Positions 1 through 64,000 of a DNA stretch of 64,000 bases are shown here, piece by piece (position 1 is the first letter of the stretch; each line of letters begins with the position of its first letter). The position numbers were made by a program, and so were the translations under genes. The stretch covers positions 2,728,001 through 2,792,000 of the forward strand of contig NZ_CP117709.1 in the NCBI RefSeq assembly GCF_028622875.1, in the 5' to 3' direction. The notes under the pieces were generated by a model, which was given only the letters and a program-made list of their open reading frames with translations, ran no database searches and was not told the DNA's origin. The DNA comes from Streptomyces sp. MMBL 11-1. GTDB lineage: Bacteria; Actinomycetota; Actinomycetes; Streptomycetales; Streptomycetaceae.

Positions 1-471
1 TTCTGGCACCCGGGCGGCGCGCTGAACGCCATCGCGCTGGAGACGGACGTGCACCCCGGCTTCCAGACGGACTGGCAGCAGCCCCTGGTCGTCGCGCTGA
101 CGCAGGCCGCCGGTCTGTCGATCGTCCACGAGACGGTGTACGAGTCGCGGCTCGGCTTCACCTCCGCGCTCAACCAGATGGGCGCGCACATCCAGCTGTA
201 CCGCGAGTGCCTCGGCGGTTCGGACTGCCGCTTCGGCCAGCGCAACTTCCTGCACTCGGCGGTCGTTTCCGGACCGACCAAGCTCCAGGGCGCCGACCTG
301 GTCATCCCGGACCTCCGGGGCGGCTTCTCGTACCTGATCGCGGCGCTGGCGGCGCAGGGCACCTCCCGGGTGCACGGCATCGACCTGATCAACCGCGGTT
401 ACGAGAACTTCATGGAGAAGCTGGAGAAGCTCGGCGCGAAGGTCGAACTGCCGGGCGGTTCGCTCGTCTGA
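1..471 (+). CDS. murA: UDP-N-acetylglucosamine 1-carboxyvinyltransferase, C-terminal part
   Basis: The frame is open from the first base of the window and ends at a stop at 469-471, so only the last 156 residues are present. MurA transfers enolpyruvate from PEP to UDP-GlcNAc in the cytoplasm, the first committed step of peptidoglycan synthesis. The visible part has the typical C-terminal features of the EPSP/MurA fold: a conserved TDxHPGFQTDWQQP segment, VYESRLGF, and a final RGGFSYLIAALAA helix followed by the GYENFMEKLEKLGA ending. The catalytic Cys/Asp loop lies upstream of the window. It is followed by a strong hairpin at 553-588. Neighbouring hup on the other strand matches the usual Streptomyces order. 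Streptomyces often carry two MurA paralogs; which one this is cannot be told from the fragment. Confidence 0.93.
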   Translation, partial: FWHPGGALNAIALETDVHPGFQTDWQQPLVVALTQAAGLSIVHETVYESRLGFTSALNQMGAHIQLYRECLGGSDCRFGQRNFLHSAVVSGPTKLQGADLVIPDLRGGFSYLIAALAAQGTSRVHGIDLINRGYENFMEKLEKLGAKVELPGGSLV

Positions 472-552
472 CCGTCCCCGTGCGCCGTGAAGGCCGCACA
501 GTGCTGCCGCACACAGCATTGCGCGCACCGCGCGGTTCCCGCGTGAGCGGCC

Positions 553-588
553 CGCCGCCCCGGTTCCGGACTCGGAGCCGGGGCGGCG
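553..588 (+). terminator. Terminator hairpin after murA
   Basis: Inverted repeat with 16-nt arms (553-568 and 573-588, 15 of 16 positions pairing) and a 4-nt loop, 82 bp after the murA stop. The G/C-rich arm starts CGCCGCCCCGG. There is no U-run, which is usual in Streptomyces. Confidence 0.6.
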
Positions 589-633
589 TGCTGTCGGGCG
601 TCAGAAAGGCACCTGAAGGCCTTGTGGGCGGAC

Positions 634-801
634 ATGACGGGCGTGTTCACCGCTGACCTCTTCGGCACGGGGAACGGCCGGGACAACCGGGCGGCCGTAC
701 GGGCGGTGGGGCGTGACGCGCTCGATCCGGGGGGTCTCGCCGTGTACGGGCCGCGCGACGCCGTGGGCAAGGCCCTCAAGGGCGCGCGGACGGATCCCTG
801 A
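634..801 (+). CDS. Possible small ORF, unrecognised (55 aa)
   Basis: An ATG at 634 opens 55 codons ending at TGA 799-801, between murA and hup in a 466-bp stretch that is otherwise non-coding. The product begins MTGVFTADLFGTGNGRD and ends in KALKGARTDP. The frame remains open upstream of the ATG (RHLKALWAD), so it may be a remnant of a longer gene. No good ribosome-binding site is visible, and I do not recognise a family. It could equally be chance in high-G+C DNA. The rest of 472-937 holds only the two hairpins listed separately. Confidence 0.2.
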   Translation: MTGVFTADLFGTGNGRDNRAAVRAVGRDALDPGGLAVYGPRDAVGKALKGARTDP

Positions 802-884
802 GCCCCTCACCGCGCTGGAGAGCCCCCGCGATGCCCGGCACGGTACGGGGGCTCCTGCGGGGCGCATGTGCCCGCGGCATACGC

Positions 885-920
885 GAGGGCGGCCACCCCT
901 GGTCAGGAGTGGCCGCCCTC
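885..920 (-). terminator. Terminator hairpin after hup
   Basis: Perfect 12-bp inverted repeat GAGGGCGGCCAC ... GTGGCCGCCCTC with a 12-nt loop. It lies 18 bp beyond the hup stop codon on the minus strand. Confidence 0.65.
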
Positions 921-937
921 TGTTGCGCCGTTGAGGG

Positions 938-1219
938 TTACTTGCCCTTGGCGGCTTCCTTGAGCTTCGAGCCCGCGGAGACCTTCACGCTGTAGCCGGC
1001 GGGGATGTTGATCGGGTCGCCGGTCTGCGGGTTGCGAGCGGTGCGAGCGGCACGGTGGGTGCGCTCGAAGGTCAGGAAGCCGGGGATGGTGACCTTCTCG
1101 TCGCCCTTGGCGACAATCTCACCGACGGTCTCGGCGAGCGCGGCCAGCACGGCGTCGGCGTCCTTGCGAGTCACCTCGGCGCGGTCGGCCAGGGCGGCCA
1201 CCAGCTCACTGCGGTTCAT
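938..1219 (-). CDS. hup: HU family nucleoid DNA-binding protein
   Basis: A 93-aa protein, the usual length for a plain bacterial HU. It starts MNRSELVAALADRAEVTRKDA and carries the HU signature around residues 46-75 (GFLTFERTHRAARTARNPQTG followed by INIPA), which forms the DNA-bending beta arm with the conserved proline in NIPA. It lacks the long Lys/Ala-rich C-terminal tail of the sporulation paralog HupS, so it should be the vegetative HupA type. It binds DNA without strong sequence preference as a dimer and compacts the nucleoid. A GGAGT ribosome-binding site lies 6 nt before the ATG. It is monocistronic: a terminator follows at 885-920 and a 376-bp non-coding leader precedes it. Confidence 0.96.
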   Translation of the reverse strand: MNRSELVAALADRAEVTRKDADAVLAALAETVGEIVAKGDEKVTIPGFLTFERTHRAARTARNPQTGDPINIPAGYSVKVSAGSKLKEAAKGK

Positions 1220-1595
1220 GTTGTTACTCCCGTGTTCTTCTTGCCTGTGAGGCGTGAGATCGAAGCCGATGCTGCCAGGGCCCTCTGACAGTCCCCGGAC
1301 CCGGGTCTGATGTCAGACCCTCTCGCCCGATTACGCATCCTGCCCCCACCAGCGGCGGGAAAGCCAATCCGGAACCCTTCGGGGTCAATGAGAAGCGCCA
1401 CGGTTTGCTCGTGGTGACGCTCCGTCGACTTGGCCGAGCGGTCCGCAGCGGATGCCGGGCCCCGCAGGGCCCACTGCCCGCCCACCCTAAAGGGGCGTTT
1501 GGGGCGCCGCGACCCGCGACGCGCCGTACGGCACGGGCGGGTGCGGCCCGGGGTGTCCTGCGGCTGCCCCGTGACAGACCCCCGAAACGGTGGGA
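1220..1595. other. Intergenic region between malic enzyme and hup
   Basis: 376 bp without a credible gene. It must hold the hup promoter (minus strand) and the 3' end of the malic enzyme transcript. A TTGACC element lies on the minus strand near 1382-1388, but no well-spaced -10 box could be assigned. A stretch near 1430-1445 resembles the D-arm of a Ser/Leu tRNA, but no acceptor stem or T-arm accompanies it. Confidence 0.5.
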
Positions 1596-3032
1596 TCAGA
1601 CCGATGTGGAGGGGGCTGCTCCGGCGCCCGCGGCGGCCTTCGCGGCGGCCCGGACGGCTCCGGCGACCGCGCCCGCCACCTTGTCGTTGAAGACCGAGGG
1701 AATGATGTAGTTCGCGTTGACCTCGTCCTCGGCGACCACGTCGGCGAGCGCGCCGGCCGCGGCGAGCATCATCTCCGTGTTGACGGTGCGGGACTGAGCG
1801 TCCAGCAGACCGCGGAAAACGCCCGGGAAGACCAGCACGTTGTTGATCTGGTTGGGGAAATCGGAGCGGCCGGTGGCGACGACCGCCGCCGTCCGACGGG
1901 CGATCGCGGGGTCGACCTCGGGGTCCGGGTTCGCGAGCGCGAACACGATCGCACCGTCCGCCATCGCGGCGACGTCCTCGCCGTTCAGCACGTTCGGGGC
2001 GGAGACGCCGATGAAGACGTCGGCGCCGACGACGGCCTCCTTGAGGGTGCCGGTGACGCCCTCCGGGTTGGTGTTGTCGGCGATCCAGCGGAGCGGGGAG
2101 TCGAGGTCGGCCGCGACCAGGTCCTCGCGTCCGGCGTGCACCACGCCGTGGATGTCGGCGACGACGGCGTGCTTGACGCCGGCGGCGATGAGCAGCTTCA
2201 GGATGGCCGTACCGGCCGCTCCGGCGCCGGACATGACGACCCGTACGTCCCCGATGTTCTTGCCCACCACGCGCAGGGCGTTGGTGAGGGCGGCCAGCAC
2301 GACGATCGCGGTGCCGTGCTGGTCGTCGTGGAAGACGGGGATGTCCAGGGCCTCGCGCAGCCGGGCCTCGATCTCGAAGCAGCGCGGCGCGGAGATGTCC
2401 TCCAGGTTGATGCCCGCGAAGCCGGGGGCGATGGCCTTGACGATCGCGACGATCTCGTCGGTGTCCTGGGTGTCCAGGCAGATCGGCCAGGCGTCGATGC
2501 CGGCGAAGCGCTTGAAGAGGGCCGCCTTGCCCTCCATGACGGGCAGTGAGGCCATCGGGCCGATGTTGCCGAGGCCGAGCACCGCGGAGCCGTCCGTCAC
2601 AACTGCGACGGAGTTGCGCTTGATGGTGAGGCGGCGCGCGTCCTCGGGGTTCTCGGCGATCGCCATGCAGACCCGGGCGACGCCGGGGGTGTAGATCATC
2701 GACAGGTCGTCACGGTTGCGGATGGGGTGCTTGGACGCCATCTCGATCTTGCCGCCGAGGTGCATGAGGAACGTACGGTCGGAGACCTTGCCCAGCGTGA
2801 CACCCTCGATGCCGCGCAGACCTTCGACGATCTCGTCCGCGTGCGAGGTGGAGGTGGCGGCGATGGTGACGTCGATCCGCAGCATCTCGTGGCCCGAGGC
2901 GGTGACGTCGAGGCCGGTGACCGAGCCACCGGAGGACTCCACGGCCGTGGTGAGCTGAGAGACCGCGGTGCCGCTCGCGGGCACCTCCAGCCGGACCGTC
3001 ATCGAGTACGAGACGCTGGGCGCCGTTGCCAT
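1596..3032 (-). CDS. Malate dehydrogenase (oxaloacetate-decarboxylating), ACT-domain malic enzyme
   Basis: A 478-aa malic enzyme that oxidatively decarboxylates malate to pyruvate and CO2 with NAD(P)+. The N-terminal ~90 residues (MATAPSVSYSMTVRLEVPA...) form an ACT-like regulatory domain. The malic N domain follows with the catalytic tyrosine motif MIYTPGVA near residue 110, GLGNIGPMA and MEGKAALFKRF with the catalytic lysine near 169. Next come the metal-binding NLEDISAP and HDDQHGT motifs, and a Rossmann NAD domain with SGAGAAGTA near 265. ATG 3032 was chosen because a GAAGGAC ribosome-binding site precedes it. An in-frame ATG at 3062 would add ten residues (MKLRKAKDSA) but has a poorer site. 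In Streptomyces such enzymes link the TCA cycle to pyruvate and acetyl-CoA supply. A perfect inverted repeat at 3154-3179 may control it. Confidence 0.93.
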   Translation of the reverse strand: MATAPSVSYSMTVRLEVPASGTAVSQLTTAVESSGGSVTGLDVTASGHEMLRIDVTIAATSTSHADEIVEGLRGIEGVTLGKVSDRTFLMHLGGKIEMASKHPIRNRDDLSMIYTPGVARVCMAIAENPEDARRLTIKRNSVAVVTDGSAVLGLGNIGPMASLPVMEGKAALFKRFAGIDAWPICLDTQDTDEIVAIVKAIAPGFAGINLEDISAPRCFEIEARLREALDIPVFHDDQHGTAIVVLAALTNALRVVGKNIGDVRVVMSGAGAAGTAILKLLIAAGVKHAVVADIHGVVHAGREDLVAADLDSPLRWIADNTNPEGVTGTLKEAVVGADVFIGVSAPNVLNGEDVAAMADGAIVFALANPDPEVDPAIARRTAAVVATGRSDFPNQINNVLVFPGVFRGLLDAQSRTVNTEMMLAAAGALADVVAEDEVNANYIIPSVFNDKVAGAVAGAVRAAAKAAAGAGAAPSTSV

Positions 3033-3153
3033 GGCCGAGTCCTTCGCTTTCCTTAGCTTCATTGCCGCATGTCCGGAACCCTCGCCCCGGAGACGCTTCC
3101 CGATCGTCGCACCTACTGGCTGGTAGCCGGTAATGACTGCCGTCTTTCGGAAA

Positions 3154-3179
3154 GTAGTTTCCACCATACGAGAAACTAC
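3154..3179 (-). promoter_or_regulatory. Candidate operator/promoter of the malic enzyme gene
   Basis: Perfect inverted repeat GTAGTTTC-N10-GAAACTAC, 122-147 bp upstream of the malic enzyme start. On the minus strand its spacer contains TATGGT (3164-3169), a reasonable -10 hexamer, so a protein bound to both arms would cover the promoter core. No good -35 hexamer is visible. An adjacent smaller repeat, CTTTCGGAAAG, lies at 3144-3154. Confidence 0.45.
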
Positions 3180-3189
3180 CCGTTCGGCG

Positions 3190-3320
3190 GAACCCCCAAC
3201 GTGGCTCGAACCGGCCGGGCGGCCCGTGAAGCACGGAACAGGGCCCGTGGAACCGGTGGGGGGTGGCGCCCGTGGAACCGGGGGACGGAGCCCGTGGAAC
3301 CGGGGGCCGAGCCCGTGAAA
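3190..3320. repeat. Minisatellite with GTTCCACGGGC core
   Basis: Three to five imperfect copies of a ~22-25 bp unit sharing CCCGTGGAACCGG on the plus strand (copies near 3244, 3268 and 3290, with degenerate flanking copies that read CCCGTGAAGC and CCCGTGAAAC). It lies between the malic enzyme promoter and the terminator of the HelR-like gene. Together with its flanks it forms the 525-bp non-coding stretch 3033-3557. Confidence 0.55.
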
Positions 3321-3325
3321 CAAGA

Positions 3326-3361
3326 ACAGACCCGCGCCACCAGCAGGTGACGCGGGTCTGT
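3326..3361. terminator. Bidirectional-looking terminator
   Basis: Perfect 11-bp stem ACAGACCCGCG ... CGCGGGTCTGT, extended internally by CACC/GGTG. It is T-rich on both sides: TCTTCTT after it on the plus strand, TTCTTGTTTC on the minus strand. It probably ends the transcript of the HelR-like gene, whose stop is about 200 bp upstream. Confidence 0.6.
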
Positions 3362-3557
3362 CTTCTTCGGTTGAGCGGCACCGACCCGCCATGCTCGCCT
3401 CGCGGCAAGTGGTCGCTCGAAGCGACGAAGGTTGGGCCCGGGGGCTTGGATCGGGCCGGTGCCACTACCAAGGTAACAAAGACCCCCGAGAAGTGATTCC
3501 CGCGCGCCGGGTTGACTCGCCCGCCGGGAAGCGGGGCAGCCCGCGGCCCCTCCGGCG

Positions 3558-5936
3558 TCAGTCCCTCAGCAGGTCCGGCACCCCGTCCTCGTCCGGCAGG
3601 TCCCGCTCCCCCGAGACCACCGTGAGCTGCTGTGTCGCCCGGGTCAGCGCCACGTACAGCACCCGCAGACCCGCCGGGGACTCGTCCGCGATCTCCGCGG
3701 GCGAAACGACCACCGTGGCGTCGTACTCCAGCCCCTTGGCCTCCAGGCTGCCCAGCGCCACCACCCGCTCCCCCAGCTCCGCGAGCCACTCGCGGGCCTG
3801 GGCGCGCCGGTTCATCGCGACGACCACGCCGACCGTGCCGTCCACCTCCGCGAGCAGCCGCGCGGCCTCCTCGCGGACCGTGGCGGCCAGGTCCCCTCCG
3901 CGTACCGGCTCGAAGCGGGGCACCACCCCGGTCGAGCGGACCGCGGCCGGGGACTCCATCCCGGGCATCGCCAGCGCCAGCACCTTCGCGGCCAGCTCCG
4001 CGATCTCCGCCGGGTTGCGGTAGTTGACGGTGAGGGTGAAGCGGCGGCGGGGCCGGGAGCCGAGCGCCTCGTCCCGGGCCGCGCCCGCCTCGTCCGGGTC
4101 GGACCAGGAGGACTGGGCCGGGTCGCCGACGATCGTCCAGGTGGCGTGCCGGCCCCGGCGGCCGACCATGCGCCACTGCATCGGGGTGAGGTCCTGCGCC
4201 TCGTCGACGATGACGTGGGCGTACTCGGTGCGCTCCGCCGCGAGCCGCTCGGCCCGCTCCCACTGGGTCTCCTCGCGCTGCGGCATCAGCTCCTCCAGAC
4301 CGGTGAGCTGGTCCAGCGGGTCCGCCTCGCGCTTGCGCCGGGGCTTGTTCGGGGTGCCCAGCAGCGCCTGGAGCTCGTCCAGGAGCGCCACGTCGTGGAC
4401 CGAGAGCGGCCCGTCGCCGTCCGCGTCGAGGCGTTTCAGCGACCGGGCCAGGCGGCGCACCTCGCCCTGGTTGAGGATGCGCCGGGACCAGCGGCCGAGG
4501 CGCCGTTCGTCGGCCATCGCGGCCAGCACCCGGCGCGGCGTCAGCTCGGGCCACCAGGCGTCCAGGAACTCCAGGAACGGGGTCTCGGTGGAGACGTCCT
4601 CGTCGAACGAGGAGCGCAGCTCCGCCACCAGCTGGGGATCGGTGTACCTGCCCCGTCCGGAGGACTTGCTCCACAGGGCGTCCAGCAGCAGCTTGCGGGC
4701 GCGCGGGCGCAGCAGGTTGACCGGGGCCGTGCCGCCCAGCGCGTTGTGCCGGATGCGCTGGAGCTCGTCGGCCTCCAGCTCGACGCGGGCCCCGAAGGCG
4801 ACGACGCGCAGCCGGTTCGGGGGCGTCGCCGCGCCCTGCTCGGGCTCCTCGCCGAAGGAGAGCTGGCCCGCCTCCTCACGTGGCGCCGCGGGCCGGCCCT
4901 GTTCCAGCGCGCCCCGGGCGGCCTTGCGCAGTACGTGGAGCATCCGGGAGGAGCCCTTGATCCGGGCCACGGCCGGTTCGTCGTGGGCGGTGGCGCCTTC
5001 GAGGCCCGCCGCGTCGTCGGAGAGCGAGCCGATCGCGCGGATCGCGACCTGGCCCTCCTCGCCGAGCGAGGGCAGCACCCCTTCGGTGTACGCGACCAGG
5101 AGCGGGGTGGGCGAGACGATCAGGATGCCGCCCGCGTACCGCCGCCGGTCCTGGTAGAGGAGGTAGGCCGCCCGGTGCAGGGCGACCGCGGTCTTGCCGG
5201 TGCCGGGGCCGCCGGTGACCTCGGTGACGGAGGCGGCGGGGGCCCGGATGACCAGGTCCTGTTCGGCCTGGATGGAGGAGACGATGTCCCGCATGGTGTG
5301 GCTGCGGGCCTGGCCGAGCGCCGCCATCAGCGCGCCGTCCCCGATCACCGGCAGCTTCTCGCCGTCCAGGTACGCCGTCAGCTCCGGACGCATCAGGTCG
5401 TCCTCGACCCCGAGGACCTTGCGGCCCTTGGAGCGGATGACCCGGCGGCGTACGACGCGGCCCGGCTCCTTCGGGGTGGAGCGGTAGAACGGGGCGGCGG
5501 CCGGGGCCCGCCAGTCGATCACCAGCGGCGCGTAGTCGGAGTCCAGGACCCCGATCCGGCCGATGTGGAGCGTCTCCGCGATATCGGCGGTGGCGTCCTC
5601 CCGTACGGCGTCGTCGGCCGGCTCCACGGAGGTGTACGCGCCGTCCGGGCCGCGCTCCCCGTCCTTGCCGAGCAGCAGGTCGATCCGCCCGAAGAGGAAG
5701 TCCTCGAACTCGCTGTTCAGCCGGTTGAGGTGGATCCCCGCCCGGAACACCTGGGCGTCCCGCTCCGCGAGCGCGCCGGGGGTACCGACCTGGCCGCGCT
5801 TGACGGCGTCGTCCATAAGAAATTCCGCCTCGTGGATCTTCTCTTCGAGGCGGTGATAAACACGGTCGAGATGCTCCTGCTCGACACCGATTTCCCGGTC
5901 CCGCAGCGATTCGACAGCGGCATCCTGCGCGGCCAC
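3558..5936 (-). CDS. helR: HelD/HelR-like UvrD-family ATPase associated with RNA polymerase
   Basis: A 792-aa superfamily-1 helicase-like protein. The N-terminus is coiled-coil rich (EEHLDRVYHRLEEKIHEAE). Walker A GGPGTGKTAVALHRAA is near residue 240, Walker B VIVDEAQDLTPMQW near 575, GDPAQSSW and VNYRNPAEI near 600-640, and the C-terminal motifs KGLEYDATVVV and VALTRATQQL close the second RecA-like lobe. Proteins of this type (HelD in Bacillus and Mycobacterium, HelR in Streptomyces venezuelae) bind RNA polymerase and displace it from stalled complexes; HelR protects polymerase from rifamycins. Assignment to HelR rather than a generic HelD paralog is by inference from architecture and position. 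GTG 5936 is chosen because AAGGGGG lies 8 nt upstream. It is monocistronic. Confidence 0.85.
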   Translation of the reverse strand: MAAQDAAVESLRDREIGVEQEHLDRVYHRLEEKIHEAEFLMDDAVKRGQVGTPGALAERDAQVFRAGIHLNRLNSEFEDFLFGRIDLLLGKDGERGPDGAYTSVEPADDAVREDATADIAETLHIGRIGVLDSDYAPLVIDWRAPAAAPFYRSTPKEPGRVVRRRVIRSKGRKVLGVEDDLMRPELTAYLDGEKLPVIGDGALMAALGQARSHTMRDIVSSIQAEQDLVIRAPAASVTEVTGGPGTGKTAVALHRAAYLLYQDRRRYAGGILIVSPTPLLVAYTEGVLPSLGEEGQVAIRAIGSLSDDAAGLEGATAHDEPAVARIKGSSRMLHVLRKAARGALEQGRPAAPREEAGQLSFGEEPEQGAATPPNRLRVVAFGARVELEADELQRIRHNALGGTAPVNLLRPRARKLLLDALWSKSSGRGRYTDPQLVAELRSSFDEDVSTETPFLEFLDAWWPELTPRRVLAAMADERRLGRWSRRILNQGEVRRLARSLKRLDADGDGPLSVHDVALLDELQALLGTPNKPRRKREADPLDQLTGLEELMPQREETQWERAERLAAERTEYAHVIVDEAQDLTPMQWRMVGRRGRHATWTIVGDPAQSSWSDPDEAGAARDEALGSRPRRRFTLTVNYRNPAEIAELAAKVLALAMPGMESPAAVRSTGVVPRFEPVRGGDLAATVREEAARLLAEVDGTVGVVVAMNRRAQAREWLAELGERVVALGSLEAKGLEYDATVVVSPAEIADESPAGLRVLYVALTRATQQLTVVSGERDLPDEDGVPDLLRD

Positions 5937-6063
5937 CGAGGCCCCCTTCTTAACAGCACTGGGCAGCCGTCAACCCTATAGCGAAGGGGGGCCCGAGCGC
6001 ACCTGCCGACCGGGGGCGATCGCGCGTCGCGCCGAACGGGGCACGGCGGGGCCGGGGCCCGGT

Positions 6064-6702
6064 TCACTTCCCGCCGGGCGGAGCCTCCTTCGCCGGACCG
6101 CGTCCGCCGGCCGCCCCCGTGGTCCGGCGCCGGTGCCGGGCGACCCGTTCGCGGTTGCCGCAGACCTCGCCGGAGCACCAGCGCCGCCGCCCGCCGCGCG
6201 AGGTGTCCAGGTAGAGCCGGTGGCAGGCCTCGCCCTGGCAGCGGCGCAGGGCCGCCCGCGCGACCGGGTCGGTGAGCAGGTCCACCGCGTCCCGGGCGAC
6301 GACGGCGAGGAGCCCCGCGCAGTCGGGCGTGGCGCTCAGCGTCCGCACCAGGCCGCCGTCCGCGCCGCGCACCGCGCGGGGCCCCGGAGGCGCTCCGGAC
6401 GCGAGCGCGTTGACCCGCTCCAGCGGCCCGTCGGCCTCGGGCCCGCCCAGCTGAGCCACCATCAGGCGGCGGACGGCACCGCGCAGTTCATGGAAGCGGG
6501 CCACCCAGGTGTCGTCCAGTTCCGCCAGCGCGGTGCCCGGCGGGACGAGCCGGGCGTCCACCAGCCACCGGGCCAGACGCGCGGGCCCGTCGAGCTGCTC
6601 ACAGGTCCCGGGCGCCCCGCCCGCGTGCTCCGTGGCCACCAGATCGAGGCAGATCCGGCCCGTGTCGAACCGCCACGCCCGCGTACCCCTGCCCGCTGCC
6701 AT
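6064..6702 (-). CDS. CGNR zinc-finger / ABATE-domain putative regulator
   Basis: A 212-aa protein with two parts. The N-terminal stress-responsive ABATE-type domain spans residues 10-150 (FDTGRICLDLVATEH..., RWLVDARLV). The C-terminal CGNR zinc finger spans about residues 165-195, where CQGEACHRLYLDTSRGGRRR is followed by WCSGEVCGNRERVARHRRR. The four cysteines and the CGNR motif are all present. Such proteins are small putative DNA-binding regulators with undefined targets. ATG 6702 is preceded by AGGAAC. The gene is divergent from the GNAT gene at 6849, with a 146-bp shared upstream region, so it may regulate that neighbour. That is a positional inference only. Confidence 0.85.
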   Translation of the reverse strand: MAAGRGTRAWRFDTGRICLDLVATEHAGGAPGTCEQLDGPARLARWLVDARLVPPGTALAELDDTWVARFHELRGAVRRLMVAQLGGPEADGPLERVNALASGAPPGPRAVRGADGGLVRTLSATPDCAGLLAVVARDAVDLLTDPVARAALRRCQGEACHRLYLDTSRGGRRRWCSGEVCGNRERVARHRRRTTGAAGGRGPAKEAPPGGK

Positions 6703-6848
6703 GTTCCTGTCACCGCCTTGGTCACCGGGGGAACGGCCACCCCCCAGAGTGCCCCTGTCGGGGCCCGGCCGTAACCCCCGCCGCCGTCCCGGTGCGGGTG
6801 GCCGCCCCCGTACCGTGGGCGGTCCTGGAACACGAGAGAGAGACGCCC

Positions 6849-7538
6849 ATGGACCACAGGGAGATACCCAGGGACCACCTCGACGGGGACAGCCTGCCCG
6901 GCCCCGGCGGCCTGCGGCTGCGCCGGTGGCGCGAGGAGGACCTGCCCGCGCTGCTGGAGGCGTACGAGGATCCGGCGATGCGGCGGTGGCTGGCCACCCA
7001 GGTCTCCGGAGCGGACGGGGCGGCCGCCTGGCTGGAGGCGCAGCGTACGGGGTGGGAGACGGGCACCCGCTTCGCCTTCGCCGTGACGGAAGCCGTGACG
7101 GAAGCCTCGACGGAAGCCGTGACGGCCACCGGGCGGGGCGTTCGGCGGGGCGGCGCACCACTCGGCAACATCGTGCTGAAGCGGCCGGACCCGCACGACG
7201 ACCGCGCGGAGGTGGGCTATTGGACGACCGCCGCGGCGCGTGGCCGAGGCGTGGCGTCACGGGCGCTGACGGTGCTGACCGACTGGGCGTTCACGAACTT
7301 CGCCGAACAGGGGCTGGCCAGACTGGAGTTGCTCCACCAGGTGGGCAACGGGGCCTCGTGCCGGGTGGCGGAGAAGTGCGGATACACGCTGGAGCGGGTG
7401 CTCCCGGCGCTGCCGCCCGACTATCCACTGGACGGCCATGTGCATGTGCGCGAGGCGTCCGCGGCGGCGCTCAGCCGGCCGGCGGGTCGTCGTGCAGAAG
7501 CCGCTGGAACAGGTGGTGGTCGCGCCAGCGGCCGTTGA
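6849..7538 (+). CDS. GNAT family N-acetyltransferase with internal micro-repeat
   Basis: A 229-aa RimJ/RimL-type acetyltransferase. It opens with GLRLRRWREEDLPALLEAYEDP, has the acetyl-CoA binding AARGRGVASRAL motif in the second half, and ends with the NGASCRVAEKCGYTLE helix typical of RimJ-like enzymes. The substrate is unknown. Between the first two beta strands there is an insertion, VTEAVTEASTEAVTAT, encoded by tandem 12-nt units, which should form a flexible loop and is not a family feature. ATG 6849 follows a GAGAGAG purine tract. The last 68 bp overlap antiparallel with the 3' end of the next acetyltransferase gene, so the C-terminal Arg/Ala/Gly-rich tail (PAGRRAEAAGTGGGRASGR) may be a recent extension by stop-codon loss. 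Confidence 0.85.
   Translation: MDHREIPRDHLDGDSLPGPGGLRLRRWREEDLPALLEAYEDPAMRRWLATQVSGADGAAAWLEAQRTGWETGTRFAFAVTEAVTEASTEAVTATGRGVRRGGAPLGNIVLKRPDPHDDRAEVGYWTTAAARGRGVASRALTVLTDWAFTNFAEQGLARLELLHQVGNGASCRVAEKCGYTLERVLPALPPDYPLDGHVHVREASAAALSRPAGRRAEAAGTGGGRASGR
7081..7125 (+). repeat. Tandem 12-nt repeat with CCGTGACGG core inside a coding sequence
   Basis: Almost four copies of a 12-nt unit related to GTGACGGAAGCC, encoding repeated VTEA. Three copies of the palindromic word CCGTGACGG are present. The length is a multiple of three, so the frame is kept. Confidence 0.8.
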
Positions 7539-8034
7539 TGTGCAGATAGCCCGGCGCGGTGCCGATCCGCTCGAACCCGGCCTTGGCGAGCACCCGTTGG
7601 GAAGGGGCGTTGTCGGTGACCGTCGCCGCCTCGACGCGGTGCAGCCCCAGCCGGTCGCGGGCGGCGGCGCAGACCGCGTCGACGGCGGCGGTGGCGAGAC
7701 CGCGTCCGGCGTGGTCCGCGTCGACCCAGTAGCCGAGGCGGGCGTTGCGGTACGGGCCCCGCTCGACGCCGGAGAGCGTGAAGGCGCCGATCACCCGGCC
7801 CTCGTCGTCCGCGAGCGCCCAGGGCATGGCCCGCCCCGCGTCCCGGTCGGCGAGCAGCGCGGTGAGCCGGGCGGCCTGGCCCTCGACGGTGTAGAAGGCC
7901 TCGGGGCGTACGGGTTCCCAGCGGCGCATGTAGGCGCGGTTGCGGGTGAGAGCCGTGGCGAAGGAGGCCGCGTCGGTGATCGCGACGGGGCGGAAGCCCA
8001 CGTCCGGGGCGATGCGCTGGAGGTGATCGGTCAT
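7471..8034 (-). CDS. GNAT family N-acetyltransferase (RimJ/RimL type)
   Basis: A 187-aa acetyltransferase with a complete RimJ/RimL fold: VGFRPVAITDAASFATAL at the N-terminus, GAFTLSGVERGPYRNARLGYWVD in the centre, the acetyl-CoA pyrophosphate-binding DHAGRGLATAAV motif, and the signature ending NAPSQRVLAKAGFERIGTA. These enzymes acetylate N-terminal amines of ribosomal proteins or small-molecule amines; the substrate here is not predictable. A GTG at 8040 would add two residues. GTGAGG lies immediately before the ATG, too close for a normal ribosome-binding site, so a leaderless mRNA is possible. The 3' end overlaps the convergent acetyltransferase gene by 68 bp. The two are only distantly similar, so this is not a recent duplication. 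Confidence 0.87.
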   Translation of the reverse strand: MTDHLQRIAPDVGFRPVAITDAASFATALTRNRAYMRRWEPVRPEAFYTVEGQAARLTALLADRDAGRAMPWALADDEGRVIGAFTLSGVERGPYRNARLGYWVDADHAGRGLATAAVDAVCAAARDRLGLHRVEAATVTDNAPSQRVLAKAGFERIGTAPGYLHINGRWRDHHLFQRLLHDDPPAG

Positions 8035-8064
8035 CCTCACACGCTAGGGCACGCCCCGGGAGCC

Positions 8065-9207
8065 TCAGCGGCCGTACCTCGTGTCCGCCGCCGGGTCCAG
8101 CGCCAGCCGGTAGCCGCGCTTGACGACCGTCTGGATCAGCCGGGGCACGCCCAGCGCCGACCGCAGCCGGGCCATCGCCGTCTCCACCGCGTGCTCGTCG
8201 GTGCCGCTGCCGGGCAGGACCCGCAGCAGGTCGGCGCGGGCCACCACCCAGCCGGGGCGGCGGGCCAGCGCCCGCAGGAGGGCCATGCCCGCGGGCGGCA
8301 CCGCGCGCAACGCGTCGTCGACGAGGACGGCGTGGCCCCGGATCTCGACCCGGTGGCCGGCGACGGGCAGGACGCGGGCGGCGAGGGGGAGCCGGGCGCA
8401 CAGCAGCTGGACGAGGGGGCCGAGCCGGAAGCGCTCCGGCTGGAGGGTGTCGATCCCCCGGTCCTGGAGCGGGAGGGCGGTGACCGGTCCGACGCAGGCG
8501 ACCAGCACGTCGTCGCGCAGGGCGCCGAGGATCTCCGGGAGCAGTCCGCGGGTCTCGGCGCGGCCCAGGAACGAGGCGGCGGCGGGGGCGCTGGTGAAGG
8601 TGATCGCGTCCAGGCCCCGGGCGGCCGTGACGTCGAGCATCCGGTCGAGCGGGGCGATGTCCTGCGGGGGCATCCAGCGGTAGACGGGGACGACGACGAC
8701 GTCGGCGCCCGCGGCGTTGAGGGACTCGACGAAACCGGGCAGCGGTTCGCCGTGCAGCTGGAGGGCGATCCGGCGGCCGGCGACGCCTTGGGCGAGGAGC
8801 CGGTCGAGGACCTCGGCCATCGATTCGGACCCGGGCGACCAGGCCTCGGTCAGCCCGGCGGCCCGGACGGCGCCCTTGACCTTGGGGCCCCGGGCGAGGA
8901 GTTCGACCCCGCGCAGCGTCTTCAGCAGGGCGTCGCCGACGCCCCAGCCGTCGGCCGCCTCGATCCAGCCGCGGAAGCCGATCGCGGTGGTGGCGACCGC
9001 CACGTCGGGGGCGTGGCCGATCAGCTCCTCGGTGGCGGCGAGGAGTTCGCTGTCGTCGGCGAGCTGCACGATCCGCAGGGCCGGAGCGTGCAGGACGGCG
9101 GCCCCGCGGCGTTCGAGGAGGGTGGCGAGCTCCTCGGCGCGACGGGCGGCGGTCACGCCGACGGTGAAGCCCGCGAGAGGGCCGTGCGTTGTGTCGTCGT
9201 CCTGCAT
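8065..9207 (-). CDS. nnaR: Uroporphyrinogen-III synthase-like regulator NnaR
   Basis: A 380-aa protein fusing a HemD-like bilobed domain (residues ~1-265: FTVGVTAARRAEELATLLERRG, TFTSAPAAASFL, VACVGPVTA) to an OmpR-type winged-helix DNA-binding domain (~285-375: ALLRALARRPGWVVARADLLRVLP, HAVETAMARLRSALG, IQTVVKRGYRLAL). This fusion, directly downstream of narK, is the architecture of NnaR, a nitrate/nitrite assimilation regulator that acts with GlnR in Streptomyces coelicolor. The main role is therefore probably transcriptional control and not heme synthesis. ATG 9207 follows an AGGAGCCGGGA tract. A well-matched GlnR box lies 92-107 bp upstream (9299-9314). The 143-bp gap to narK and its own box suggest separate transcription. 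Confidence 0.88.
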   Translation of the reverse strand: MQDDDTTHGPLAGFTVGVTAARRAEELATLLERRGAAVLHAPALRIVQLADDSELLAATEELIGHAPDVAVATTAIGFRGWIEAADGWGVGDALLKTLRGVELLARGPKVKGAVRAAGLTEAWSPGSESMAEVLDRLLAQGVAGRRIALQLHGEPLPGFVESLNAAGADVVVVPVYRWMPPQDIAPLDRMLDVTAARGLDAITFTSAPAAASFLGRAETRGLLPEILGALRDDVLVACVGPVTALPLQDRGIDTLQPERFRLGPLVQLLCARLPLAARVLPVAGHRVEIRGHAVLVDDALRAVPPAGMALLRALARRPGWVVARADLLRVLPGSGTDEHAVETAMARLRSALGVPRLIQTVVKRGYRLALDPAADTRYGR

Positions 9208-9298
9208 GGCGTGATCCCGGCTCCTGTGTTTCCCGCTGGTACGCGATGTGCGCGGGCCCGAGCCTGTCAACGATGCGTGTCGGGCTCGGTTCCCCCGT

Positions 9299-9314
9299 AT
9301 TTCCCGGCCGTTAC
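9299..9314 (-). promoter_or_regulatory. GlnR box upstream of nnaR
   Basis: On the minus strand the sequence reads GTAAC-N6-GAAAT, matching the GlnR half-site pair gTnAC-n6-GaAAC at nine of the ten specified positions (the fifth base of the second half-site differs). A second pair follows in phase but weaker (GAACC-N6-GACAC). A TTGACA -35 hexamer lies 28 nt downstream at 9265-9270. The position fits activation of nnaR by GlnR under nitrogen limitation. Confidence 0.6.
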
Positions 9315-9350
9315 GTCGCACGACGCCGGCCGGTCGTCCGGTGACCGGCC

Positions 9351-10682
9351 TCATACCTCCGCGTAGCCGACCTGGGCCCGCGTGGGCACGGACGCGGGCC
9401 GGCGAAGGTATACCGCCCAGGTCAGGGCGAAACACACACCGTAGAAGGCGAGGAAGGACCAGAAGGCCGCGGTTCCGGTTCCGGCGGCCTGGAAGGACTG
9501 GCGGAAGGCGAGGTTGATGGCCAGGCCGCCGAGCGCGCCGACGGCCCCGATGAGGCCCATGGCCGCGCCGGAGAGCCGCCGTCCCCGGGCCGCGGCCGCC
9601 TCCCCGTCGAGCCCGCCGGCGAGGGCCTTGGCGTGGAAGATGCCGGGGATCATCTTGTACGTCGATCCGTTGCCGAGGCCCGTCAGGACGAACAGGGCGG
9701 TGAAGCCGGTGAGGAAGACGGGCAGCGAGGCGGTCCCCGAGGCCTGGATGACGACGCCGGTGGCGGCGGCCATCGCGGCGAAGGTGGCCAGGGTGATGCG
9801 CGCGCCGCCGAACCGGTCGGCGAGCCGGCCGCCGACGGGCCGGATCAGGGAGCCCAGCAGCGGGCCGATGAAGGTGAGCGAGGCGGCCTGGAGCGGAGTC
9901 CGGCCGAACTGGATCTGGAGCACCAGGCCGAACGCGAAGCTGTAGCCGATGAACGAACCGAAGGTGCCGATGTAGAGGACCGACATGATCCAGGTGTGCG
10001 GGTCCCGGACAGCTTCCAGCGCGGCCCCGGTGTCGTTCTTCACGGGCCGGAGGTTGTCCATGTACAGGGCGGCGCAGACGCCGGCCAGGACGATCAGCGG
10101 GACGTACACGCCGAGGACGATCCGGGGGTGCGAGGCGCCCAGCGTGCCGATGACGAGCAGACCGACGAGCTGGACGACGGGGACGCCGATGTTGCCGCCG
10201 CCCGCGTTCAGGCCGAGCGCCCAGCCCTTCCTCCGCAGCGGGAAGAAGGCGTTGATGTTGGTCATCGACGAGGCGAAGTTGCCGCCGCCGATCCCGGTGA
10301 GCGCCGCCACCGCGACGAAGGTGGCGTACGAGGTCCCGGGCTCCATCACCCAGAACGCGGCCAGGGTCGGGACGAGCAGGCTCACCGCGCTGAAGACCGT
10401 CCAGTTGCGGCCGCCGAACCGGGCGACCGCGAAGGTGTACGGGACCCGCACCAGCGCGCCGACGAGGGTGGCGGTCGAGATGAGGAAGAACTTCCCGGCC
10501 GGGTCGATGCCGTACTCCGGCCCCATGAACAGGACCATCACCGACCACAGGGTCCAGATGGAGAATCCGATGTGCTCGGAGAGCACGGAGAACCACAGGT
10601 TGCGGCGGGCGACGCGTTCGCCCTTCTCCCGCCAGAAGGTCTCGTCCTCCGGCTCCCAGGTCTCGATCCAACGGCCTGCCAT
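9351..10682 (-). CDS. narK: NarK-type nitrate/nitrite transporter (MFS)
   Basis: A 443-aa major facilitator with about 12 membrane segments. It starts MAGRWIETWEPEDETFWREKG, followed by RNLWFSVLSEHIGFSIWTLWSVM (TM1). The nitrate signature GIGGGNFASSMTNINAFFP sits in TM5 and a second NNP-like GLGNGSTYKMIPGIF segment in TM11. Both signatures carry the glycine-rich face found in nitrate/nitrite porters. It moves nitrate or nitrite across the cytoplasmic membrane. A GGAGG ribosome-binding site lies 7 nt upstream of ATG 10682. The neighbour nnaR supports a role in assimilation. An inverted repeat and a partial GlnR-like site lie upstream at 10700-10750. Confidence 0.93.
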   Translation of the reverse strand: MAGRWIETWEPEDETFWREKGERVARRNLWFSVLSEHIGFSIWTLWSVMVLFMGPEYGIDPAGKFFLISTATLVGALVRVPYTFAVARFGGRNWTVFSAVSLLVPTLAAFWVMEPGTSYATFVAVAALTGIGGGNFASSMTNINAFFPLRRKGWALGLNAGGGNIGVPVVQLVGLLVIGTLGASHPRIVLGVYVPLIVLAGVCAALYMDNLRPVKNDTGAALEAVRDPHTWIMSVLYIGTFGSFIGYSFAFGLVLQIQFGRTPLQAASLTFIGPLLGSLIRPVGGRLADRFGGARITLATFAAMAAATGVVIQASGTASLPVFLTGFTALFVLTGLGNGSTYKMIPGIFHAKALAGGLDGEAAAARGRRLSGAAMGLIGAVGALGGLAINLAFRQSFQAAGTGTAAFWSFLAFYGVCFALTWAVYLRRPASVPTRAQVGYAEV

Positions 10683-10699
10683 CACGCGCCTCCACAAGG

Positions 10700-10750
10700 G
10701 GTCGGGGTGTTGTCCCCGACCATAGGGAACCCGCGTTTCGGCGTGGTGCC
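10700..10750 (-). promoter_or_regulatory. narK upstream region: inverted repeat and possible GlnR site
   Basis: A perfect 8-bp inverted repeat GGTCGGGG-N6-CCCCGACC occupies 10700-10721, directly abutting a TATGGT hexamer (minus strand) that could be the -10 box. It could be an operator or a 5'-UTR hairpin. Further upstream, GGCAC-N6-GAAAC on the minus strand (10735-10750) resembles a GlnR site with one weak half. Confidence 0.4.
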
Positions 10751-10831
10751 GTGAGGTGACCGGTGCGCAACCTCACTCTCACGGTGCGGCTCCCGGCCCG
10801 GTGAGACGCGCTGCCCGCGACCGCCCCGCGA

Positions 10832-11803
10832 TCAGGAACGGTTGCGCATCAGTGACCGGTCGCCCTCGGGAAGCCATGAGCCGGCCGGGGGAACCATCCA
10901 CCCCTCGGCAAGCGCCAACCGGTCGGCGGCGTTCCGCAACGCGTCCACGCCGGGATGGTTCAGGCCCTTGCGCCAGACCAGTGCCAGCGGCGAGAGCGGA
11001 ACGGGGTCGACGAGAGGCCGCACCACCGTTCCGGGCAGCGGCGGAAAGCCGACGACGGCGAGCACGGGGTGTCCCCCCTTCGACATGACCCGCTGGAATT
11101 CGGCCACCCCCACGGCCAGCGGAACGGGCGGGGCCATGGTGACGCCCCACTCGGCGAACAACAGCGCGGCGAGGTCGGTCCACTCCCGGGTCCGCTCGTT
11201 GCCGGCGCCCGCGTAGACGGTCTCCCCGGACAGCTCCGCCAGGGCGACGGCCTCCCGCGCGGCGAGGGGGTGGGAGACGGGCAGCATCAGGGCCATCGGC
11301 TCGTACCGCACGGGGTGCACGGAGAGCCCCGCGCGCACCGCAGGGGCCAGCCCGGCGACCCGGCCGAAGGAGGCGTCGAGCCGGCCGGCCAGGATCTCGG
11401 CGGCGGCCCAGGTGAGACCGGACTCGAAGCGGGCCATCAGCTCGCACTCCGGCAGCAGTTCGCGGGCCCGCGCCAGCACCCGGGCGGCGGCCGTCCCGTC
11501 GCTGTTCAGGTCGACGAGCAGCGGCCGGGCGGGCGCACCGCTGAAGACCCCGGCCAGTTCGGCGTGCGCGTCGAGGACCCGGCGGGCGGGCGCCAGCAGG
11601 CGTTCGCCGTCCGGGGTGAGCGTGACCTGCCGGGTCGTGCGGACGAACAGCTCGACGCCCAGCCGGCGCTCCAGCCGCCGGATGTCCCGGCTCAGCGCCT
11701 GCTGCGCGACGAAGAGACGGGCGGCGGCGCGGGTGAAGTGCAGTTCGTCGGCGACGGCGAGGAAGGCGCGCAGGAGACGGGGGTCGGTGTCGGCGGAAGG
11801 CAC
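10832..11803 (-). CDS. LysR family transcriptional regulator
   Basis: A 323-aa LysR-type regulator. The winged-helix domain covers residues ~8-66 (PRLLRAFLAVADELHFTRAAARL, QQALSRDIRRLERRLGVELF). A linker helix and a periplasmic-binding-like effector domain follow (LLVDLNSDGTAAARVLARARELLPECELM...). The ligand is unknown. It is divergent from the MFS gene at 11906 with a 102-bp shared intergenic region containing ATTGACAACACG, the usual arrangement for a LysR regulator controlling its neighbour. The first in-frame ATG of the conserved domain at 11803 gives the standard short N-terminus (MPSADTD). The C-terminal ~25 residues (AEGWMVPPAGSWLPEG...) extend past the typical domain end. Confidence 0.9.
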   Translation of the reverse strand: MPSADTDPRLLRAFLAVADELHFTRAAARLFVAQQALSRDIRRLERRLGVELFVRTTRQVTLTPDGERLLAPARRVLDAHAELAGVFSGAPARPLLVDLNSDGTAAARVLARARELLPECELMARFESGLTWAAAEILAGRLDASFGRVAGLAPAVRAGLSVHPVRYEPMALMLPVSHPLAAREAVALAELSGETVYAGAGNERTREWTDLAALLFAEWGVTMAPPVPLAVGVAEFQRVMSKGGHPVLAVVGFPPLPGTVVRPLVDPVPLSPLALVWRKGLNHPGVDALRNAADRLALAEGWMVPPAGSWLPEGDRSLMRNRS

Positions 11804-11905
11804 ACCGCGAATCTACCGCGCGGGTCACCATTGACAACACGGACGCGTGAATCGGTGCGGAGCAGGTGTTGGACCCGGGCGGTGGAGCACGGCCAGCCTG
11901 GTCGT

Positions 11906-13354
11906 ATGCCGATATCCCCCGCCGCCGGCCCGGAGTCCGCGCCCCGGCCCGCACCGTCCCGCCCTGCCGCCCCTCCCCGGTCCGCCCCGGCCGCCCGCCC
12001 GGTCGCCTCCCGCCGGCCCCTCCCGCCTGCCCGCCCGGACCGGACCTCCGCGCCGCCGTCCGCTCCCCTGTTCGCCGTCGCCGGAGGCCAGTTGGTCGCG
12101 GCCCCGCGCTCCGCGCCCGGAAGCGGCGGCGCCGGGAAACGGCCGTCGGCCAACCCCTACCTCCGGCTGCTGGCCACGCCGGGGGCCCGGGCGTTCACGG
12201 CGGGCAACCTGATCGCCCGGCTGCCGATGGGGATGTTCAGCGTCAGCGCGGTCATCATGATCGCCGGGTCCCGGGGGTCGTACGCCCTGGCCGGGGCCGT
12301 CACGGCGACGGGCCTGGCCGCGACGGCGGTCGTCGCGCCCTTCACCGCCCGGCTCGTGGACCGTTTCGGGCAGGCACGCGTCGCGGTCCCCGCCACCGCG
12401 CTCGCCGTGCTGGGCTCGCTGGCCCTGGTGCTCTGCGTGCACCACGACGCCCCGGCCTGGACGCTGTTCGCCGCGTACGCCGCGACCGCGACGACCCCGA
12501 ACACCGGCGGGATGTCGCGGGCCCGCTGGGCCCATCTGCACCGGGGCGACCCGGCGGCCCTGCACACCGCGAACTCCTTCGAACAGGCCGCCGACGAGCT
12601 GTGCTTCATGCTGGGCCCGGTGCTGGCCGCGACGCTCTGCGGGGCGCTGTTCCCGGAGGCGGGCACGCTGGTGGGGGCGGTGCTCCTGATGAGCGGCGTC
12701 CTGGTCTTCGCCGCCCAGCGCGCCACGGAACCGCCCGTCACCCCCCGTACGAGGGCGGTGGCCTCGCCCCTGCGCACACCGGGGGTGGCCGCGCTGCTGG
12801 CGGTCTTCCTCGCCACGGGGGCGGTGTTCGGGGCGCTGGAGGTGGTCTCCATCGCGCATGCCGGGGGCGCGATCCTGGCGCTCCAGGCGGCCGGGTCGTG
12901 CGTGGCGGGCCTGGTCTACGGCTCGCTGCGGCCCGCCCGGAACGTCCGCATCAGACTGCTGCTGTGCCTGGCCGGGATGACGGCGCTGATGTCCCTGCCG
13001 CTGCTGGCCGCCGCCGGCTCCGCCTCCCTGCCGGTCCTGGCGCTCTGCCTGCTGGTGGCGGGGGCGGCGACCGCGCCGACGATGGTCACGGGCATGACGC
13101 TGGTCCAGCGCTCCACGCGCCCGGAGCAGTTGAACGAGGGCATGACGCTCGCGGTGACGGCGCTGCTGGGCGGGGTCGCGGCCGGGGCCGCGGCCGGCGG
13201 CTGGCTGGTCGAGCACGCCGGAACGGTCACCGGCTACGCGGCCCCGATGTCCGCGGCGGCCCTCGCCCTGGTCATCGCGGGCGCGGGGGCCGGGGCGGCC
13301 GCTTCGCCCCGCACCGCGGAACGGGCCAAGGCAGCCACCCCGGAGGGGAGTTGA
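11906..13354 (+). CDS. MFS transporter, probable drug/metabolite exporter
   Basis: A 482-aa major facilitator with about 12 hydrophobic segments and an unusual ~80-residue Pro/Ala/Arg-rich cytoplasmic N-terminus (PAAGPESAPRPAPSRPAAPP). The first TM region (NLIARLPMGMFSVSAVIMIAGSRG) and the loop VDRFGQARVAVPATALAVLG, a variant of the MFS loop-2 motif, identify the family. The middle loop SFEQAADELCFMLGPVLAATLCG is typical of YfcJ-like Streptomyces exporters. Substrate unknown. Divergent from a LysR gene that probably controls it. ATG 11906 is the first start after the intergenic region, though a later start beyond the Pro-rich leader cannot be excluded. Confidence 0.85.
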   Translation: MPISPAAGPESAPRPAPSRPAAPPRSAPAARPVASRRPLPPARPDRTSAPPSAPLFAVAGGQLVAAPRSAPGSGGAGKRPSANPYLRLLATPGARAFTAGNLIARLPMGMFSVSAVIMIAGSRGSYALAGAVTATGLAATAVVAPFTARLVDRFGQARVAVPATALAVLGSLALVLCVHHDAPAWTLFAAYAATATTPNTGGMSRARWAHLHRGDPAALHTANSFEQAADELCFMLGPVLAATLCGALFPEAGTLVGAVLLMSGVLVFAAQRATEPPVTPRTRAVASPLRTPGVAALLAVFLATGAVFGALEVVSIAHAGGAILALQAAGSCVAGLVYGSLRPARNVRIRLLLCLAGMTALMSLPLLAAAGSASLPVLALCLLVAGAATAPTMVTGMTLVQRSTRPEQLNEGMTLAVTALLGGVAAGAAAGGWLVEHAGTVTGYAAPMSAAALALVIAGAGAGAAASPRTAERAKAATPEGS

Positions 13355-13420
13355 CCTGGGCCGATGGCTGGGAGAGGCTGATCCGGCCGCTGTTCACGCG
13401 TATCCGGGGGGACTTCTCAC

Positions 13421-15145
13421 ATGGCGACCACGACCGGAGGTCTGCGCGTCGGACCGGACGCGACCCCGGACCGCTACCGGCTGCGGCGGTCCATCGGGCG
13501 CGGCGGGGAGGCGGTCCTCTACCTCGCGGACCTGGAGCTGTCCGGGGAGGCCGAGCCCGTCGTGGTGAAGGTCCTGGACACCCGCGCCACCATGACGGCC
13601 GAGGGCTTCGCCCGGATCAGCGCCGCGTGGAGCGACCAGGCGGAGCTGCTCCGCTTCGTGCACCGGGTCGGCGTGATCGGCGTACGCGAGCACTTCGAGG
13701 GCCCGCCCCCGCACCCCCCGGGCCAGGCCGGGGAGAGCACCGGCCGCTGTCTCTACCTGGTGATGAACCACGTGGAGGGCCTGGACCTGCGGGACTGGCG
13801 GGCCGAACGCACCCTGGAGACCCCCGCCGAGCGGCGCGAGGCCGTCCGCTGCCTGGAGCAGCTGGCCGAGGTGCTGGACCGGCTCCACTCGGGCGCCGCC
13901 ACCCCGTCGGGCCGCGTGGTGGTGCACGGCGACCTCTCGCCCGGCAATGTGATGGTCGACTCCGACGGGCAGGCCACCCTGGTGGACTTCGGGCTGAGCA
14001 AGCTCGCCCCCGAACACCGCACGACCGAGGTCTGGTTCACCCCCGGGTTCGCCGCACCGGAGGTGCACGAGGGCGTACGGTCCCCGGCCGCCGACCGGTA
14101 CGCGTTCGGTGCCATCGCCTACTTCCTGCTCAGCGGCGAGACCCCGCCCACGGCCCCGGAGCAGCTGCGCGAACGGTTCACCGCGCTGCCGGAGGTGGCC
14201 GGGCTGCCGCCCGAGCGGCAGGCCGCCCTGCTCGCGCTGTACGACGCCGACCCCGGCCGCCGCCCGGAGTCCCTGACCGGCTGGGTGCGGCAGCTCCGCC
14301 CCGCGGTGGTCACGACGACGTCCCGCGCCCGCACCGTCACGGCCCCTCCCCCGCCCACGTCCCCGCCGCCGGGAGCGGTCCCGCCCGGGGCCGCTCCCTC
14401 CGCGCGCCCGCACTACGTTGCGCCGCAGCCACCGCCGGCGCCCCCGTCGGCCCAGCCGCCCGTGACAGCGCCGGACACGAGGCGCCCCCGCCCGAAGTAC
14501 CTGCTGCCGCTGGGTGCGGCGGCGGCCGTGGCCCTGCTGGTGACCGGCGGAGTCCTGGGCTCCCAGTTGGCCTCGGGCGACGGCGGGGACACCGCGTCCG
14601 GCAAGCGCCCGGAGGCGACCAGCACGGTCACGGAGAGCCCCACGACGGAGCCGAGCCCGGAGCCCAGCGCTCCGTCGGACGCGCCCGGGACGCCGACACC
14701 CGACGCTTCCGGCACCCCGGATGCCGACAGCTCACCCACGCACGTAGACCCGCAACCTCAGTCACTGACCGCGCTGACGCCGGTCGACGGCATCGATTTC
14801 GCCACGGAGCCGGTCGTCCTGAACACCCGGAGCTTCGACACCGCGCTCAGCGTGAGCCTGCCCTGCATGGGAAGGCACTCCACCGAGTACAACCTGGGGC
14901 GCGCCTGGTCCACCCTCCGCTTCACCGGCGGCATGTCGGACAGCTCGCCCCAGTCCCAGGGCAAAGTGACCCTCCTGGGCGACGGCAAGATCCTGGCCTC
15001 CGGAACACTGTCCCTGGGCAAGGAGCGGGCGTTCGAGGTCCCGGTCACGGACGTGCTGCGGCTGCGCATCACGGTGGACAAGGTCTCGGGCCAGTGCGGT
15101 CGCAGAAGCCGGGCCGCCCTCGCCGATCCTGTACTGGAGCCCTGA
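13421..15145 (+). CDS. Membrane Ser/Thr protein kinase with extracytoplasmic NPCBM-like domain
   Basis: A 574-aa Hanks-type kinase. Glycine loop IGRGGEAVLYLADL is at residues ~25-38 and VVVKVL holds the ATP lysine near 49. The catalytic loop is HGDLSPGN near 169 instead of the usual HRDLKPEN, so it is a non-RD kinase that keeps the catalytic Asp and Asn. DFG is near 190, and an APE-like segment AAPEVHEG follows. The kinase domain is followed by a Pro-rich linker, one membrane segment at ~360-383, a Thr/Ser/Pro stalk, and a ~115-residue C-terminal domain outside the cell (TALTPVDGIDFATEPVVLN ... FTGGMSDSS ...). That domain resembles the NPCBM/NEW2 carbohydrate-binding fold. It could sense cell-wall or sugar ligands. 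GGGGGGAC precedes ATG 13421. Confidence 0.85.
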   Translation: MATTTGGLRVGPDATPDRYRLRRSIGRGGEAVLYLADLELSGEAEPVVVKVLDTRATMTAEGFARISAAWSDQAELLRFVHRVGVIGVREHFEGPPPHPPGQAGESTGRCLYLVMNHVEGLDLRDWRAERTLETPAERREAVRCLEQLAEVLDRLHSGAATPSGRVVVHGDLSPGNVMVDSDGQATLVDFGLSKLAPEHRTTEVWFTPGFAAPEVHEGVRSPAADRYAFGAIAYFLLSGETPPTAPEQLRERFTALPEVAGLPPERQAALLALYDADPGRRPESLTGWVRQLRPAVVTTTSRARTVTAPPPPTSPPPGAVPPGAAPSARPHYVAPQPPPAPPSAQPPVTAPDTRRPRPKYLLPLGAAAAVALLVTGGVLGSQLASGDGGDTASGKRPEATSTVTESPTTEPSPEPSAPSDAPGTPTPDASGTPDADSSPTHVDPQPQSLTALTPVDGIDFATEPVVLNTRSFDTALSVSLPCMGRHSTEYNLGRAWSTLRFTGGMSDSSPQSQGKVTLLGDGKILASGTLSLGKERAFEVPVTDVLRLRITVDKVSGQCGRRSRAALADPVLEP

Positions 15146-15182
15146 CGCGTCCTGGCACGCAAAAGCTCTCCGGCATGCAGAA

Positions 15183-15222
15183 AAGCCTCCGCCCCGCGAG
15201 TGAACTCGCGGGGCGGAGGCTT
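15183..15222. terminator. Terminator between the kinase gene and ssrA
   Basis: Perfect 18-bp inverted repeat (15183-15200 with 15205-15222) and a TGAA loop. On the minus strand it is followed by TTTT, so it fits a rho-independent terminator for ssrA; it also stops convergent kinase transcription. Confidence 0.8.
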
Positions 15223-15230
15223 ACATGGGG

Positions 15231-15618
15231 TGGTGGAGATGGCGGGAATCGAACCCGCGTCCAACGGTGCGGAACCAGGGCTTCTCCGAGTGCAGTTCGC
15301 TGCGCTTTTCTCGGCCCCGGAGGTCACGCGAACAAGCCTCCGACAGGCCCAGCCACTGTTTGATTTCCTTCTCGGCCCCGTGGCCGGGCCGAGAAGTTTA
15401 GATCCCTAGCTGATGCCAGGATCCGGGTCGGGATCACCCCCGGGCTGACACTCCGCAGAGTCTTCGCTTAGCTGCTAATTAGGCAGCGAGGGCGAAGGCG
15501 GAGGAATCGCGCTTGGAATTGGCGATTATTGTTTGCGACATATGGTTTACGAGATCATTGCCGCTTCCTCGACTCGCTTCCCCTGCTTCGACATCCGCTG
15601 TCGAAACCGATCATCCCC
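15231..15618 (-). ncRNA. ssrA: Transfer-messenger RNA (tmRNA)
   Basis: About 388 nt on the minus strand. The 5' end begins GGGGAUGAUCGGUUUCGACAG, which pairs with the 3' end reading ...CAUCUCCACCA, including an encoded CCA at 15231-15233 and the T-arm GGUUCGAUUCC. The internal reading frame encodes the tag ANSKRDSSAFALAA followed by UAA (near 15480-15525). This is a normal actinobacterial proteolysis tag ending in ALAA. The pseudoknot region with the GGCCCGG stem is visible downstream of the tag. tmRNA works with SmpB, encoded 120 bp upstream on the same strand, to rescue stalled ribosomes. The mature 5' end would come from RNase P processing; the hexamer TACGAT (minus strand, about 15664-15669) is a possible -10 box of the precursor. 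Confidence 0.97.
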
Positions 15619-15713
15619 ATGTTGATTTTTCAAAACGCGCACCTTCGCTGAGGTGCACGGCCCATCGTACGTGACCAACGCCGGACGATGCCACTGTATT
15701 CCTGCCCCGGCCG

Positions 15714-15732
15714 CCTGCCCCGCCGGGGCAGG
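15714..15732 (-). terminator. Terminator hairpin after smpB
   Basis: Perfect short hairpin CCTGCCCC-GCC-GGGGCAGG beginning 7 bp beyond the smpB stop. Confidence 0.5.
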
Positions 15733-15738
15733 CGCCGC

Positions 15739-16227
15739 TCAGGCGCTGCGCTGTCGCCGCCGGGCCGCCGAGATGGCCCGGTTCGTCTCCCGCGTGTCCT
15801 GCTTCTCGCGGAGCGTCTGCCGCTTGTCGTACTCCTTCTTGCCCTTCGCGAGCGCGATCTCGACCTTGACCCGGCCGTCCTTGAAATACAGCGCGAGGGG
15901 CACGATCGTGTGGCCCGTCTCCTGCGACTTCGACTCCAGCTTGTCGATCTCGGCCCGGTGCAGCAGCAGCTTGCGCTTCCGCTTGGCCGTGTGGTTGGTC
16001 CAGGTGCCCTGGACGTACTCGGGTACGTGGATGTTGTGGAGCCAGGCCTCGTGGCCGTCGATCTGGACGAAGCCGTCGACCAGGGAGGCCCGCCCCATGC
16101 GCAGGGACTTGACCTCCGTGCCCATGAGGACGAGACCGCACTCGTAGGTGTCGAGGATCGTGTAGTCGTGCCGCGCCTTCTTGTTCTGCGCGATCATCTT
16201 GCGCCCGGTGTCTTTTTCCTTCGCCAT
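15739..16227 (-). CDS. smpB: SsrA-binding protein SmpB
   Basis: A 162-aa small basic protein of normal SmpB length. It starts [22 protein letters not shown], where the conserved N-terminal NKKARHDY strand is followed by [36 protein letters not shown] and [16 protein letters not shown]. The flexible C-terminal tail ([16 protein letters not shown]) enters the empty mRNA channel of a stalled ribosome. It binds the tRNA-like domain of tmRNA, whose gene lies immediately downstream on the same strand. Upstream on the same strand is the S41 protease gene (stop at 16246), only 18 bp away, so smpB may be co-transcribed with it. Confidence 0.97.
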
Positions 16228-16245
16228 AGTGCGGTCATTTTCGCA

Positions 16246-17433
16246 CTACGACCCGCCCCCGAGGCCACTCAATACCGTCTCGGCCCGCTGCTGGGCCCGC
16301 GTCCCCACCACGAGGTCGGGCGTGATGCCCCTGCCGTCGACGTTCCGGCCGGCCGGCGTGCGGTAGTGGCCGACGGTCAGCTCGGCCACCGAACCGCCCG
16401 GAAGCTCGCTGGGCATCTGCACGGATCCCTTGCCGAAGGTGGGCGAGCCGACGGTGACCGCGCGGCCCCGGTCCTGGAGCGCACCGGTCAGCAGCTCGGC
16501 GGCGCTCATCGTGCCGCCGTCGACCAGCACGACGACCGGCCGCTCCGTGTCCCCGCCCGGGTCGGCGTACAGGGCCTGCTGCTCCCCGCGCACGTCGTAC
16601 GTGGCGACCAGCCCGCCGTCCAGGAAGGCGGAGGCGGCGACGACGGCCTCGGCGACGAGTCCGCCGGAGTTGGCGCGCAGGTCGAGCAGTATCCCGGCCC
16701 CCTCGGGAGCCTCGCGGACCGCCTCCCGGACCTCGGCCCCGGCGCCCTTGGTGAAGGCCGCGACCTTGACCAGGACCGCCGACGACGGCTCGGTCCCCAG
16801 CCGCCGCACGGTGACCGCGTCGGCGGTCAGCCGGGCCCGCTGAAGGGTCCTGGTCCAGCTCCGGCCCTCGCGGACCAGGCCGACCTCCACCCGGCTGCCC
16901 TCGGCCGCCCCCGTACCGTCGCCGCGCAGCAACGCGACGACCTCCGCGACGGGACGCTTGCCGACCGCGCGGCCGTCCAGGGTGCGCAGCAGGTCGCCGG
17001 CGCGGATGCCGGCCCGGTCGGCGGGGCCTCCGGCCCGCACGCGCGACACCGTGACCTCGCCGCGGTCGGTGCGCCGGGCGGAGAGCCCGACGCCGGTGTA
17101 GGAGCCGTCCAGCGCCTGCTCGAACTCCTCGTACTCCCGCTCGTCGTAGACCGCGCCCCAGCGGTCCCCGCTCCGGCTGACGACCTCCTCCGCGGCGTCC
17201 TTCACGGACTTCCCGTCCGCCTCGGCCTCGGCGGCGGCGTCCTCGATCTCGTCACGGTCGACCGGGGCGACGGTGGAGGAGACGGCACGGGTCTGCGGCC
17301 CGGCCCCGGGATCGAGGTCCTGGGGCAGTGAACCGGTCGCGGCGCCGGTGGCGAGAGCACACCCGAAGACCAATGTCAGGGCCGCCCCGCGGCAGAGACC
17401 GCGGGGCCGGAAGCGGTGCGAACAACCCGACAT
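16246..17433 (-). CDS. S41 family C-terminal processing peptidase
   Basis: A 395-aa secreted or membrane-tethered serine protease of the CtpA/Prc family. It has an N-terminal signal region (LCRGAALTLVFGCALATGAA), an N-terminal helical region to about residue 95, and a PDZ domain (~95-185: GVGLSARRTDRGEVTVSRVRAGGPADRAGIRAGD). The catalytic domain contains LDLRANSGG, the nucleophile in GGTMSAAELLTGAL (serine near 309) and TFGKGSVQ (the general-base lysine about 25 residues later). The Ser/Lys dyad is intact. It trims or degrades exported proteins. Start ATG 17433 gives the best signal peptide. It sits between ftsX and smpB, separated from ftsX by a strong hairpin, so it probably has its own promoter. 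Confidence 0.92.
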   Translation of the reverse strand: MSGCSHRFRPRGLCRGAALTLVFGCALATGAATGSLPQDLDPGAGPQTRAVSSTVAPVDRDEIEDAAAEAEADGKSVKDAAEEVVSRSGDRWGAVYDEREYEEFEQALDGSYTGVGLSARRTDRGEVTVSRVRAGGPADRAGIRAGDLLRTLDGRAVGKRPVAEVVALLRGDGTGAAEGSRVEVGLVREGRSWTRTLQRARLTADAVTVRRLGTEPSSAVLVKVAAFTKGAGAEVREAVREAPEGAGILLDLRANSGGLVAEAVVAASAFLDGGLVATYDVRGEQQALYADPGGDTERPVVVLVDGGTMSAAELLTGALQDRGRAVTVGSPTFGKGSVQMPSELPGGSVAELTVGHYRTPAGRNVDGRGITPDLVVGTRAQQRAETVLSGLGGGS

Positions 17434-17452
17434 GACGCCGAGTCTAGGACAA

Positions 17453-17496
17453 GCCCCTTGGGGCGCACGGGTGATCGCCCGTGCGCCCCAAGGGGC
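17453..17496 (-). terminator. Terminator downstream of ftsX
   Basis: Perfect 19-bp inverted repeat (17453-17471 with 17478-17496) and a 6-nt loop, starting 5 bp after the ftsX stop. It occupies most of the 68-bp gap between ftsX and the S41 protease gene. Confidence 0.8.
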
Positions 17497-17501
17497 ACAT
17501 G

Positions 17502-18419
17502 TCACACCTTCAGGTACTTGCGCAGCGCGAACAGAGCGGCGACGGCGGGCATCAGCAGGCCGATCGCGAGCACCAGCGGAAGCTTGGTGAGGACCGCGTC
17601 CCAGCCGATGAAGTTGATCAGGTTCAGCTTCTCCTGGAGCGCGAGGCCGCCGTCGATCAGGAAGTAGCGTCCGCCGAGCAGCATGGCGCAGGCCAGCACG
17701 CCGCCGATCAGGCCGGCGACGGCCGCCTCCATGATGAAGGGGGCCTGGATGTAGAAGCCGGAGGCCCCCACGAGGCGCATGATGCCTGTTTCACGTCTCC
17801 GGCTGAACGCGGAGACGCGCACGGTGTTGACGATCAGGATCAGCGCGATGACCAGCATCAGGATCATCACGTAGACCGCGACGGCGTTCATGCCGTTCAT
17901 CAGCTCGAAGAGCTGGTCCAGGATGGAGCGCTGGTCCTGGACGGACTGCACCCCGTCCCGCCCGGCGAAGGCCGTCGCGACGACCTTGTACTTCTGCGGG
18001 TCGTCCAGCTTGACCCGGAAGGACTCCTGCATCTGGTCGGGCGTGATGTTGCCCGCCATCGGGGAGTCGCCGAACTGCTCCTGGTAGTGCTTGTACGCCT
18101 CGTCGACGGTCTCGAAGTGGACCGTCTCCACGGCGTCCATCTTCTCCAGATCGACCTTGATCTGTTCCTTCTGCTCCTTGGTGACAGCCCCCTTGGCACA
18201 CTTGGGCATGTCCTTGGCGTCGTTCTTGTTGCAGAGGAAGATCGAGACGTTGACCTTGTCGTACCAGTAGTCCTTCATCGTGCTGACCTGCTCGCGCATC
18301 AGCAGCGCACCGCCGAACAGGGCGAGCGAGAGGGCGACGGAGACCACGACCGCGAAGGTCATCGTGAGGTTGCGGCGGAGACCGACGCCGATCTCCGACA
18401 GGACGAACTGGGCGCGCAT
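17502..18419 (-). CDS. ftsX: Cell division protein FtsX
   Basis: A 305-aa permease-like protein. The cytoplasmic N-terminus (MRAQFVLSEIGVGLRRN) leads into TM1 (~20-42). An extracellular domain (~45-175, with NDAKDMPKCAKGAVTKEQKE and the FtsX ECD pattern MQESFRVKLDDPQKY) follows, then three C-terminal TM segments (~180-300) with the FtsX/MacB motif RRRETGIMRLVGASGFYIQAPF. With FtsE it forms an ABC-type complex that transmits ATP hydrolysis to extracellular peptidoglycan hydrolases. Two cysteines in the extracellular domain (CNKNDAKDMPKC) could form a disulfide. The gene lies 55 bp after ftsE on the same strand, as an operon. Confidence 0.96.
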   Translation of the reverse strand: MRAQFVLSEIGVGLRRNLTMTFAVVVSVALSLALFGGALLMREQVSTMKDYWYDKVNVSIFLCNKNDAKDMPKCAKGAVTKEQKEQIKVDLEKMDAVETVHFETVDEAYKHYQEQFGDSPMAGNITPDQMQESFRVKLDDPQKYKVVATAFAGRDGVQSVQDQRSILDQLFELMNGMNAVAVYVMILMLVIALILIVNTVRVSAFSRRRETGIMRLVGASGFYIQAPFIMEAAVAGLIGGVLACAMLLGGRYFLIDGGLALQEKLNLINFIGWDAVLTKLPLVLAIGLLMPAVAALFALRKYLKV

Positions 18420-18474
18420 GGCGTCCTTTCAGTGACTCGATGCTCGAAATGCGCGAAAGGCCGGAGCCCTTCGG

Positions 18475-19164
18475 TCAGTGCTGGTAGCCGTAGACGCCGC
18501 GTGCCTGGTCGCGTACGAGACGGCCCTGCTCGAGCTCGATGACGCGCTTGCGCATCTGGTCGACGATGTTCTGGTCGTGGGTCGCCATGATCACGGTGGT
18601 GCCGGTCCGGTTGATCCGGTCCAGCAGCTTCATGATGCCCACGGAGGTCTGCGGGTCGAGGTTGCCGGTCGGCTCGTCCGCGATCAGCAGCATGGGGCGG
18701 TTCACGAAGGCGCGGGCGATGGCCACGCGCTGCTGCTCACCACCGGAGAGCTCGCCCGGCATCCGCTCCTCCTTGCCGCCGAGGCCGACGAGGTCGAGGA
18801 CCTGGGGCACGGCCTTGCGGATCTCGCCGCGGGGCTTGCCGATGACCTCCTGCGCGAAGGCCACGTTCTCCGCGACCGTCTTGTTCGGCAGCAGGCGGAA
18901 GTCCTGGAACACCGTCCCCAGCTGGCGGCGCATCTGCGGCACCTTCCAGTTGGACAGGCGCGCGAGATCCTTGCCGAGCACATGGACCATGCCCGTGCTG
19001 GCGCGCTCCTCGCGCAGGATCAGTCGCATGAAGGTCGACTTGCCGGAGCCGGAGGACCCCACCAGGAAGACGAACTCACCCTTCTCGATGTCCAGCGAGA
19101 CATCGCGCAGAGCCGGTCGGGTCTGCTTCGGGTAGGTCTTGGAGACGTTGTCGAATCGGATCAC
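18475..19164 (-). CDS. ftsE: Cell division ATP-binding protein FtsE
   Basis: A 229-aa ABC ATPase. It starts [19 protein letters not shown], Walker [10 protein letters not shown] is near residue 37, the Q-loop [12 protein letters not shown] near 85, the signature [14 protein letters not shown] near 138, and Walker [13 protein letters not shown] near 160. The FtsE-typical [15 protein letters not shown] and [10 protein letters not shown] segments are present. It partners FtsX to control septal peptidoglycan hydrolysis. GTG 19164 is the start; a TATGGT hexamer about 35 nt upstream may be the -10 box of the ftsEX operon. The 260-bp region up to the zinc-ribbon gene at 19425 is a divergent promoter region. 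Confidence 0.97.
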
Positions 19165-19424
19165 GAATGCACCACGGTCGGCCGGGAGTAGGTGAGCGTG
19201 ACCATACGCGAACCGGGCTCACGCGTGCAGGCGGCGTCCGGGAATGGGCGTTTTATGATGGATCGGACCCTGGAACGAAACGGGTCGTGCCGGACCTTGT
19301 CCGGCGGGCCGCGCCGAAATCGCCGCGAGCTGGCACAGTGGTGGGGGGAACGGTTGCGTTTCCGTGAGCGTTGTGCGGAGAGAAGGCAGGGAAGCGGCTC
19401 CGCCGCGCGGGAGGAGGAATGCGC

Positions 19425-19625
19425 ATGACCTATGACCGACTGGTGTGCGCGAACTGCGCGTCCCCCGTCAGCGAGGGCCGCTGCCGCGTCTGCCGTGCCG
19501 TGCGGCAGCAGATGCTGGAGGAGCAGGGCCAGGGCCCGCTGGCCGGGATGAGCCCGGCGATGCTGATCGTCCTGATGGTGGTGCTGCTGACCGCGCTCGC
19601 GCTGCTGGCGCACCAAGCGGCCTGA
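19425..19625 (+). CDS. Small zinc-ribbon membrane protein, function unknown
   Basis: A 66-aa protein, MTYDRLVCANCASPVSEGRC..., with a CxxC-N9-CxxC arrangement (CANC and CRVC) that should bind one zinc, a short charged helix (RQQMLEEQGQ), and a single C-terminal hydrophobic segment (PAMLIVLMVVLLTALALLA). Topology predicts a tail-anchored protein with the zinc ribbon in the cytoplasm. Start: GGAGG lies 7 nt before ATG 19425; an ATG two codons earlier is too close to it. It is divergent from ftsE. No function is known to me. The position next to ftsEX suggests a link to division or envelope control, but that is only context. Confidence 0.75.
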   Translation: MTYDRLVCANCASPVSEGRCRVCRAVRQQMLEEQGQGPLAGMSPAMLIVLMVVLLTALALLAHQAA

Positions 19626-19714
19626 TCCGGCCGCCCGGCCCTCCGCGGCCGCCCCCCATCGCCCCGTCGGGGCCGAGACCTCTGCGTACGGCCGCCTGAG
19701 CGGCTCGGGCGCAC

Positions 19715-19756
19715 AGAAGGGCCCGGGAGGCGTTCCACGCCCTCCCGGGCCCTTCT
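19715..19756. terminator. Bidirectional terminator between convergent genes
   Basis: 16-bp perfect stem AGAAGGGCCCGGGAGG ... CCTCCCGGGCCCTTCT with a 10-nt loop, followed by TCTTCAT. It lies between the zinc-ribbon gene (plus) and the LAETG protein gene (minus). Confidence 0.75.
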
Positions 19757-19825
19757 TCATGCTGTGCCGTGCCGTGTACGGGCCTGGCGTGCGCCCGCTA
19801 CGCGTCGGCGCGGTCCGCCGAGGAG

Positions 19826-20851
19826 CTAGGCGACCGCGCGACCGCCGCCGACGAGGCGCGGCAGGATGCGGAAGCCGATGCCGCCCGCGATCATCGTCGC
19901 GGCGCCGATGACCAGGAAGGTCGTCTCGGCCGCGCCGGTCTCGGCGAGCTCTTCCTTGCCCTTGCTCTGCTCGACCGGCTTGTTGCCGACGCTGTCGGTG
20001 TCCGTGTTGTCGGTGCACTCGGCGCCGTCGAGGTCGACGGTGCAGGTGCCGGCGTCGCCGCCGCCGGTGGTGGCGCCACCGGTCGAGCCGGCCGAGGCCG
20101 AACCGGTGGTGCCGGTGCCGCCCTGGTCGCCGCCGCCATTGTTGCCGGTGCCGCCGTTGTTGCCGGTGCCACCGTTGTTGGCAGTACCGCCCTGGTCGCC
20201 GCCACCCTGGTCGCCGCCACCCTGGTCGCCACCGCCCTGGTCGCCACCGCCCTGGTCGCCGCCACCCTGGTCGCCGCCACCCTGGTCGCCGCCACCCTGG
20301 TCGCCACCGCCCTGGTCGCCACCGCCCTGGTCGCCGCCACCCTGGTCGCCACCGCCCTGGTCGCCACCGCCCTGGTCGCCACCGCCCTGGTCGCCACCGC
20401 CCTGGTCGCCACCGCCCTGGTCGCCACCGCCCTGGTCGCCACCGCCCTGGTCGCCACCGCCCTGGTCGCCACCGCCCTGGTCGCCACCGCCCTGGTCGCC
20501 GCCACCCTGGTCGCCACCGCCCTGGTCGCCGCCACCCTGGTCGCCGCCACCCTGGTCGCCGCCACCCTGGTCGCCACCGCCCTGGTCGCCGCCACCCTGG
20601 TCGCCACCGCCCTGGTCGCCACCGCCCTGGTCGCCACCGCCCTGGTCGCCACCACCACCGACGTCGGCGCCACCGGCCGGGTTCTCCTCGCCCCCGCCCA
20701 GCAGGCCCGTCTGCACCTCGACCTCGGCGACGCCGGCGTCGACGCCGCCACCGATCGCCTGCGCCGCACCGGCCGCGGTCAGCGAGGCACCCGCGGCGAT
20801 GACCGCACCAGCGGCGATCCGCGCGACGCGAATACGCGTCTTCTTCGTCAT
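19826..20851 (-). CDS. LAETG-anchored cell-wall protein with 31 GGGDQ repeats
   Basis: A 341-aa exported protein. The signal peptide runs MTKKTRIRVARIAAGAVIAA to about residue 32 (AQA). A short acidic stretch (DAGVAEVEVQTGLLGGG) is followed by 31 copies of the pentapeptide GGGDQ (~65-220), then TANNGGTGNNGG repeats and a Ser/Gly/Thr region. A short segment with two cysteines, CTVDLDGAEC, may form a disulfide. The C-terminus has LAETG at 302-306, a hydrophobic segment and a basic tail, the sorting signal for class E sortases (LAxTG) of Streptomyces. The repeat block would be a flexible, hydrophilic, acidic spacer in the wall. A GGGGGT ribosome-binding site precedes ATG 20851, and a promoter is seen at 21009-21037. 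I know no named family for it. Confidence 0.85.
   Translation of the reverse strand: MTKKTRIRVARIAAGAVIAAGASLTAAGAAQAIGGGVDAGVAEVEVQTGLLGGGEENPAGGADVGGGGDQGGGDQGGGDQGGGDQGGGDQGGGDQGGGDQGGGDQGGGDQGGGDQGGGDQGGGDQGGGDQGGGDQGGGDQGGGDQGGGDQGGGDQGGGDQGGGDQGGGDQGGGDQGGGDQGGGDQGGGDQGGGDQGGGDQGGGDQGGGDQGGGDQGGGDQGGTANNGGTGNNGGTGNNGGGDQGGTGTTGSASAGSTGGATTGGGDAGTCTVDLDGAECTDNTDTDSVGNKPVEQSKGKEELAETGAAETTFLVIGAATMIAGGIGFRILPRLVGGGRAVA
20190..20654 (-). repeat. 31-copy 15-bp tandem repeat
   Basis: 465 bp of uninterrupted 15-bp units CCCTGGTCGCCNCCN on the plus strand, with two main unit variants that differ only at synonymous glycine third positions. The even spread of the two variants in runs suggests expansion by slippage or unequal exchange. 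Five of six frames stay open through it, giving spurious overlapping frames. Confidence 0.95.
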
Positions 20852-21008
20852 GTGTTGCTACCCCCAGTAGCCGATCTCGTCATTGGAGCAGCCATATGCG
20901 GGCCGTGGCCCTGCGGGGAATCGCTCTCGGCGAGTCCACGTCGTGTCGTGGTCACCTCGCCAGCCCCCCGGTTCACACCCGTCCCAGACATACGCATGCT
21001 GCTCTAGC

Positions 21009-21037
21009 ACCCTGGCCAGAGTTAAGGATTACGTCAA
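21009..21037 (-). promoter_or_regulatory. Promoter of the LAETG protein gene
   Basis: On the minus strand TTGACG, a 17-nt spacer and CAGGGT, close to the Streptomyces vegetative consensus TTGACN-17-TAGRRT. The predicted leader is about 150 nt. The rest of the 330-bp region 20852-21181 shows only this and the prfB terminator. Confidence 0.6.
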
Positions 21038-21135
21038 GGCCGTTCCGTGCACTACACACCGGTATGGGGGTTCTTGACGGCTATTCGGAAGCCGGACTGT
21101 GACGCATCGGGCACCGGCCCTCCAGAACGGAGAAC

Positions 21136-21161
21136 GGCCCGGACAGTCGCCTGTCCGGGCC
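21136..21161 (-). terminator. Terminator hairpin after prfB
   Basis: Perfect 11-bp stem GGCCCGGACAG-TCGC-CTGTCCGGGCC, 20 bp beyond the prfB stop. Confidence 0.75.
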
Positions 21162-21181
21162 CAACTTCCGTACCGCCGAGG

Positions 21182-22288
21182 CTACTTCTCGCGCTGCTTG
21201 CGCCAGCGGATGCCCGCTTCGACGAAGCCGTCGATCTCGCCGTTGAAGACCGCTTCGGGGTTACCCATCTCGAACTCCGTACGCAGGTCCTTGACCATCT
21301 GGTACGGGTGCAGGACGTACGAACGCATCTGGTTGCCCCAGGAGTTGCCGCCGTCGCCCTTGAGCGCGTTCATCTTCGCCTGCTCCTCCTGGCGGCGGCG
21401 CTCAAGGAGCTTCGCCTGGAGGACGTTCATCGCGGACGCCTTGTTCTGGATCTGCGAACGCTCGTTCTGGCAGGAGACGACGATGCCGGTGGGCAGGTGG
21501 GTCAGCCGCACCGCGGAGTCCGTGGTGTTGACGCCCTGTCCGCCGGGGCCCGAGGAGCGGTACACATCCACGCGCAGCTCGGACTCGTCGATCTCGATGT
21601 GGTCGGTCTGCTCGACGACCGGGAGCACCTCGACACCCGCGAAGGACGTCTGGCGGCGGCCCTGGTTGTCGAAGGGCGAGATGCGGACCAGGCGGTGGGT
21701 TCCCTGCTCGACGGAGAGCGTGCCGTAGGCGTACGGGACCTGGACGGCGAAGGTGGTCGACTTGATGCCGGCCTCTTCCGCGTACGCGGTCTCGTAGACC
21801 TCGGTCTTGTAGCTGTGCCGCTCGGCCCAGCGGATGTACATGCGCTGGAGCTTCTCCGCGAAGTCGGCGGCGTCGACGCCGCCGGCCTCGGCCCGGATGG
21901 TCACCAGGGCCTCGCGCGCGTCGTACTCGCCGGAGAGGAGCGTGCGGACCTCCATCTCGTCCAGCGCCTTCTTCACCGACTCCAGCTCGGCCTCGGCCTC
22001 CGCCTGGGCATCGGCGTCGCTCTCGTCCGCGGCGAGCTCGAAGAGGACTTCGAGATCGTCGATGCGGCCGCGCAGGGTCTCGGCCTTGCGGACCTCGGCC
22101 TGGAGGTGGGAAAGCTTGCTGGTGATCTTCTGGGCCGCCTCCGGGTCGTCCCACAGGGACGGCGCCGCAGCCTGCTCCTCGAGCGCGGCGATGTCCGCCC
22201 TCAGCGCATCCAGGTCCAGGACGGCCTCGATCGACCCCATGGTCGAGGAGAGGGACTTCAGCTCTTCGGAAATATCGACGACTGCCAC
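21182..22288 (-). CDS. prfB: Peptide chain release factor 2
   Basis: A 368-aa class-I release factor that terminates translation at UAA and UGA. The codon-reading tripeptide SPF ([11 protein letters not shown]) is near residue 205, and the catalytic GGQ in [20 protein letters not shown] near 246. The N-terminal coiled-coil domain ([21 protein letters not shown]) and the RF2 C-terminus ([21 protein letters not shown]) are complete. The frame is continuous from the ATG, so there is no programmed +1 frameshift as in E. coli prfB. It is transcribed alone toward a hairpin at 21136-21161; upstream are the kinase genes on the same strand. Confidence 0.97.
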
Positions 22289-22372
22289 GGGTCCAGCGTA
22301 ACGGCTGGGCGGATGAAGCTTGCCCTCACCCGGAAACCGGATGCCGGCCCGGCTCCGGGCGAGGGTTCTCGA

Positions 22373-22426
22373 CGGCTCTGCGGAAGGGGCTCCGGCGGCT
22401 CTGCGGCAGGGGCTCCGGCGGCTCTG
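22373..22426 (-). repeat. 23-bp tandem repeat abutting the pkaB stop codon
   Basis: Two full copies and part of a third of a 23-bp unit beginning CGGCTCTGCGG (starts at 22373, 22396 and 22419). The last partial copy runs directly into the pkaB stop (22427-22429). It lies in the 138-bp gap between pkaB and prfB. Confidence 0.8.
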
Positions 22427-23674
22427 TCACGGGGACGCCGGGGCCGAGTTCTCGCTGTCCCGGGGGGTCGGGCCCTCGTCGGCGCCGCCGGTGGCCAGCC
22501 AGCCGCCGACCGCGACGGCCGCGCAGAGGGCGAGGGCGGCGACACCGAGGGTGATGCGGCGCTTGCGGACGGCCGCCGCCTTGTTGCGGGCGGAACCGGG
22601 CCGGGGCCTGCCCGGGGCGCGGGGGGCGCGGGCCGTTCCGAGAGGGCCGCCCGCCAGCTCGTCCGGGGCGGGGACGCGCATGCTCGTGTGGGTGTCCCGG
22701 TTCGAGTCGGGTGCGGAGCCGGGCACCAGGGGGACCGCCCCACGGCGGCGGGGCTCCTCGGCTGCCGGGGTGTACTGCTGTTCGTCGTAGCCTGCGGGCT
22801 GCTGGTCGTGCTCCTCCGGGCCCGGCTCGTCCACCTCCAGCGGGGGTATCCCCGCCAGCAGGGGCAGCAGATCGCGCAGCCGTACGGCCAGCTCCGAGGC
22901 GCGCAGCCGGGAGGCGGGGGCCTTGGCCAGGCACTGGACCAGGAGCTGCCAGAGCTCCTCGGGAATGCCGGGGAGCGGGACGACGGTCTCGGTGACGTGC
23001 CGGCGCAGGACCGCGCCGGGGTGACCGCCGCCGAAGGGCGTGAATCCGGCGAGCAGCTCGTAGAGCACGGTCGCCAGGGCGTAGATGTCGACGGCGGCGC
23101 GCGGCGGGAGGCCCTCGACGATCTCGGGCGCCAGATAGTCCGGCGTACCGATGATCTTCGTGGCCTTGGTGCGGCGCGGGGTGTCGATCAGTTTGGCGAC
23201 GCCGAAGTCGGTGAGCAGGGCCGGATGCGCGCCGGCGGGGCCGAGCGGGCCCTCCATGTCGAGCAGGATGTTCTCCGGCTTGACGTCCCGGTGGACCACG
23301 TGGGCCTTGTGCGCGGCGGCGAGTCCGTCGGCGACGTCCGCGATGATCGCGACGGCGGCCTCGGGGGCGAGGCGGCGTTCACGGTCCAGCCGGGTGCGCA
23401 GGTCGGTGCCGCGTACGAGGGTCATGACCAGGGCCAGGTCGGTGCCGTCCACGACGAGGTCCCGGACGGCGACCACGTGCGGGTGGTCGAGTCCGAGCAG
23501 GGCGGTGCGCTCCTGCACGAAGCGGCCCACGAGCTCCTGGTCGGACGCGAGGTCCTCACGGAGCAGCTTGATGGCGACCGGGCCCTCGGGCCCTTCGCCG
23601 AGCCATACCGTGCCGGCGCTGCCGCGCCCCAGGATCTGGTGGGCCGTGTACCGGCTGCCGATATTCCGTGCCAA
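22427..23674 (-). CDS. pkaB: Ser/Thr protein kinase PkaB type
   Basis: A 415-aa transmembrane kinase. Glycine loop LGRGSAGTVW is at residues ~14-23, VAIKLL carries the ATP lysine, catalytic loop HRDVKPEN is near 125, DFGVAK near 160, and IGTPDYLAPE forms the activation-loop end. The kinase domain ends near 265. A cytoplasmic linker with Pro/Glu-rich sequence follows, then one TM segment near 380-398 (ITLGVAALALCAAVAVGGWLA) and a very short exterior tail, so there is no sensor domain. The TTG at 23674 is preferred over upstream starts because GAGGGAG sits 7 nt upstream; a TTG at 23716 is also in frame. It follows pkaA on the same strand, separated by 273 bp with a minisatellite. Name given by gene order and length. 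Confidence 0.88.
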   Translation of the reverse strand: MARNIGSRYTAHQILGRGSAGTVWLGEGPEGPVAIKLLREDLASDQELVGRFVQERTALLGLDHPHVVAVRDLVVDGTDLALVMTLVRGTDLRTRLDRERRLAPEAAVAIIADVADGLAAAHKAHVVHRDVKPENILLDMEGPLGPAGAHPALLTDFGVAKLIDTPRRTKATKIIGTPDYLAPEIVEGLPPRAAVDIYALATVLYELLAGFTPFGGGHPGAVLRRHVTETVVPLPGIPEELWQLLVQCLAKAPASRLRASELAVRLRDLLPLLAGIPPLEVDEPGPEEHDQQPAGYDEQQYTPAAEEPRRRGAVPLVPGSAPDSNRDTHTSMRVPAPDELAGGPLGTARAPRAPGRPRPGSARNKAAAVRKRRITLGVAALALCAAVAVGGWLATGGADEGPTPRDSENSAPASP

Positions 23675-23833
23675 GACTGCTCCCTCAGCGGCTGGCGGTG
23701 GACCCCCGGCCGACAAAGTTACGCGGCGTTCGGGGTGTCACGTGCCCCGGATGGCACCGACCTTCACTTCTCCGGGCCGAATAGGCCCGGTGAAGTCGAC
23801 AAAGGGACAGAGTGGCGGGCCGGGCCGCCTCCG

Positions 23834-23962
23834 GCCGTCACGGCCCGACCGGCCACCGGTCCGTTACGGGCGGGCCTCGCCCGGCCGTTACGGGTCGAGC
23901 CCCGCCCGGTCGTTCACGGGGTCAGGTCCCGCCCGGCCGTGACGGGGTCAGGCCCCGCCCGG
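23834..23962 (-). repeat. 25-27 bp minisatellite spanning the pkaA stop codon
   Basis: Four imperfect copies of a unit containing CCCGCCCGG (23876, 23901, 23928, 23954) and CCGTNACGG palindromes. The pkaA stop (TGA, complement at 23948-23950) lies inside one copy, and the preceding copy (23922-23924) contains the same stop triplet. It reads as duplication of the pkaA 3' end into the 273-bp gap to pkaB. Confidence 0.75.
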
Positions 23963-25639
23963 ATCGCCCGTGCTGTCGCCGAGGTCGGAGATCCAGCCGG
24001 TGACCGTGCCGATCGCGTCGCCGATCGCCTCCCAGTAACCCTTGCCCTGGGCGACCCAGTCCTGGAGCGGGGTCAGCTCCCAGATGAGCCAGCCGGCGAC
24101 GAACAGGAGCACCACGGTGAACAGGCAGCCCTTGAGGCAGCCGAGACCGGGGATGCGCATCGGGTTGGCACCGCGCTGCCTCGGCGGACGCGGCTCGCGC
24201 GGCGGACGCGCGGCCGGCTGCTGGGGCTGCTGCGGCTGTGGGGGCGGGGGCGGGGGCGCGTACTGCTGCCGCTGAGGCTGCTGCGGCTGCTGGTAGCGCT
24301 GCGGCTGGTACTGCTGTTGCTGCTGGTGTTGCGGCGGGTACTGCTGATGCTGCGGAGGCGGCTGACGGCGCTGGGGCGGCTGCTGCTGATGCTGCTGCGG
24401 CTGCGGCTGGCGCTGGGGGCGTCGGCGCAGCGGGTCCTGGCTCGGGTCGAGGTACTGGACCTGGGTCTGATCGTTGCGGTCGCGGGCCGCCTGGAGCTGC
24501 GACTGCCAGGGGTGCGGCCCGTCCGGCTGCGGCGGCCCGTCGGGGCGCTGCGGTACGGGCGGCAGGACGGCGGTCGGGTCGGCGTGGCCGCCGCCGGGGC
24601 CGCCCTGGCCTCCGGGGCCGGACTGCGGGAGCACGCTGGTGGCGCCGGCGGGGTCGAAGGAACCCGCGTTGCTCGGCAGCACCTGCGTGGGGTCGGCCGC
24701 GCCCGGGGTCTCCGGGACCGCGGTGGGCGCCGGGTCGGGGGCGAGCAGGGCGCCCACCCCTTCGGCGGCGGCGATCTGGGCGGAGTTCGCGTGGACGCCG
24801 ATGCCCGAGGCGACCGTACGCAGACCGCGGGCCAGGTTCTCGGCGCTGGGCCGCCGGTCCGGGTCCTTGCTCAGGCAGCGCTCTATGACCGTCCACAGCG
24901 GGGCCGGGACGTTGGAGGGGCGGCTGGGCTCCTCGCTGAGGTGCCGGTGCAGGACCTCCAGGGCGGTGCCCCCGGCGAACGGCGGGCGGCCGGTGACCAG
25001 CTCGTACAGCAGGATGCCCGCGCCGTAGATGTCGACGGCGGAGGTCTGCGGGCGGCCCTCGGCGGACTCCGGCGCCACGTAGGCGGGCGTGCCGACGAAC
25101 TCGTGGGTACGGGTCAGGCCCGGGGAGTCGGCCAGGCGCGCGATGCCGAAGTCGGTGAGCATCGGGTGCATCTGGCCGTCGCGCTCGTCGACGAGCACGT
25201 TGGCCGGCTTGAGGTCGCGGTGGACGACGCCGTCGGCGTGGCTGGCGGCGAGCGCGTCCGCGATCTGGGCGGTGAGCAGGGAAGCGGCGACCGGGGTGAG
25301 CGGGCCGTTCTCGCGGAGATAGCGGTGCAGGTCGGGGCCGTCGATCAGGTCCATGACCAGGGCGAGGAGATCGCCCTCGACGACGAGGTCCCGGGTGCGC
25401 ACGATGTTGGGGTGCGTGAGCCTCAGCAGGACGGAGCGCTCCCGCAGGAACCGCATCACGACGTCGGCGTCGTTGGCCAGCTCCTCCTTGAGGACCTTGA
25501 TGGCCACGGTCTCGCCGGGCTGACCCGCGACGGCTGCCTCGGCGCCCGCGGTCTCCCGCTGGCGGGCTCGCCAGACGGTGCCCGTGGCGCCGCGTCCGAG
25601 CGGCTCCTCGAGCAGGTATTTGCTGCCTACCGGCCGCAC
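23948..25639 (-). CDS. pkaA: Ser/Thr protein kinase PkaA type
   Basis: A 563-aa kinase: glycine loop LGRGATGTVW near residue 15, VAIKVLKEEL near 45, HRDLKPAN near 135, DFGIARL near 163 and VGTPAYVAPE. The kinase domain ends near 275. A long Gln/Pro-rich linker (~340-500, many QQQ and PPQ runs) leads to one TM segment near 503-522 (LFTVVLLFVAGWLIWELT) and a 40-residue tail with no sensor domain. GTG 25639 (VRPVGSKYLLEE) has GGGAGC upstream and gives the normal short N-terminus; an open frame continues further upstream but lacks a start signal. It precedes pkaB, and is divergent from the FHA/FtsK-like gene, which could encode a phospho-reader for its substrates. Confidence 0.88.
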   Translation of the reverse strand: MRPVGSKYLLEEPLGRGATGTVWRARQRETAGAEAAVAGQPGETVAIKVLKEELANDADVVMRFLRERSVLLRLTHPNIVRTRDLVVEGDLLALVMDLIDGPDLHRYLRENGPLTPVAASLLTAQIADALAASHADGVVHRDLKPANVLVDERDGQMHPMLTDFGIARLADSPGLTRTHEFVGTPAYVAPESAEGRPQTSAVDIYGAGILLYELVTGRPPFAGGTALEVLHRHLSEEPSRPSNVPAPLWTVIERCLSKDPDRRPSAENLARGLRTVASGIGVHANSAQIAAAEGVGALLAPDPAPTAVPETPGAADPTQVLPSNAGSFDPAGATSVLPQSGPGGQGGPGGGHADPTAVLPPVPQRPDGPPQPDGPHPWQSQLQAARDRNDQTQVQYLDPSQDPLRRRPQRQPQPQQHQQQPPQRRQPPPQHQQYPPQHQQQQQYQPQRYQQPQQPQRQQYAPPPPPPQPQQPQQPAARPPREPRPPRQRGANPMRIPGLGCLKGCLFTVVLLFVAGWLIWELTPLQDWVAQGKGYWEAIGDAIGTVTGWISDLGDSTGDPGGA

Positions 25640-26134
25640 GTCATGCGCTCCCTGCTGATCGTGGTGCTTGCGGTCCCCCAGGGGGTGTCCTGTCGCTCCC
25701 TGGGCCCGTCCGGATGTTCCGGCCCACTGTAATGCCGCCGAACGGGGCACCGGGGGCTCACGTTTCGGGGGAAGACGCGCGGACGGGGCGGAAGGTTGCC
25801 GCACAGCTGATCACAGACCGGCCGGATGTTCGGCCACGGCGGCGGATTCCCGTCCGGCATCCGGCAGGTATCTGTGGGGAAACCGCTTCGAGCGGCGGGA
25901 TCCGGACGCAAGCAGGCACTTTTGCGCCCACAGCCGACCATTCAAGATCATTTAAAGGTGACCGCCGGGCGTGTTGTCAGTGGCAGGTGCGAGGATGCCT
26001 CCAGCACGGATCTGCGAGGTCGGAGTCTCGCGGTGCGTGACGACCTGTACGGACGACGTGTCCGTGCCGGGTGGGGGGAATCACAGGGCGTTTCCCCTGC
26101 CGGCACCCCCGCGCAGAAGGGACCGCTGACGGCG
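25640..26134. other. Divergent intergenic region pkaA / FHA gene
   Basis: 495 bp without a convincing gene. It must hold promoters in both directions. An A/T-rich patch for this genome, containing TTTAAA, lies at 25945-25958, and a TTGTCA hexamer at 25974-25979, but no well-spaced promoter pair could be assigned. Upstream extensions of both flanking frames exist without start signals. Confidence 0.5.
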
Positions 26135-29100
26135 ATGCAGATCCGGCTGACCGTCCTCGCGCCGCGCAGCGGCCAGACCCCGGCGCGCACCTGCGACGTG
26201 CTCGTCACCGCCCCCGCCGGGACGGCGCTGGCCGCCGTCGCCTCCCAGCTGGCCGCCGCCGTGTCGGGGCCCGAGAGCTCCCAGGGCGGCGGGGCGGTCG
26301 TGCTCTTCGCCGGACGGGAGCGGCTGGACGGGCACCGCATCGCGCTGGGCGAACCGCCCCTGGTGGACGGCGCGGTCCTCTCGCTCCAGGTTCCCGGCGA
26401 CGACGAGGCGACGGACGAGGCCGTTCCGGCCCAGCTCCACGTGGTGGCGGGTCCGGACGCGGGCGGCGTCCACCTGCTGCACGGCGGGCAGATCCGGATC
26501 GGCCGCTCCGCCGACGCGGACGTCCCGCTCGACGACCCGGACGTCTCCCGGCTGCACTGCGCGGTGACGGTCTCCGACGACGGCAGGGTCTCGGTCGCCG
26601 ACCTCGGTTCGACGAACGGCACCTCGCTGGACGGCGTCGAGGTGCGCGAGCGGCCCGTCCGCCTCGCTCCCGGCGCGCTGCTGCGGCTCGGCGAGTCCGC
26701 CCTCCGCCTCACGGCGGGCTCCCGGCCCCCGGCGCTGCCGACCGCCCCGGACGGCGAGGGGCACCTGCGGGTGACCCGCGCCGAGACGGGGGCCCCCGCC
26801 CCGGGCCACGGCACCACCGCGCCCCTCTTCGCGCACACCCCCGACCACGGCGGCCAGGGCCACGGTCACGGCGCACCGGGCTCCCCGTCCCCCGCTTCGG
26901 CTCCCGCCGCCGGTTCCCCGGCGTCCTCCGGGCCCCACGGCGGCTTGGGGGCCCCGGGTTCCGCACCCGACGAGGCCGCCTGGCCGGAGCACGCCGAGGC
27001 CGGGCCGGGTGCGTATCCGGGACACGCGTATCCGGGACACGGGCACGACACCCACGCCCGCGGAGCGGAGTTCGCGGACGCCCCGGCGCCCCGGCGCGGC
27101 ATAGGCGCATGGGCGAGGCGGCTCAAGGGCGGCGCGAAGGGCGAACAGGCGGCGGGCCCGGAGACCGGGGCGGGCGTCCGGGGCGACACGTACGGCGGCT
27201 CCCGCGTCCCGGACGGGCCGGGCGGCCCGACGGCGCCCGGAACATCGGCATACGGACCGTCGGCGCCCGGATCATCGGCGTCCGGATCATCGGCGTCCGG
27301 ATCCGGCGCGTACGGATCCGCGGCGGGGCACCACGACTTCCCGGGCGGTTCCCACGATCCGTCCGGCGGCCCGTCGGGGTCCGGGCACCTCTCCTCCCCG
27401 GCCTCCCCCGGCTCCCCCTTCTCCGCGCTGCCCTCCGCCCCCGAGGGCACCTGGCCGGACCCGGCCGCCGTGCTGCTGACCGCGCTCGGCCCCGGGCCCC
27501 GGCTCTGGGAGCGCCGGCCGGGGCACCCGGAGGCGCTGGTGGTGCGGCTCGGCACGACCGACCGGGCCGAGGTGCCCGCCGTGCCGGTGACCGTGGGGCT
27601 GCGGGAGGCCGGTTCGCTGGGGCTGGCCGGTCCGCGCGCCCGGCTGGCGGGACTGGCCCGCGCGACGGTGGCGCAGCTCGCCGCGCTGCACTCCCCGTTC
27701 GACCTGGAGATCGTCCTCATCAGCACGGACCGCTCCCGCCCGCTGGAGGAGCGGCGGCGCGAGTGGTCCTGGCTGGGGTGGCTGCCGCATCTGCGCCCGA
27801 CGCACGGGCAGGACTGCCGGCTGCTCCTCGCGTACGACCGTGAGCAGGCGGCCGCCCGTACGGCCGAGCTGGTGCGCCGCCTCGACGAGGGCTCCCTCGG
27901 TCCCGGCTGGCCGCATCTGGACCGGGCCTCGGTGGCCGAGGCCGCCCGCGCCCACACGGGCCCGCACACGGTGGTCGTCCTGGACGGTGACCCCGGTACG
28001 GCGATGCTGCGCGAGACCACGGCGCGGCTGGCCGGGGCGGGCGCGGCGGCCGGGATCCATCTGATCTGCCTGGCCGAGACCCCGGCCGCCTCCCCCGCCT
28101 CTCCGGTGGCCGCGACGTACGAGGCGGCCTGCCGGGCCTCCATCGCCTTCCGGGAGTGCGGGGCGGTCGCGATGCTGAGCGGGGACGTCGCCACGGCGCT
28201 GCGCCTGTTGCGCACGGCGGGCGGGCAGGCCGCGGGGCACGGGACGGTGGCCGCGGTGGACGCGGTGTCGGCGGCCTGGGCCGAGCGGTTCGGGCGGGCC
28301 CTGGCGCCCCTGCGTGAGGAGGGCTCGGCCGCGCTGGCGGGCCGCCCGACGACCGCGGCACTGCCGCCGTCCGCCCGGCTGCTGGACGAGCTGGGCCTGG
28401 CCCGGGCCACACCGGCCTCGCTAATGGCCCGCTGGGCGTCCACGGCGGAGGCCCAGCCCGGCGCATCGGCGCCCCGGGCCGGGGCCGCCGCCCCGGCCCG
28501 CTCCGAGCTGGACAGCGCCAACTCCGGGCGCACCCTCAGCGCGGGCCCGCGCGTCGGCCCGCAACGCACCGCGGCCTCCCCTCCCCACCGCGACTCCGGG
28601 CGCACGCCGTACCCGGCCGCGGGCACCCCCGACCCGGACCGCACCCCGTATCCGCCGCCGGACGCCCGCGACTCTGGGCGCACGCCGTACCGGGGCCACC
28701 GCTCCGACCCCGACCGGCCGCACTGTCCGCCTCCGGACACGCACGACTCCGGGCGGACGCCCTATCCGGGCTCCCGGCGTTCCGGGCCGGGGCAGGCGCC
28801 CGGGTCCGGGTCCAGGTCCGGGTCCGGGGAGCGCGGCGACGCCGCGGCGGCGTCCGTCTCCGGCGGGGCCACACCCCCCGCCGGCGTCCACACCGGCCGG
28901 CCGGTCCTCGTCCTCGGGGCGGGCCCCCGGGGCCCCCTCGGCGTCGATCTCGCCGACGAGGGGCCGCACCTGCTGATCGAGGGGCCGCCGGGCAGCGGCC
29001 GCACCGAGCTGCTCCGGGCCGTAGCCGCCTCGCTCGCCTCCGCGGCCCGGCCCGACCGGCTCGGCATCCTGCTCGTCGACGGCTCCGGCGGCGAACAGGG

Positions 29101-29941
29101 GGAGCGCGGCGAAGGCTTGCTCCCCTGTACGGAGCTGCCGCATGTCTTCACGCACCTCGTGGCGTGCGACCCGGTCCGGATGCGGGAGTTCGCGCAGGCC
29201 CTGGGCGGCGAGCTGAAGCGGCGCGCCGAGCTGCTCGGCGACCTGGACTTCGCCGCCTGGCACGAGCGGCACGCGCAGCGGGAGGCCACCCCCCGGATCG
29301 TGGGCCAGCGGCCGCCGAGCGGCGTCGAGCGGCGGGGCGACCTGGACTCCCCGGCCAGCGGCACCCTGCGGCTGCGCCCGGCCGCCCGGTCCGGGGACCC
29401 CGGCCCGTCGCCGCTGCCCCGCCTCGTGGTCCTCGCCGACGACTTCGACGCGCTGGTCGCCCCGGCGCTCGGCAGCCCCGGCCGGCCCGCCGCCGGTTCG
29501 GTGGTGCGGGCGCTGGAGGCCGTGGCCCGGGACGGCGGGCGGCTCGGGGTGCATCTGGTCGCCACCTCCGCGCGCCCGGACCGCACCGAGGACACCGAGC
29601 TGGCCCGTGGCGCCCGGCTGCGCATCGTGCTGGACGCCCCCGTGCTGCCGCCGTCCCCGGACGAGCCTGCCCCCGGCCGGGGCAGGCTGGGGCATCCGGA
29701 CGGCCGGGTGACGCCGTTCCAGGGGGGCCGGGTCACCGGCCGCATCCCGCGTACGGCGACGCTGCGGCCCACCGTCGTCCCGCTGGAGTGGGAGCGGATG
29801 GGAGATCCGCCGACCCGGCGCCCGGTCCGGGAGCTGGGCAACGGGCCGACCGACCTCGCGCTGCTCGCCAGCGCGCTGGAGCGCGCGGCCCGCTCGGTGA
29901 ACGCCGAGCGGCTTCCGGCGCTGGTGCCGTTCCCAGCCTGA
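26135..29941 (+). CDS. FHA-domain protein with degenerate FtsK/SpoIIIE (EccC-like) ATPase domain
   Basis: A 1268-aa protein. The N-terminal ~90 residues (MQIRLTVLAPRSGQTPARTC...) look like a ubiquitin-like/YukD-type beta-grasp region. An FHA domain follows (~105-185; IRIGRSADADVPLDDPDVSR, LHC, DLGSTNGTSLDG), which binds phosphothreonine. A low-complexity Gly/Ser/Pro stretch comes next, then a central alpha/beta region (~445-780; LLTALGPGPRLWERRPGHPEALVVRLG) like the first ATPase module of EccC proteins, a linker with RTPYP-type repeats, and a second FtsK-like module from ~920. In that module the Walker A reads GPPGSGRT, with Arg in place of Lys, near 949; the Walker B is LVVLADDFDAL near 1096. 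There is no TM segment. Divergent from pkaA/pkaB, so a kinase-reader pairing is likely. It resembles type VII secretion ATPases, but no ESX genes are nearby. Confidence 0.8.
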   Translation: MQIRLTVLAPRSGQTPARTCDVLVTAPAGTALAAVASQLAAAVSGPESSQGGGAVVLFAGRERLDGHRIALGEPPLVDGAVLSLQVPGDDEATDEAVPAQLHVVAGPDAGGVHLLHGGQIRIGRSADADVPLDDPDVSRLHCAVTVSDDGRVSVADLGSTNGTSLDGVEVRERPVRLAPGALLRLGESALRLTAGSRPPALPTAPDGEGHLRVTRAETGAPAPGHGTTAPLFAHTPDHGGQGHGHGAPGSPSPASAPAAGSPASSGPHGGLGAPGSAPDEAAWPEHAEAGPGAYPGHAYPGHGHDTHARGAEFADAPAPRRGIGAWARRLKGGAKGEQAAGPETGAGVRGDTYGGSRVPDGPGGPTAPGTSAYGPSAPGSSASGSSASGSGAYGSAAGHHDFPGGSHDPSGGPSGSGHLSSPASPGSPFSALPSAPEGTWPDPAAVLLTALGPGPRLWERRPGHPEALVVRLGTTDRAEVPAVPVTVGLREAGSLGLAGPRARLAGLARATVAQLAALHSPFDLEIVLISTDRSRPLEERRREWSWLGWLPHLRPTHGQDCRLLLAYDREQAAARTAELVRRLDEGSLGPGWPHLDRASVAEAARAHTGPHTVVVLDGDPGTAMLRETTARLAGAGAAAGIHLICLAETPAASPASPVAATYEAACRASIAFRECGAVAMLSGDVATALRLLRTAGGQAAGHGTVAAVDAVSAAWAERFGRALAPLREEGSAALAGRPTTAALPPSARLLDELGLARATPASLMARWASTAEAQPGASAPRAGAAAPARSELDSANSGRTLSAGPRVGPQRTAASPPHRDSGRTPYPAAGTPDPDRTPYPPPDARDSGRTPYRGHRSDPDRPHCPPPDTHDSGRTPYPGSRRSGPGQAPGSGSRSGSGERGDAAAASVSGGATPPAGVHTGRPVLVLGAGPRGPLGVDLADEGPHLLIEGPPGSGRTELLRAVAASLASAARPDRLGILLVDGSGGEQGERGEGLLPCTELPHVFTHLVACDPVRMREFAQALGGELKRRAELLGDLDFAAWHERHAQREATPRIVGQRPPSGVERRGDLDSPASGTLRLRPAARSGDPGPSPLPRLVVLADDFDALVAPALGSPGRPAAGSVVRALEAVARDGGRLGVHLVATSARPDRTEDTELARGARLRIVLDAPVLPPSPDEPAPGRGRLGHPDGRVTPFQGGRVTGRIPRTATLRPTVVPLEWERMGDPPTRRPVRELGNGPTDLALLASALERAARSVNAERLPALVPFPA

Positions 29942-30011
29942 CCCGGCCTGACCCGGCCGCCGGACCACCCCGCCTCCTCCTGCCCCGGCAGGCTTCCGAC
30001 ATGCCCTGACA

Positions 30012-30019
30012 TGACGTCA
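30012..30019. promoter_or_regulatory. Palindrome upstream of the sugar transporter operon
   Basis: TGACGTCA within CATGACGTCACGA, 139 bp upstream of the lipoprotein start. It could be an operator for a GntR/LacI-type regulator, but none is encoded nearby. The remaining 216-bp leader (29942-30157) shows no other clear signal. Confidence 0.25.
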
Positions 30020-30157
30020 CGAGGCGATCACGATAAGCCTGTTGGGGCCTCCAGCGGTATTGCGGGCCTCGTGCGCCGGGCGTAGGACTGTGCGCACGGA
30101 CGACGTGGTCCGGGCATGCGGACATGGCCGGACGCGTACAGCAGAGACGGGGCAGGA

Positions 30158-31522
30158 ATGCGCACAACCTTCTCGATACGCAGGGCCGCAGTCGTGTTCG
30201 CGGCGGTAGGCGCTCTGGCGCTCACCGGCTGCGGAGGCGACGGAGACGGCAAGAAGAAGACGGACGACGGCGCCGGCAAGGGCACGGACAGCGCGTCCAC
30301 GGTGAAGCTGCCGAAGCTGGACGGGGAGGACATCTCCGTCGCCGCGGTCTGGACCGGACCCGAGCAGGCGAACTTCACCAAGGTGCTGGAGGAGTTCGAG
30401 AAGCGTACGGGCGCGAGTGTCACCTTCGTCCCGGCGCAGGACCCCATCATCAACTTCCTGGGCACCAAGATCGCGGGGAAGCAGCCGCCGGACGTGGCGA
30501 TGATCCCGCAGGTCGGGGCGATCCAGCAGGCGGCCGCGAAGAAGTGGGCCAAGCCGGTCGGCCCCGAGGCGAAGGCTCAGCTCGACAAGAACTACGCGAA
30601 GGTCTGGCAGGACCTCGGCGCGGTGGACGGCACCCAGTACGGCGTGTACTTCAAGGCCGCCAACAAGTCGCTGATCTGGTACAACGCCGCCGCGTTCGAC
30701 AACGCGGGGGCGAGCGAGCCGAAGACCTGGAAGGACTTCCTGACGACCGCGGAGACCATTTCCGCCTCCGGCGTCACGCCGGTCTCGGTGGGCGGCGCGG
30801 ACGGCTGGACCCTGACCGACTGGTTCGAGAACGTCTACCTCTCCCAGGCGGGGCCGGAGAAGTACGACCAGCTGGCGAAGCACGAGATCCCGTGGACCGA
30901 CCCGTCCGTCAAGGACGCGCTGACCACGCTGGCCGCGCTGTTCGGGAAGCCGGAGCTGATCGCGGGCGGCGCGGACGGGGCGCTCCAGACGGAGTTCCCG
31001 GCCTCGGTCACCCAGACCTTCACCGGGGGCGACCAGCCCAAGGGCGCGATGGTCTTCGAGGGCGACTTCGTCTCCATCAACATCGCGCAGACCGAGGCGA
31101 AGATCGGCACGGACGCCAAGGTCTTCCCGTTCCCGGCGGTCGGCGCGGACTCCCCCGTGGTGACCGGCGGCGACGCTGCGGTGGCGCTGAAGGACACCAA
31201 GGGCGCGCAGGCGCTGCTGACCTGGCTGGCCTCGTCCGACGCGGCGAAGATCTGGGCCGAGGCGGGCGGGTTCATCTCCCCGAACAAGGGCCTGGACCTG
31301 AAGGCCTACCCGAACGACGTGCAGCGCACGATGGCCCAGGCGCTGATCGACGCCGGTGACGACGTCCGGTTCGACATGTCCGACCAGGCCCCGCAGTCGT
31401 TCGGCGGGACGCCCGGGAAGGGCGAGTGGAAGATCCTCCAGGACTTCCTGAAGAACCCGAAGGACATCGCGGGGACCCAGAAACAGCTGGAGTCCGAAGC
31501 GGTCAAGGCGTACAAGAGCTGA
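30158..31522 (+). CDS. Sugar ABC transporter substrate-binding lipoprotein
   Basis: A 454-aa extracytoplasmic solute-binding protein of the family-1/AglE type. The signal peptide has a lipobox LTGC with the modified cysteine at residue 25, followed by a Gly/Asp/Lys linker. The body has the SBP pattern ISVAAVWTGPEQANFTKVLEEFEKRTGASVTF, PDVAMIPQVG and GDFVSINIAQTEAKIG. It captures an oligosaccharide, possibly an alpha-glucoside, and delivers it to the two permeases encoded downstream. No ATPase gene is present in the operon; in Streptomyces such importers normally use the shared ATPase MsiK. ATG 30158 has CAGGA just upstream. The next gene starts 5 nt after the stop. Confidence 0.93.
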   Translation: MRTTFSIRRAAVVFAAVGALALTGCGGDGDGKKKTDDGAGKGTDSASTVKLPKLDGEDISVAAVWTGPEQANFTKVLEEFEKRTGASVTFVPAQDPIINFLGTKIAGKQPPDVAMIPQVGAIQQAAAKKWAKPVGPEAKAQLDKNYAKVWQDLGAVDGTQYGVYFKAANKSLIWYNAAAFDNAGASEPKTWKDFLTTAETISASGVTPVSVGGADGWTLTDWFENVYLSQAGPEKYDQLAKHEIPWTDPSVKDALTTLAALFGKPELIAGGADGALQTEFPASVTQTFTGGDQPKGAMVFEGDFVSINIAQTEAKIGTDAKVFPFPAVGADSPVVTGGDAAVALKDTKGAQALLTWLASSDAAKIWAEAGGFISPNKGLDLKAYPNDVQRTMAQALIDAGDDVRFDMSDQAPQSFGGTPGKGEWKILQDFLKNPKDIAGTQKQLESEAVKAYKS

Positions 31523-31526
31523 CGCC

Positions 31527-32915
31527 GTGACGACAGCGACCGCGGGGGGCGCCGGTTCGGCGCCCCCCGCCGACGACACGCATCCCCGTCCGTCCCCGCC
31601 CCCGGATCCGAAGGGGTCCCGCCGGAGCGTGACCGGCACCCGGAGGGTCATCGCGGCGGCGTTCCTGCTGCCCGCGCTGGTGCTGCTCGGCGCGCTGGTG
31701 CTCTATCCGATCGGGTACTCGGTCTACCGGTCGTTCTTCGACCAGGCCGGTACGGGCTTCGCCGGGTTCGACAACTACCAGGCGCTGTTCACCGACGCCA
31801 CCATCGTCACGGCGGTGAAGAACAACGCGATCTGGGTGGTCTTCGCCCCGACGGTCGCCACCGCGCTCGGGCTGATCTTCGCGGTGCTGACCGAGCGGAT
31901 CCGCTGGGGCACCGCGTTCAAGCTGATCGTCTTCATGCCGATGGCGATCTCGATGCTGGCGGCGGGCATCATCTTCCGGCTGGTGTACGACCAGGCTCCC
32001 GAGCGGGGTGTGGCCAACGCGGTGGCGGTGGGCGTGCACGACACGTTCAACCAGTCCTCCGTCTTCCCGAAGGCACGCCCGCTGCCCGTGCACCCGCTGG
32101 AGAAGGGTGACGGCGGGGCGTTCGTTTCCAAGGAGCCGGTCCGGGCCGGCCAGCCGCTGCGGGTGCCGTTGATCGGCGTGGCCCCGGCGCGGATGCCGGG
32201 CGACGCACGGCCGGCGGAGGGCGCCCCCGCGGCCTCCGGGGACAGGATCTCCGGCACGGCCTGGCTGGACTTCACCCGGGGCGGCGGCGGGAAGCCGAAT
32301 GTCGTCGACCCGAAGGAGCTGGGCCTGAAGGGCCTGAAGGTCGAGGCGGTGCGGGACGGGAAGGTCGTCGCCACCGCCACGGCCGGAGCGGACGGCGTGT
32401 TCACCCTCCCCGCCTCGGCGGACGGGGCCCAACTCCGCCTGCCCGCCGACAACTTCCGCGAGCCGTACAACGGCGTCGACTGGCTCGGCCCGTCCCTCGT
32501 GACACCCGGGATCATCGGCAGTTACGTGTGGATGTGGGCCGGGTTCGCGATGGTGCTGATCGCGGCGGGCCTGGCCGGTCTGCCGCGCGAGCTCCTGGAG
32601 GCGGCCCGGGTGGACGGCGCCAACGAGTGGCAGGTGTTCCGCCGGATCACGGTGCCGATGCTGGCGCCGGTGCTCGCGGTGGTCCTGGTGACGCTGATGA
32701 TCAACGTGCTGAAGGTCTTCGACCTGGTGTTCATCATCGCGCCGGGCTCCTCGCAGGACGACGCGAACGTGCTGGCGCTCCAGCTGTACCGGTCCTCGTT
32801 CGGCACGGACGCCGACCTGGGGATCGGGAGCGCGATCGCGGTGCTCCTGCTGCTGCTGGTGATCCCGGTGATGCTCTTCAATATCCGCCGGATCCGGAAG
32901 GAGGGACGGCGATGA
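31527..32915 (+). CDS. Sugar ABC transporter permease (MalF/AglF type) with large external loop
   Basis: A 462-aa inner-membrane permease, much longer than the usual ~300. TM1-TM3 lie within residues ~40-155. They are followed by a ~170-residue hydrophilic insertion (~160-330; FPKARPLPVHPLEKGDGGAF ... GLKGLKVEAVRDGKVVATAT), then TM4 onward (~333-450). The insertion has a beta-sandwich pattern and takes the position of the P2 loop of E. coli MalF, which contacts the binding protein outside the membrane. The ATPase-coupling EAA loop reads LLEAARVDGANEWQVFRRIT. The first 45 residues are a Pro/Gly-rich cytoplasmic extension. GTG 31527 follows the lipoprotein stop by 4 nt. Its 3' end is duplicated (see 32879-33019). 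Confidence 0.9.
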   Translation: MTTATAGGAGSAPPADDTHPRPSPPPDPKGSRRSVTGTRRVIAAAFLLPALVLLGALVLYPIGYSVYRSFFDQAGTGFAGFDNYQALFTDATIVTAVKNNAIWVVFAPTVATALGLIFAVLTERIRWGTAFKLIVFMPMAISMLAAGIIFRLVYDQAPERGVANAVAVGVHDTFNQSSVFPKARPLPVHPLEKGDGGAFVSKEPVRAGQPLRVPLIGVAPARMPGDARPAEGAPAASGDRISGTAWLDFTRGGGGKPNVVDPKELGLKGLKVEAVRDGKVVATATAGADGVFTLPASADGAQLRLPADNFREPYNGVDWLGPSLVTPGIIGSYVWMWAGFAMVLIAAGLAGLPRELLEAARVDGANEWQVFRRITVPMLAPVLAVVLVTLMINVLKVFDLVFIIAPGSSQDDANVLALQLYRSSFGTDADLGIGSAIAVLLLLLVIPVMLFNIRRIRKEGRR

Positions 32916-33019
32916 CGGGCCACACCCGCCCCGTGCCGCCTCCCGGCCGGGGGTCCGGGGGTCGCCCCCCGGGAGAACACAGCAATATCCGCCGGATCCG
33001 GAAGGAGGGACGGCGATGA
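32879..33019 (+). repeat. 37-bp direct repeat: 104-bp tandem duplication at the permease junction
   Basis: A perfect 37-bp copy, 32879-32915 and 32983-33019, containing the last 11 codons of the first permease, its ribosome-binding site GGAGGGA and an ATGA stop/start overlap. The second copy supplies the start signals of the second permease. The 67 bp between carry a GC-rich inverted repeat around 32947-32973 (GGGGGTC/GCCCCCCGG). Confidence 0.95.
32912..33019 (+). CDS. Possible 35-aa ORF created by the duplication
   Basis: ATG 32912, with the same ribosome-binding site that drives the second permease, opens 35 codons (MTGHTRPVPPPGRGSGGRPP...) ending in the same last 11 residues (NIRRIRKEGRR) as the first permease. 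It would be translated by coupling with the first permease and re-couple to the second. It is probably a by-product of duplication and not a selected protein. Confidence 0.3.
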   Translation: MTGHTRPVPPPGRGSGGRPPGEHSNIRRIRKEGRR

Positions 33020-33957
33020 GCAGCGCACCGGAAGTGAACACCGCGCGCACCGGCCGCCAGAAGGCGGTTTCCCGGCGGTCGAGCGCCCCCGAAGCGCCCA
33101 GGGCCAAGCAGCCCCTCGGCGCCCGGATCGCCGCCCGTGCCGGCGGCGGGGTGATGAGGGTCTTCCTGATCCTGGTCGCCCTGTTCTGGCTGATGCCCAC
33201 GATCGGTCTACTGCTGTCCTCGCTGCGCGGGTCGCAGGACATCGCGGCGTCCGGCTGGTGGAAGGTCTTCACCGCCCCGTCGGAGATGACCCTCGACAAC
33301 TACCAGCGGCTGCTGGACAACTCGACGATCACCGGCTCGCTGGTCAGCACGATCATGATCACCGTGCCCTCCACGGTGCTGGTGGTGGTGATCGGCTCGC
33401 TGGCCGGATACGCCTTCGCGTGGATGGAGTTCCCCGGCCGCGACTGGTGGTTCCTGCTGGTCGTCGGGTTGCTGGTGGTTCCCGTGCAGGTCGCGCTGAT
33501 CCCGGTCTCCGAGCTGTTCGGCACCATCGGGATCTTCGAGACGACGCTCGGGGTGGTGCTGTTCCACACGGCGTTCGGCCTGCCGTTCGCGATCTTCCTG
33601 CTGCGGAACTTCTTCGCGGAGATCCCCCGTGAGCTGCTGGAGGCCGCCCGGCTCGACGGGGCCGGCGAGATCCGGCTCTTCACCCGGGTCGTGATGCCGC
33701 TGGGCGGCCCGGCGATCGCCTCGCTCGGGATCTTCCAGTTCCTGTGGGTGTGGAACGACATGCTGGTCGCGCTGATCTTCGCGGACTCCGAGTCGCCGCC
33801 GATCACGGTGGCGCTCCAGCAGCAGGTACGCCAGTTCGGCAACAACATCGACGTGCTGGCGCCCGGCGCGTTCGTATCGATGGTGATCCCGCTGGCGGTG
33901 TTCTTCGCCTTCCAGCGGCAGTTCGTGTCCGGCGTGATGGCGGGCGCGGTCAAGTAG
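33016..33957 (+). CDS. Sugar ABC transporter permease (MalG/AglG type)
   Basis: A 313-aa inner-membrane permease with six TM segments after a ~50-residue basic cytoplasmic N-terminus (MSSAPEVNTARTGRQKAVSR...). The EAA loop ELLEAARLDGAGEIRLFTRVVMPLG couples to the ATPase. The C-terminus ends QRQFVSGVMAGAVK, the usual MalG/AglG ending. It forms the translocation pore with the preceding permease. ATG 33016 has GGAGGGA at the right distance; this start signal is the second copy of a 37-bp duplication, and the ancestral arrangement was probably an ATGA overlap. A hairpin terminator follows at 33971-33996. Confidence 0.94.
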   Translation: MSSAPEVNTARTGRQKAVSRRSSAPEAPRAKQPLGARIAARAGGGVMRVFLILVALFWLMPTIGLLLSSLRGSQDIAASGWWKVFTAPSEMTLDNYQRLLDNSTITGSLVSTIMITVPSTVLVVVIGSLAGYAFAWMEFPGRDWWFLLVVGLLVVPVQVALIPVSELFGTIGIFETTLGVVLFHTAFGLPFAIFLLRNFFAEIPRELLEAARLDGAGEIRLFTRVVMPLGGPAIASLGIFQFLWVWNDMLVALIFADSESPPITVALQQQVRQFGNNIDVLAPGAFVSMVIPLAVFFAFQRQFVSGVMAGAVK

Positions 33958-33970
33958 CGCTCGCCACAAG

Positions 33971-33996
33971 GCCGTACGCCCTCGTGGGCGTACGGC
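33971..33996 (+). terminator. Terminator of the sugar transporter operon
   Basis: Perfect 11-bp stem GCCGTACGCCC-TCGT-GGGCGTACGGC, 13 bp after the last permease stop; flanking CACAAG/CTGTG can add pairs. Confidence 0.75.
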
Positions 33997-34146
33997 TGTG
34001 CGTCAACCCGGAGCGGCCCGGTTCCCCGGAACCGGGCCGCTCCGCCGTCCGCGTCCCCCGATTGCCGCGTCCGGCGTAACCCTGTCATTCCATCCGACGT
34101 TTGCGCTCTGCCTGGTTCCCGCGAACGATCGACCCATGGATGTGTA

Positions 34147-36372
34147 GTGCCTCGGTTCTCCGTCATCGTGCCCGCATTCCGGGTCCAGGCGTATCTGCAC
34201 GCGTGTCTGGATTCCGTGCTGGCCCAGTCCTTCAAGGACTACGAGGTCGTCGTGGTCGACGACTGCTCCCCCGACGCCTGTGGACCGATCGCCGACGAGT
34301 ACGCCCGCCGGGACCCCCGCGTCACCGCGCTGCACCTCCCCCGCAACACCGGCCTCGGCCCCGCCCGGAACGCCGGGATGGCACGGGCGGGCGGCGACTA
34401 CCTGATCTTCCTCGACGGCGACGACACCCTGCTGCCGGACGCGCTCCAGACCATCGCCGACCGGATCGACGCGACCGGCGGGCCCGACGTCCTGATGTAC
34501 GACTACGCCCGCACCTACTGGACGGGCCGCAGCGTGCGCAACGTCCTGGCCGCCCATCTCGACGAGGGCGGGCCCGCCACCTTCCGGCTCTCCGACCGGC
34601 CCGAGCTGCTGCGGCTCCTCATGGTCGTCTGGAACAAGGCGTACCGCCGCGCGTTCATCGAGGCCGAGGGGTTCACCTTCCCGCCCGGCTACTACGAGGA
34701 CACGCCCTGGACCTACCCGGTGCTGATGTCGGCCGGGTCGATCGCGGTACTGGACGCGGTCTGCGTCTCCTACCGGCAGCGGCGGCGCGGCAACATCCTC
34801 TCCACCACCAGCGAGAAGCACTTCGACGTCTTCGACCAGTACGACCGGGTCTTCGCGTTCATCGACGCGCGCCCCGAACTCGCCGTGTGGCGTCCGGTGA
34901 TGTTCCGCCGGATGCTGGACCACTTCTCGGCGCTCTTCGCCTCCCGGGACCGGCTGCCGCACCACAGCCGCGCCGCGTTCTTCCGCCGGGCGGCCGCGTA
35001 CGGCCGCCGCTACCGCGCCCCCGGCGCCCCGGTCCCCCGCCGCACCCTGCTGCGGCACGGCCTGCTGCGGCTCGGCGCGCGGCGCACCTACCAAGCTCTG
35101 TCGGGCGCCCAGCGCCTGGCCGGCCGGCTGCGCCGGGGTTCGGCGGCCGTACGCCGGGCGGTGCGGGGCGCGGCGCTGCGGACGCACTACCGGATCCAGT
35201 CGCGGCTGCCGCTGCGCTCCCGGGACGCGGTGTTCGCCGCCCGGGGCGGCGGGTACACGGGCAGCCCCGCGGCGATCGAGGCGAAGGTCCGCGAGCTGGT
35301 CCCGGGGGTGCGGACGGCCTGGATCTGCCGGCCCGCCGACGCCCCCACCGTGCCGGCCGGCACCCGGCACCTCGCGACCGGCACCTTCGCCCACTGGACG
35401 GCGCTGGCCCGCTCCGCGTACCTGGTGAACGACTCCGCCTTCGACCGGGGGCTGGTCAAGCGCCGGGGCCAGGTCCTGCTCCAGACGCACGAGGGCACGC
35501 CGCTGCGGACCGTGGGCACCGATCTGCTGGACCGGCCCGCCGCCGCCCGGGACACCGACTTCGAGCAGCTGCTGCGCTCGGTGGACACCTGGGACTTCTC
35601 CCTCTCGGCCAACCCGCACTCCACCCTCGTACGGGAGAGGGCCTATCCGTCCGCGTACACGACGCTGGAGTACGGCTCGCCGCGCAACGACGTGTACCAC
35701 CGCACCGGCCCGGCGGAGGTGGCGCGGCTGCGCGAGTCGCTGGGGATCCCGGCGGGCAGCACGGCCCTGCTGTACGCCCCGGCGCACCGCGACTACCGGC
35801 GTGTCCAGCGGCCCGTCCTGGACCTGGAGCGGCTGGTCCGGGTCCTGGGCCCGCGGTTCGTGGTGCTGGCCCGGGCGCCCCGCCCCACGGGTGTCGACGG
35901 CCACCGGGCGCCGCACCCCCGGATCATCGACGTCCATGGGCACCGGTCCGTGGAGACGCTGGCACTCGCGTCGGACGCGCTGATCACGGACTACGCGTCG
36001 CTGATGTTCGACTACGTCAACCTGGACCGCCCGGTGGTGCTGCACCTGGCCGACATCGAGGCGTACGAGGCGGCACGGGGAACGTACTTCGACATCACGG
36101 CGTTCCCGCCCGGCATCGTGGCCCGGGGCCAGGACGAGCTGTTCGACATCTTCGCCTCGGACCACTGGCGGGGCTCACGCTCGGCCCAGTTGCGGGCCGC
36201 GTTCCGGGCCCGGTTCTGTCCGTACGACGACGGTTTCGCCGCCGAGCGGGTGGTGCGGCGGGTCTTCCTCGGGGAGACGGACGGGCTGCCGCTGCCGGTG
36301 CCGTCCGCCGCCCGCCGGACGCCCGCGGCCCTTCCGGCGCAGGACGGGGCCGGGGCGGGCGTCAGGGGCTGA
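34147..36372 (+). CDS. GT2 glycosyltransferase fused to CDP-glycerol glycerophosphotransferase-like polymerase
   Basis: A 741-aa bifunctional wall-polymer enzyme. Residues ~1-230 are a GT-A family-2 glycosyltransferase (RFSVIVPAFRVQAYLHACLDS, VVVDDCSPDA, FLDGDDTLLPD with the DxD metal site, then DTPWTYPVL). Residues ~390-700 match CDP-glycerol:poly(glycerophosphate) glycerophosphotransferases: YLVNDSAF, QTHEGTPLRTVG near 446 (the catalytic HGTP is HEGTP here), LLYAPAHRDYRR and ITDYASLMFDY near 613. The C-terminus is Ala/Pro-rich. It likely adds sugar and phospho-alditol units to a teichoic-acid-like chain on the inner membrane face. GTG 34147 is the only start that keeps the whole GT2 domain; no good ribosome-binding site precedes it. 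Convergent with the next operon. Confidence 0.85.
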   Translation: MPRFSVIVPAFRVQAYLHACLDSVLAQSFKDYEVVVVDDCSPDACGPIADEYARRDPRVTALHLPRNTGLGPARNAGMARAGGDYLIFLDGDDTLLPDALQTIADRIDATGGPDVLMYDYARTYWTGRSVRNVLAAHLDEGGPATFRLSDRPELLRLLMVVWNKAYRRAFIEAEGFTFPPGYYEDTPWTYPVLMSAGSIAVLDAVCVSYRQRRRGNILSTTSEKHFDVFDQYDRVFAFIDARPELAVWRPVMFRRMLDHFSALFASRDRLPHHSRAAFFRRAAAYGRRYRAPGAPVPRRTLLRHGLLRLGARRTYQALSGAQRLAGRLRRGSAAVRRAVRGAALRTHYRIQSRLPLRSRDAVFAARGGGYTGSPAAIEAKVRELVPGVRTAWICRPADAPTVPAGTRHLATGTFAHWTALARSAYLVNDSAFDRGLVKRRGQVLLQTHEGTPLRTVGTDLLDRPAAARDTDFEQLLRSVDTWDFSLSANPHSTLVRERAYPSAYTTLEYGSPRNDVYHRTGPAEVARLRESLGIPAGSTALLYAPAHRDYRRVQRPVLDLERLVRVLGPRFVVLARAPRPTGVDGHRAPHPRIIDVHGHRSVETLALASDALITDYASLMFDYVNLDRPVVLHLADIEAYEAARGTYFDITAFPPGIVARGQDELFDIFASDHWRGSRSAQLRAAFRARFCPYDDGFAAERVVRRVFLGETDGLPLPVPSAARRTPAALPAQDGAGAGVRG

Positions 36373-36441
36373 CCCCGGGCCGTCGCCGGATCCGTGCCCG
36401 GGGCCTGCCCCGCCCGGGCTCGGAGCGGGTACGGAGCGTGC

Positions 36442-37584
36442 TCAGCGTTCCAGGAGCGCGAACAGCTCCTCCCAGCGGCGCAGGGTCTCCGGCTCGGAGA
36501 ACCGCTGGACGCCGGACCGGGCCCGCGCGCCCATCGCGTCGCGCAGCCGGGGGTTGCCGGTGAGCCGCAGCAGCCGGTCGGCGAGGGCGGCGACGTCTCC
36601 GGCGGGGGCCAGGAGGCCGTCCTCGCCGTCGCGGACGATCTCGCGCACCCCCGGCGCGCAGTCGAAGGCGGCGCAGGGCACGCCGCTGGCCATCGCCTCC
36701 AGGAGGGCCAGCGGGAAGCCCTCGCCCCGGGAGGACTGGACGAAGACGGAGGCCTCGGCGAGGGCCCGCTCCACGTCGTCGGTGCGGCCCATCCACTCCA
36801 CACAGCCGTCGAGGCCGAGTCTCGTGCACTGCTCCTTCAGCGCGGCCTCGTCCTCGCCGGCCCCGTACACGCGCAGCCGCCAGTCGGGGCGGGCGGGCGC
36901 GACCAGGGCCCAGGTGTCCAGAAGCAGGTCGATGCCCTTCTGGTCGCTGAGCCGGCCGATGCTGGCGACGGTCCTCGCGGTGCGGGGGGAGGGCACGGCG
37001 GGCAGGCGGGAGAGGGCGTTGGGCAGGAAACCGACGTTGTTCATGCCGTCCCCGGCCCATTGGTCGGCGTCCTCCTCGGTGAGGACGAGCCAGTGGTCGA
37101 GGTCCTTGTAGTGCTTCTTGATCCAGCGGTAGCGATGGCTCGCGCGGGAGTAGCCGTAGGACTCGTGGCTCATCCCGATGACCCGCAGCCCGGTGGTGTC
37201 GGCCTCCCCGACCCATTCCATCGCCCAGACCTGGGTGACGATGACGACCGCGCCGGGGCGGGCGGTCGCGAAGATCTCCGAGAGCCGGGCGACCGCCCGC
37301 TTCTTGGCGGCGGCCCGGGCCGCCTCCCTGCGCCGGGTGGGGAGGCGGAAGCGGTCGCGGACACCTCGGGGCGTCCAGGGGGTCGGGGGGTGGGCGGGGT
37401 AGAGGGCGGTGACGGGGTGGGCGGGCTGTGCGGGCAGCGCCATCTTGAGGTCGGAGGCGTGGATGCCGATGGCGTGGACCCGGTGGCCCTGGTCGGCGAA
37501 GAGGCGGGCGGTCTGGTGCATCCAGCCGGTGACGCCGCCGAGTTCGTCGGTGCTGTTGGAGACGATGAAGATGTCGCGGCTCAT
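36442..37584 (-). CDS. GT4 family glycosyltransferase
   Basis: A 380-aa GT-B glycosyltransferase. The N-domain starts MSRDIFIVSNSTDELGGVTG, the donor side has SIGRLSDQKGIDLLLDTWALV near residue 210, and the E-x7-E signature region EGFPLALLEAMASGVPCAAFD is near 290 with the retaining-GT glutamates. The donor sugar is not predictable. The start codon overlaps the stop of the upstream polymerase gene by 4 nt (ATGA), so the three genes 43906 to 36442 form one translationally coupled operon. It probably builds the sugar part of the repeating unit or side chain of the polymer. GC-rich inverted sequences in the 69-bp gap to 36372 may terminate both convergent units. Confidence 0.9.
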   Translation of the reverse strand: MSRDIFIVSNSTDELGGVTGWMHQTARLFADQGHRVHAIGIHASDLKMALPAQPAHPVTALYPAHPPTPWTPRGVRDRFRLPTRRREAARAAAKKRAVARLSEIFATARPGAVVIVTQVWAMEWVGEADTTGLRVIGMSHESYGYSRASHRYRWIKKHYKDLDHWLVLTEEDADQWAGDGMNNVGFLPNALSRLPAVPSPRTARTVASIGRLSDQKGIDLLLDTWALVAPARPDWRLRVYGAGEDEAALKEQCTRLGLDGCVEWMGRTDDVERALAEASVFVQSSRGEGFPLALLEAMASGVPCAAFDCAPGVREIVRDGEDGLLAPAGDVAALADRLLRLTGNPRLRDAMGARARSGVQRFSEPETLRRWEELFALLER

Positions 37585-40460
37585 CGGCCGGCCCCCCGGT
37601 CCTGGTCGATGGTGTGGTGGGCGCCCCGGGAGGCTCCGGGGCCGAAGACGGCGGCGACGGTCCTGCGGGCCGCGTCGCCCCGGTCGTAGGGCCCGAACTG
37701 CCGGACGAAGGACCGGCGTCGGTCGGCGTACCGGGTGTCGGTCCTCTTCAGTTCGGCGAGGGCCGCGAACAGCTCCTCCCGCGTCGCGGTCACCGGCCCG
37801 GGAGCCTTCTCCCGCAGGTCGAAGTAGCTGCCGCGCTCGGCCGCGTACGCCTCCAGGTCGGGGGCGTACAGCACGACGGGCCGGTCGAGGAGGGCGAAGT
37901 CGAACATGATGGAGGAGTAGTCGGTGATCAACACGTCGGTGAGCGTGAGCAGTTCGCTGACGTCGTGGTGGCGCGAGACGTCGATGACGGTCCCGGGCGG
38001 GCAGGGCGGCAGCCGGGCGGACTCCAGGTAGTGGGCGCGCACCAGCAGGGTGTGGGTGTCGCCGAACCGCTCCGCGAACTCCCGTACGTCCAGCAGGAGA
38101 CGGCTTCTGCGCTGCTTGCCGGGGCCGCCCCGGAACGTGGGGGCGTACAGCACGGTCTTCTTGTGGTCGTCCAGCCCGAGCGCCCCGGCGAGCGGCGGGC
38201 GCGGCAGCCGCCCCTCGGTCTCGGCCCGGGTGCGCTCCGCGATCAGGGCGTCGTTGCGCGGGTAGCCGGTGCGCAGGAGCCGCTCCTCGGGCAGCCGGTA
38301 GGCGCGGGCGAGGGTGTTCACGTCGTGCTCGGAGCGGACGAGGAAGTGGTCGAAGCGGTCCACGGCCCGCTGGAGCCGCGCGCGCTGGGAGGTGTTCTGG
38401 AGCCGTACGCGCTGCTCGTCGAAGCCCATCCGCTTGTACGCGGAGCCGTGCCAGGTCTGGAGGTACGTGGTGTGCCGGGGCTTGTGCAGCTGCTGCGGGA
38501 AGCCCTGGTTGTCGACCCAGAACTCCGCGCGGGCGAGCGCCCACAGGTAGCGCCAGGACCAGCGGCGTACGAGGCGGGCGTCGTCCGGGAAGCCCGCCGG
38601 GGAGGGGTCGTAGGACCACGTGGCGTGGAGTTTCAGGCCCTGGCGGCGGATCTCCTCGTACAGGGCGCGCGGGCTGTCGCCGTAACAGGTGCCCATGTGG
38701 CTTTCGAGGACGACGGAGCCCCGGCGGACGGGGAGCCGGGTGAGCCAGGTGTTGTAGACGGGGACCTTGAAGCCCCGGGAGCGGTAGCGCTCCAGCCGTC
38801 CCCGCAGGGACCGGACGAGGAGCTTCGCCTTGCGGGCGGGCCGGAAGCGGGTGGCGTAGCGGACCAGGCGGTGGGTGGTGCGGGCCGGGCGGCGGCGGGC
38901 GGTCAGCCGGAGCGCGAAGTGGTCCTTGAGCGTGATGTAGGGCTCCCAGGTGTCCCCGGCGAGCCGCCCGAGCCGGGGCCTGGCGGCGAACCGGAGGCCG
39001 CCTTCCACCTGGTCCTGCGGGGCGAACAGATCGCTGACGGACCGGGGCCCGTCGGGGCCCCCCGCGGTCACGGTCAGCCGCGCGTCCCACGCCGTGTCGC
39101 GGACGCCGACGGGGCGCAGGCGGCGCGTGACGTCGGCCCGCGCGCGCCAGATGATCCCGTTGCCGTCGTGCCGGATCTCCTCGACCGGGAACGCGACGGC
39201 GCGCGCCCCGCCCCGGGCCCGGAGCTCCAGGGTCGCGGCCAGGGGGGCCTCCGGGGCGGGCCCGCCGTGGCCGGGCAGTACGAGGCGGCCTTCCAGCAGC
39301 AGGCGGCCCCGGTCGGCGGTGGCGCGGGTGAGCCGGTTCATCAGCCGGGCTTCGCCGAACGCGCGGTACTGGTGGCCGAGTTCGGTGACGTCGATGTCCG
39401 GCCCCTCCGGGCCGCCGCCCCAGGCCACCCGGCCGTCCGCCCCCGTCGTCAGCGGCGCGCACACGGTGGCGGGTCTGCTCAGCGCGTACGCCGCGGCGAG
39501 GGCCCCTTCGGCGTCGCCCCGGGCCAGCAGGCTCACGGCGACCCGCTCCAGCGGAGGCAGGCCCGGCAGGCCCGTACGGAAGGAACCGCTCAGCGCGCGT
39601 GCGGCGACCGCGGCGGTGCGGGCGCGGCGGGCGGCGGGCAGGTGGGGGAAGGTCCGCACGAGCGGCACCAGGTGGTCGCGGGCGAACGCCTCCTCCCGGT
39701 CCTCGCGCAGCCCCGGAAGCCCCCGCGTGAGGAGGGTGTTGGCGACCCTGCGGTGGGCCTCGGTCAGGGCGGCGAGGTCGCGGGCCCGGTCGGGGACGGC
39801 CCGGCCGGTCACGATCAGCCGGCGCACCAGGGCGATCCGTCCGACCGCGGCGGCGGCGAGCGGGCCGAAGAGGATCTCGCCGTACGTCAGGTCCTCCTCG
39901 TACCGCAGCCCGTGCCGCCTGGCGGCCTCGCGGCGCAGGCAGAACCCGGTCACCAGGGCGTCCCTGACGACGAGTTCGGGGGCGTCGGTGAAGCGGGCGA
40001 GCGTGCGGGAGCGGGCGTACAGCTGACCCTGCCAGGACGGCTCCCGCTCCTTGCCGCCCTCGGCCTCAAGCATGCTCCAGCGGCCGGCGATCAGGTCGGC
40101 GCGGCTGGTCTCGCCCGCCTGCCACAGGTTGCGGCAGGCGTGGAGCTGGAGGCGTTCGCCGGGGGCGAGGACCAGGACGTACCGGCCGTCCGCCGCGTCC
40201 AGGCCCACGTTGCGCAGGGCGCCGGTGGTGCGGGCGGCCGGGTCGGCGTGGAGGAGCCGGACCCTCCCGGGGGCGCGGTCGGCGAGCGTCCGGGCAGCGG
40301 TGCGGACGGCCGCCTCGGCGGTGGAGGCGAGGACCACGACGGCCTCGGCTCCGCGCAGCGACTGGCCGAGCACGGACTCCACGGAGGCGCGCAGGGCGTC
40401 GGCGCCCCCGGGGCCCTCGCCGTCCCCGCCGCCGGTGATCACACAGCTGAAGTCGCTCAC
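37581..40460 (-). CDS. Multidomain CDP-glycerol glycerophosphotransferase-like polymerase (959 aa)
   Basis: The N-terminal ~320 residues are a degenerate GT2-like domain (SVESVLGQSLRGAEAVVVLAS ... NVGLDAADGRYVLVLAPGERL). The canonical DxD is not evident: the usual DSDD position reads APGE, so this half may be non-catalytic. A beta-rich middle region (~340-590) with several TLELRARGG-type strands follows. The C-terminal glycerophosphotransferase domain (~590-940) has FWVDNQGF, QTWHGSAYKRMG near 668, VLYAPTFRGG, HYLESARL, ITDYSSIMFDF near 848 and a YFDLREKAPG ending. It polymerises phospho-alditol units from a CDP-activated donor onto a lipid-linked primer. Start GTG 40460 overlaps the upstream stop (GTGA). 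Confidence 0.85.
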   Translation of the reverse strand: MSDFSCVITGGGDGEGPGGADALRASVESVLGQSLRGAEAVVVLASTAEAAVRTAARTLADRAPGRVRLLHADPAARTTGALRNVGLDAADGRYVLVLAPGERLQLHACRNLWQAGETSRADLIAGRWSMLEAEGGKEREPSWQGQLYARSRTLARFTDAPELVVRDALVTGFCLRREAARRHGLRYEEDLTYGEILFGPLAAAAVGRIALVRRLIVTGRAVPDRARDLAALTEAHRRVANTLLTRGLPGLREDREEAFARDHLVPLVRTFPHLPAARRARTAAVAARALSGSFRTGLPGLPPLERVAVSLLARGDAEGALAAAYALSRPATVCAPLTTGADGRVAWGGGPEGPDIDVTELGHQYRAFGEARLMNRLTRATADRGRLLLEGRLVLPGHGGPAPEAPLAATLELRARGGARAVAFPVEEIRHDGNGIIWRARADVTRRLRPVGVRDTAWDARLTVTAGGPDGPRSVSDLFAPQDQVEGGLRFAARPRLGRLAGDTWEPYITLKDHFALRLTARRRPARTTHRLVRYATRFRPARKAKLLVRSLRGRLERYRSRGFKVPVYNTWLTRLPVRRGSVVLESHMGTCYGDSPRALYEEIRRQGLKLHATWSYDPSPAGFPDDARLVRRWSWRYLWALARAEFWVDNQGFPQQLHKPRHTTYLQTWHGSAYKRMGFDEQRVRLQNTSQRARLQRAVDRFDHFLVRSEHDVNTLARAYRLPEERLLRTGYPRNDALIAERTRAETEGRLPRPPLAGALGLDDHKKTVLYAPTFRGGPGKQRRSRLLLDVREFAERFGDTHTLLVRAHYLESARLPPCPPGTVIDVSRHHDVSELLTLTDVLITDYSSIMFDFALLDRPVVLYAPDLEAYAAERGSYFDLREKAPGPVTATREELFAALAELKRTDTRYADRRRSFVRQFGPYDRGDAARRTVAAVFGPGASRGAHHTIDQDRGAGR

Positions 40461-43400
40461 GCCTGCTCCCCCTTGAGCATCCGGTCGACGACCCCGGCGG
40501 CGGCGGTCCCGTCGTCGAGGTCGCAGAACTCCTCCCGGAACCGCTCGTACGCCTCCCGGTGCCCGGCGGTCGCGGCTTCCGGGTCGCGCAGGGCGGCCAC
40601 GATCCCGGCGGAGTCGGGGATCAGGGGGCCGGGGGCCCGGTGCTCGAAGTCGAAGCAGAAGCCGCGCAGGGTGTCGCGGTAGTGGGCCAGGTCGTAGGTG
40701 TGGAACAGCATCGGGCGGCCGGTCTGCGCGAAGTCGAACATGATCGAGGAGTAGTCGGTGACCAGGACGTCGCTGATCAGCAGCAGTTCGGCGGCGTCCG
40801 GGTGGCGGGAGACGTCCCGGACGAAGGCGGTGTCGGGGATGCTCCCGCCGACGAGGTAGTGGCGGCGGACCAGCAGGACGTGGTCGTCACCGAGGCTCTC
40901 CCGCGCCCGCTTCAGGTCGAGTTGGAGGTCCAGCCCGTAGCGCCCGCCCCGCCGGGGGTGGTCGTCGCGCCAGGTGGGGGCGTACAGGATCACGCGCCGC
41001 CCCTCGGGGATCGCGATCCTCTCGCGTACGGCTGCCGCGACCTTGTCCCGGTCGGGGGCGTACAGCAGGTCGTTGCGCGGGTAGCCGCACTCCAGGACCT
41101 CGCCCGAGTAGCCGAAGGCGCGGCGCAGGACGGGGGTGGAGAACCTGTTCGGGGAGACGAGCACGCTCCACTGGGCGGACCGGTGTTCCATGGACGCCAT
41201 GTACGCGGCGTCGGCGTGCGGGGTGCCCGCGAGGTCGCGGCCGATGCGCTTGAGCGGGGTGCCGTGCCAGGTCTGGACGACGCACTGGCCCTCGGCCCGT
41301 TCGAACCACTCGGGCAGGTGGGTGTTGGTGACGATCCAGCGACTGCGGGCCAGCGCCTCGTACCAGTCGGCGCTGTGCAGGGCCACGGGGCGGACGCCTT
41401 CGGGCACGGCCGTCTGCTGGTCGCGCACCACCCACAGGTGGTCGATGTCCCGTCCTCGCGCGGCGAGTTCGCGGTGGATCGCCCGGGGCGAGTCGGAGTG
41501 CTGGCGGCCGTCGAAGCTGGAGTAGAGGACGGCCGGGCGGGGTTCGTCGACCGTGGCGGCGCGCAGTCCGGCGTACCGCTCGCGCTGGATCCGCTGCCCG
41601 TACGCTCCCCTCTCCGCCGGGGGGAGGGCGCTGCCGGACTCCAGGACGAGGCGGTCGTGGTGGCGCCGCTGCAGGACGAACTCCCGGTGCCCGGACCGCT
41701 GTCGCCATGGAAGGGTGTGGTGCAGAGGGCTGCTGAGCCGTAGCGGCCGGTACGCCTCCGGGTCCCGCTCCCCCGGCTCGCGCAGGAAGAGGTACCAGCG
41801 GCCCTCGGCGAGCGGCAGCGCCCCGCCGGGCCCCTCGACGGCGGCGGGCGCGATCACGGCCCGGAAGCCGTCGCCGTCCCGCCGCTCCAGGCCGAGGACC
41901 GCCTCCTCACGGTGGCCGCTGTGCCGCAGGACGAGTTCCCGGAAGGCGCCCGTGGGGTCGGGGAAGGTCCCTTCCAGGACCAGGGTGCCCGGCTCCTCCC
42001 GGGCGGCGGAGGTGACGACGGGCTGGACGGGCCGGTCGGTGAGCACGAGGTCGCCCGAGGGGTTGGGGGCCGCGTACAGCTCTCGGCCACCAGGCAGCGG
42101 ATAGCGCCCGTCCTGGCCGTCGGTGCGGGCCGCCACCGTCAACGGCTGGCCCTCGCCGACGAGTTGGACGCCCCAGATGTCGTCCTCCCCTCGGAAGGCG
42201 CTGAGCGGGATGTCCGCCGCCCGGGAGCCGGGTGAGCCGCGCAGGGCGAACTCCCGGGTCTCCTTGGTGCGCCACTCGGTGAGTCTGAGGGCGACCGGTC
42301 CGGTGTCGCCGAGGACCTTCACCTCCAGGCGCACCGCGTCCTCGACCGCCGACTGCCCGGTCAGGACGGCCGCGACGCGTTCGGTGCGCAGCTCCAGCTT
42401 GTTGCCGGCGAGGACGGGGACGACACGGGTCCGCTCGTCGGTGTACAGCGCGGCGGGCGGGGCCGGGGTGGAGACGAGCCGCATCGGGCCCCGGCGCGGC
42501 CGGCCCGCGCCGACGACGACGGCCTCCAGTTTCCATGTGGTGCGCCCGCCGCCGCCCGTGCCCTTCGCAGCGAGCCTGCGGGGGTCGACGACGGCCTCGA
42601 ACCCGGCGCGGTCGTAGCGGTGCAGGGAGCGGCCGGAGAGGGCGGTGGCCTCGTCGCCCGGGACCGGGCGGGTCCGCAGGGGGATCAGCCTCTTCCCGGA
42701 GCGCAGCCAGCCGAGCCGGACCGGGCCGCCCGGGGCGTTGCGTACGTAGGCATGGCCGGTCAGGTGCAGCAGCCCGTCCCGCCAGACCGCCTCGGTGAGG
42801 TGGGCGTGGACGGGCAGGTCGGCGGGGGTCAGCGCGGTCGTCGCGGGCGGCAGGGGGGCGCGGACGGCGGGGTGGTGGGCCCGGGGCCGGAGCAGCCCGG
42901 TGACGTGGAAGGTGTCCCGGTCCTTCTTCTCGTCGGCAAGGAGGTCGAGGAGTTCCGGGAGGCGGCGTTCGCGGATGAGCTGCCACTTGACCCGCAGGTG
43001 CAGGGGCAGTCCGGTGAGGACACCGGGCTCGACGGTGGCGGCGAAGGCGCCCGCGTGCTCCAGGAACGCCTCGTGGAACTCCGCGTCGCCGTCCCCGAGC
43101 GCCTCGATGAACAGCCACAGGTCGCCGGAGAGGGCGTGGGCGTCGTAGCGGCGCTTGGCCTCGGCCAGTTCGGGCCGGGCGGCGAGGAAGCGGCTGACGG
43201 TGGTGACGGCGGTGACCCGGTCGCGGATGCCCCGGGGCACGGCCCGCCGGGTGGTGATCGATCCGTCGCGGTCGCGCCAGTGGTAGACGGGCTCCTCGAC
43301 GACGTCGACGGAGCCGGCCAGGAAGTGGGCGGGCAGGACGACGGCGATGTCCTCGTACAGCACCCCGGTGGGGAAGGCGAAGGCGTGCTCGTCCCAGAAG

Positions 43401-43906
43401 GCGCGGCGGAAGACCTTGTTGCAGGCGATGCGGTCACCGAGCAGAATCCAGTCCCGGGTGACGTGGGTGGCCCGCCGCGCCTTCTCCATCGGCTTGCGGA
43501 ACATCGGGGACTGTTCCAGCTTCCCGCCCGCCCGCAGCCGGAGCACGTTGCCGGTGGCGAAGTCGGAGCCGGAGCTGTCGAGTTCGGCCAGCATGCGGGC
43601 GTACGCGCCGGGCGGTACGACGTCGTCACTGTCGACGAACGTCAGGAACTCCGCGCCGGGGTCGGCCTCGCGGACCCCGGCGTTGCGGGCCGCGCCGAGT
43701 CCGGCGTTCTCCTGCCGGAGCAGCCGGAAGCGCGGGTCGCGGTCCACGAACTCCTGTGCCAGAGCGGGGCCGTTGTCCGTGGACCCGTCGTCGACGAGGA
43801 CGACCTCCAGGTCCGGCATGGTCTGCTCGGCGAGCGAGGAGAGGCAGGCACCGAGGTACTCCTCGACGTTGTAGAGGGGGACGACGACGGTGAGACGGGG
43901 TGCCAT
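40457..43906 (-). CDS. GT2 plus CDP-glycerol glycerophosphotransferase giant enzyme (1149 aa)
   Basis: Residues ~1-320 are a complete GT2 domain (LTVVVPLYNVEEYLGACLSS, VLVDDGSTDN, TFVDSDDVVPPGAY with the DSDD metal motif, NKVFRRAFWDEHAFAFP). Residues ~400-760 are a long beta-rich region of the kind found between catalytic domains in TarS-like wall enzymes (LTGHAYVRNAPGGPVRLGWL ...). Residues ~790-1145 are a glycerophosphotransferase domain with QTWHGTPLKRIGRDL near 880, ILYAPTWRDDH, HYLVGGSIPDTAF, VTDYSSIMFDF near 1054 and GFCFDFEHRAPGPL. All key polymerase motifs are intact. ATG 43906 matches the GT2 start, with AAGGA about 13 nt upstream. It is the first gene of the coupled three-gene operon with 40460 and 37584. 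Confidence 0.87.
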   Translation of the reverse strand: MAPRLTVVVPLYNVEEYLGACLSSLAEQTMPDLEVVLVDDGSTDNGPALAQEFVDRDPRFRLLRQENAGLGAARNAGVREADPGAEFLTFVDSDDVVPPGAYARMLAELDSSGSDFATGNVLRLRAGGKLEQSPMFRKPMEKARRATHVTRDWILLGDRIACNKVFRRAFWDEHAFAFPTGVLYEDIAVVLPAHFLAGSVDVVEEPVYHWRDRDGSITTRRAVPRGIRDRVTAVTTVSRFLAARPELAEAKRRYDAHALSGDLWLFIEALGDGDAEFHEAFLEHAGAFAATVEPGVLTGLPLHLRVKWQLIRERRLPELLDLLADEKKDRDTFHVTGLLRPRAHHPAVRAPLPPATTALTPADLPVHAHLTEAVWRDGLLHLTGHAYVRNAPGGPVRLGWLRSGKRLIPLRTRPVPGDEATALSGRSLHRYDRAGFEAVVDPRRLAAKGTGGGGRTTWKLEAVVVGAGRPRRGPMRLVSTPAPPAALYTDERTRVVPVLAGNKLELRTERVAAVLTGQSAVEDAVRLEVKVLGDTGPVALRLTEWRTKETREFALRGSPGSRAADIPLSAFRGEDDIWGVQLVGEGQPLTVAARTDGQDGRYPLPGGRELYAAPNPSGDLVLTDRPVQPVVTSAAREEPGTLVLEGTFPDPTGAFRELVLRHSGHREEAVLGLERRDGDGFRAVIAPAAVEGPGGALPLAEGRWYLFLREPGERDPEAYRPLRLSSPLHHTLPWRQRSGHREFVLQRRHHDRLVLESGSALPPAERGAYGQRIQRERYAGLRAATVDEPRPAVLYSSFDGRQHSDSPRAIHRELAARGRDIDHLWVVRDQQTAVPEGVRPVALHSADWYEALARSRWIVTNTHLPEWFERAEGQCVVQTWHGTPLKRIGRDLAGTPHADAAYMASMEHRSAQWSVLVSPNRFSTPVLRRAFGYSGEVLECGYPRNDLLYAPDRDKVAAAVRERIAIPEGRRVILYAPTWRDDHPRRGGRYGLDLQLDLKRARESLGDDHVLLVRRHYLVGGSIPDTAFVRDVSRHPDAAELLLISDVLVTDYSSIMFDFAQTGRPMLFHTYDLAHYRDTLRGFCFDFEHRAPGPLIPDSAGIVAALRDPEAATAGHREAYERFREEFCDLDDGTAAAGVVDRMLKGEQA

Positions 43907-43950
43907 CGCGGCGCACGATCCTTCCGGGCGGACGCCATCAGGGGCAATGA

Positions 43951-44021
43951 GCGTCGGGGGCTTGAGCTTCGGGGCCTGGGCTTCGGGGCCTGGGCTTCGG
44001 GGGCTTGGACTTCCGGGGTGG
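43951..44021. repeat. 14-15 bp tandem repeat upstream of the three-gene operon
   Basis: Five imperfect copies of GCTTCGGGGCCTGG in the 295-bp region between the polymerase start (43906) and the next gene (44202), where the operon promoter should be. Confidence 0.7.
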
Positions 44022-44142
44022 GGCCCGTCGGGGGCCATGGGGTACAACCCGCGCCGGAAGGGCGGGTCACCCGAGGGGGCCCGTTCGGGTGACGCGGAGG
44101 GGGCGGAGCCACGCGCCCCAGGGGCGTGCCGGGAGCACGTTC

Positions 44143-44171
44143 GAGCCCCGTACCGGAAGGGCACGGGGCTC
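44143..44171 (-). terminator. Terminator after the TylF-like methyltransferase gene
   Basis: Perfect 9-bp stem GAGCCCCGT ... ACGGGGCTC with an 11-nt loop, 31 bp beyond the stop at 44202. Confidence 0.6.
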
Positions 44172-44201
44172 GGTGCTCGGCGCTGCCGTGATGGGCTCGC
44201 G

Positions 44202-45071
44202 TCAGGGCTTCACGGCGATCCGGCCCTCGTCCATCCGCAGCAGCAGAAGGCGCTCACCGGTCTTGTCGAGGAACTCGTCGACCGCCTGCCGCGATCCCTG
44301 CCAGTAGCCGTAGTCGTCGATGAGGAGCACCCCGCCGGGGACCAACCGGGAGTACAGGTGCTCCAGTTCGTGCTTGGTGGAGGCGTACCAGTCGGTGTCC
44401 AGGCGCAGGATGGAGATCTGCTCGGGGGCTTGCGCGGGGACGGTGTCCTCGACCCGCCCCTGGACGTAGTGGACGCGCTCCTTCGGGTACGGAACGGTGT
44501 CGAAGCCCGCCTTGACGTCCTCCAGCGAGGCGACCGCCCAGATCGGCCGGTCCTTGCCCTGGGCGTCCAGCAGTTCCTGGGCCGGCCGCCCGTCGCGCCG
44601 CAGATCCTCGGCGGTGGGCGGGGTCATGCCCTCGTACGTGTCGAAGAGGTACAGGTCGCGCTCGGTCTCACCGACGGAGAGCAGGGTCCGGGCGCAGGCC
44701 TGCATGGAACCGCCGCGCCAGACGCCGCACTCGACGATGGAACCGGGGATGTCGTGCCGGGCGATGTAACGGGTGGCGAGGATGAAGGTGTTGAGCCGCT
44801 CCGGCGAGGTCATCGAGTACGGCTTGACCGCGCGGATGATGTCCTTCGCCTCGTCGTCGTAGTCCGCGGGGAACCCGGGCGCGGCCTTCTTCGCCTTGGG
44901 TTCCGGAGCCGTTACGGGGGTGGGTGCGGCGGCCGGAGCCGGTGCGGGGGCGGTGCGGGCGGCGGGCACCGTGACGCGCCTGAGCTGGTATCCGGTGAGC
45001 TGCTGAAGGACGCCGTTGACGGCGTTGCGCCAAGCCATGCCCCGGGACAGTACGCGCGGTTTGCGCCGCAT
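44202..45071 (-). CDS. TylF/MycF-family SAM-dependent O-methyltransferase
   Basis: A 289-aa protein. A basic and Pro/Ala-rich N-terminus (~1-65) precedes a Rossmann methyltransferase of the macrocin-O-methyltransferase family: SIVECGVWRGGSMQACARTL near residue 110, LYLFDTYEGMTPP, RVHYVQGRVEDT and the metal-binding ILRLDTDWYASTKHELEHLY, then GGVLLIDDYGYWQGSRQAVDEF. TylF enzymes methylate sugar hydroxyls. Here, next to wall-polymer polymerases, it probably O-methylates a sugar of the polymer; 3-O-methyl hexoses are known in streptomycete wall polymers. ATG 45071 has GAAAGA upstream. It lies 11 bp after the next methyltransferase gene on the same strand, so the two are co-transcribed. Confidence 0.88.
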   Translation of the reverse strand: MRRKPRVLSRGMAWRNAVNGVLQQLTGYQLRRVTVPAARTAPAPAPAAAPTPVTAPEPKAKKAAPGFPADYDDEAKDIIRAVKPYSMTSPERLNTFILATRYIARHDIPGSIVECGVWRGGSMQACARTLLSVGETERDLYLFDTYEGMTPPTAEDLRRDGRPAQELLDAQGKDRPIWAVASLEDVKAGFDTVPYPKERVHYVQGRVEDTVPAQAPEQISILRLDTDWYASTKHELEHLYSRLVPGGVLLIDDYGYWQGSRQAVDEFLDKTGERLLLLRMDEGRIAVKP

Positions 45072-45082
45072 GTCATCTTTCG

Positions 45083-45853
45083 TCAACCTGCCATTGATCG
45101 GGGCGGTTCCTGTTCGCGTGCGGCCCCCTGCGCGGGCACGGCCTCCGGGCGTCCGCACGCCTCACGGCCGTCCACCGGACGGGGCAGCGGTACCCCGTCC
45201 ACGCCGCCGACCCGGTTCGCCCACCACACCGTCAGCTCCCGTACGGCGAACATGGTCAGGCGGGGGTAGCGCCGCGGCTTACGGAAGACGCCGACGGAGT
45301 CGCCCCAGTAGGCGGCCTTCTTGTCGATGGCCCGGTAGTCGTGCCAGATGCCCTTGCGGGGCGGGAAGTCGGTGTACGCCTCGCGCAGTTCGAGCCGCGC
45401 GTGCGCGGCGAGCGCGCGGAACCCGTCGGGATAGTAGCGCCAGCAGTCCTGCGCGTCGTGGACGTGGCCGCGCGACGGGGCGGTGATGAACGCGTGGCCG
45501 CCCGGCTTCAGGATCCGGGCGATCTCCAGCATCGACGCCCAGAAGAACGGGATGTGCTCGAACGCCTGCCCGGACAGCACCACATCGGCGCTGTTGGAGC
45601 GGGCGGGGATGCGGTACGGCTTCCTCATCACCGCGTCGACGTTGGGGCCGTCCTGCACGTCGACACCGAAGTAGTCGACGGGGTGCCCGGCGAGCAACGC
45701 CCGGTGGGTACGGGTCTGTTTGCCGGAGATCCGCGACCCGAGGTCGACGACGCGGTAGGCGCCGTTGCCGGACGCGGCCCCGCGGGCAGGCCCTTCGACG
45801 GGCAGATACTCCTTGATGCAGAGTTCCATCTGCTCGTAGGCGGACCGGTGCAT
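45083..45853 (-). CDS. Class I SAM-dependent methyltransferase
   Basis: A 256-aa type-11 methyltransferase: motif I VVDLGSRISG near residue 36, DYFGVDVQDGPNVD (acidic ribose-binding loop), motif IV ADVVLSGQAFEHIPFFWASML and RILKPGGHAFITAPSRG. The C-terminal third is less typical (FAVRELTVWWANRVGG) and ends in a Pro/Arg-rich tail. The target is unknown; its position between the TylF-like gene and a polymerase gene points to modification of the same polymer. ATG 45853 is preceded by GGGAGA. The 159-bp gap to the polymerase gene at 46013 contains a 21-bp tandem repeat on that gene's stop. Confidence 0.85.
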   Translation of the reverse strand: MHRSAYEQMELCIKEYLPVEGPARGAASGNGAYRVVDLGSRISGKQTRTHRALLAGHPVDYFGVDVQDGPNVDAVMRKPYRIPARSNSADVVLSGQAFEHIPFFWASMLEIARILKPGGHAFITAPSRGHVHDAQDCWRYYPDGFRALAAHARLELREAYTDFPPRKGIWHDYRAIDKKAAYWGDSVGVFRKPRRYPRLTMFAVRELTVWWANRVGGVDGVPLPRPVDGREACGRPEAVPAQGAAREQEPPRSMAG

Positions 45854-45970
45854 GGACGTCTCCCAACATGGCGGGGTGAGCGAGATGCCGGGCACAACGA
45901 CCGGGCGGCACGGAAGAACCGGCGCGGGCGGGCCGCCTTGAGCCATTCGGGTGGCGGGGACACCCCGGTC

Positions 45971-46020
45971 GGTCAGGGACGGGGCCCCGGGTCACAGGGG
46001 CGGGGCCCCGGGTCACAGGG
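45971..46020 (-). repeat. 21-bp tandem repeat on a polymerase-gene stop codon
   Basis: Two full copies and one partial copy of a unit containing CGGGGCCCCGGGTCACAGG. The TCA at 46013-46015 is the stop of the polymerase gene, and the copy at 45992-45994 carries the same triplet. Confidence 0.75.
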
Positions 46021-47209
46021 ACGGGGCGAAGAACCGCCGCACGACGCGTTCTGCCGCGCGTCCGTCGTCGTACGGGCAGAACCGCTTTCGGAACGCGGTG
46101 CGCAGCACGGCCGCCTCCGGTGACCGCCACTCCCCCGTACGGAACACGTCGGCCAGCCCGCCGGGGGTGGTGGTGACGGCGCCGGGGGTGTCGCCGGGCC
46201 GCCCGGAGAGCAGGTCGAAGTAGGTCCCGCGCGCGGCACGGTAGGCGGCCCAGTCGGGGGCGTGGACGACGATCGGGCGGTCCAGGCAGGCGTAGTCGAA
46301 GATCAGGGAGGAGTAGTCGGCAATCAATGCGTCGGCGGCCAGGCACAGTTCCTCGACCCGGGGGTGCCCGGTGACGTCGACGACGCGCCCCGTCCCCGCG
46401 TCCGCACCGTGCCGCGCCTCCGCCCCGCCGACCTCGGCCGTGCGCCCGTAGAAGTAGTGGGCGCGCACCAACAGCACGTAGTCCGGCCCGAGTTCCCGCG
46501 CCAGCCGTGCCGGGTCGAGGTCGGGTACGAAGCTGTCGCGGTAGTCGCGGTGGGTCGGGGCGTAGAGGAGGGCGGTCTGTCCCTCGGCGATGCCCAGGCC
46601 GGCGCGGACCTTCGCGACGTCCCCGGCGGTGGCGGTGGCGTAGAGGTCGTTGCGGGGGTAGCCGAGGTCGAGCCGCTCGTACGCGCCCGGGTAGACGCGG
46701 TCCCAGACCTCGGTGCTGTGCGGGTTGGCGGAGAGACTGAAGTCCCACTGGCCGACATGGGCGAGGATCCTGGCGAAGTCGGTCTTCCGGGCGAGGGCGG
46801 GGTACGCGCGCTGGTCCAGCCCCATGGTCTTGAGGGGGGTTCCGTGGTGGGTCTGGAGATAGCGCTGACCGGGCCGTTTGGTGAAACCGCCGGGAAAGCT
46901 GGAGTTGTTGACCAGGTAGGCGGCGGTGGCCATGGCCCGCCAGTAGGGACGCGAGCCCTCGATGACGTACGGCACACCGGCCGGCATCCGGTCGCGGTGC
47001 CGGGAGGAGACGACCCACACGCCCCGTACGTGCGGGGCCAGTTCGCGGGCCTTGGCGTGGATCGCGGCGGGGTTGCAGGCGACGCCCCGGTTCCAGTACG
47101 CCCCGTAGACGGCGAGGTCCGGGTCGAGCGGGCGGCGCAGGTCGGTGCGGTAGGCGGCCCGCATGGCCTGCCGGCGCGCGAAACGCTTCACGGAAGCTCG
47201 GGTGGGCAT
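46013..47209 (-). CDS. CDP-glycerol:poly(glycerophosphate) glycerophosphotransferase
   Basis: A 398-aa stand-alone polymerase, near the minimal length for a TagB/TagF-type catalytic domain. Motifs: YLVNNSSFPGGFTK, QTHHGTPLKTMGLD near residue 120 with the catalytic histidine, LLYAPTHRDYRDSF, HYFYGRT and IADYSSLIFDYACLDRPI near 296, ending in RKRFCPYDDGRAAERVVRRFF. It is most similar in motif wording to the C-terminal half of the 741-aa enzyme at 34147 (both have SLSANPHST, YPRND/SPRND, FCPYDDG). It may act as the primase that adds the first unit or as a chain polymerase. ATG 47209 begins a basic amphipathic N-terminus (MPTRASVKRFARRQAMR) that could bind the membrane. Confidence 0.92.
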   Translation of the reverse strand: MPTRASVKRFARRQAMRAAYRTDLRRPLDPDLAVYGAYWNRGVACNPAAIHAKARELAPHVRGVWVVSSRHRDRMPAGVPYVIEGSRPYWRAMATAAYLVNNSSFPGGFTKRPGQRYLQTHHGTPLKTMGLDQRAYPALARKTDFARILAHVGQWDFSLSANPHSTEVWDRVYPGAYERLDLGYPRNDLYATATAGDVAKVRAGLGIAEGQTALLYAPTHRDYRDSFVPDLDPARLARELGPDYVLLVRAHYFYGRTAEVGGAEARHGADAGTGRVVDVTGHPRVEELCLAADALIADYSSLIFDYACLDRPIVVHAPDWAAYRAARGTYFDLLSGRPGDTPGAVTTTPGGLADVFRTGEWRSPEAAVLRTAFRKRFCPYDDGRAAERVVRRFFAPSL

Positions 47210-47310
47210 GGCAGCCGAGGGTAATCGCGGGCCGGGACGGCACAGGAGCCGCGTTCACCCGTTCGGGGCAGCGCCGGTGACCCCGGGACCTGGCCCCTGT
47301 TGACCAGGAC

Positions 47311-50300
47311 ATGAAGCCACCAGTGCCGCCCCTCCTCAGCGTCGTCGTCCCCGTCCACAACGTCGAGGCCTACCTGGAGGACTGCCTGCGGTCGGTGGCG
47401 GACCAGACCCTCGAAGCGATCGAGGTGGTCATGGTCGACGACGGTTCGACGGACGGCAGCGCCCGGATCGCGGCGGAGTTCGCCGCCCGGGACGGCCGCT
47501 TCCGGCTGGTGCGGCAGCGGAACGCCGGCCTGAGCGCCGCCCGCAACACCGGCGTCCGGCACACCACGCCCACCGTCCCCTACCTGGCGTTCGCCGACAG
47601 CGACGACGTTCTCGTGCACGACGCGTACGAGCGGATGACGGCCTCGCTGGAGTCGACCGGTTCCGACCTGGTGACCGGCAATGTGTGGCGGCTGACCGCA
47701 CAGGGACGGCAGCAGGCGTGGCAGTACCGCTGGCTGACCGGCCCCCGGCCGCGTACCCACATCACCCGGGACCCGCGCCTGTTGGCGGACCGGGTGGCGT
47801 GGAACAAGGTGTTCAGGCGCTCCTTCTGGGACGCGCACGGCTTCGCCTTCCCCGTGGGCAGGCTGTACGAGGACACCCCGGTGATGATCCCCGCGCACCA
47901 TCTCGCCGGGTCCGTCGACGTCCTGCACGAGCACGTCTACTACTGGCGGGTGCGGGAGGGGTCGATCACCCGGCGGCGTACGGACGTCACGGGCGTACGG
48001 GACCGGATCGCCGCGTGCGAGCAGGTCAGCGCGTTCCTGGGCGACCGGGACGCGGCACAGCGGCGGGCCTACGACACGTCCTGTCTGCGCGACGACTTCG
48101 GGTACTTCCTGGACGGTCTGCCGCTGGGCGGCGCGGCGTACCGGGCGGCGTTCCTGGAAGGCGCCGGGGCCTTCGTCGACCGGGCGGGGCCCGGGGCGCT
48201 GGAGGGGCTGCCGGTGGAGCTGCGCGTCAAGTGGACGCTGGTGCGGGAGCGGCGGCTGGAGGAGCTGCTGGCGGTCCTCGCCTTCGAACGGGCCAACGGG
48301 GCGGGAACGTTCGCGGTCGAGGGCCCCCCGGGGCGGCGGCGGGCGGTGTACCCCGGGGTGCGCGGCGCGAGCGCCCGGCTCACGCGCGCGGACGTGCCCG
48401 CCGTGGCGCGGCTGCTGGAGGCGCGCTGGGGCGCGGACGGGAAGCTGCGGCTGCGCGGGTACGCGTATCTGCGCAACCTCCCCGCCGCCTCCGCCCGGCA
48501 CCGGCTCACGGTGGGGATGGTCCGGGCGGAGCGGGGCCGGCAGGTGCGCCCGGTGCCGGTGCGCTCCGTGTGCACGCCCGAGGCGACGGTGAGCTCCGGG
48601 CAGGAGCTGCACGGCTACGACCACGCGGGCTTCGAGATGGTCCTCGACCCGGACCGGCTGCCCGCGACGACGGAGGGCGGCGGCTGGCTGGTCGGCCTGG
48701 TCCTCGCCGCGCCCGGGGCGGTCCGGCGGGTGGCGGTGCGCGCCCCGGACGCGGGCGCGGACCAGCCGCTCGTTCACGACCTGGGCGACGGGCGGCGGGC
48801 GGTGCTCGACTACCGGGGCGGCCGGCTCCGGCTGACCGTGTCGCGCCTGCGGGCACGGGCCGAGGGGCACCGGACCGCCGGGGCGGAGGGCTCCTGGCTG
48901 GAACTCACGGGCCGGCTCTTCGACGGGAGCAGGCCCACGGCGCTGCTGCTGACACGCGACGGGAGCGAGGAGCGCTCCTGCCCGGTGGAGTACGCGGAGA
49001 CCACCGGGGCGAACGAGCACCGGACGCCGGGCGGGGCGGACCGGCACGGGGGCGGAGGGCCGGGCGGGGCGGACGGGAACAAGAGCGGGGCGCCGGACGG
49101 GGTCGGGTTCACGGTGCGGGTGCCGCTCGCCGACCTCGCCGGGGCCCCGCCCGCTCCGCACCGGGCGCCCCGCGAGGTCGAGGCGGCCGGCGGGGCGCGC
49201 TGGCGGGTCCGGCTGCTGCTCGCCGACGGCACCCGCGTCCCGCTGCCCGCCGCCCCGGACCTGCCGCCGCCCGCGTGCGCGGATCCGGCGGGCGACCTGG
49301 TGCTGGACCTGGCGGGGCCTCCGTACGCGGACCGGGTGGAGTGCACGCCGGAGGGGGCCCTGCGCGTCTCGGGGACGTACGTTCCGCCCGCTGCGGGGAC
49401 GGCGACCGGCCCCGGCGGCCGACTCGTCCTGCACCACGAGACGCTGCACGAGACGGTCCCGGTCGAGGGGACGGTCGCGCAAGCCGTGGCGGGGAACAGC
49501 GCTCAAGCCGTCACGGAAACCATCACGGAGTCCATCGCAGACTCCGTCACGGAGTCCGTCACGGAGTCCATCGCAGACTCCGTCACGGAGTCCGTCACGG
49601 AGTCCATCGCGGAGTCCGTCACGGAATCCGTCACGAACGCAGATGCGGACGAAGATACGGACGGAGATGCGAACGGGGTTGCGGACGAGAGCGCGGGCAG
49701 AAGCCCAGGGGCGAGGCCGGACGACGTCAGCCCGGGTATGAGCCCGGACGGGCTCCCCGCCCCCGCGGCGGGCGGCCGGTCGCGGTTCTCCGTGCTGATC
49801 GCCCCGCCGCTCCCGGAAGGCCGCTGGGAGATCCGCCTGGACGGCCACCCCGTACGCGTCCTCGGCTCCGCCGCCGCCCAGCTCCCCTCCGGCCGTGGCG
49901 AGAGCGCCCTGCGCCCGGAGCGGCGGCACGGCGACCGGCTGTCCGTCGTCGCGGTGCCGGAGTCGTCGGCGGTGGCCGGGCGGAGCACGTACGGCAGGCG
50001 GCTCCTGCGCGCCGCGCACTACCGCGACGGGCGCACGCTGCTCCCGCTCAGCGAGACCGTCCTCTACGCGGGCGGCGACTCCCCGCGCGCCGTCCACACC
50101 GAACTCGTGCGCCGGGGCACGGAGACCGAACACCTGTGGGTCACCGGTACCACCCCCGGCCGCACCACCCACGTCCCGCCCGGCGCGCGGGCCGTCCCCG
50201 TGCACAGCCCCGCCTGGTACGCGGCGCTGGCGCGCTCCCGCCGGATCGTCACGGACGAGCAGCTGCCCGAGTGGTTCGAGCGGCGTCCGGGGCAGACGGT

Positions 50301-51147
50301 CGTCCAGACCTGGCACGGCACCCCGCTCGGCCGGTTCGGCGGCGGCCTGGCGGACACCCTCTACGCCGACCACCAGTATCTCGCCACCCTGCCGCGGCGG
50401 TCGGCCCAGTGGTCGGTGCTGGTCTCCCCGAGCCGCTTCGCCACCCCGTGGCTGCGCAGGTCACTTGCGTACGAGGGCGAGGTGCTGGAGGCCGGTTCGC
50501 CCGCCAACGACGTGCTGTTCCCGCCCGACCGGGACAAGGCCGCCGAGGAGGCGCGGCGCGGGCTCGGAATCCCGGAGGACCACCGCGTCGTGCTGTACGC
50601 CCCGACCTACCGCGACCACCTGGCCCACCCCCCGGCCGCTTCCGCCGACCGCACGGCCCCCGGCCCGTACCGCTGGGAGCCGGCGCTCGATCCGGGTGCC
50701 CTGGCACGGGCGCTCGGCCCCGGCCACACGGTGCTGGTGCGCCGCCACCCCCGGGTCACCGGGACCGTCCCGGCCGGGCCCGGCGTGCTCGACGTGTCCG
50801 GGCACCCGGGGGCGGCCCGGCTGCTGCTGGTGGCCGACGTCCTGGTGACGGACTACGCGGGGCTGATGTTCGACTTCGCGCTGACGGGCCGGCCGATGCT
50901 CTTCCACACGTACGACCTGGAGCACTACCGCGACACCGTGCGCGGCTTCTGCCTGGATTTCGAGACCCGGGCGCCGGGGCCGCTGCTGGTCACGACGGAC
51001 GAGGTGGCCCAGGCGCTGCGCGACACCGGGTCGCTGGCCGCCCGGCACGCCGACGCGTACGAGAGCTTCCGCCGCGACTACTGCGATCTGGACGACGGCG
51101 GCGCGGCGGCCCGGGTCGTGGACCGGCTGCTGGCGGACGTCCCGTAG
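47311..51147 (+). CDS. Giant GT2 plus glycerophosphotransferase (1278 aa)
   Basis: The largest enzyme of the locus. The GT2 domain spans ~1-320 (LLSVVVPVHNVEAYLEDCLR, MVDDGSTDGS, AFADSDDVLVHDAY near 95, NKVFRRSFWDAHGFAFP). A long beta-rich middle region (~370-880) is interrupted by a ~45-residue Thr/Glu/Ser/Ile/Val repeat (TESITESIADSVTESV type, ~733-775) and an acidic linker. The C-terminal polymerase domain has QTWHGTPLGRFG near 1000, VLYAPTYRDH, RRHPRVTGTVP and VTDYAGLMFDF near 1179, where the usual YSS reads YAG, ending GFCLDFETRAPGPLL. It is a close architectural paralog of the 1149-aa enzyme at 40457. ATG 47311 has CCAGGA just upstream. It is divergent from the polymerase gene at 47209 with 101 bp between. 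Confidence 0.87.
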   Translation: MKPPVPPLLSVVVPVHNVEAYLEDCLRSVADQTLEAIEVVMVDDGSTDGSARIAAEFAARDGRFRLVRQRNAGLSAARNTGVRHTTPTVPYLAFADSDDVLVHDAYERMTASLESTGSDLVTGNVWRLTAQGRQQAWQYRWLTGPRPRTHITRDPRLLADRVAWNKVFRRSFWDAHGFAFPVGRLYEDTPVMIPAHHLAGSVDVLHEHVYYWRVREGSITRRRTDVTGVRDRIAACEQVSAFLGDRDAAQRRAYDTSCLRDDFGYFLDGLPLGGAAYRAAFLEGAGAFVDRAGPGALEGLPVELRVKWTLVRERRLEELLAVLAFERANGAGTFAVEGPPGRRRAVYPGVRGASARLTRADVPAVARLLEARWGADGKLRLRGYAYLRNLPAASARHRLTVGMVRAERGRQVRPVPVRSVCTPEATVSSGQELHGYDHAGFEMVLDPDRLPATTEGGGWLVGLVLAAPGAVRRVAVRAPDAGADQPLVHDLGDGRRAVLDYRGGRLRLTVSRLRARAEGHRTAGAEGSWLELTGRLFDGSRPTALLLTRDGSEERSCPVEYAETTGANEHRTPGGADRHGGGGPGGADGNKSGAPDGVGFTVRVPLADLAGAPPAPHRAPREVEAAGGARWRVRLLLADGTRVPLPAAPDLPPPACADPAGDLVLDLAGPPYADRVECTPEGALRVSGTYVPPAAGTATGPGGRLVLHHETLHETVPVEGTVAQAVAGNSAQAVTETITESIADSVTESVTESIADSVTESVTESIAESVTESVTNADADEDTDGDANGVADESAGRSPGARPDDVSPGMSPDGLPAPAAGGRSRFSVLIAPPLPEGRWEIRLDGHPVRVLGSAAAQLPSGRGESALRPERRHGDRLSVVAVPESSAVAGRSTYGRRLLRAAHYRDGRTLLPLSETVLYAGGDSPRAVHTELVRRGTETEHLWVTGTTPGRTTHVPPGARAVPVHSPAWYAALARSRRIVTDEQLPEWFERRPGQTVVQTWHGTPLGRFGGGLADTLYADHQYLATLPRRSAQWSVLVSPSRFATPWLRRSLAYEGEVLEAGSPANDVLFPPDRDKAAEEARRGLGIPEDHRVVLYAPTYRDHLAHPPAASADRTAPGPYRWEPALDPGALARALGPGHTVLVRRHPRVTGTVPAGPGVLDVSGHPGAARLLLVADVLVTDYAGLMFDFALTGRPMLFHTYDLEHYRDTVRGFCLDFETRAPGPLLVTTDEVAQALRDTGSLAARHADAYESFRRDYCDLDDGGAAARVVDRLLADVP
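49513..49640 (+). repeat. Tandem repeat with CCGTCACGG core inside the giant polymerase gene
   Basis: About 128 bp made of 12-nt units of the type GTCACGGAGTCC and ATCGCAGACTCC, encoding TESV/TESI/ADSV repeats. The 9-nt palindrome CCGTCACGG occurs about seven times. All units keep the frame. Confidence 0.85.
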
Positions 51148-51229
51148 GGGCGTCCGGGAGGCGTCGCCCGGAATCCCCCGGACGAGTGGCGGCGGGGAGA
51201 GCGGGCCCGCCGCACGGAACCCATGAGGT

Positions 51230-52468
51230 GTGCCCCTCTTCTCCGCTGCCTCCTCCTCCGCCCCGTCCTCCGGCGCCCCTCGCTCCGGCCTCCCGCCCGC
51301 CGCGGCCGGGGGCGACGCGGCCGACGGCCCGGCCCGGCCGCCCCTGTGGCTGCCCTCGCCGTACCTCGTGCTGGGCGGCCTGCTGTGGGCGGTGCTGTCG
51401 GCGGCGGCCTGGCAGGCTCCGCTGTGCTGCGAGACCGGGCTGCAGGCGGCCGTCGTCGAACGGCTGCGGGTGAACCTGCTGCACCCGGCGTTCCCGATGA
51501 CCGACCTGCCTGCCGTGGCGAGCGCGCACTACTCCCCGTACGCGCTGCTCCAAGGGCTGGCCGCCCGCGCCACCGGCCTCTCGGGCCCGTCCGTCGTGGC
51601 GCTGGCCGCGTCGGTGAACCTGCTGCTCCTGCTGACCGGAATCGGCCGGCTCACCCGGCTGCTGACCCCGTCCCGCTGGGTCCCGGTCCTCGCGCTCGTG
51701 CCGCTGGCGCTGATCCACTGGGCGGACCCGGCCCGCTGGAGCGCGCCGAGCACGTTCGCGGTCGCGGTCACCCTGCACCTGTGGGCGTGGACCGGGCGCG
51801 CGACCGCCCGGGCCCCCCGCCCCGGTGATCCGAAGCCCGGCCGGACGCCCCGGTGGGCGGAGGCGACCGGGATCGGCGTACTGCTCGGGCTCGTCCTGCT
51901 GGTCCACCCGCCGACCGCGATCGGCGCGGCGATCGGGTGTCTCGCCCTGATCGCGGTCCGGACGCGGACCCGGATCCGGCCGACCGTGTGGCGGTGGGCG
52001 TTCGCCGTCGTGTGCGCGGTGACCGTGGCGGCGCTGTGGCCGTACTACAACGGGCTCACCGCCCCGCGTACCCCCGCCGACGGCCGGACCACGGGGCCCC
52101 CGGCGGCCGAGGGGGTGCGTGCGGCCGGGGAACCGTATGCCTGGGCGACCGCGCACGTGCCCCCGGGCGAGGTGGTCCTGACGGACAGCCGCCCGGCGAT
52201 GTACGCGCTGGCCGGCCACGGGGCGTACGTGCTGGCCGACGCGCTGCCGGACGCGGGGCTCGCGCGCACGGAGCGGCGGGAGAGGAGCCGGGCGGTGGCC
52301 TCGTACCTCGACGCGTCGACCCCGCGGGCCCGGCGGGACGGGATCACCGCCCGGTACGGGGTGCGGTGGCTGCTGCTGACCCGCTTCCAGCGGCTGCCCG
52401 AGAACGCGACGGTGCTGGCGTTCAGCCCGGCCACGGGCGAGGTGCTGGCGCGGGTACCGGCGGGCTGA
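51230..52468 (+). CDS. Polytopic membrane protein, possible truncated glycosyltransferase
   Basis: A 412-aa protein with a ~35-residue low-complexity N-terminus, about five TM segments (~45-270), and a soluble C-terminal domain (~290-412: GEPYAWATAHVPPGEVVLTDSRPAMYALAG ... YGVRWLLLTRFQRLPENATVL). That order, short TM block then extracytoplasmic C-terminal domain, resembles Streptomyces polytopic glycosyltransferase-like proteins, which normally have 9-13 TM segments. The junction WPYYNGLTAPRTPADG suggests that the middle TM segments were deleted in frame. I do not recognise a named family. GTG 51230 starts 82 bp after the giant polymerase on the same strand, so it may be co-transcribed and act in the same pathway. 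Confidence 0.65.
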   Translation: MPLFSAASSSAPSSGAPRSGLPPAAAGGDAADGPARPPLWLPSPYLVLGGLLWAVLSAAAWQAPLCCETGLQAAVVERLRVNLLHPAFPMTDLPAVASAHYSPYALLQGLAARATGLSGPSVVALAASVNLLLLLTGIGRLTRLLTPSRWVPVLALVPLALIHWADPARWSAPSTFAVAVTLHLWAWTGRATARAPRPGDPKPGRTPRWAEATGIGVLLGLVLLVHPPTAIGAAIGCLALIAVRTRTRIRPTVWRWAFAVVCAVTVAALWPYYNGLTAPRTPADGRTTGPPAAEGVRAAGEPYAWATAHVPPGEVVLTDSRPAMYALAGHGAYVLADALPDAGLARTERRERSRAVASYLDASTPRARRDGITARYGVRWLLLTRFQRLPENATVLAFSPATGEVLARVPAG

Positions 52469-52474
52469 GCGTCT

Positions 52475-53083
52475 TCAGGCGTGCTTGAGGGCGGCGACCG
52501 CCGAGGCGGCCAGATCGTCCAGGTAGCCCTTGGGCAGTTCGCCGCGGACCACGACGAGCCGCCAGTACAGCGGCCCCACGATCAGGTCGAGCGCCCGGTC
52601 CGGATCGCTGCCTTCCGGCAGCTCCCCCCGGGCCACGGCCTCCCTCACCACCACGGCGGCGACGCCCTGCTGCTGGTCCAGGAGCGCGGTCTTGATCGCC
52701 TCGGAGATCTCCGGATTGCGGGCCGCTTCGACCAGCAGGTCCGGGATGACCTGCGAGGCGACCGGGTGGCGCAGGGCGTACGCGGCCAGTTCCAGGACGG
52801 CGCGCACGTCCCCGTACAGCGAACCGGTGGCCGGGGCGGGCATCCCCTGGGCGGCGACGGCGGCGACCAGGTCGAGGACGAGCGCCAGCTTGGACTTCCA
52901 GCGGCGGTAGACGGCGGTCTTGCCGACGCCCGCACGCCGGGCGATGCCCTCGATGGACATCCGGGCGAACCCCACCGCGGCGAGTTCCTCGAAGACGGCG
53001 GCGCGGATGGCGTCCGTCACGTCCTCGCGCAGGACGGCGGCGCCTGCGGGGGCGCGGCGGCGGGTTCCCCGTTCGGTGGTCAT
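52475..53083 (-). CDS. TetR family transcriptional regulator
   Basis: A 202-aa (205 if the ATG at 53092 is used) TetR regulator. The helix-turn-helix spans ~22-65 (DAIRAAVFEELAAVGFARMSIEGIARRAGVGKTAVYRRWKSK) and is followed by a C-terminal ligand domain of the TetR_C_11-like type (HPVASQVIPDLLVEAARNP ... PLYWRLVVVRGELP). The ligand is unknown. It is divergent from tagG with a ~220-bp shared region containing a promoter-like element and a long inverted repeat, so it probably controls export of the wall polymer, its own expression, or both. Its stop lies 6 bp from the convergent membrane-protein gene. Confidence 0.88.
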   Translation of the reverse strand: MTTERGTRRRAPAGAAVLREDVTDAIRAAVFEELAAVGFARMSIEGIARRAGVGKTAVYRRWKSKLALVLDLVAAVAAQGMPAPATGSLYGDVRAVLELAAYALRHPVASQVIPDLLVEAARNPEISEAIKTALLDQQQGVAAVVVREAVARGELPEGSDPDRALDLIVGPLYWRLVVVRGELPKGYLDDLAASAVAALKHA

Positions 53084-53115
53084 GGCCCGCATGATAGTCG
53101 GCCGCGACGAAACGG

Positions 53116-53203
53116 TTGCGTTGCGACGTAGAAGCGTCCTACTCTCAGCGTTACGACGATACGGTCCCGTCCCAACGAGGGCGTCCCTACGGGGCCGTAT
53201 CGT
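53116..53203 (+). promoter_or_regulatory. tagG promoter and inverted repeat between tetR and tagG
   Basis: TTGCGT (53116-53121), an 18-nt spacer and TACTCT (53140-53145) form a plausible promoter toward tagG. AACGGTTGCGTT, a short inverted repeat, covers the -35 box. Downstream, arms ACGATACGGTCCCGT (53156-53170) and its complement (53189-53203) match at 14 of 15 positions with an 18-nt spacer. Either repeat could be the TetR operator. Confidence 0.4.
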
Positions 53204-53305
53204 CCCGTCGCCGTATTACCCCACCGCCCCACCGCCCCCTCGCTCCGGCGTTCCGGCGTTCCGGCGGTGTCCCCCTCCCGCTTCCGTCGAAAGCGATCGT
53301 TCGTG

Positions 53306-54241
53306 GTGAGCCAGACAGCAGCTCCACCGGCCCCGGTGAGCACCCCCGCCCAGGACGTCCCCACCTACGCACCCGGTGAGCTGGCCGCCCTGGCCGCCCG
53401 GCACGGCCTGACGGTCAGCGGCGCCAGGCCCTCGCTGCCCGCCTATATCCGGCAGCTCTGGGGGCGGCGGCACTTCATCGCCGCGTTCGCGACGGCCAAG
53501 CTGACCGCCCAGTACAGCCAGGCGAAGCTCGGCCAGATCTGGCAGATCGTGACGCCGCTGCTGAACGCGACCGTCTACTACTTCATCTTCGGCGTCCTGA
53601 TGAACACCAAGCACGGGGTGGAGGACTTCGTCCCGTTCCTGGTCACCGGGGTCTTCATCTGGACCTTCACCGCCAGCTCGATCACCGCGGGCACGCGGGC
53701 GATCAGCGGCAACATCGGCCTGGTGCGGGCCCTGCACTTCCCGCGCGCCTCGCTGCCGGTGGCCCTCGCCCTCCAGCAGTTGCAGCAGCTGCTGTTCTCC
53801 CTCGGCGCGCTGGCCCTGATCCTGCTGGCGTTCGGCCAGTACCCGAGCCCCTCCTGGCTGCTGGCCGTCCCGGCGCTCGCGCTCCAGGCGCTGTTCAACA
53901 CCGGGGTGTCGATGGCCGTGGCCCGGCTGACGGCGAAGACCCCGGACATCGCGCAGCTGACGCCGTTCGTGCTGCGGACCTGGATGTACTCCTCCGGCGT
54001 GATGTGGAGCCTGGACCACCTGCTCAAGGGGGAACGGGTGCCGCACGCGGTGATGGTGGCGCTGGAGTACAACCCGGCGGCGCTCTTCATCAACCTCATG
54101 CGGTACGCGCTCATCGACAGCTACACGGCGGCGCAACTGCCACCGTTCGCATGGGCGGTCGCGGCGGGCTGGGCGCTGCTGTGCGGCGTGGCCGGATTCG
54201 TGTACTTCTGGAAGGCCGAGGAGACGTACGGACGTGGCTGA
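53306..54241 (+). CDS. tagG: Polysaccharide/teichoic acid ABC exporter, membrane subunit (TagG type)
   Basis: A 311-aa ABC-2 type permease. A ~60-residue cytoplasmic N-terminus (VSQTAAPPAPVSTPAQ...) leads into the conserved interface segment KLTAQYSQAKLGQIWQIVTPLL and six TM segments, with the typical FIFGVLMNTKHGVEDFVPFLVTGVFIW, YSSGVMWSLDHL and YNPAALFINLMRYALI segments of TagG/Wzm exporters. It moves the finished lipid-linked polymer across the membrane for attachment to peptidoglycan. Two adjacent GTG codons (53303, 53306) are possible starts; neither has a strong ribosome-binding site. The tagH start overlaps its last 8 nt. Confidence 0.9.
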   Translation: MSQTAAPPAPVSTPAQDVPTYAPGELAALAARHGLTVSGARPSLPAYIRQLWGRRHFIAAFATAKLTAQYSQAKLGQIWQIVTPLLNATVYYFIFGVLMNTKHGVEDFVPFLVTGVFIWTFTASSITAGTRAISGNIGLVRALHFPRASLPVALALQQLQQLLFSLGALALILLAFGQYPSPSWLLAVPALALQALFNTGVSMAVARLTAKTPDIAQLTPFVLRTWMYSSGVMWSLDHLLKGERVPHAVMVALEYNPAALFINLMRYALIDSYTAAQLPPFAWAVAAGWALLCGVAGFVYFWKAEETYGRG

Positions 54242-55025
54242 TCCCCAGGACTCCCCCGGGCACGACCGGGTCCCGACGGTCGTCGTCGACGACGTCCACA
54301 TCACGTACACGGTCAACGGCGCCCGTACGGGCAAGGGCAGCGCGACCTCGGCGCTCAGCCGGATCACCACGCGCCGCCGTACCCCCGGCGCACGCCAGGT
54401 GCACGCCGTGAAGGGGGTCAGCTTCGCCGCATACAAGGGCGAGGCCATCGGCCTGATCGGCTCCAACGGTTCCGGCAAGTCGACGCTGCTCAAGGCGGTC
54501 GCGGGCCTGCTGCCGCCGACCCGGGGCAGGGTCCACACCCAGGGCCAGCCGTCGCTGCTCGGCGTGAACGCGGCGCTGATGGGCGACCTGACCGGGGAGC
54601 GCAACGTGGTGCTGGGCGGACTCGCGATGGGCATGACCCGCGAGCAGATCCGCGAACGCTACGACGAGATCGTCGACTTCTCCGGCATCAACGAGAAGGG
54701 CGACTTCATCACGCTGCCGATGCGCACGTACTCCTCGGGCATGGGCGCCCGGCTCCGCTTCTCCATCGCGGCGGCCAAGAGCCACGACGTGCTCCTGATC
54801 GACGAGGCGCTGTCCACGGGCGACGCGAAGTTCCAGCACCGCAGCAAGGACCGCATCAAGGAACTGCGCGCCGAGGCGGGCACGGTCTTCCTGGTCAGCC
54901 ACAGCAACAAATCGATCACCGAAACCTGCGACCGGGCCCTGTGGCTGGAGGCGGGCACGCTGAGGATGGGCGGCCCGGCGAAGGAAGTGGTCGCCGCGTA
55001 CGAGGCGTTCACCAAGCGCAAGTAA
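54234..55025 (+). CDS. tagH: Polysaccharide/teichoic acid ABC exporter, ATPase subunit (TagH type)
   Basis: A 263-aa ABC ATPase. The TagH/Wzt-type N-terminus is VVVDDVHITYTVNGARTGKG, followed by VKGVSFAAYKGEAIGLIGSNGSGKSTLL with Walker A near residue 80, GERNVVLGGLAMGMTREQIRERYDEIVDFSG, the signature YSSGMGARLRFSIA near 165 (SSGM as in polysaccharide exporters), and Walker B VLLIDEALSTGD. It lacks the C-terminal carbohydrate-binding domain found in some Wzt proteins, so export should not depend on a terminal sugar cap. It powers TagG. GTG 54234 overlaps tagG by 8 nt. Its last four codons and 12 bases beyond are duplicated in tandem. Confidence 0.93.
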   Translation: MADPQDSPGHDRVPTVVVDDVHITYTVNGARTGKGSATSALSRITTRRRTPGARQVHAVKGVSFAAYKGEAIGLIGSNGSGKSTLLKAVAGLLPPTRGRVHTQGQPSLLGVNAALMGDLTGERNVVLGGLAMGMTREQIRERYDEIVDFSGINEKGDFITLPMRTYSSGMGARLRFSIAAAKSHDVLLIDEALSTGDAKFQHRSKDRIKELRAEAGTVFLVSHSNKSITETCDRALWLEAGTLRMGGPAKEVVAAYEAFTKRK

Positions 55026-55059
55026 CCCTTCGGCCCAAGCGCAAGTAGCCCTTCGGCCC
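55014..55059 (+). repeat. 23-bp tandem duplication of the tagH stop
   Basis: Copies 55014-55036 and 55037-55059, differing at one base: the first ends the gene with TAA, the second carries TAG at the same place after the same codons (KRK). Confidence 0.95.
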
Positions 55060-55127
55060 CCGTCCGGCCCAGGCCCTTCCCCATCCGGCCGATCCCATCC
55101 CCGTCCGGCGCTTGCGGACAAGGCCCA

Positions 55128-55190
55128 CGCCCGGGAGGCCCGCGCCCGGGAGGCCCGCGCCCGGGAGGCCCGCGCCCGGGAGGCCCGCAC
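55128..55190. repeat. 15-bp tandem repeat between tagH and gdhB
   Basis: Four copies of CGCCCGGGAGGCC with 15-bp period (CCGGGAGGCC at 55131, 55146, 55161 and 55176), in the 225-bp region between convergent genes. Just before it, 55101-55119 holds a degenerate copy of the dispersed element found at 61248-61303. Confidence 0.9.
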
Positions 55191-55200
55191 CAACGGCCAG

Positions 55201-55230
55201 GGGGCCGGCGCCACCCACGGCACCGGCCCC
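55201..55230 (-). terminator. Terminator after gdhB
   Basis: 12-bp stem GGGGCCGGCGCC / GGCACCGGCCCC (11 of 12 standard pairs) with a 6-nt loop, 21 bp beyond the gdhB stop. Confidence 0.6.
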
Positions 55231-55250
55231 CACAGACGTACGGGAACGCC

Positions 55251-58200
55251 CTACGCGTGCGTACGCAACAACGTCCGCATCGTCCGCATCGCCACCGACA
55301 GGTTCGCCAGATCGAACGCGTCCGACCCCTGGATCTCCTCCAGCGTCGACCGCGACCGGGCCAGGATCGCCGCGTTCTTCTCCTCCCACGCCCGGAACCG
55401 CTCCTCCGGCGTCGCGGACCCGCTCCCCACGCTCAGCACGTCCGAGGTGAGCGCCGCGTGCGCCGCGTACAGGTCCTCGCGGATGGAGGCGCGGGCCATG
55501 GACTGCCAGCGGTCGGCCCGCGGCAGCTCGATGATCCGGTCCATCAGCTGGGTGATCCGCAGCCGGTCCGCGAGGTCGTAGTAGACCTCGGCGACCTCCA
55601 GCGGGTCCTGGCCCGTACGGTCGGCGATGGCCACGATGTCCAGCGCCGGGAAGGCGGAGGAGAACCCGGCCACCCGGACCGCCAGCTCCTCCGGCACGCC
55701 CGCGGCCGTCAGCTCGTCCAGGATCGAGCGGTACCAGTCCAGGTCCGCGCCCCTGAGCAGCTTGGGCAGCTCGTCCCAGACCCGCGCGACGCCGTCCCGG
55801 AACCCTTCGATGGTCTCCGCGATGGCGACGGGCTGCGGCCGGTTGCCCAGCAGCCAGCGCGAACCGCGCTCGACCAGCCGCCGCGAGTGCAGCCGGATCC
55901 GGGTCTGGACGTCCGCGGCGACCTTGTTGTCGAGCGCCTCGACCGCGTCCCACACCCGGGACAGCCCGAAGATCTCCCGGGCCGCGAACTGGGCCCGCAC
56001 GATCTCCTCGATCGACGCCCCGGTCTCCTCGCGCAGCCGGTGCAGGAAGGTCGAACCGGCGGTGTTCACCGTGTCGTTGACCAGGACCGTCGTGATGATC
56101 TCGCGGCGCAGCGCGTGCCCGTCGACCGCCTCGGGGAACCGCTCGCGCAGCTCGCTCGGGAAGTAGGCGTGCACCAGCTTCTGCAGGTGCGGGTCGTCCG
56201 GCAGGACGGTGGAGATCAGCTCGTCCGCCGTCGTGATCTTGGTGTAGGCGATCAGCACGGCCAGCTCGGGCTGGCTGAGCCCCTTGCCGTTGCTCAGCAG
56301 CTCCCGGATGTGCCGGTCGGCGGGCAGGAACTCCAGCGCCCGGTCGAGAGCGCCGTCGCGCTCCAGGCGTCGCATGAAGCGCTGCTGGGCGTGGAGCAGG
56401 GACGGGGCCTGGGCGGAGGCGTTGGAGAGCGCGACGTTCTGCGCGTAGTTGTTGCGCAGGACGAGCGCGCCGACCTCGTCGGTCATGTCGGCGAGCAGCT
56501 TGTTGCGCTGCTTGACGGTCATGTCGCCGTCCCGGACCAGACCGTTGAGCAGGATCTTGATGTTCACCTCGTGGTCGGAGGTGTCCACACCGGCGCTGTT
56601 GTCGATCGCGTCGGTGTTGATCCGGCCGCCGCTGCGGGCGAACTCGATCCGGCCGAGCTGGGTGGCCCCGAGGTTGCCGCCCTCCCCGACGACCTTGGCC
56701 CGCAGGTCCTCCCCGTTGACGCGGATCGCGTCGTTGGCCTTGTCGCCGACGTCGGCGTTCGACTCGGAGACGGCCTTGATGTACGTGCCGATGCCGCCGT
56801 TCCACACCAGGTCGACGGGGGCCTTGAGGATGGTCTGCATCAGGTCGGCGGGCGTCATCTTGCTCACCGAGGGGTCGATGCCGAGCGCCTCGCGGACGTG
56901 CGAGTTGAGCGGGATCGACTTGGCGCTGCGCGGGTGGATCCCGCCGCCCGCCGAGAGCAGGCCCGTGTCGTAGTCGGCCCAGGAGCTGCGGGGCAGGTCG
57001 AAGAGCCGGCGCCGCTCGGCGTACGAGGTGGCGGCGTCCGGGTCCGGATCGATGAAGATGTGCCGGTGGTCGAAGGCGGCGACGAGGCGGATGTGCTCGG
57101 AGAGCAGCATCCCGTTGCCGAACACGTCGCCGGACATGTCGCCGACGCCGACGACGGTGAAGTCCTCGGTCTGGGTGTCGTGACCCAGCTCCCGGAAGTG
57201 CCGCTTGACGGACTCCCAGGCGCCCCGGGCGGTGATGCCCATGCCCTTGTGGTCGTAGCCGGCCGAGCCGCCGGAGGCGAACGCGTCGCCGAGCCAGAAG
57301 CCGTACGCGACGGCGACCTCGTTGGCGATGTCGGAGAAGCTCGCGGTGCCCTTGTCGGCGGCGACGACGAGGTAGGTGTCGTCCTCGTCGTGCCGGACGA
57401 CGTCGGCGGGCGGCACGACCTCGCCGGCCACCATGTTGTCGGTGATGTCGAGCAGCGCGGAGATGAACGTGCGATAGGCGGCGATGCCCTCCGCGAACCA
57501 GGCGTCGCGGTCCACGGCCGGGTCCGGGAGCTGCTTGGCGACGAAGCCGCCCTTGGCGCCGACGGGCACGATGACGGTGTTCTTCACCATCTGCGCCTTG
57601 ACCAGGCCGAGGATCTCCGTACGGAAGTCCTCGCGCCGGTCCGACCAGCGCAGCCCGCCTCGGGCGACCTTGCCGAAGCGCAGGTGGACGCCCTCCACGC
57701 GCGGCGAGTAGACCCAGATCTCGTACGCCGGCCGGGGCGCGGGCAGGTCCGGGATGGCCTGCGGGTCGAACTTCATCGAGACGTACGAGTGCGGGGTGCC
57801 GTCGTCCGTGTGCTGGAAGAAGTTGGTCCGCAGGGTGGCCTTGATGACGGTGAGGAAGGACCGCAGGATCCGGTCCTCGTCCAGCGAGGCGACCTGGTCC
57901 AGGGCCCCGTCCAGCTCCTCCAGGAGCCCGTCGGTCAGCTCCGTGCCGGCGCTCTGGCGGCCGGGCGACATGCGGGCCTCGAAGAGCGAGACGAGCAGCC
58001 GGGTGGTGTGGACGTTGTTGCGGAGCGTGGACTCCATGTAGTCCTGGCTGAAGGTCGAGCCGGCCTGCCGCAGGTACTTCGCGTAGGCGCGCAGCACCAT
58101 GGCCTGCCGCCAGTTCAGCCCGGCGCCGAGCACCAGCGCGTTGAAGCCGTCGTTCTCCGCCTCGCCCTTCCAGACGGCGGCGAACGCCTCCTGGAAGCGG

Positions 58201-60257
58201 GCGCGGGCGTCGTCGGCGAGATAGCCGCCGTTGCCGGTGGCCACCGGCATCCGCAGCCCGAAGTCGTAGATCCAGGCGTGGGTGCGGTCCGCGCAGCGCA
58301 GCTCGTACGGCCGCTCGTCGACGACCTCGACGCCGAGCTGCTGGAGCGCCGGGAGGACGGCGGAGAGAGAGACCTGCTCGCCGGTCCGGTAGATCTTGAA
58401 GCGGCGCTCGCCGGGGCCCGCGCCGACCGGCTCGTACAGGCTGAGGGCGAAGTCCTTCTCGCCCTGCTTGAGGGTCTCCAGGTGCACCAGGTCGGCGACG
58501 GCGGCGCGCGGCGAGTGGTCGGCCTTGTAGCCCTCGGGGAACGAGTGGCCGTACTGGCGCTGGAGTTCGGCGCCGCGCTCCTCGCCCAGCTCGGCGGTGA
58601 GCGCCTCCTGGAAGCCGTCGGCCCAGGAGCGGGCGGCCTCGACGAGACGGGCCTCGATGCGGTCGGCGTCGGCGTCCGTCAGATGCGGCAGCTCGGTGCC
58701 GGCCGGGACGCGGATGACGAAGTGCAGCCGGGAGAGGATCGACTCGGTGTTCCAGGCGGTGAAGTCGACGCTGTTGCCGCCGAGCTCCTCCTTGAGGATG
58801 TCGATCAGCCGGAGGCGTACGCCGGTGGTGTAGCGGTCGCGCGGCAGGTAGACGATCGCGGAGTAGTAGCGCCCGTACTCGTCCTGGCGCAGGTAGAGCC
58901 GCAGCCGGCGGCGCTCCTGGAGGTAGAGGACGGAGGTCACGATGGAGCGGAGCTGGTCGACGGGCGTCTGGAACAGCTCGTCGCGGGGGTAGGTCTCCAG
59001 GATCTGGAGCAGGTCGCGGCCGTCGTGGCTGTTGTACGAGAAGCCCGCGCCCTCGACGACCTCGGCGACCTTGCGGCGGATGACGGGCACCCGGCGCACG
59101 GACTCGGTGTAGGCGGCGGAGGAGAACAGCCCGAGGAAGCGGCGCTCGCCGACGACGTTGCCCTTGGCGTCGAACTTCTTCACGCCGACGTAGTCGAGGT
59201 AGCTGGGGCGGTGCACGGTGGCCCGGCTGTTGGCCTTCGTCAGGACGAGGAGCTTGTGCTCGCGGGCCTTGGCGCGGGCGTCGGCGGGCAGCCGGTCGAA
59301 GGACGGGCTGACCGGGTGGGCCTCGTCCTCGCTGTGGTGCGGGTCGGAGCGCAGGATGCCGAGCCCGGTGCCGGGCACGGCGGCCAGCGCGTCGCTGTCC
59401 CTCAGCTCGTACTCGCGGTAGCCGAGGAAGGTGAAGTGGTCGGCGGCCAGCCAGCGCAGCAGCTCGCGGGCCTCCTCGACCTCCTCTTCGCCGAGGTCGT
59501 CCAGCGGTTCGCCGGGCAGGTCCTCGGCGATCCGGAGGGCGGCGTCGCGCATCTTCCCCCAGTCCTCGACGGTCTCCCGTACGTCGGACAGGACGCGCAG
59601 CAGGTCCGTGGTGATCTGCTGGAGGTCGGCCCGGTCGGTCTCGCGGTCCATCTCGACGTGGATCCAGGACTCGACGAGCGCGTCGTGGGGCAGCTCGGCT
59701 TTACCGCCCTTGGCGTCCTTGCGGCCCGGGGTGCTCTTCGGGAGGCCGGGGCCGCCGGAGAGCACCTCGATGAGCTTGCCGGTGACATCGCGACGGACCG
59801 TGACCTGCGGGTGGATCACGACGTGGATGCCGCGCCCCTGCCGGGACAGCTCGTTGGTGACGGAGTCCACCAGGAAGGGCATGTCGTCGGTGACGACCTC
59901 GACCACGGAGTGGCTGCAGGTCCAGCCGTTCTCCTCGACGGTCGGGGTGTGCACCCGGACGTTCGCGGTGCCCTGCGGACGGTTCTCGGCCAGCCGGTAG
60001 TGCGAGGCGGCGGCGCCGTAGACGTCGACCGGGTCACGGCCGCTGAGGTCCTCCGGAGCCGTGTGCAGGTAGTAGCGCTGGAGGTAGGCGAGCACCGTGT
60101 CCTGACCGGCACGGGCGCTCTCGTCGGCCCCGGCGGCGGAAGCCCGCGCCCGGGGGGCACCTCCCGGGCCACCGACACCACCGCCCGGACCACTCTCAGC
60201 TACCTTGGCGGCCCCTTCGAGCAGCTCGGCCTTGGCTTCGTCCAGCTTGGTCTGCAT
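55251..60257 (-). CDS. gdhB: NAD-dependent glutamate dehydrogenase, large (180 kDa) type
   Basis: A 1668-aa enzyme that oxidatively deaminates glutamate to 2-oxoglutarate with NAD+, joining nitrogen and TCA-cycle carbon. The N-terminal half (~1-780) contains ACT-like regulatory modules (VVEVVTDDMPFLVDSVTNEL, RFLGLFSSAAY). The catalytic domain includes the substrate-binding KVARGGLRWSDRREDFRTE near 860, GAKGGFVAKQLP with the catalytic lysine near 900, and the NAD-binding VGVGDMSGDVFGNGML near 1035. A long C-terminal extension reaches residue 1668. Length matches the class first described in Streptomyces clavuligerus. A short Gly-rich insertion near residues 24-33 (GPGGGVGGPGG) is a low-complexity feature. 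It is monocistronic, with a hairpin following. Confidence 0.96.
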   Translation of the reverse strand: MQTKLDEAKAELLEGAAKVAESGPGGGVGGPGGAPRARASAAGADESARAGQDTVLAYLQRYYLHTAPEDLSGRDPVDVYGAAASHYRLAENRPQGTANVRVHTPTVEENGWTCSHSVVEVVTDDMPFLVDSVTNELSRQGRGIHVVIHPQVTVRRDVTGKLIEVLSGGPGLPKSTPGRKDAKGGKAELPHDALVESWIHVEMDRETDRADLQQITTDLLRVLSDVRETVEDWGKMRDAALRIAEDLPGEPLDDLGEEEVEEARELLRWLAADHFTFLGYREYELRDSDALAAVPGTGLGILRSDPHHSEDEAHPVSPSFDRLPADARAKAREHKLLVLTKANSRATVHRPSYLDYVGVKKFDAKGNVVGERRFLGLFSSAAYTESVRRVPVIRRKVAEVVEGAGFSYNSHDGRDLLQILETYPRDELFQTPVDQLRSIVTSVLYLQERRRLRLYLRQDEYGRYYSAIVYLPRDRYTTGVRLRLIDILKEELGGNSVDFTAWNTESILSRLHFVIRVPAGTELPHLTDADADRIEARLVEAARSWADGFQEALTAELGEERGAELQRQYGHSFPEGYKADHSPRAAVADLVHLETLKQGEKDFALSLYEPVGAGPGERRFKIYRTGEQVSLSAVLPALQQLGVEVVDERPYELRCADRTHAWIYDFGLRMPVATGNGGYLADDARARFQEAFAAVWKGEAENDGFNALVLGAGLNWRQAMVLRAYAKYLRQAGSTFSQDYMESTLRNNVHTTRLLVSLFEARMSPGRQSAGTELTDGLLEELDGALDQVASLDEDRILRSFLTVIKATLRTNFFQHTDDGTPHSYVSMKFDPQAIPDLPAPRPAYEIWVYSPRVEGVHLRFGKVARGGLRWSDRREDFRTEILGLVKAQMVKNTVIVPVGAKGGFVAKQLPDPAVDRDAWFAEGIAAYRTFISALLDITDNMVAGEVVPPADVVRHDEDDTYLVVAADKGTASFSDIANEVAVAYGFWLGDAFASGGSAGYDHKGMGITARGAWESVKRHFRELGHDTQTEDFTVVGVGDMSGDVFGNGMLLSEHIRLVAAFDHRHIFIDPDPDAATSYAERRRLFDLPRSSWADYDTGLLSAGGGIHPRSAKSIPLNSHVREALGIDPSVSKMTPADLMQTILKAPVDLVWNGGIGTYIKAVSESNADVGDKANDAIRVNGEDLRAKVVGEGGNLGATQLGRIEFARSGGRINTDAIDNSAGVDTSDHEVNIKILLNGLVRDGDMTVKQRNKLLADMTDEVGALVLRNNYAQNVALSNASAQAPSLLHAQQRFMRRLERDGALDRALEFLPADRHIRELLSNGKGLSQPELAVLIAYTKITTADELISTVLPDDPHLQKLVHAYFPSELRERFPEAVDGHALRREIITTVLVNDTVNTAGSTFLHRLREETGASIEEIVRAQFAAREIFGLSRVWDAVEALDNKVAADVQTRIRLHSRRLVERGSRWLLGNRPQPVAIAETIEGFRDGVARVWDELPKLLRGADLDWYRSILDELTAAGVPEELAVRVAGFSSAFPALDIVAIADRTGQDPLEVAEVYYDLADRLRITQLMDRIIELPRADRWQSMARASIREDLYAAHAALTSDVLSVGSGSATPEERFRAWEEKNAAILARSRSTLEEIQGSDAFDLANLSVAMRTMRTLLRTHA

Positions 60258-60689
60258 GTCCTCTGGCTCCTGTCGCGCGCCGTTGCGTGACGTAGGTGAG
60301 AAAAGCGGCGTACCGCCACGACGCGGGGTTTCCGGTCTGGGTCGACGCTATGCCGCTTCGAGAGATACCCGGGACCATATTGGCCATTTTCGGCAGCCGG
60401 TCCGGAGTCGGGAGATCGCGGATCGCCCGGGTGCTGTGGCACTCCGGGCGGCAGCCGGGGGCTTCGCTGCCCCCGAGGCGTATCGCGCTGATCACGGCAC
60501 CAGGCTATCCCCCTCGCACCCCATCGCGTCATGAGCTGCTTGTGTACAAAAGAACCCCCCGGACTTTGACACTCTGGACAGTGCGCCGCGCCGCCTTGGC
60601 GAACTCCCGAAACCGGGGCAGTCTGTCCGTACCGCACGGATCCAGGCCCTCGGCACGCCATCGGGGCCACCGGCCCCGAGGAGCCCGCC
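60258..60689. other. Divergent intergenic region gdhB / DJ-1 gene
   Basis: 432 bp with no convincing gene. A short inverted pair CACT-N6-AGTG lies at about 60568-60581, overlapping a TTGACA hexamer near 60565 on the plus strand that could serve the DJ-1 gene. On the minus strand TATGGT (about 60377-60382) is a possible gdhB -10 box. No well-spaced promoter could be fixed. Confidence 0.45.
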
Positions 60690-61268
60690 ATGCCGCAGAA
60701 GATCCTCATCGTCACCGGCGACGCCGCCGAGTCGCTCGAAGTCCTCTACCCGTACCAACGGCTGCTGGAGGAGGGGTACGAGGTCGACATCGCGGCCCCC
60801 GAGCGCAAGACGCTGCGCTTCGTGGTCCACGACTTCGAGCCCGGCTTCGACACGTACACGGAGAAGCCCGGCTACACCTGGCCCGCCGACCTGTCCTTCT
60901 CCGAGGTCGACCCCGGGGCCTACGTCGCCCTGGTGATCCCCGGCGGTCGCGCCCCCGAGTACCTCCGCAACAACGCCGAACTGCGGAAGATCGTCGGCGC
61001 CTTCTTCTCCTCGGACCGCCCGGTCGCCCAGATCTGCCACGGCCCCCTGATCACCGCGGCCAACGGCAGCCTCGCCGGCCGCAACGTCACGGCCTACCCG
61101 GCCCTGGAACCGGACATGCAGGGCGCGGGAGCGACCTTCCAGGACACGGAGGCGGTCGTGGACGGCGCCGTGGTCTCCTCCCGGGCCTGGCCGGACCACC
61201 CGGCGTGGATGCGAGAGTTCCTGAAGGTACTCAGGTCAACCCACCCCTCCAGCCCGCCCGGCGCTTGA
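60690..61268 (+). CDS. DJ-1/PfpI family protein
   Basis: A 192-aa class-I glutamine amidotransferase-like protein of the DJ-1/PfpI superfamily. It starts MPQKILIVTGDAAESLEVLY, has the strand-loop VALVIPGGRAPEYLRNN, and the nucleophile elbow AQICHGPLITAANG with the conserved cysteine near 116. Members act as chaperones, glyoxalase-like deglycases or proteases. The closest wording (PGGRAPEYLR) is of the YhbO/general-stress type. A GAGGAG ribosome-binding site precedes ATG 60690. The last seven codons and the stop come from the first copy of a repeat element at 61248, so the natural C-terminus may have been altered by that element. Confidence 0.9.
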   Translation: MPQKILIVTGDAAESLEVLYPYQRLLEEGYEVDIAAPERKTLRFVVHDFEPGFDTYTEKPGYTWPADLSFSEVDPGAYVALVIPGGRAPEYLRNNAELRKIVGAFFSSDRPVAQICHGPLITAANGSLAGRNVTAYPALEPDMQGAGATFQDTEAVVDGAVVSSRAWPDHPAWMREFLKVLRSTHPSSPPGA

Positions 61269-61303
61269 GGACGTCTTTTCCAGCCCGCCCGGCGCTTGAG
61301 GAC
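61248..61303 (+). repeat. Two copies of a dispersed 25-bp intergenic element
   Basis: Identical 25-bp copies at 61248-61272 and 61279-61303 containing GCCCGCCCGGCGCTTGAGG. A degenerate third copy is at 55101-55119. I recall this CCGGCG-TTGAGGAC word as common in Streptomyces intergenic DNA. Confidence 0.8.
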
Positions 61304-61401
61304 CGGGGTCCGGGGCAGCGCCCCGAAAGCCCGCAGCACGCCCACCCGCACACGGACAGGCACCGGCAGCCGGCACCGGCACAGGCACCACCCCGCCCCC
61401 G

Positions 61402-62079
61402 CTACGCGGAAAACGTCCGCGCCAACGCCACCGCCTCCCCCAGGCTGTCCACCACCGGCACCCCCGCCCCCTCCAGTTTGCTGCGGCTGTGCGACCCCCC
61501 GGTGTACAGCACCGCCCGAGCCCCCACATGCGCCGCCGCCACCGCGTCGTCCAGCGCGTCCCCGATGACCACCGCGTTCTCGGGCGCGATCCCGCCCACC
61601 CCGGCCAGCGCCTCGAAGTGCCGCTCCATGTGGAGCGCCTTGCTCCCGCCGGACGGCCCCGTACGCCCCTCGACGCGGACGAACCGCGGCTCGATTCCGT
61701 ACCCCCGCACCACCGGCACCAGCTGCTCGTGCCCGTACATGCTCAGCAGCGACTGGCTGCGCCCGGTCCGCTGCCACTGATCCAGCAGCTCCTCCACCCC
61801 GGCGGTGAGCCCACAGGCCAGGCGCTGCTCCGCGTAGTGCCGGTGGAAGACGCCGTCCATCCGCTCCCACTCGGCCTCGGTGGGCAGCCGGCCCAGGAAC
61901 CGCTCGTAGAACCGGGGTATGGGGATGGTGTACATCTCCCGGTACTGCTCCAGCGTGATCGGCGCCAGCTCGATCTCCGCGAACGCGGCGTTCGTCGCCT
62001 GGATGACGGCATGGGTGTCGTCCAGCAGCGTGCCGTTCCAGTCCCAGACCAGATGTGTGCGTGTCGTCCCCGAAGTCAT
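61402..62079 (-). CDS. HAD family hydrolase (phosphatase)
   Basis: A 225-aa haloacid dehalogenase-type phosphatase of the Gph/PgmB group. Motif I is LVWDWNGTLLDDT near residue 10 with the aspartate nucleophile and DWNG instead of the usual DxDG. A helical cap domain (~20-95), motif II LLSMYG, a lysine in GGSKALHMERHF and motif IV VVIGDALDDAVAA follow. It dephosphorylates small phosphometabolites; the substrate is unknown. ATG 62079 is the only start before motif I. There is no ribosome-binding site immediately before it, so a leaderless transcript is possible. It is 38 bp from the next gene on the same strand, a likely two-gene operon. Confidence 0.87.
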   Translation of the reverse strand: MTSGTTRTHLVWDWNGTLLDDTHAVIQATNAAFAEIELAPITLEQYREMYTIPIPRFYERFLGRLPTEAEWERMDGVFHRHYAEQRLACGLTAGVEELLDQWQRTGRSQSLLSMYGHEQLVPVVRGYGIEPRFVRVEGRTGPSGGSKALHMERHFEALAGVGGIAPENAVVIGDALDDAVAAAHVGARAVLYTGGSHSRSKLEGAGVPVVDSLGEAVALARTFSA

Positions 62080-62117
62080 GGAGGAAAAGTACCCGCCGGG
62101 TACGACAACGCCGCCAC

Positions 62118-62624
62118 TCAGCCGATGAGCTGCGGAATCTCCTGCACGCCGAACCACAGCAGCTCGTGGTCCTCGGCCCCGTCCACGGTGAACCGCGCGT
62201 CGTCGTCGCCGAGGTCCGCCGCTCCCAGCGCCGCCGCCGCGGCGGCCACGTCCTTCTCCGCGTCGTCGGCGTCCACGTGCACCGCCGCCGCCTTGGCCAG
62301 CGGCAGCATGGCGGAGATCCGCACCTCGCCGAGCGATGCCGCGCTCAGCCCGTGATCGGGGTCGGCGACGGCGGCCCCGTCCGGTACGTCGACGGCCACG
62401 ACGACCCGGCGGCGCGCCTCGTCCGGCTTCCCCGCGATCATCCGCAGCGAGGCGGCGGCGGCCCGGTTGAGCGCCGCGTACTCCAGCTCCTCGATGTCGT
62501 CGGAGACATACCACTCGCGCAGCCCGGGAGTCACCGCGTAGGCGGTCAGCGGTCCGGGGCCGACCTCGCCCGCACCGTGCGCCGCTGCGAGACCGGAGAG
62601 GGTCAGGGGGACGTACACGCGCAT
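62118..62624 (-). CDS. Conserved actinobacterial protein (DUF6912-type), function unknown
   Basis: A 168-aa acidic protein starting MRVYVPLTLSGLAAAHGAGEVG, followed by a repeated helix-strand pattern (EEYAALNRAAAASLRMIAG-like, then RRVVVAVDVPDGAA) and ending in LLWFGVQEIPQLIG. No catalytic motif, TM segment or signal peptide is visible. I recognise it as the small uncharacterised protein commonly encoded near the HAD phosphatase in Streptomyces. It precedes the HAD gene by 38 bp. Upstream lies a 273-bp divergent region shared with the gene at 62898. Confidence 0.75.
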   Translation of the reverse strand: MRVYVPLTLSGLAAAHGAGEVGPGPLTAYAVTPGLREWYVSDDIEELEYAALNRAAAASLRMIAGKPDEARRRVVVAVDVPDGAAVADPDHGLSAASLGEVRISAMLPLAKAAAVHVDADDAEKDVAAAAAALGAADLGDDDARFTVDGAEDHELLWFGVQEIPQLIG

Positions 62625-62854
62625 GGCAGGTCGCTTTCGTAGAGGGAAACGTTCTCAGGATACGTGGGAACGCCCCCTTTCGGGTTTCGGCAACCGGGGT
62701 CGTCCGTCCACGGCCGACGCCCCGTCACCCCCGCTGTCGCCCTTGTCCCGCAAGGGCCGAGCCACGGATAGGTGATTCCGCCCACGCCCGATCGGCGCCC
62801 GGAGGCCCCTTGCGTCGCTGACGACCGCACCCGTAGAAGATCCCCAACACAAGT

Positions 62855-62866
62855 TACCGTCCGGTA
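62855..62866. promoter_or_regulatory. Palindromic site upstream of the Rv3235-like gene
   Basis: TACCG-TC-CGGTA within AAGTTACCGTCCGGTAGAAC, 32-43 bp before the start codon at 62898. The form resembles TetR-type operators, but no regulator is encoded beside it. It lies where a promoter core would be expected. Confidence 0.4.
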
Positions 62867-62897
62867 GAACCGGGCCCGGTCAACGGGGGCGACGATC

Positions 62898-63344
62898 ATG
62901 AGCATGGACAGGACGAGGCCCGCCGGCCGACGCGACCAGGGTGGTCCCCGGACCGTTCCTCCGCAGCGGTCCCGCAGGCAGCAGCCCCACCGGCCGCAGC
63001 GCCCGCACCAGTGGTTCGCCGAGCGCCTGCTCGCCGTCCTCAGCGGCCAGCGCCCGGTGCACTGGATGCTCGGCCACACCATCGGCGAGGCCTACGACCA
63101 GCTCGCCGAACTGGCCCCGAGCACCCCACTGGGGGCCACCCGGGGCAGCCGCCCCGTCCTTCGCCACTGCCGCGGGGCGCAGCCCGCCACCGGCGTGGTC
63201 GAGGCGTTCGCCAGCATCACCGCGGGCGACCGGGTCCGGGCGATGGCCTTCCGCCTGGAACAGGGCGCCGACCATCGCTGGCGCTGCGCCGCGGTGGAAC
63301 TGGGCGGCGAGCGCCTCACGGCCGGCCGCACCGGCCCCCGGTGA
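62898..63344 (+). CDS. Rv3235 family protein, function unknown
   Basis: A 148-aa protein with a basic, Arg/Gln/Pro-rich N-terminus (~1-35: RDQGGPRTVPPQRSRRQQPH) and a conserved helical-plus-strand domain (~36-140: WFAERLLAVLSGQRPVHWMLGH, EAFASITAGDRVRAMAFRLEQ, HRWRCAAVELGG). It is the small protein found next to secA in actinobacteria (Rv3235 in Mycobacterium tuberculosis). The function is unknown; the basic tail and secA proximity hint at nucleic-acid or translocon-associated roles, unproven. GGGGGC precedes ATG 62898. It is convergent with secA across a strong hairpin. Confidence 0.85.
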   Translation: MSMDRTRPAGRRDQGGPRTVPPQRSRRQQPHRPQRPHQWFAERLLAVLSGQRPVHWMLGHTIGEAYDQLAELAPSTPLGATRGSRPVLRHCRGAQPATGVVEAFASITAGDRVRAMAFRLEQGADHRWRCAAVELGGERLTAGRTGPR

Positions 63345-63351
63345 TCCGGAA

Positions 63352-63399
63352 ACCGCGGCAGGGGCCGGACACCCCCTGGTGTCCGGCCCCTGCCGCGGT
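63352..63399. terminator. Bidirectional terminator between convergent genes
   Basis: Perfect 22-bp inverted repeat (63352-63373 with 63378-63399) and a CCCT loop; the longest perfect stem in the window. It separates the Rv3235-like gene from secA. Confidence 0.8.
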
Positions 63400-63409
63400 A
63401 CCGCTGGTG

Positions 63410-64000
63410 CTACTTCTTGCGGCGGCGGCCGCCGCCCTTCTGGGCCTTGCGGCGCTCCGCACGCGTCATGCCGTCGGCGGAACCGGACCGCGTGTCACCG
63501 GTGGCGTCGTCATTGGCGAAGTCACCCTCGACGACACCGCCCTCCCCGTCCACCGTGGGAGCGGAGAAGTGGAGCCGGTCCGGCCGCTGCGGGGCCTCCA
63601 GGCCCTTGGCGCGGATCTGCGGGACGGGAACGGCGCTCTCCTTGTCCAGCGAGGTGCGCTCGGCGCCGTCCTGCACCGGAACCTCCTCGACCTGCTGCTC
63701 GACCTGGACCTCCAGGTTGAACAGGTAGCCGACGGACTCCTCCTTGATGCCCTCCATCATGGCGTTGAACATGTCGAAGCCCTCGCGCTGGTACTCGACC
63801 AGCGGGTCCTTCTGCGCCATGGCCCGCAGGCCGATGCCCTCCTGGAGGTAGTCCATCTCGTAGAGGTGCTCGCGCCACTTGCGGTCGAGCACCGAGAGGA
63901 CGACGCGCCGCTCCAGCTCACGCATGATGTCGGAGCCGAGCGTGTTCTCGCGCTCCTCGTACTGCTCGTGGATGTCGTTCTTGACCGACTCGGCGATGAA
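63410..64000 (-). CDS. secA: Preprotein translocase ATPase SecA, C-terminal part
   Basis: The frame is open to the window edge, giving the last 196 residues of SecA, the motor of Sec-dependent protein export. Visible are the helical wing/scaffold segments ([60 protein letters not shown]) and an acidic linker. The C-terminus is a basic [17 protein letters not shown] tail instead of the cysteine-rich SecB-binding zinc motif of E. coli SecA. This ending is normal for actinobacteria, which lack SecB. The catalytic DEAD motor lies outside the window. Confidence 0.96.

Follow-up and report, generated by a model that had tools for sequence, protein, structure and literature searches.

A wall-glycopolymer locus with five TagF-like proteins

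Why would a single Streptomyces locus encode five proteins of the glycerophosphotransferase type, most of them fused to a second transferase domain? The window, i.e. the whole stretch of 64,000 nucleotides that was analyzed, is assigned to a griseus/anulatus-group Streptomyces, and the initial annotation had read the genes of Table 1 as a wall-glycopolymer locus with five polymerases, four of which carry GT2 domains. This observation was confirmed in part: the five TagF-like domains, the protein lengths given in the table, and the GT4, TylF-like, class-I methyltransferase, TetR, TagG-like and TagH-like neighbors, all found by profile search, stand as described, whereas the GT2 count and the reading of a HEGTP motif had to be amended. 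Its interpretation is likewise partly supported, as TagF-like domains and PDB relatives agree with a wall-glycopolymer locus, but not with an exceptional number, fusion or specialization of the polymerases. In type, the locus resembles familiar Streptomyces gene loci for the synthesis and export of the anionic wall polymer teichoic acid (wall teichoic acid, WTA), and its new detail seems to lie in complementary, half-dead fusion proteins.

Table 1. Features of the locus, with positions counted from the first nucleotide of the window.
Feature	Position	Strand	Evidence
T34: GT2 + TagF-like, 741 aa	34147..36372	+	PF00535 119.9 bits, PF04464 337.1 bits, motif states
GT4-type glycosyltransferase, 380 aa	36442..37584	-	PF13692 134.3 bits, PF00534 128.5 bits
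T37: degenerate GT2 + beta domain + TagF-like, 959 aa	37581..40460	-	PF04464 323.8 bits, model
T40: GT2 + TarS/RmlT-like + TarL-like beta region + TagF-like, 1149 aa	40457..43906	-	Pfam, model, motifs
TylF-type O-methyltransferase	44202..45038	-	PF05711 146.3 bits (longer frame to 45158 scanned)
Class-I methyltransferase	45083..45853	-	PF08241 34.8 bits, cut-off 21.2 (longer frame to 45946 scanned)
T46: stand-alone TagF-like, 398 aa	46013..47209	-	PF04464 389.1 bits, 3L7I match, motifs
T47: GT2 + long linker + TagF-like, 1278 aa	47311..51147	+	PF00535 120.6 bits, PF04464 267.4 bits, motifs
Hydrophobic protein, probably multi-TM, 412 aa	51230..52468	+	0 family matches; system membership uncertain
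TetR-family regulator, candidate TagR, 205 aa	52475..53092	-	TetR_N + TetR_C_11
TagG-like ABC permease	53267..54241	+	PF01061 49.6 bits
TagH-like ABC ATPase	54234..55025	+	PF00005 70.0 bits

The GT4, T37 and T40 genes are indeed coupled, with overlaps of 4 bp each, and the permease and ATPase genes overlap by 8 bp. The starts of the two methyltransferase genes were chosen by GC frame, while the T40 start at 43906 fits the lengths of its relatives (1147-1201 aa, many 1149-1150, among 120 listed of 1131, with 8000 candidates scored); the Pfam scan of T40 was run on the longer frame to 44164.

All five proteins between 34147 and 51147 contain PF04464 with 267-389 bits (E 2e-79 to 3e-116), far above the curated cut-off of 22.1 bits, and a search of the own genome returned the same five and a sixth at C1:2244947, 0.5 Mb away. 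PF00535 reaches 116-121 bits in T34, T40 and T47 (cut-off 23.3 bits), whose DxD motif is kept in 28/28, 31/31 and 29/29 of the orthologues read, respectively. Pfam thus recognizes a GT2 domain in three of the five proteins and not in four; the model of T37 nevertheless has a GT-A-like fold, without DxD. Both catalytic histidines (H444 and H584 of S. epidermidis TagF) are present in T37, T40, T46 and T47, as they are in the orthologues of T37 (32/32), T40 (33/33) and T46 (30/30), and the T47 orthologues have them in 26/27 and 27/27 cases. The closest solved relatives by score in the PDB search are TagF, then Cps3D and TarL, so that the C-terminal halves are TagF-like by Pfam and PDB matches alike; T46 matches S. 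epidermidis TagF (3L7I), and, in addition to T46, each of the four proteins compared with the PDB matches Cps3D (8QOY). No window protein exceeds the NCBIfam equivalog cut-offs of TarB (500 bits), TarF (550) or TarL (1000), the best being T40 to TarF with 294 of 550 bits. In the Pfam scan, TarS_linker remains below its cut-off of 27 in T40 (19.2) and T47 (25.9), and no TPR match is listed for the window proteins, a statement that concerns profiles only and leaves helical stretches aside.

Neither the number of these genes nor the fusion as such sets the locus apart. PF04464 matches occur in 188 of 200 Streptomyces genomes, and at least five copies are found in 57 rows of the hand-typed copy-number list, which with 189 rows has one more than these 188 genomes; five TagF-like genes are not exceptional in the genus. 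S. epidermidis TagF (3L7I) already combines a GT2-like N-terminus with a TagF domain in the same order and can be matched to T34, T40 and T47 in two stretches, although it lacks a beta region of several hundred residues. The capsule polymerases Cps1B, Cps3D and Cps7D likewise carry a glycosyltransferase and a TagF-like domain in one chain, as do T34, T40 and T47 by Pfam and T37 by its model. B. subtilis GgaB, too, has a C-terminal TagF-like domain. This protein is described as the GT-A transferase of a minor teichoic acid and as similar to RmlT (PMC4441387). The extra region is made up of TPR domains in many TagF-like capsule polymerases (PMC5974469), whereas it is beta-rich and TarS/TarL-like in the window.

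T40 as a candidate glycosyltransferase joined to a polymerase

As had been envisaged for the fusions, structural models were obtained, namely for T37, with matches to TarS and TagF, and for T40, with matches to TarS, RmlT and TarL. T40 has both active-site motif sets intact. In VIA-align comparisons, its model corresponds to S. aureus TarS over residues 3-511 (rmsd 6.4), to L. monocytogenes RmlT over residues 2-624 (rmsd 13.4) and to S. aureus TarL over residues 628-1145 (rmsd 15.1), with domain orientations that differ from these proteins, with stretches past residue 360 that the tool barely tests, and with a model that is poor over residues 116-219 of the GT2 half. The GT-A domain, the linker and the Ig-like domains of the TarS/RmlT type all appear in the model, in which the beta-rich linker takes the form of the TarS/RmlT Ig-like parts together with the N-terminus of TarL. 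A linker of unknown fold was rejected on the basis of these matches, and the T37 model matches TarS as well. Due to this likeness of the linker, T40 resembles a fusion of a WTA glycosyltransferase with a WTA polymerase. TarS/RmlT and TarL are separate proteins, whereas their likeness is found here within one polypeptide; a second locus of the genome has a split version.

Losses of one active site in T34 and T37

In T34, the GT2 motifs are intact, and the TagF half has a glutamate at the position of H444 (HEGTP) and no histidine at that of H584. This HEGTP had been regarded as one of several substitutions that indicate specialized polymerases, but a simple variation of a functional site was rejected, since the second histidine is missing too and the losses form one clade. 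Both histidines are absent in 18 of 30 readable named T34 loci (4 of the 34 named loci do not cover the motif positions, and L022 counts as having both because the second histidine is seen in its printed letters), and L076 deviates from both patterns in that it has A at 444 but retains H584. In a tree of 57 T34 rows (50 of them different, motif columns included, the same strain possibly present from two collections), which omits three of 60 readable loci as partial (L012, L041, L045), all 24 double-loss rows fall into one clade, and the loss is a single event on this tree. Judged by its motifs, the TagF half of T34 differs by loss and not by specialization. As one substitution is a catalytic loss, “five polymerases” overstates the count.

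T37 shows the reverse situation. Its TagF half is intact with both histidines, as the HGSA motif retains its histidine, and Pfam finds no GT2 match in this protein. DxD is absent in T37 and in all 117 relatives that cover the site (three further ones among the 120 listed do not), and many of these relatives, among the 120 listed of 139 from again 8000 scored candidates, have a precomputed PF00535 match. Even T37-type proteins with as little as 55-59% identity to T37 are already without DxD and still have the domain (15 of 77 match rows read). By the same kind of evidence, the GT2 half of T37 differs by loss, not by specialization. Two neighboring genes thus have lost one active site each and kept the domain, and the titles and abstract beginnings of the open-licence literature contain no report of such half-dead GT2-TagF fusions.

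Are the dead halves simply decaying, in enzymes that now have a single function and for which the lost sites no longer play a role? This is quite possible, if less than probable, and would be compatible with a WTA locus. Simple Nei-Gojobori dN/dS values (medians over pairs sharing history, without significance test) are 0.34 and 0.43 for the GT2 half of T37 in two strain groups, as compared to 0.16-0.25 for the same half of T34, T40 and T47, and the TagF half of T34 is slightly higher in the loss group (0.30 versus 0.25), as decay would predict. On the other hand, all this is well below 1, frames are open throughout the loss clade, so that the dead TagF half of T34 remains constrained, and the distant T37-type proteins without DxD still have the domain. 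In capsule synthesis, Cps7A continues to stimulate elongation although it is catalytically dead. By analogy, T34 with GT2 on and TagF off and T37 with GT2 off and TagF on might be complementary, with the dead halves as assembly or length-control modules in a half-dead complex around the intact T40, an arrangement that we regard as rather unlikely. Close T34 relatives that have both histidines are natural controls for the role of the dead TagF half.

The second locus and the putative polymer

Elsewhere in this genome, a second locus encodes a TarI/TarJ-type fusion, a split GT2/TagF-like pair and an LCP-type ligase. TagD reaches only 66.4 of 165.4 bits in the own genome (NCBIfam) and is over the cut-off in none of 61 Streptomyces genomes, the own included, and no match to the TagA family was found; the textbook linkage-unit route is therefore not recognizable. 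The window locus very probably is the counterpart of the S. coelicolor WTA cluster around SCO2997, judging from the position of that cluster, which we take to be marked by a neighboring glutamate dehydrogenase gene. SCO2997 reportedly has a role in sporulation, as the title of a cited paper says. SCO2981, SCO2982, SCO2983 and SCO2997 are described as WTA genes within SCO2979-SCO2998, which resembles the window as a Streptomyces cluster of WTA glycosyltransferases and TagF homologues (PMC3937824).

In S. griseus, which belongs to the same species group and has TagF/TarIJ (SGR_4957/SGR_4956) and an Utr locus, the WTA chemistry is solved: ribitol phosphate with 1,5- and 1,3,5-linked units and a terminal glycerol phosphate, bearing an attached teichuronic-acid-like chain, and umbrella toxins have a WTA-attached chain as their receptor (PMC13274773). 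The complex polymer suspected initially fits this chemistry. SGR_4957/SGR_4956 corresponds to the second locus and not to the window, and the TagF gene named in this 2025 work is the second-locus one and none of the window genes (PMC13274773). On balance, we favor, with reservation, that the window is a Streptomyces WTA assembly and export locus that works together with the second locus in a division of labor. Against this reading count the lack of TagA and TagD matches, the equivalog and TarS_linker scores below their cut-offs, the weak parts of the T40 model and its alignments, the S. coelicolor wall polymers reported to date, which are teichulosonic acid and polydiglycosylphosphate (PMC7831098), and the S. 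griseus TagF gene being that of the second locus. It most likely helps to build and decorate a ribitol-phosphate WTA, the donors and the product being what we infer from these comparisons. The making of type II WTA is little understood (PMC5974469), and the window offers a testable parts list.

Alternatively, the TagF-like halves could transfer sugar 1-phosphate, and the product of the locus would then be a poly(glycosyl phosphate), for example the polydiglycosylphosphate that, besides teichulosonic acid, is the wall polymer reported to date in S. coelicolor (PMC7831098). Some TagF-like capsule polymerases do produce poly(oligosaccharide phosphate) (PMC5974469), and a TagD that is not over the cut-off would agree with such donors, but the TarI/TarJ-like fusion, the ribitol-phosphate WTA of S. 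griseus (PMC13274773) and the nearest solved structures argue against it. In addition, the S. coelicolor repeat is alpha-linked (PMC7831098), whereas GT-A/TagF polymerases are described only with beta-linked capsules (PMC5974469), and we consider this alternative improbable.

Proposed division of labor

Within a WTA assembly and export locus, the TarI/TarJ-type fusion of the second locus would supply CDP-ribitol and make that locus the partner of the window. T40 most likely would be a WTA polymerase and a TarS/RmlT-like glycosyltransferase, which, as its model suggests, extends or caps the polyol-phosphate chain and adds sugars, and T46 may be a single alditol-phosphate transferase. T37 would act via its TagF half only, T34 of the loss clade via its GT2 half only, and the dead halves are probably retained as folded assembly modules. 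T47 has intact GT2 motifs and, as initially noted, TDYAG where TagF has TDYSS, with G replacing the second serine in 27/27 orthologues read, and thus may combine a retained GT2 half with an altered TagF half. In the view of the initial annotation, all five proteins would be active as polymerases and yield more than one polymer, or a chain of alternating sugar and phospho-alditol. This would be in line with five PF04464 and several GT2 domains kept in one locus of the griseus group, but the substitution in T47, the loss of both histidines in T34 and the missing DxD of T37 make it very improbable.

The methyltransferases might O-methylate a sugar of the polymer; by tblastn, the class-I gene is missing in L025, whose contig covers its place, and is matched only in part in L012. 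At E 0.01, neither Pfam nor NCBIfam gives a family for the 51230 gene, and L025, whose contig ends before the place of this gene, is not counted among the loci without it. TagGH would export the chain, and the TetR protein, whose gene is divergent from tagG with a gap of 174 bp, would control the export genes by analogy to S. roseosporus tagR-tagGH, where a TetR gene of ~206 aa is oriented away from the genes of an ABC permease and ATPase (PMC10269677), a likeness in arrangement alone.

Active-site loss in neighbouring fusions

The locus is of a known kind and lies in a well-studied genus; what is new is the complementary active-site loss that can be read from two neighbouring fusions, T34 and T37, for which we found no earlier report in a literature search of the titles and abstract starts of open-licence papers. 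All five proteins claimed as TagF-like by the initial annotation indeed belong to PF04464 (34147-51147; 267-389 bits, cut-off 22.1 bits), and the GT4, TylF-type and class-I methyltransferase, TetR and tagGH genes that it placed around the polymerases are all present. The GT4 gene and T37 share 4 bp, as do T37 and T40, and the TylF-type and class-I methyltransferase genes lie between T40 and T46.

Features of the window and of two further loci of the same genome (L046, second wall teichoic acid (WTA) locus; L048, TagD-like locus)
Feature	Coordinates	Strand	Description
FHA-FtsK frame	26135-29941	+	1268 aa, FHA and FtsK/SpoIIIE domains
ABC permease	31527-32915	+	sugar-type; ~115 extra residues between its membrane parts resemble an Ig/SdrD-type domain
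T34	34147-36372	+	741 aa, PF04464
T37	37581-40460	-	959 aa, PF04464
T40	40457-43906	-	1149 aa, PF04464
T46	46013-47209	-	398 aa, PF04464
T47	47311-51147	+	1278 aa, PF04464
Tandem repeat	49508-49635		36 bp, 3.6 copies, inside T47 linker
51230 gene	51230-52468	+	hydrophobic 412-aa protein
TetR gene, tagGH-like pair	52475-55025
L046 protein	L046:17351-19486	-	711 aa, hydrophobic N-terminus
TagD-like cytidylyltransferase	L048:5138-5587	-	only one found in this genome; adjoins CDP-alcohol phosphatidyltransferase gene

According to the title of one paper, two conserved histidines are reportedly critical in the TagF family. In S. epidermidis TagF, H444 and H584 are described as catalytic (PMC5974469), and in this numbering T37, T40, T46 and T47 retain both, whereas in T34 position 444 is E and position 584 is not a histidine. 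Both T34 positions were readable in 30 of 34 named loci (L022 re-read by eye), of which 18 have neither histidine and 12 have both; among 30 loci from genus genomes, own genome included, the counts are 8 and 21, the exception having A at 444 with H584 retained. All 24 double-loss rows of a 57-row tree form a single clade (support 100/99), which argues for one loss rather than many, with 19 of them carrying E and 5 carrying R at residue 444. In all 28 T34 orthologues read, the GT2 motifs are intact.

T37 is, by its motifs, the mirror image of T34 with respect to the half that lost its site: DxD is absent from all 117 relatives that cover it (120 matches listed, 3 not covering), and both histidines of the TagF half are retained in 32/32 orthologues read. 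As DSDD and YED are kept in 11 of 15 further T37-like proteins, those at 40-46% identity, and not in the other four, at 55-59%, the GT2 site of an intact two-domain enzyme was probably lost early in the T37 line. The motif substitutions noted initially are real, but their interpretation as specialisation went too far, T34 lacking the catalytic histidines and T37 the DxD.

T40 is the only window fusion with both motif sets fully conserved. T47 retains DxD (29/29 orthologues) and the two histidines (26/27 and 27/27), and in 27/27 the second Ser of TDYSS is replaced by G; no other part compared has a dN/dS as high as that of its linker (0.60 in one strain group).

Distribution in relatives

With T40 as query, a scan gave 34 distinct named loci. 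Of these, 33 are titled Streptomyces and the other Kitasatospora; many belong to the griseus/anulatus/globisporus group. Where contigs reach, the order of the five polymerase genes, the GT4 and the TylF-type gene is kept; locus L025 lacks the second methyltransferase gene, and no 51230 gene was found in L023, L026, L027, L028, L030, L033, L036, L037, L043 and L045, 10 loci with contigs that run past its place. PF04464 matches occur in 188/200 Streptomyces genomes, with at least five in 57 rows of a hand-copied 189-row list that has one row too many. Relatives of T34 (E <= 1e-100) were found in 165/200 and of T37 (E <= 1e-150) in 74/200 of these genomes; among the matches listed, at least 26 genomes, own included, have a T37 relative at least 55% identical, the remaining rows being at 40-46%.

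Possible function of the locus

The 8.5-Mb genome has a sixth PF04464 gene 0.5 Mb from the window set. This second locus encodes an LCP-type protein, a 922-aa TagF-like protein, a 414-aa GT2 with TarS_linker and a 504-aa frame with IspD and short-chain dehydrogenase, and its content matches the S. griseus locus in which SGR_4957 (TagF) and SGR_4956 (TarIJ) are reported to adjoin ribosomal proteins L21 and L27 (PMC13274773); the window is therefore the other WTA-type locus in this group. The 711-aa L046 protein is barely above the PF04464 cut-off (23.9 vs 22.1 bits). The window is probably the same locus as the S. coelicolor SCO2997 cluster; SCO2997, a TagF homologue, reportedly has a role in sporulation, as one title states. 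For S. coelicolor, two WTA gene sets are described, with glycosyltransferases including SCO2981, SCO2982, SCO2983 and SCO2997 (PMC3937824). In S. roseosporus, TagR, a regulator of the TetR type that binds the tagR/tagG promoter, represses tagGH, and a tagG mutant, which B. subtilis tagG rescues, formed no spores under SEM (PMC10269677).

In the simplest reading, the window locus would extend, cap and decorate a ribitol-type WTA, with CDP-ribitol supplied by the second locus and the finished polymer exported by TagGH. S. griseus WTA is described as ribitol-phosphate whose units are 1,5- and 1,3,5-linked, with a 3-linked glycerol-phosphate at its end; linked to it is a chain resembling teichuronic acid, to which an umbrella-toxin lectin binds (PMC13274773). 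A WTA sugar would be a target on which the two methyltransferases could act; the same source reports partly 3-O-methylated glucose in S. antibioticus WTA and no glucose seen in that of S. griseus. The halves without their catalytic motif may serve as assembly modules, by analogy with capsule polymerases, whose single-domain mutants complement each other in trans (PMC5974469), and with Cps7A, which is catalytically dead yet stimulates long-chain synthesis (PMC11666461). Donors and product of the locus and the scaffold role of these halves are what we infer.

What alternatives exist? It is possible that the TagF-like halves transfer sugar-1-phosphate, and a polydiglycosylphosphate is reported from S. 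coelicolor (PMC7831098). No TagD exceeded the cut-off of 165.4 bits, which may be too strict for actinomycetes, in our genome (best 66.4 bits) or in a set of 61 Streptomyces genomes that includes it, TagA was not found in the search, and none of the proteins reached an equivalog cut-off; these results count against the simplest reading, so "glycerophosphotransferase" should be taken as no more than the name of the family. Another possibility, somewhat less likely than not, is that the dead halves are plainly decaying. Median dN/dS of the T34 TagF half is 0.30 in the loss group vs 0.25 in the His-keeping group (GT2 half, 0.25 vs 0.21), so that this half remains under constraint, if perhaps a little relaxed in the loss group. 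The GT2 half of T37 evolves faster, at 0.34 and 0.43, than those of T34, T40 and T47, at 0.16-0.25.

Among the flanking genes, the 412-aa protein matches no family of Pfam or NCBIfam, the Pfam match of the ABC permease covers residues 317-450 only, and the 1668-aa frame after the tagGH-like pair is presumably an NAD-glutamate dehydrogenase.
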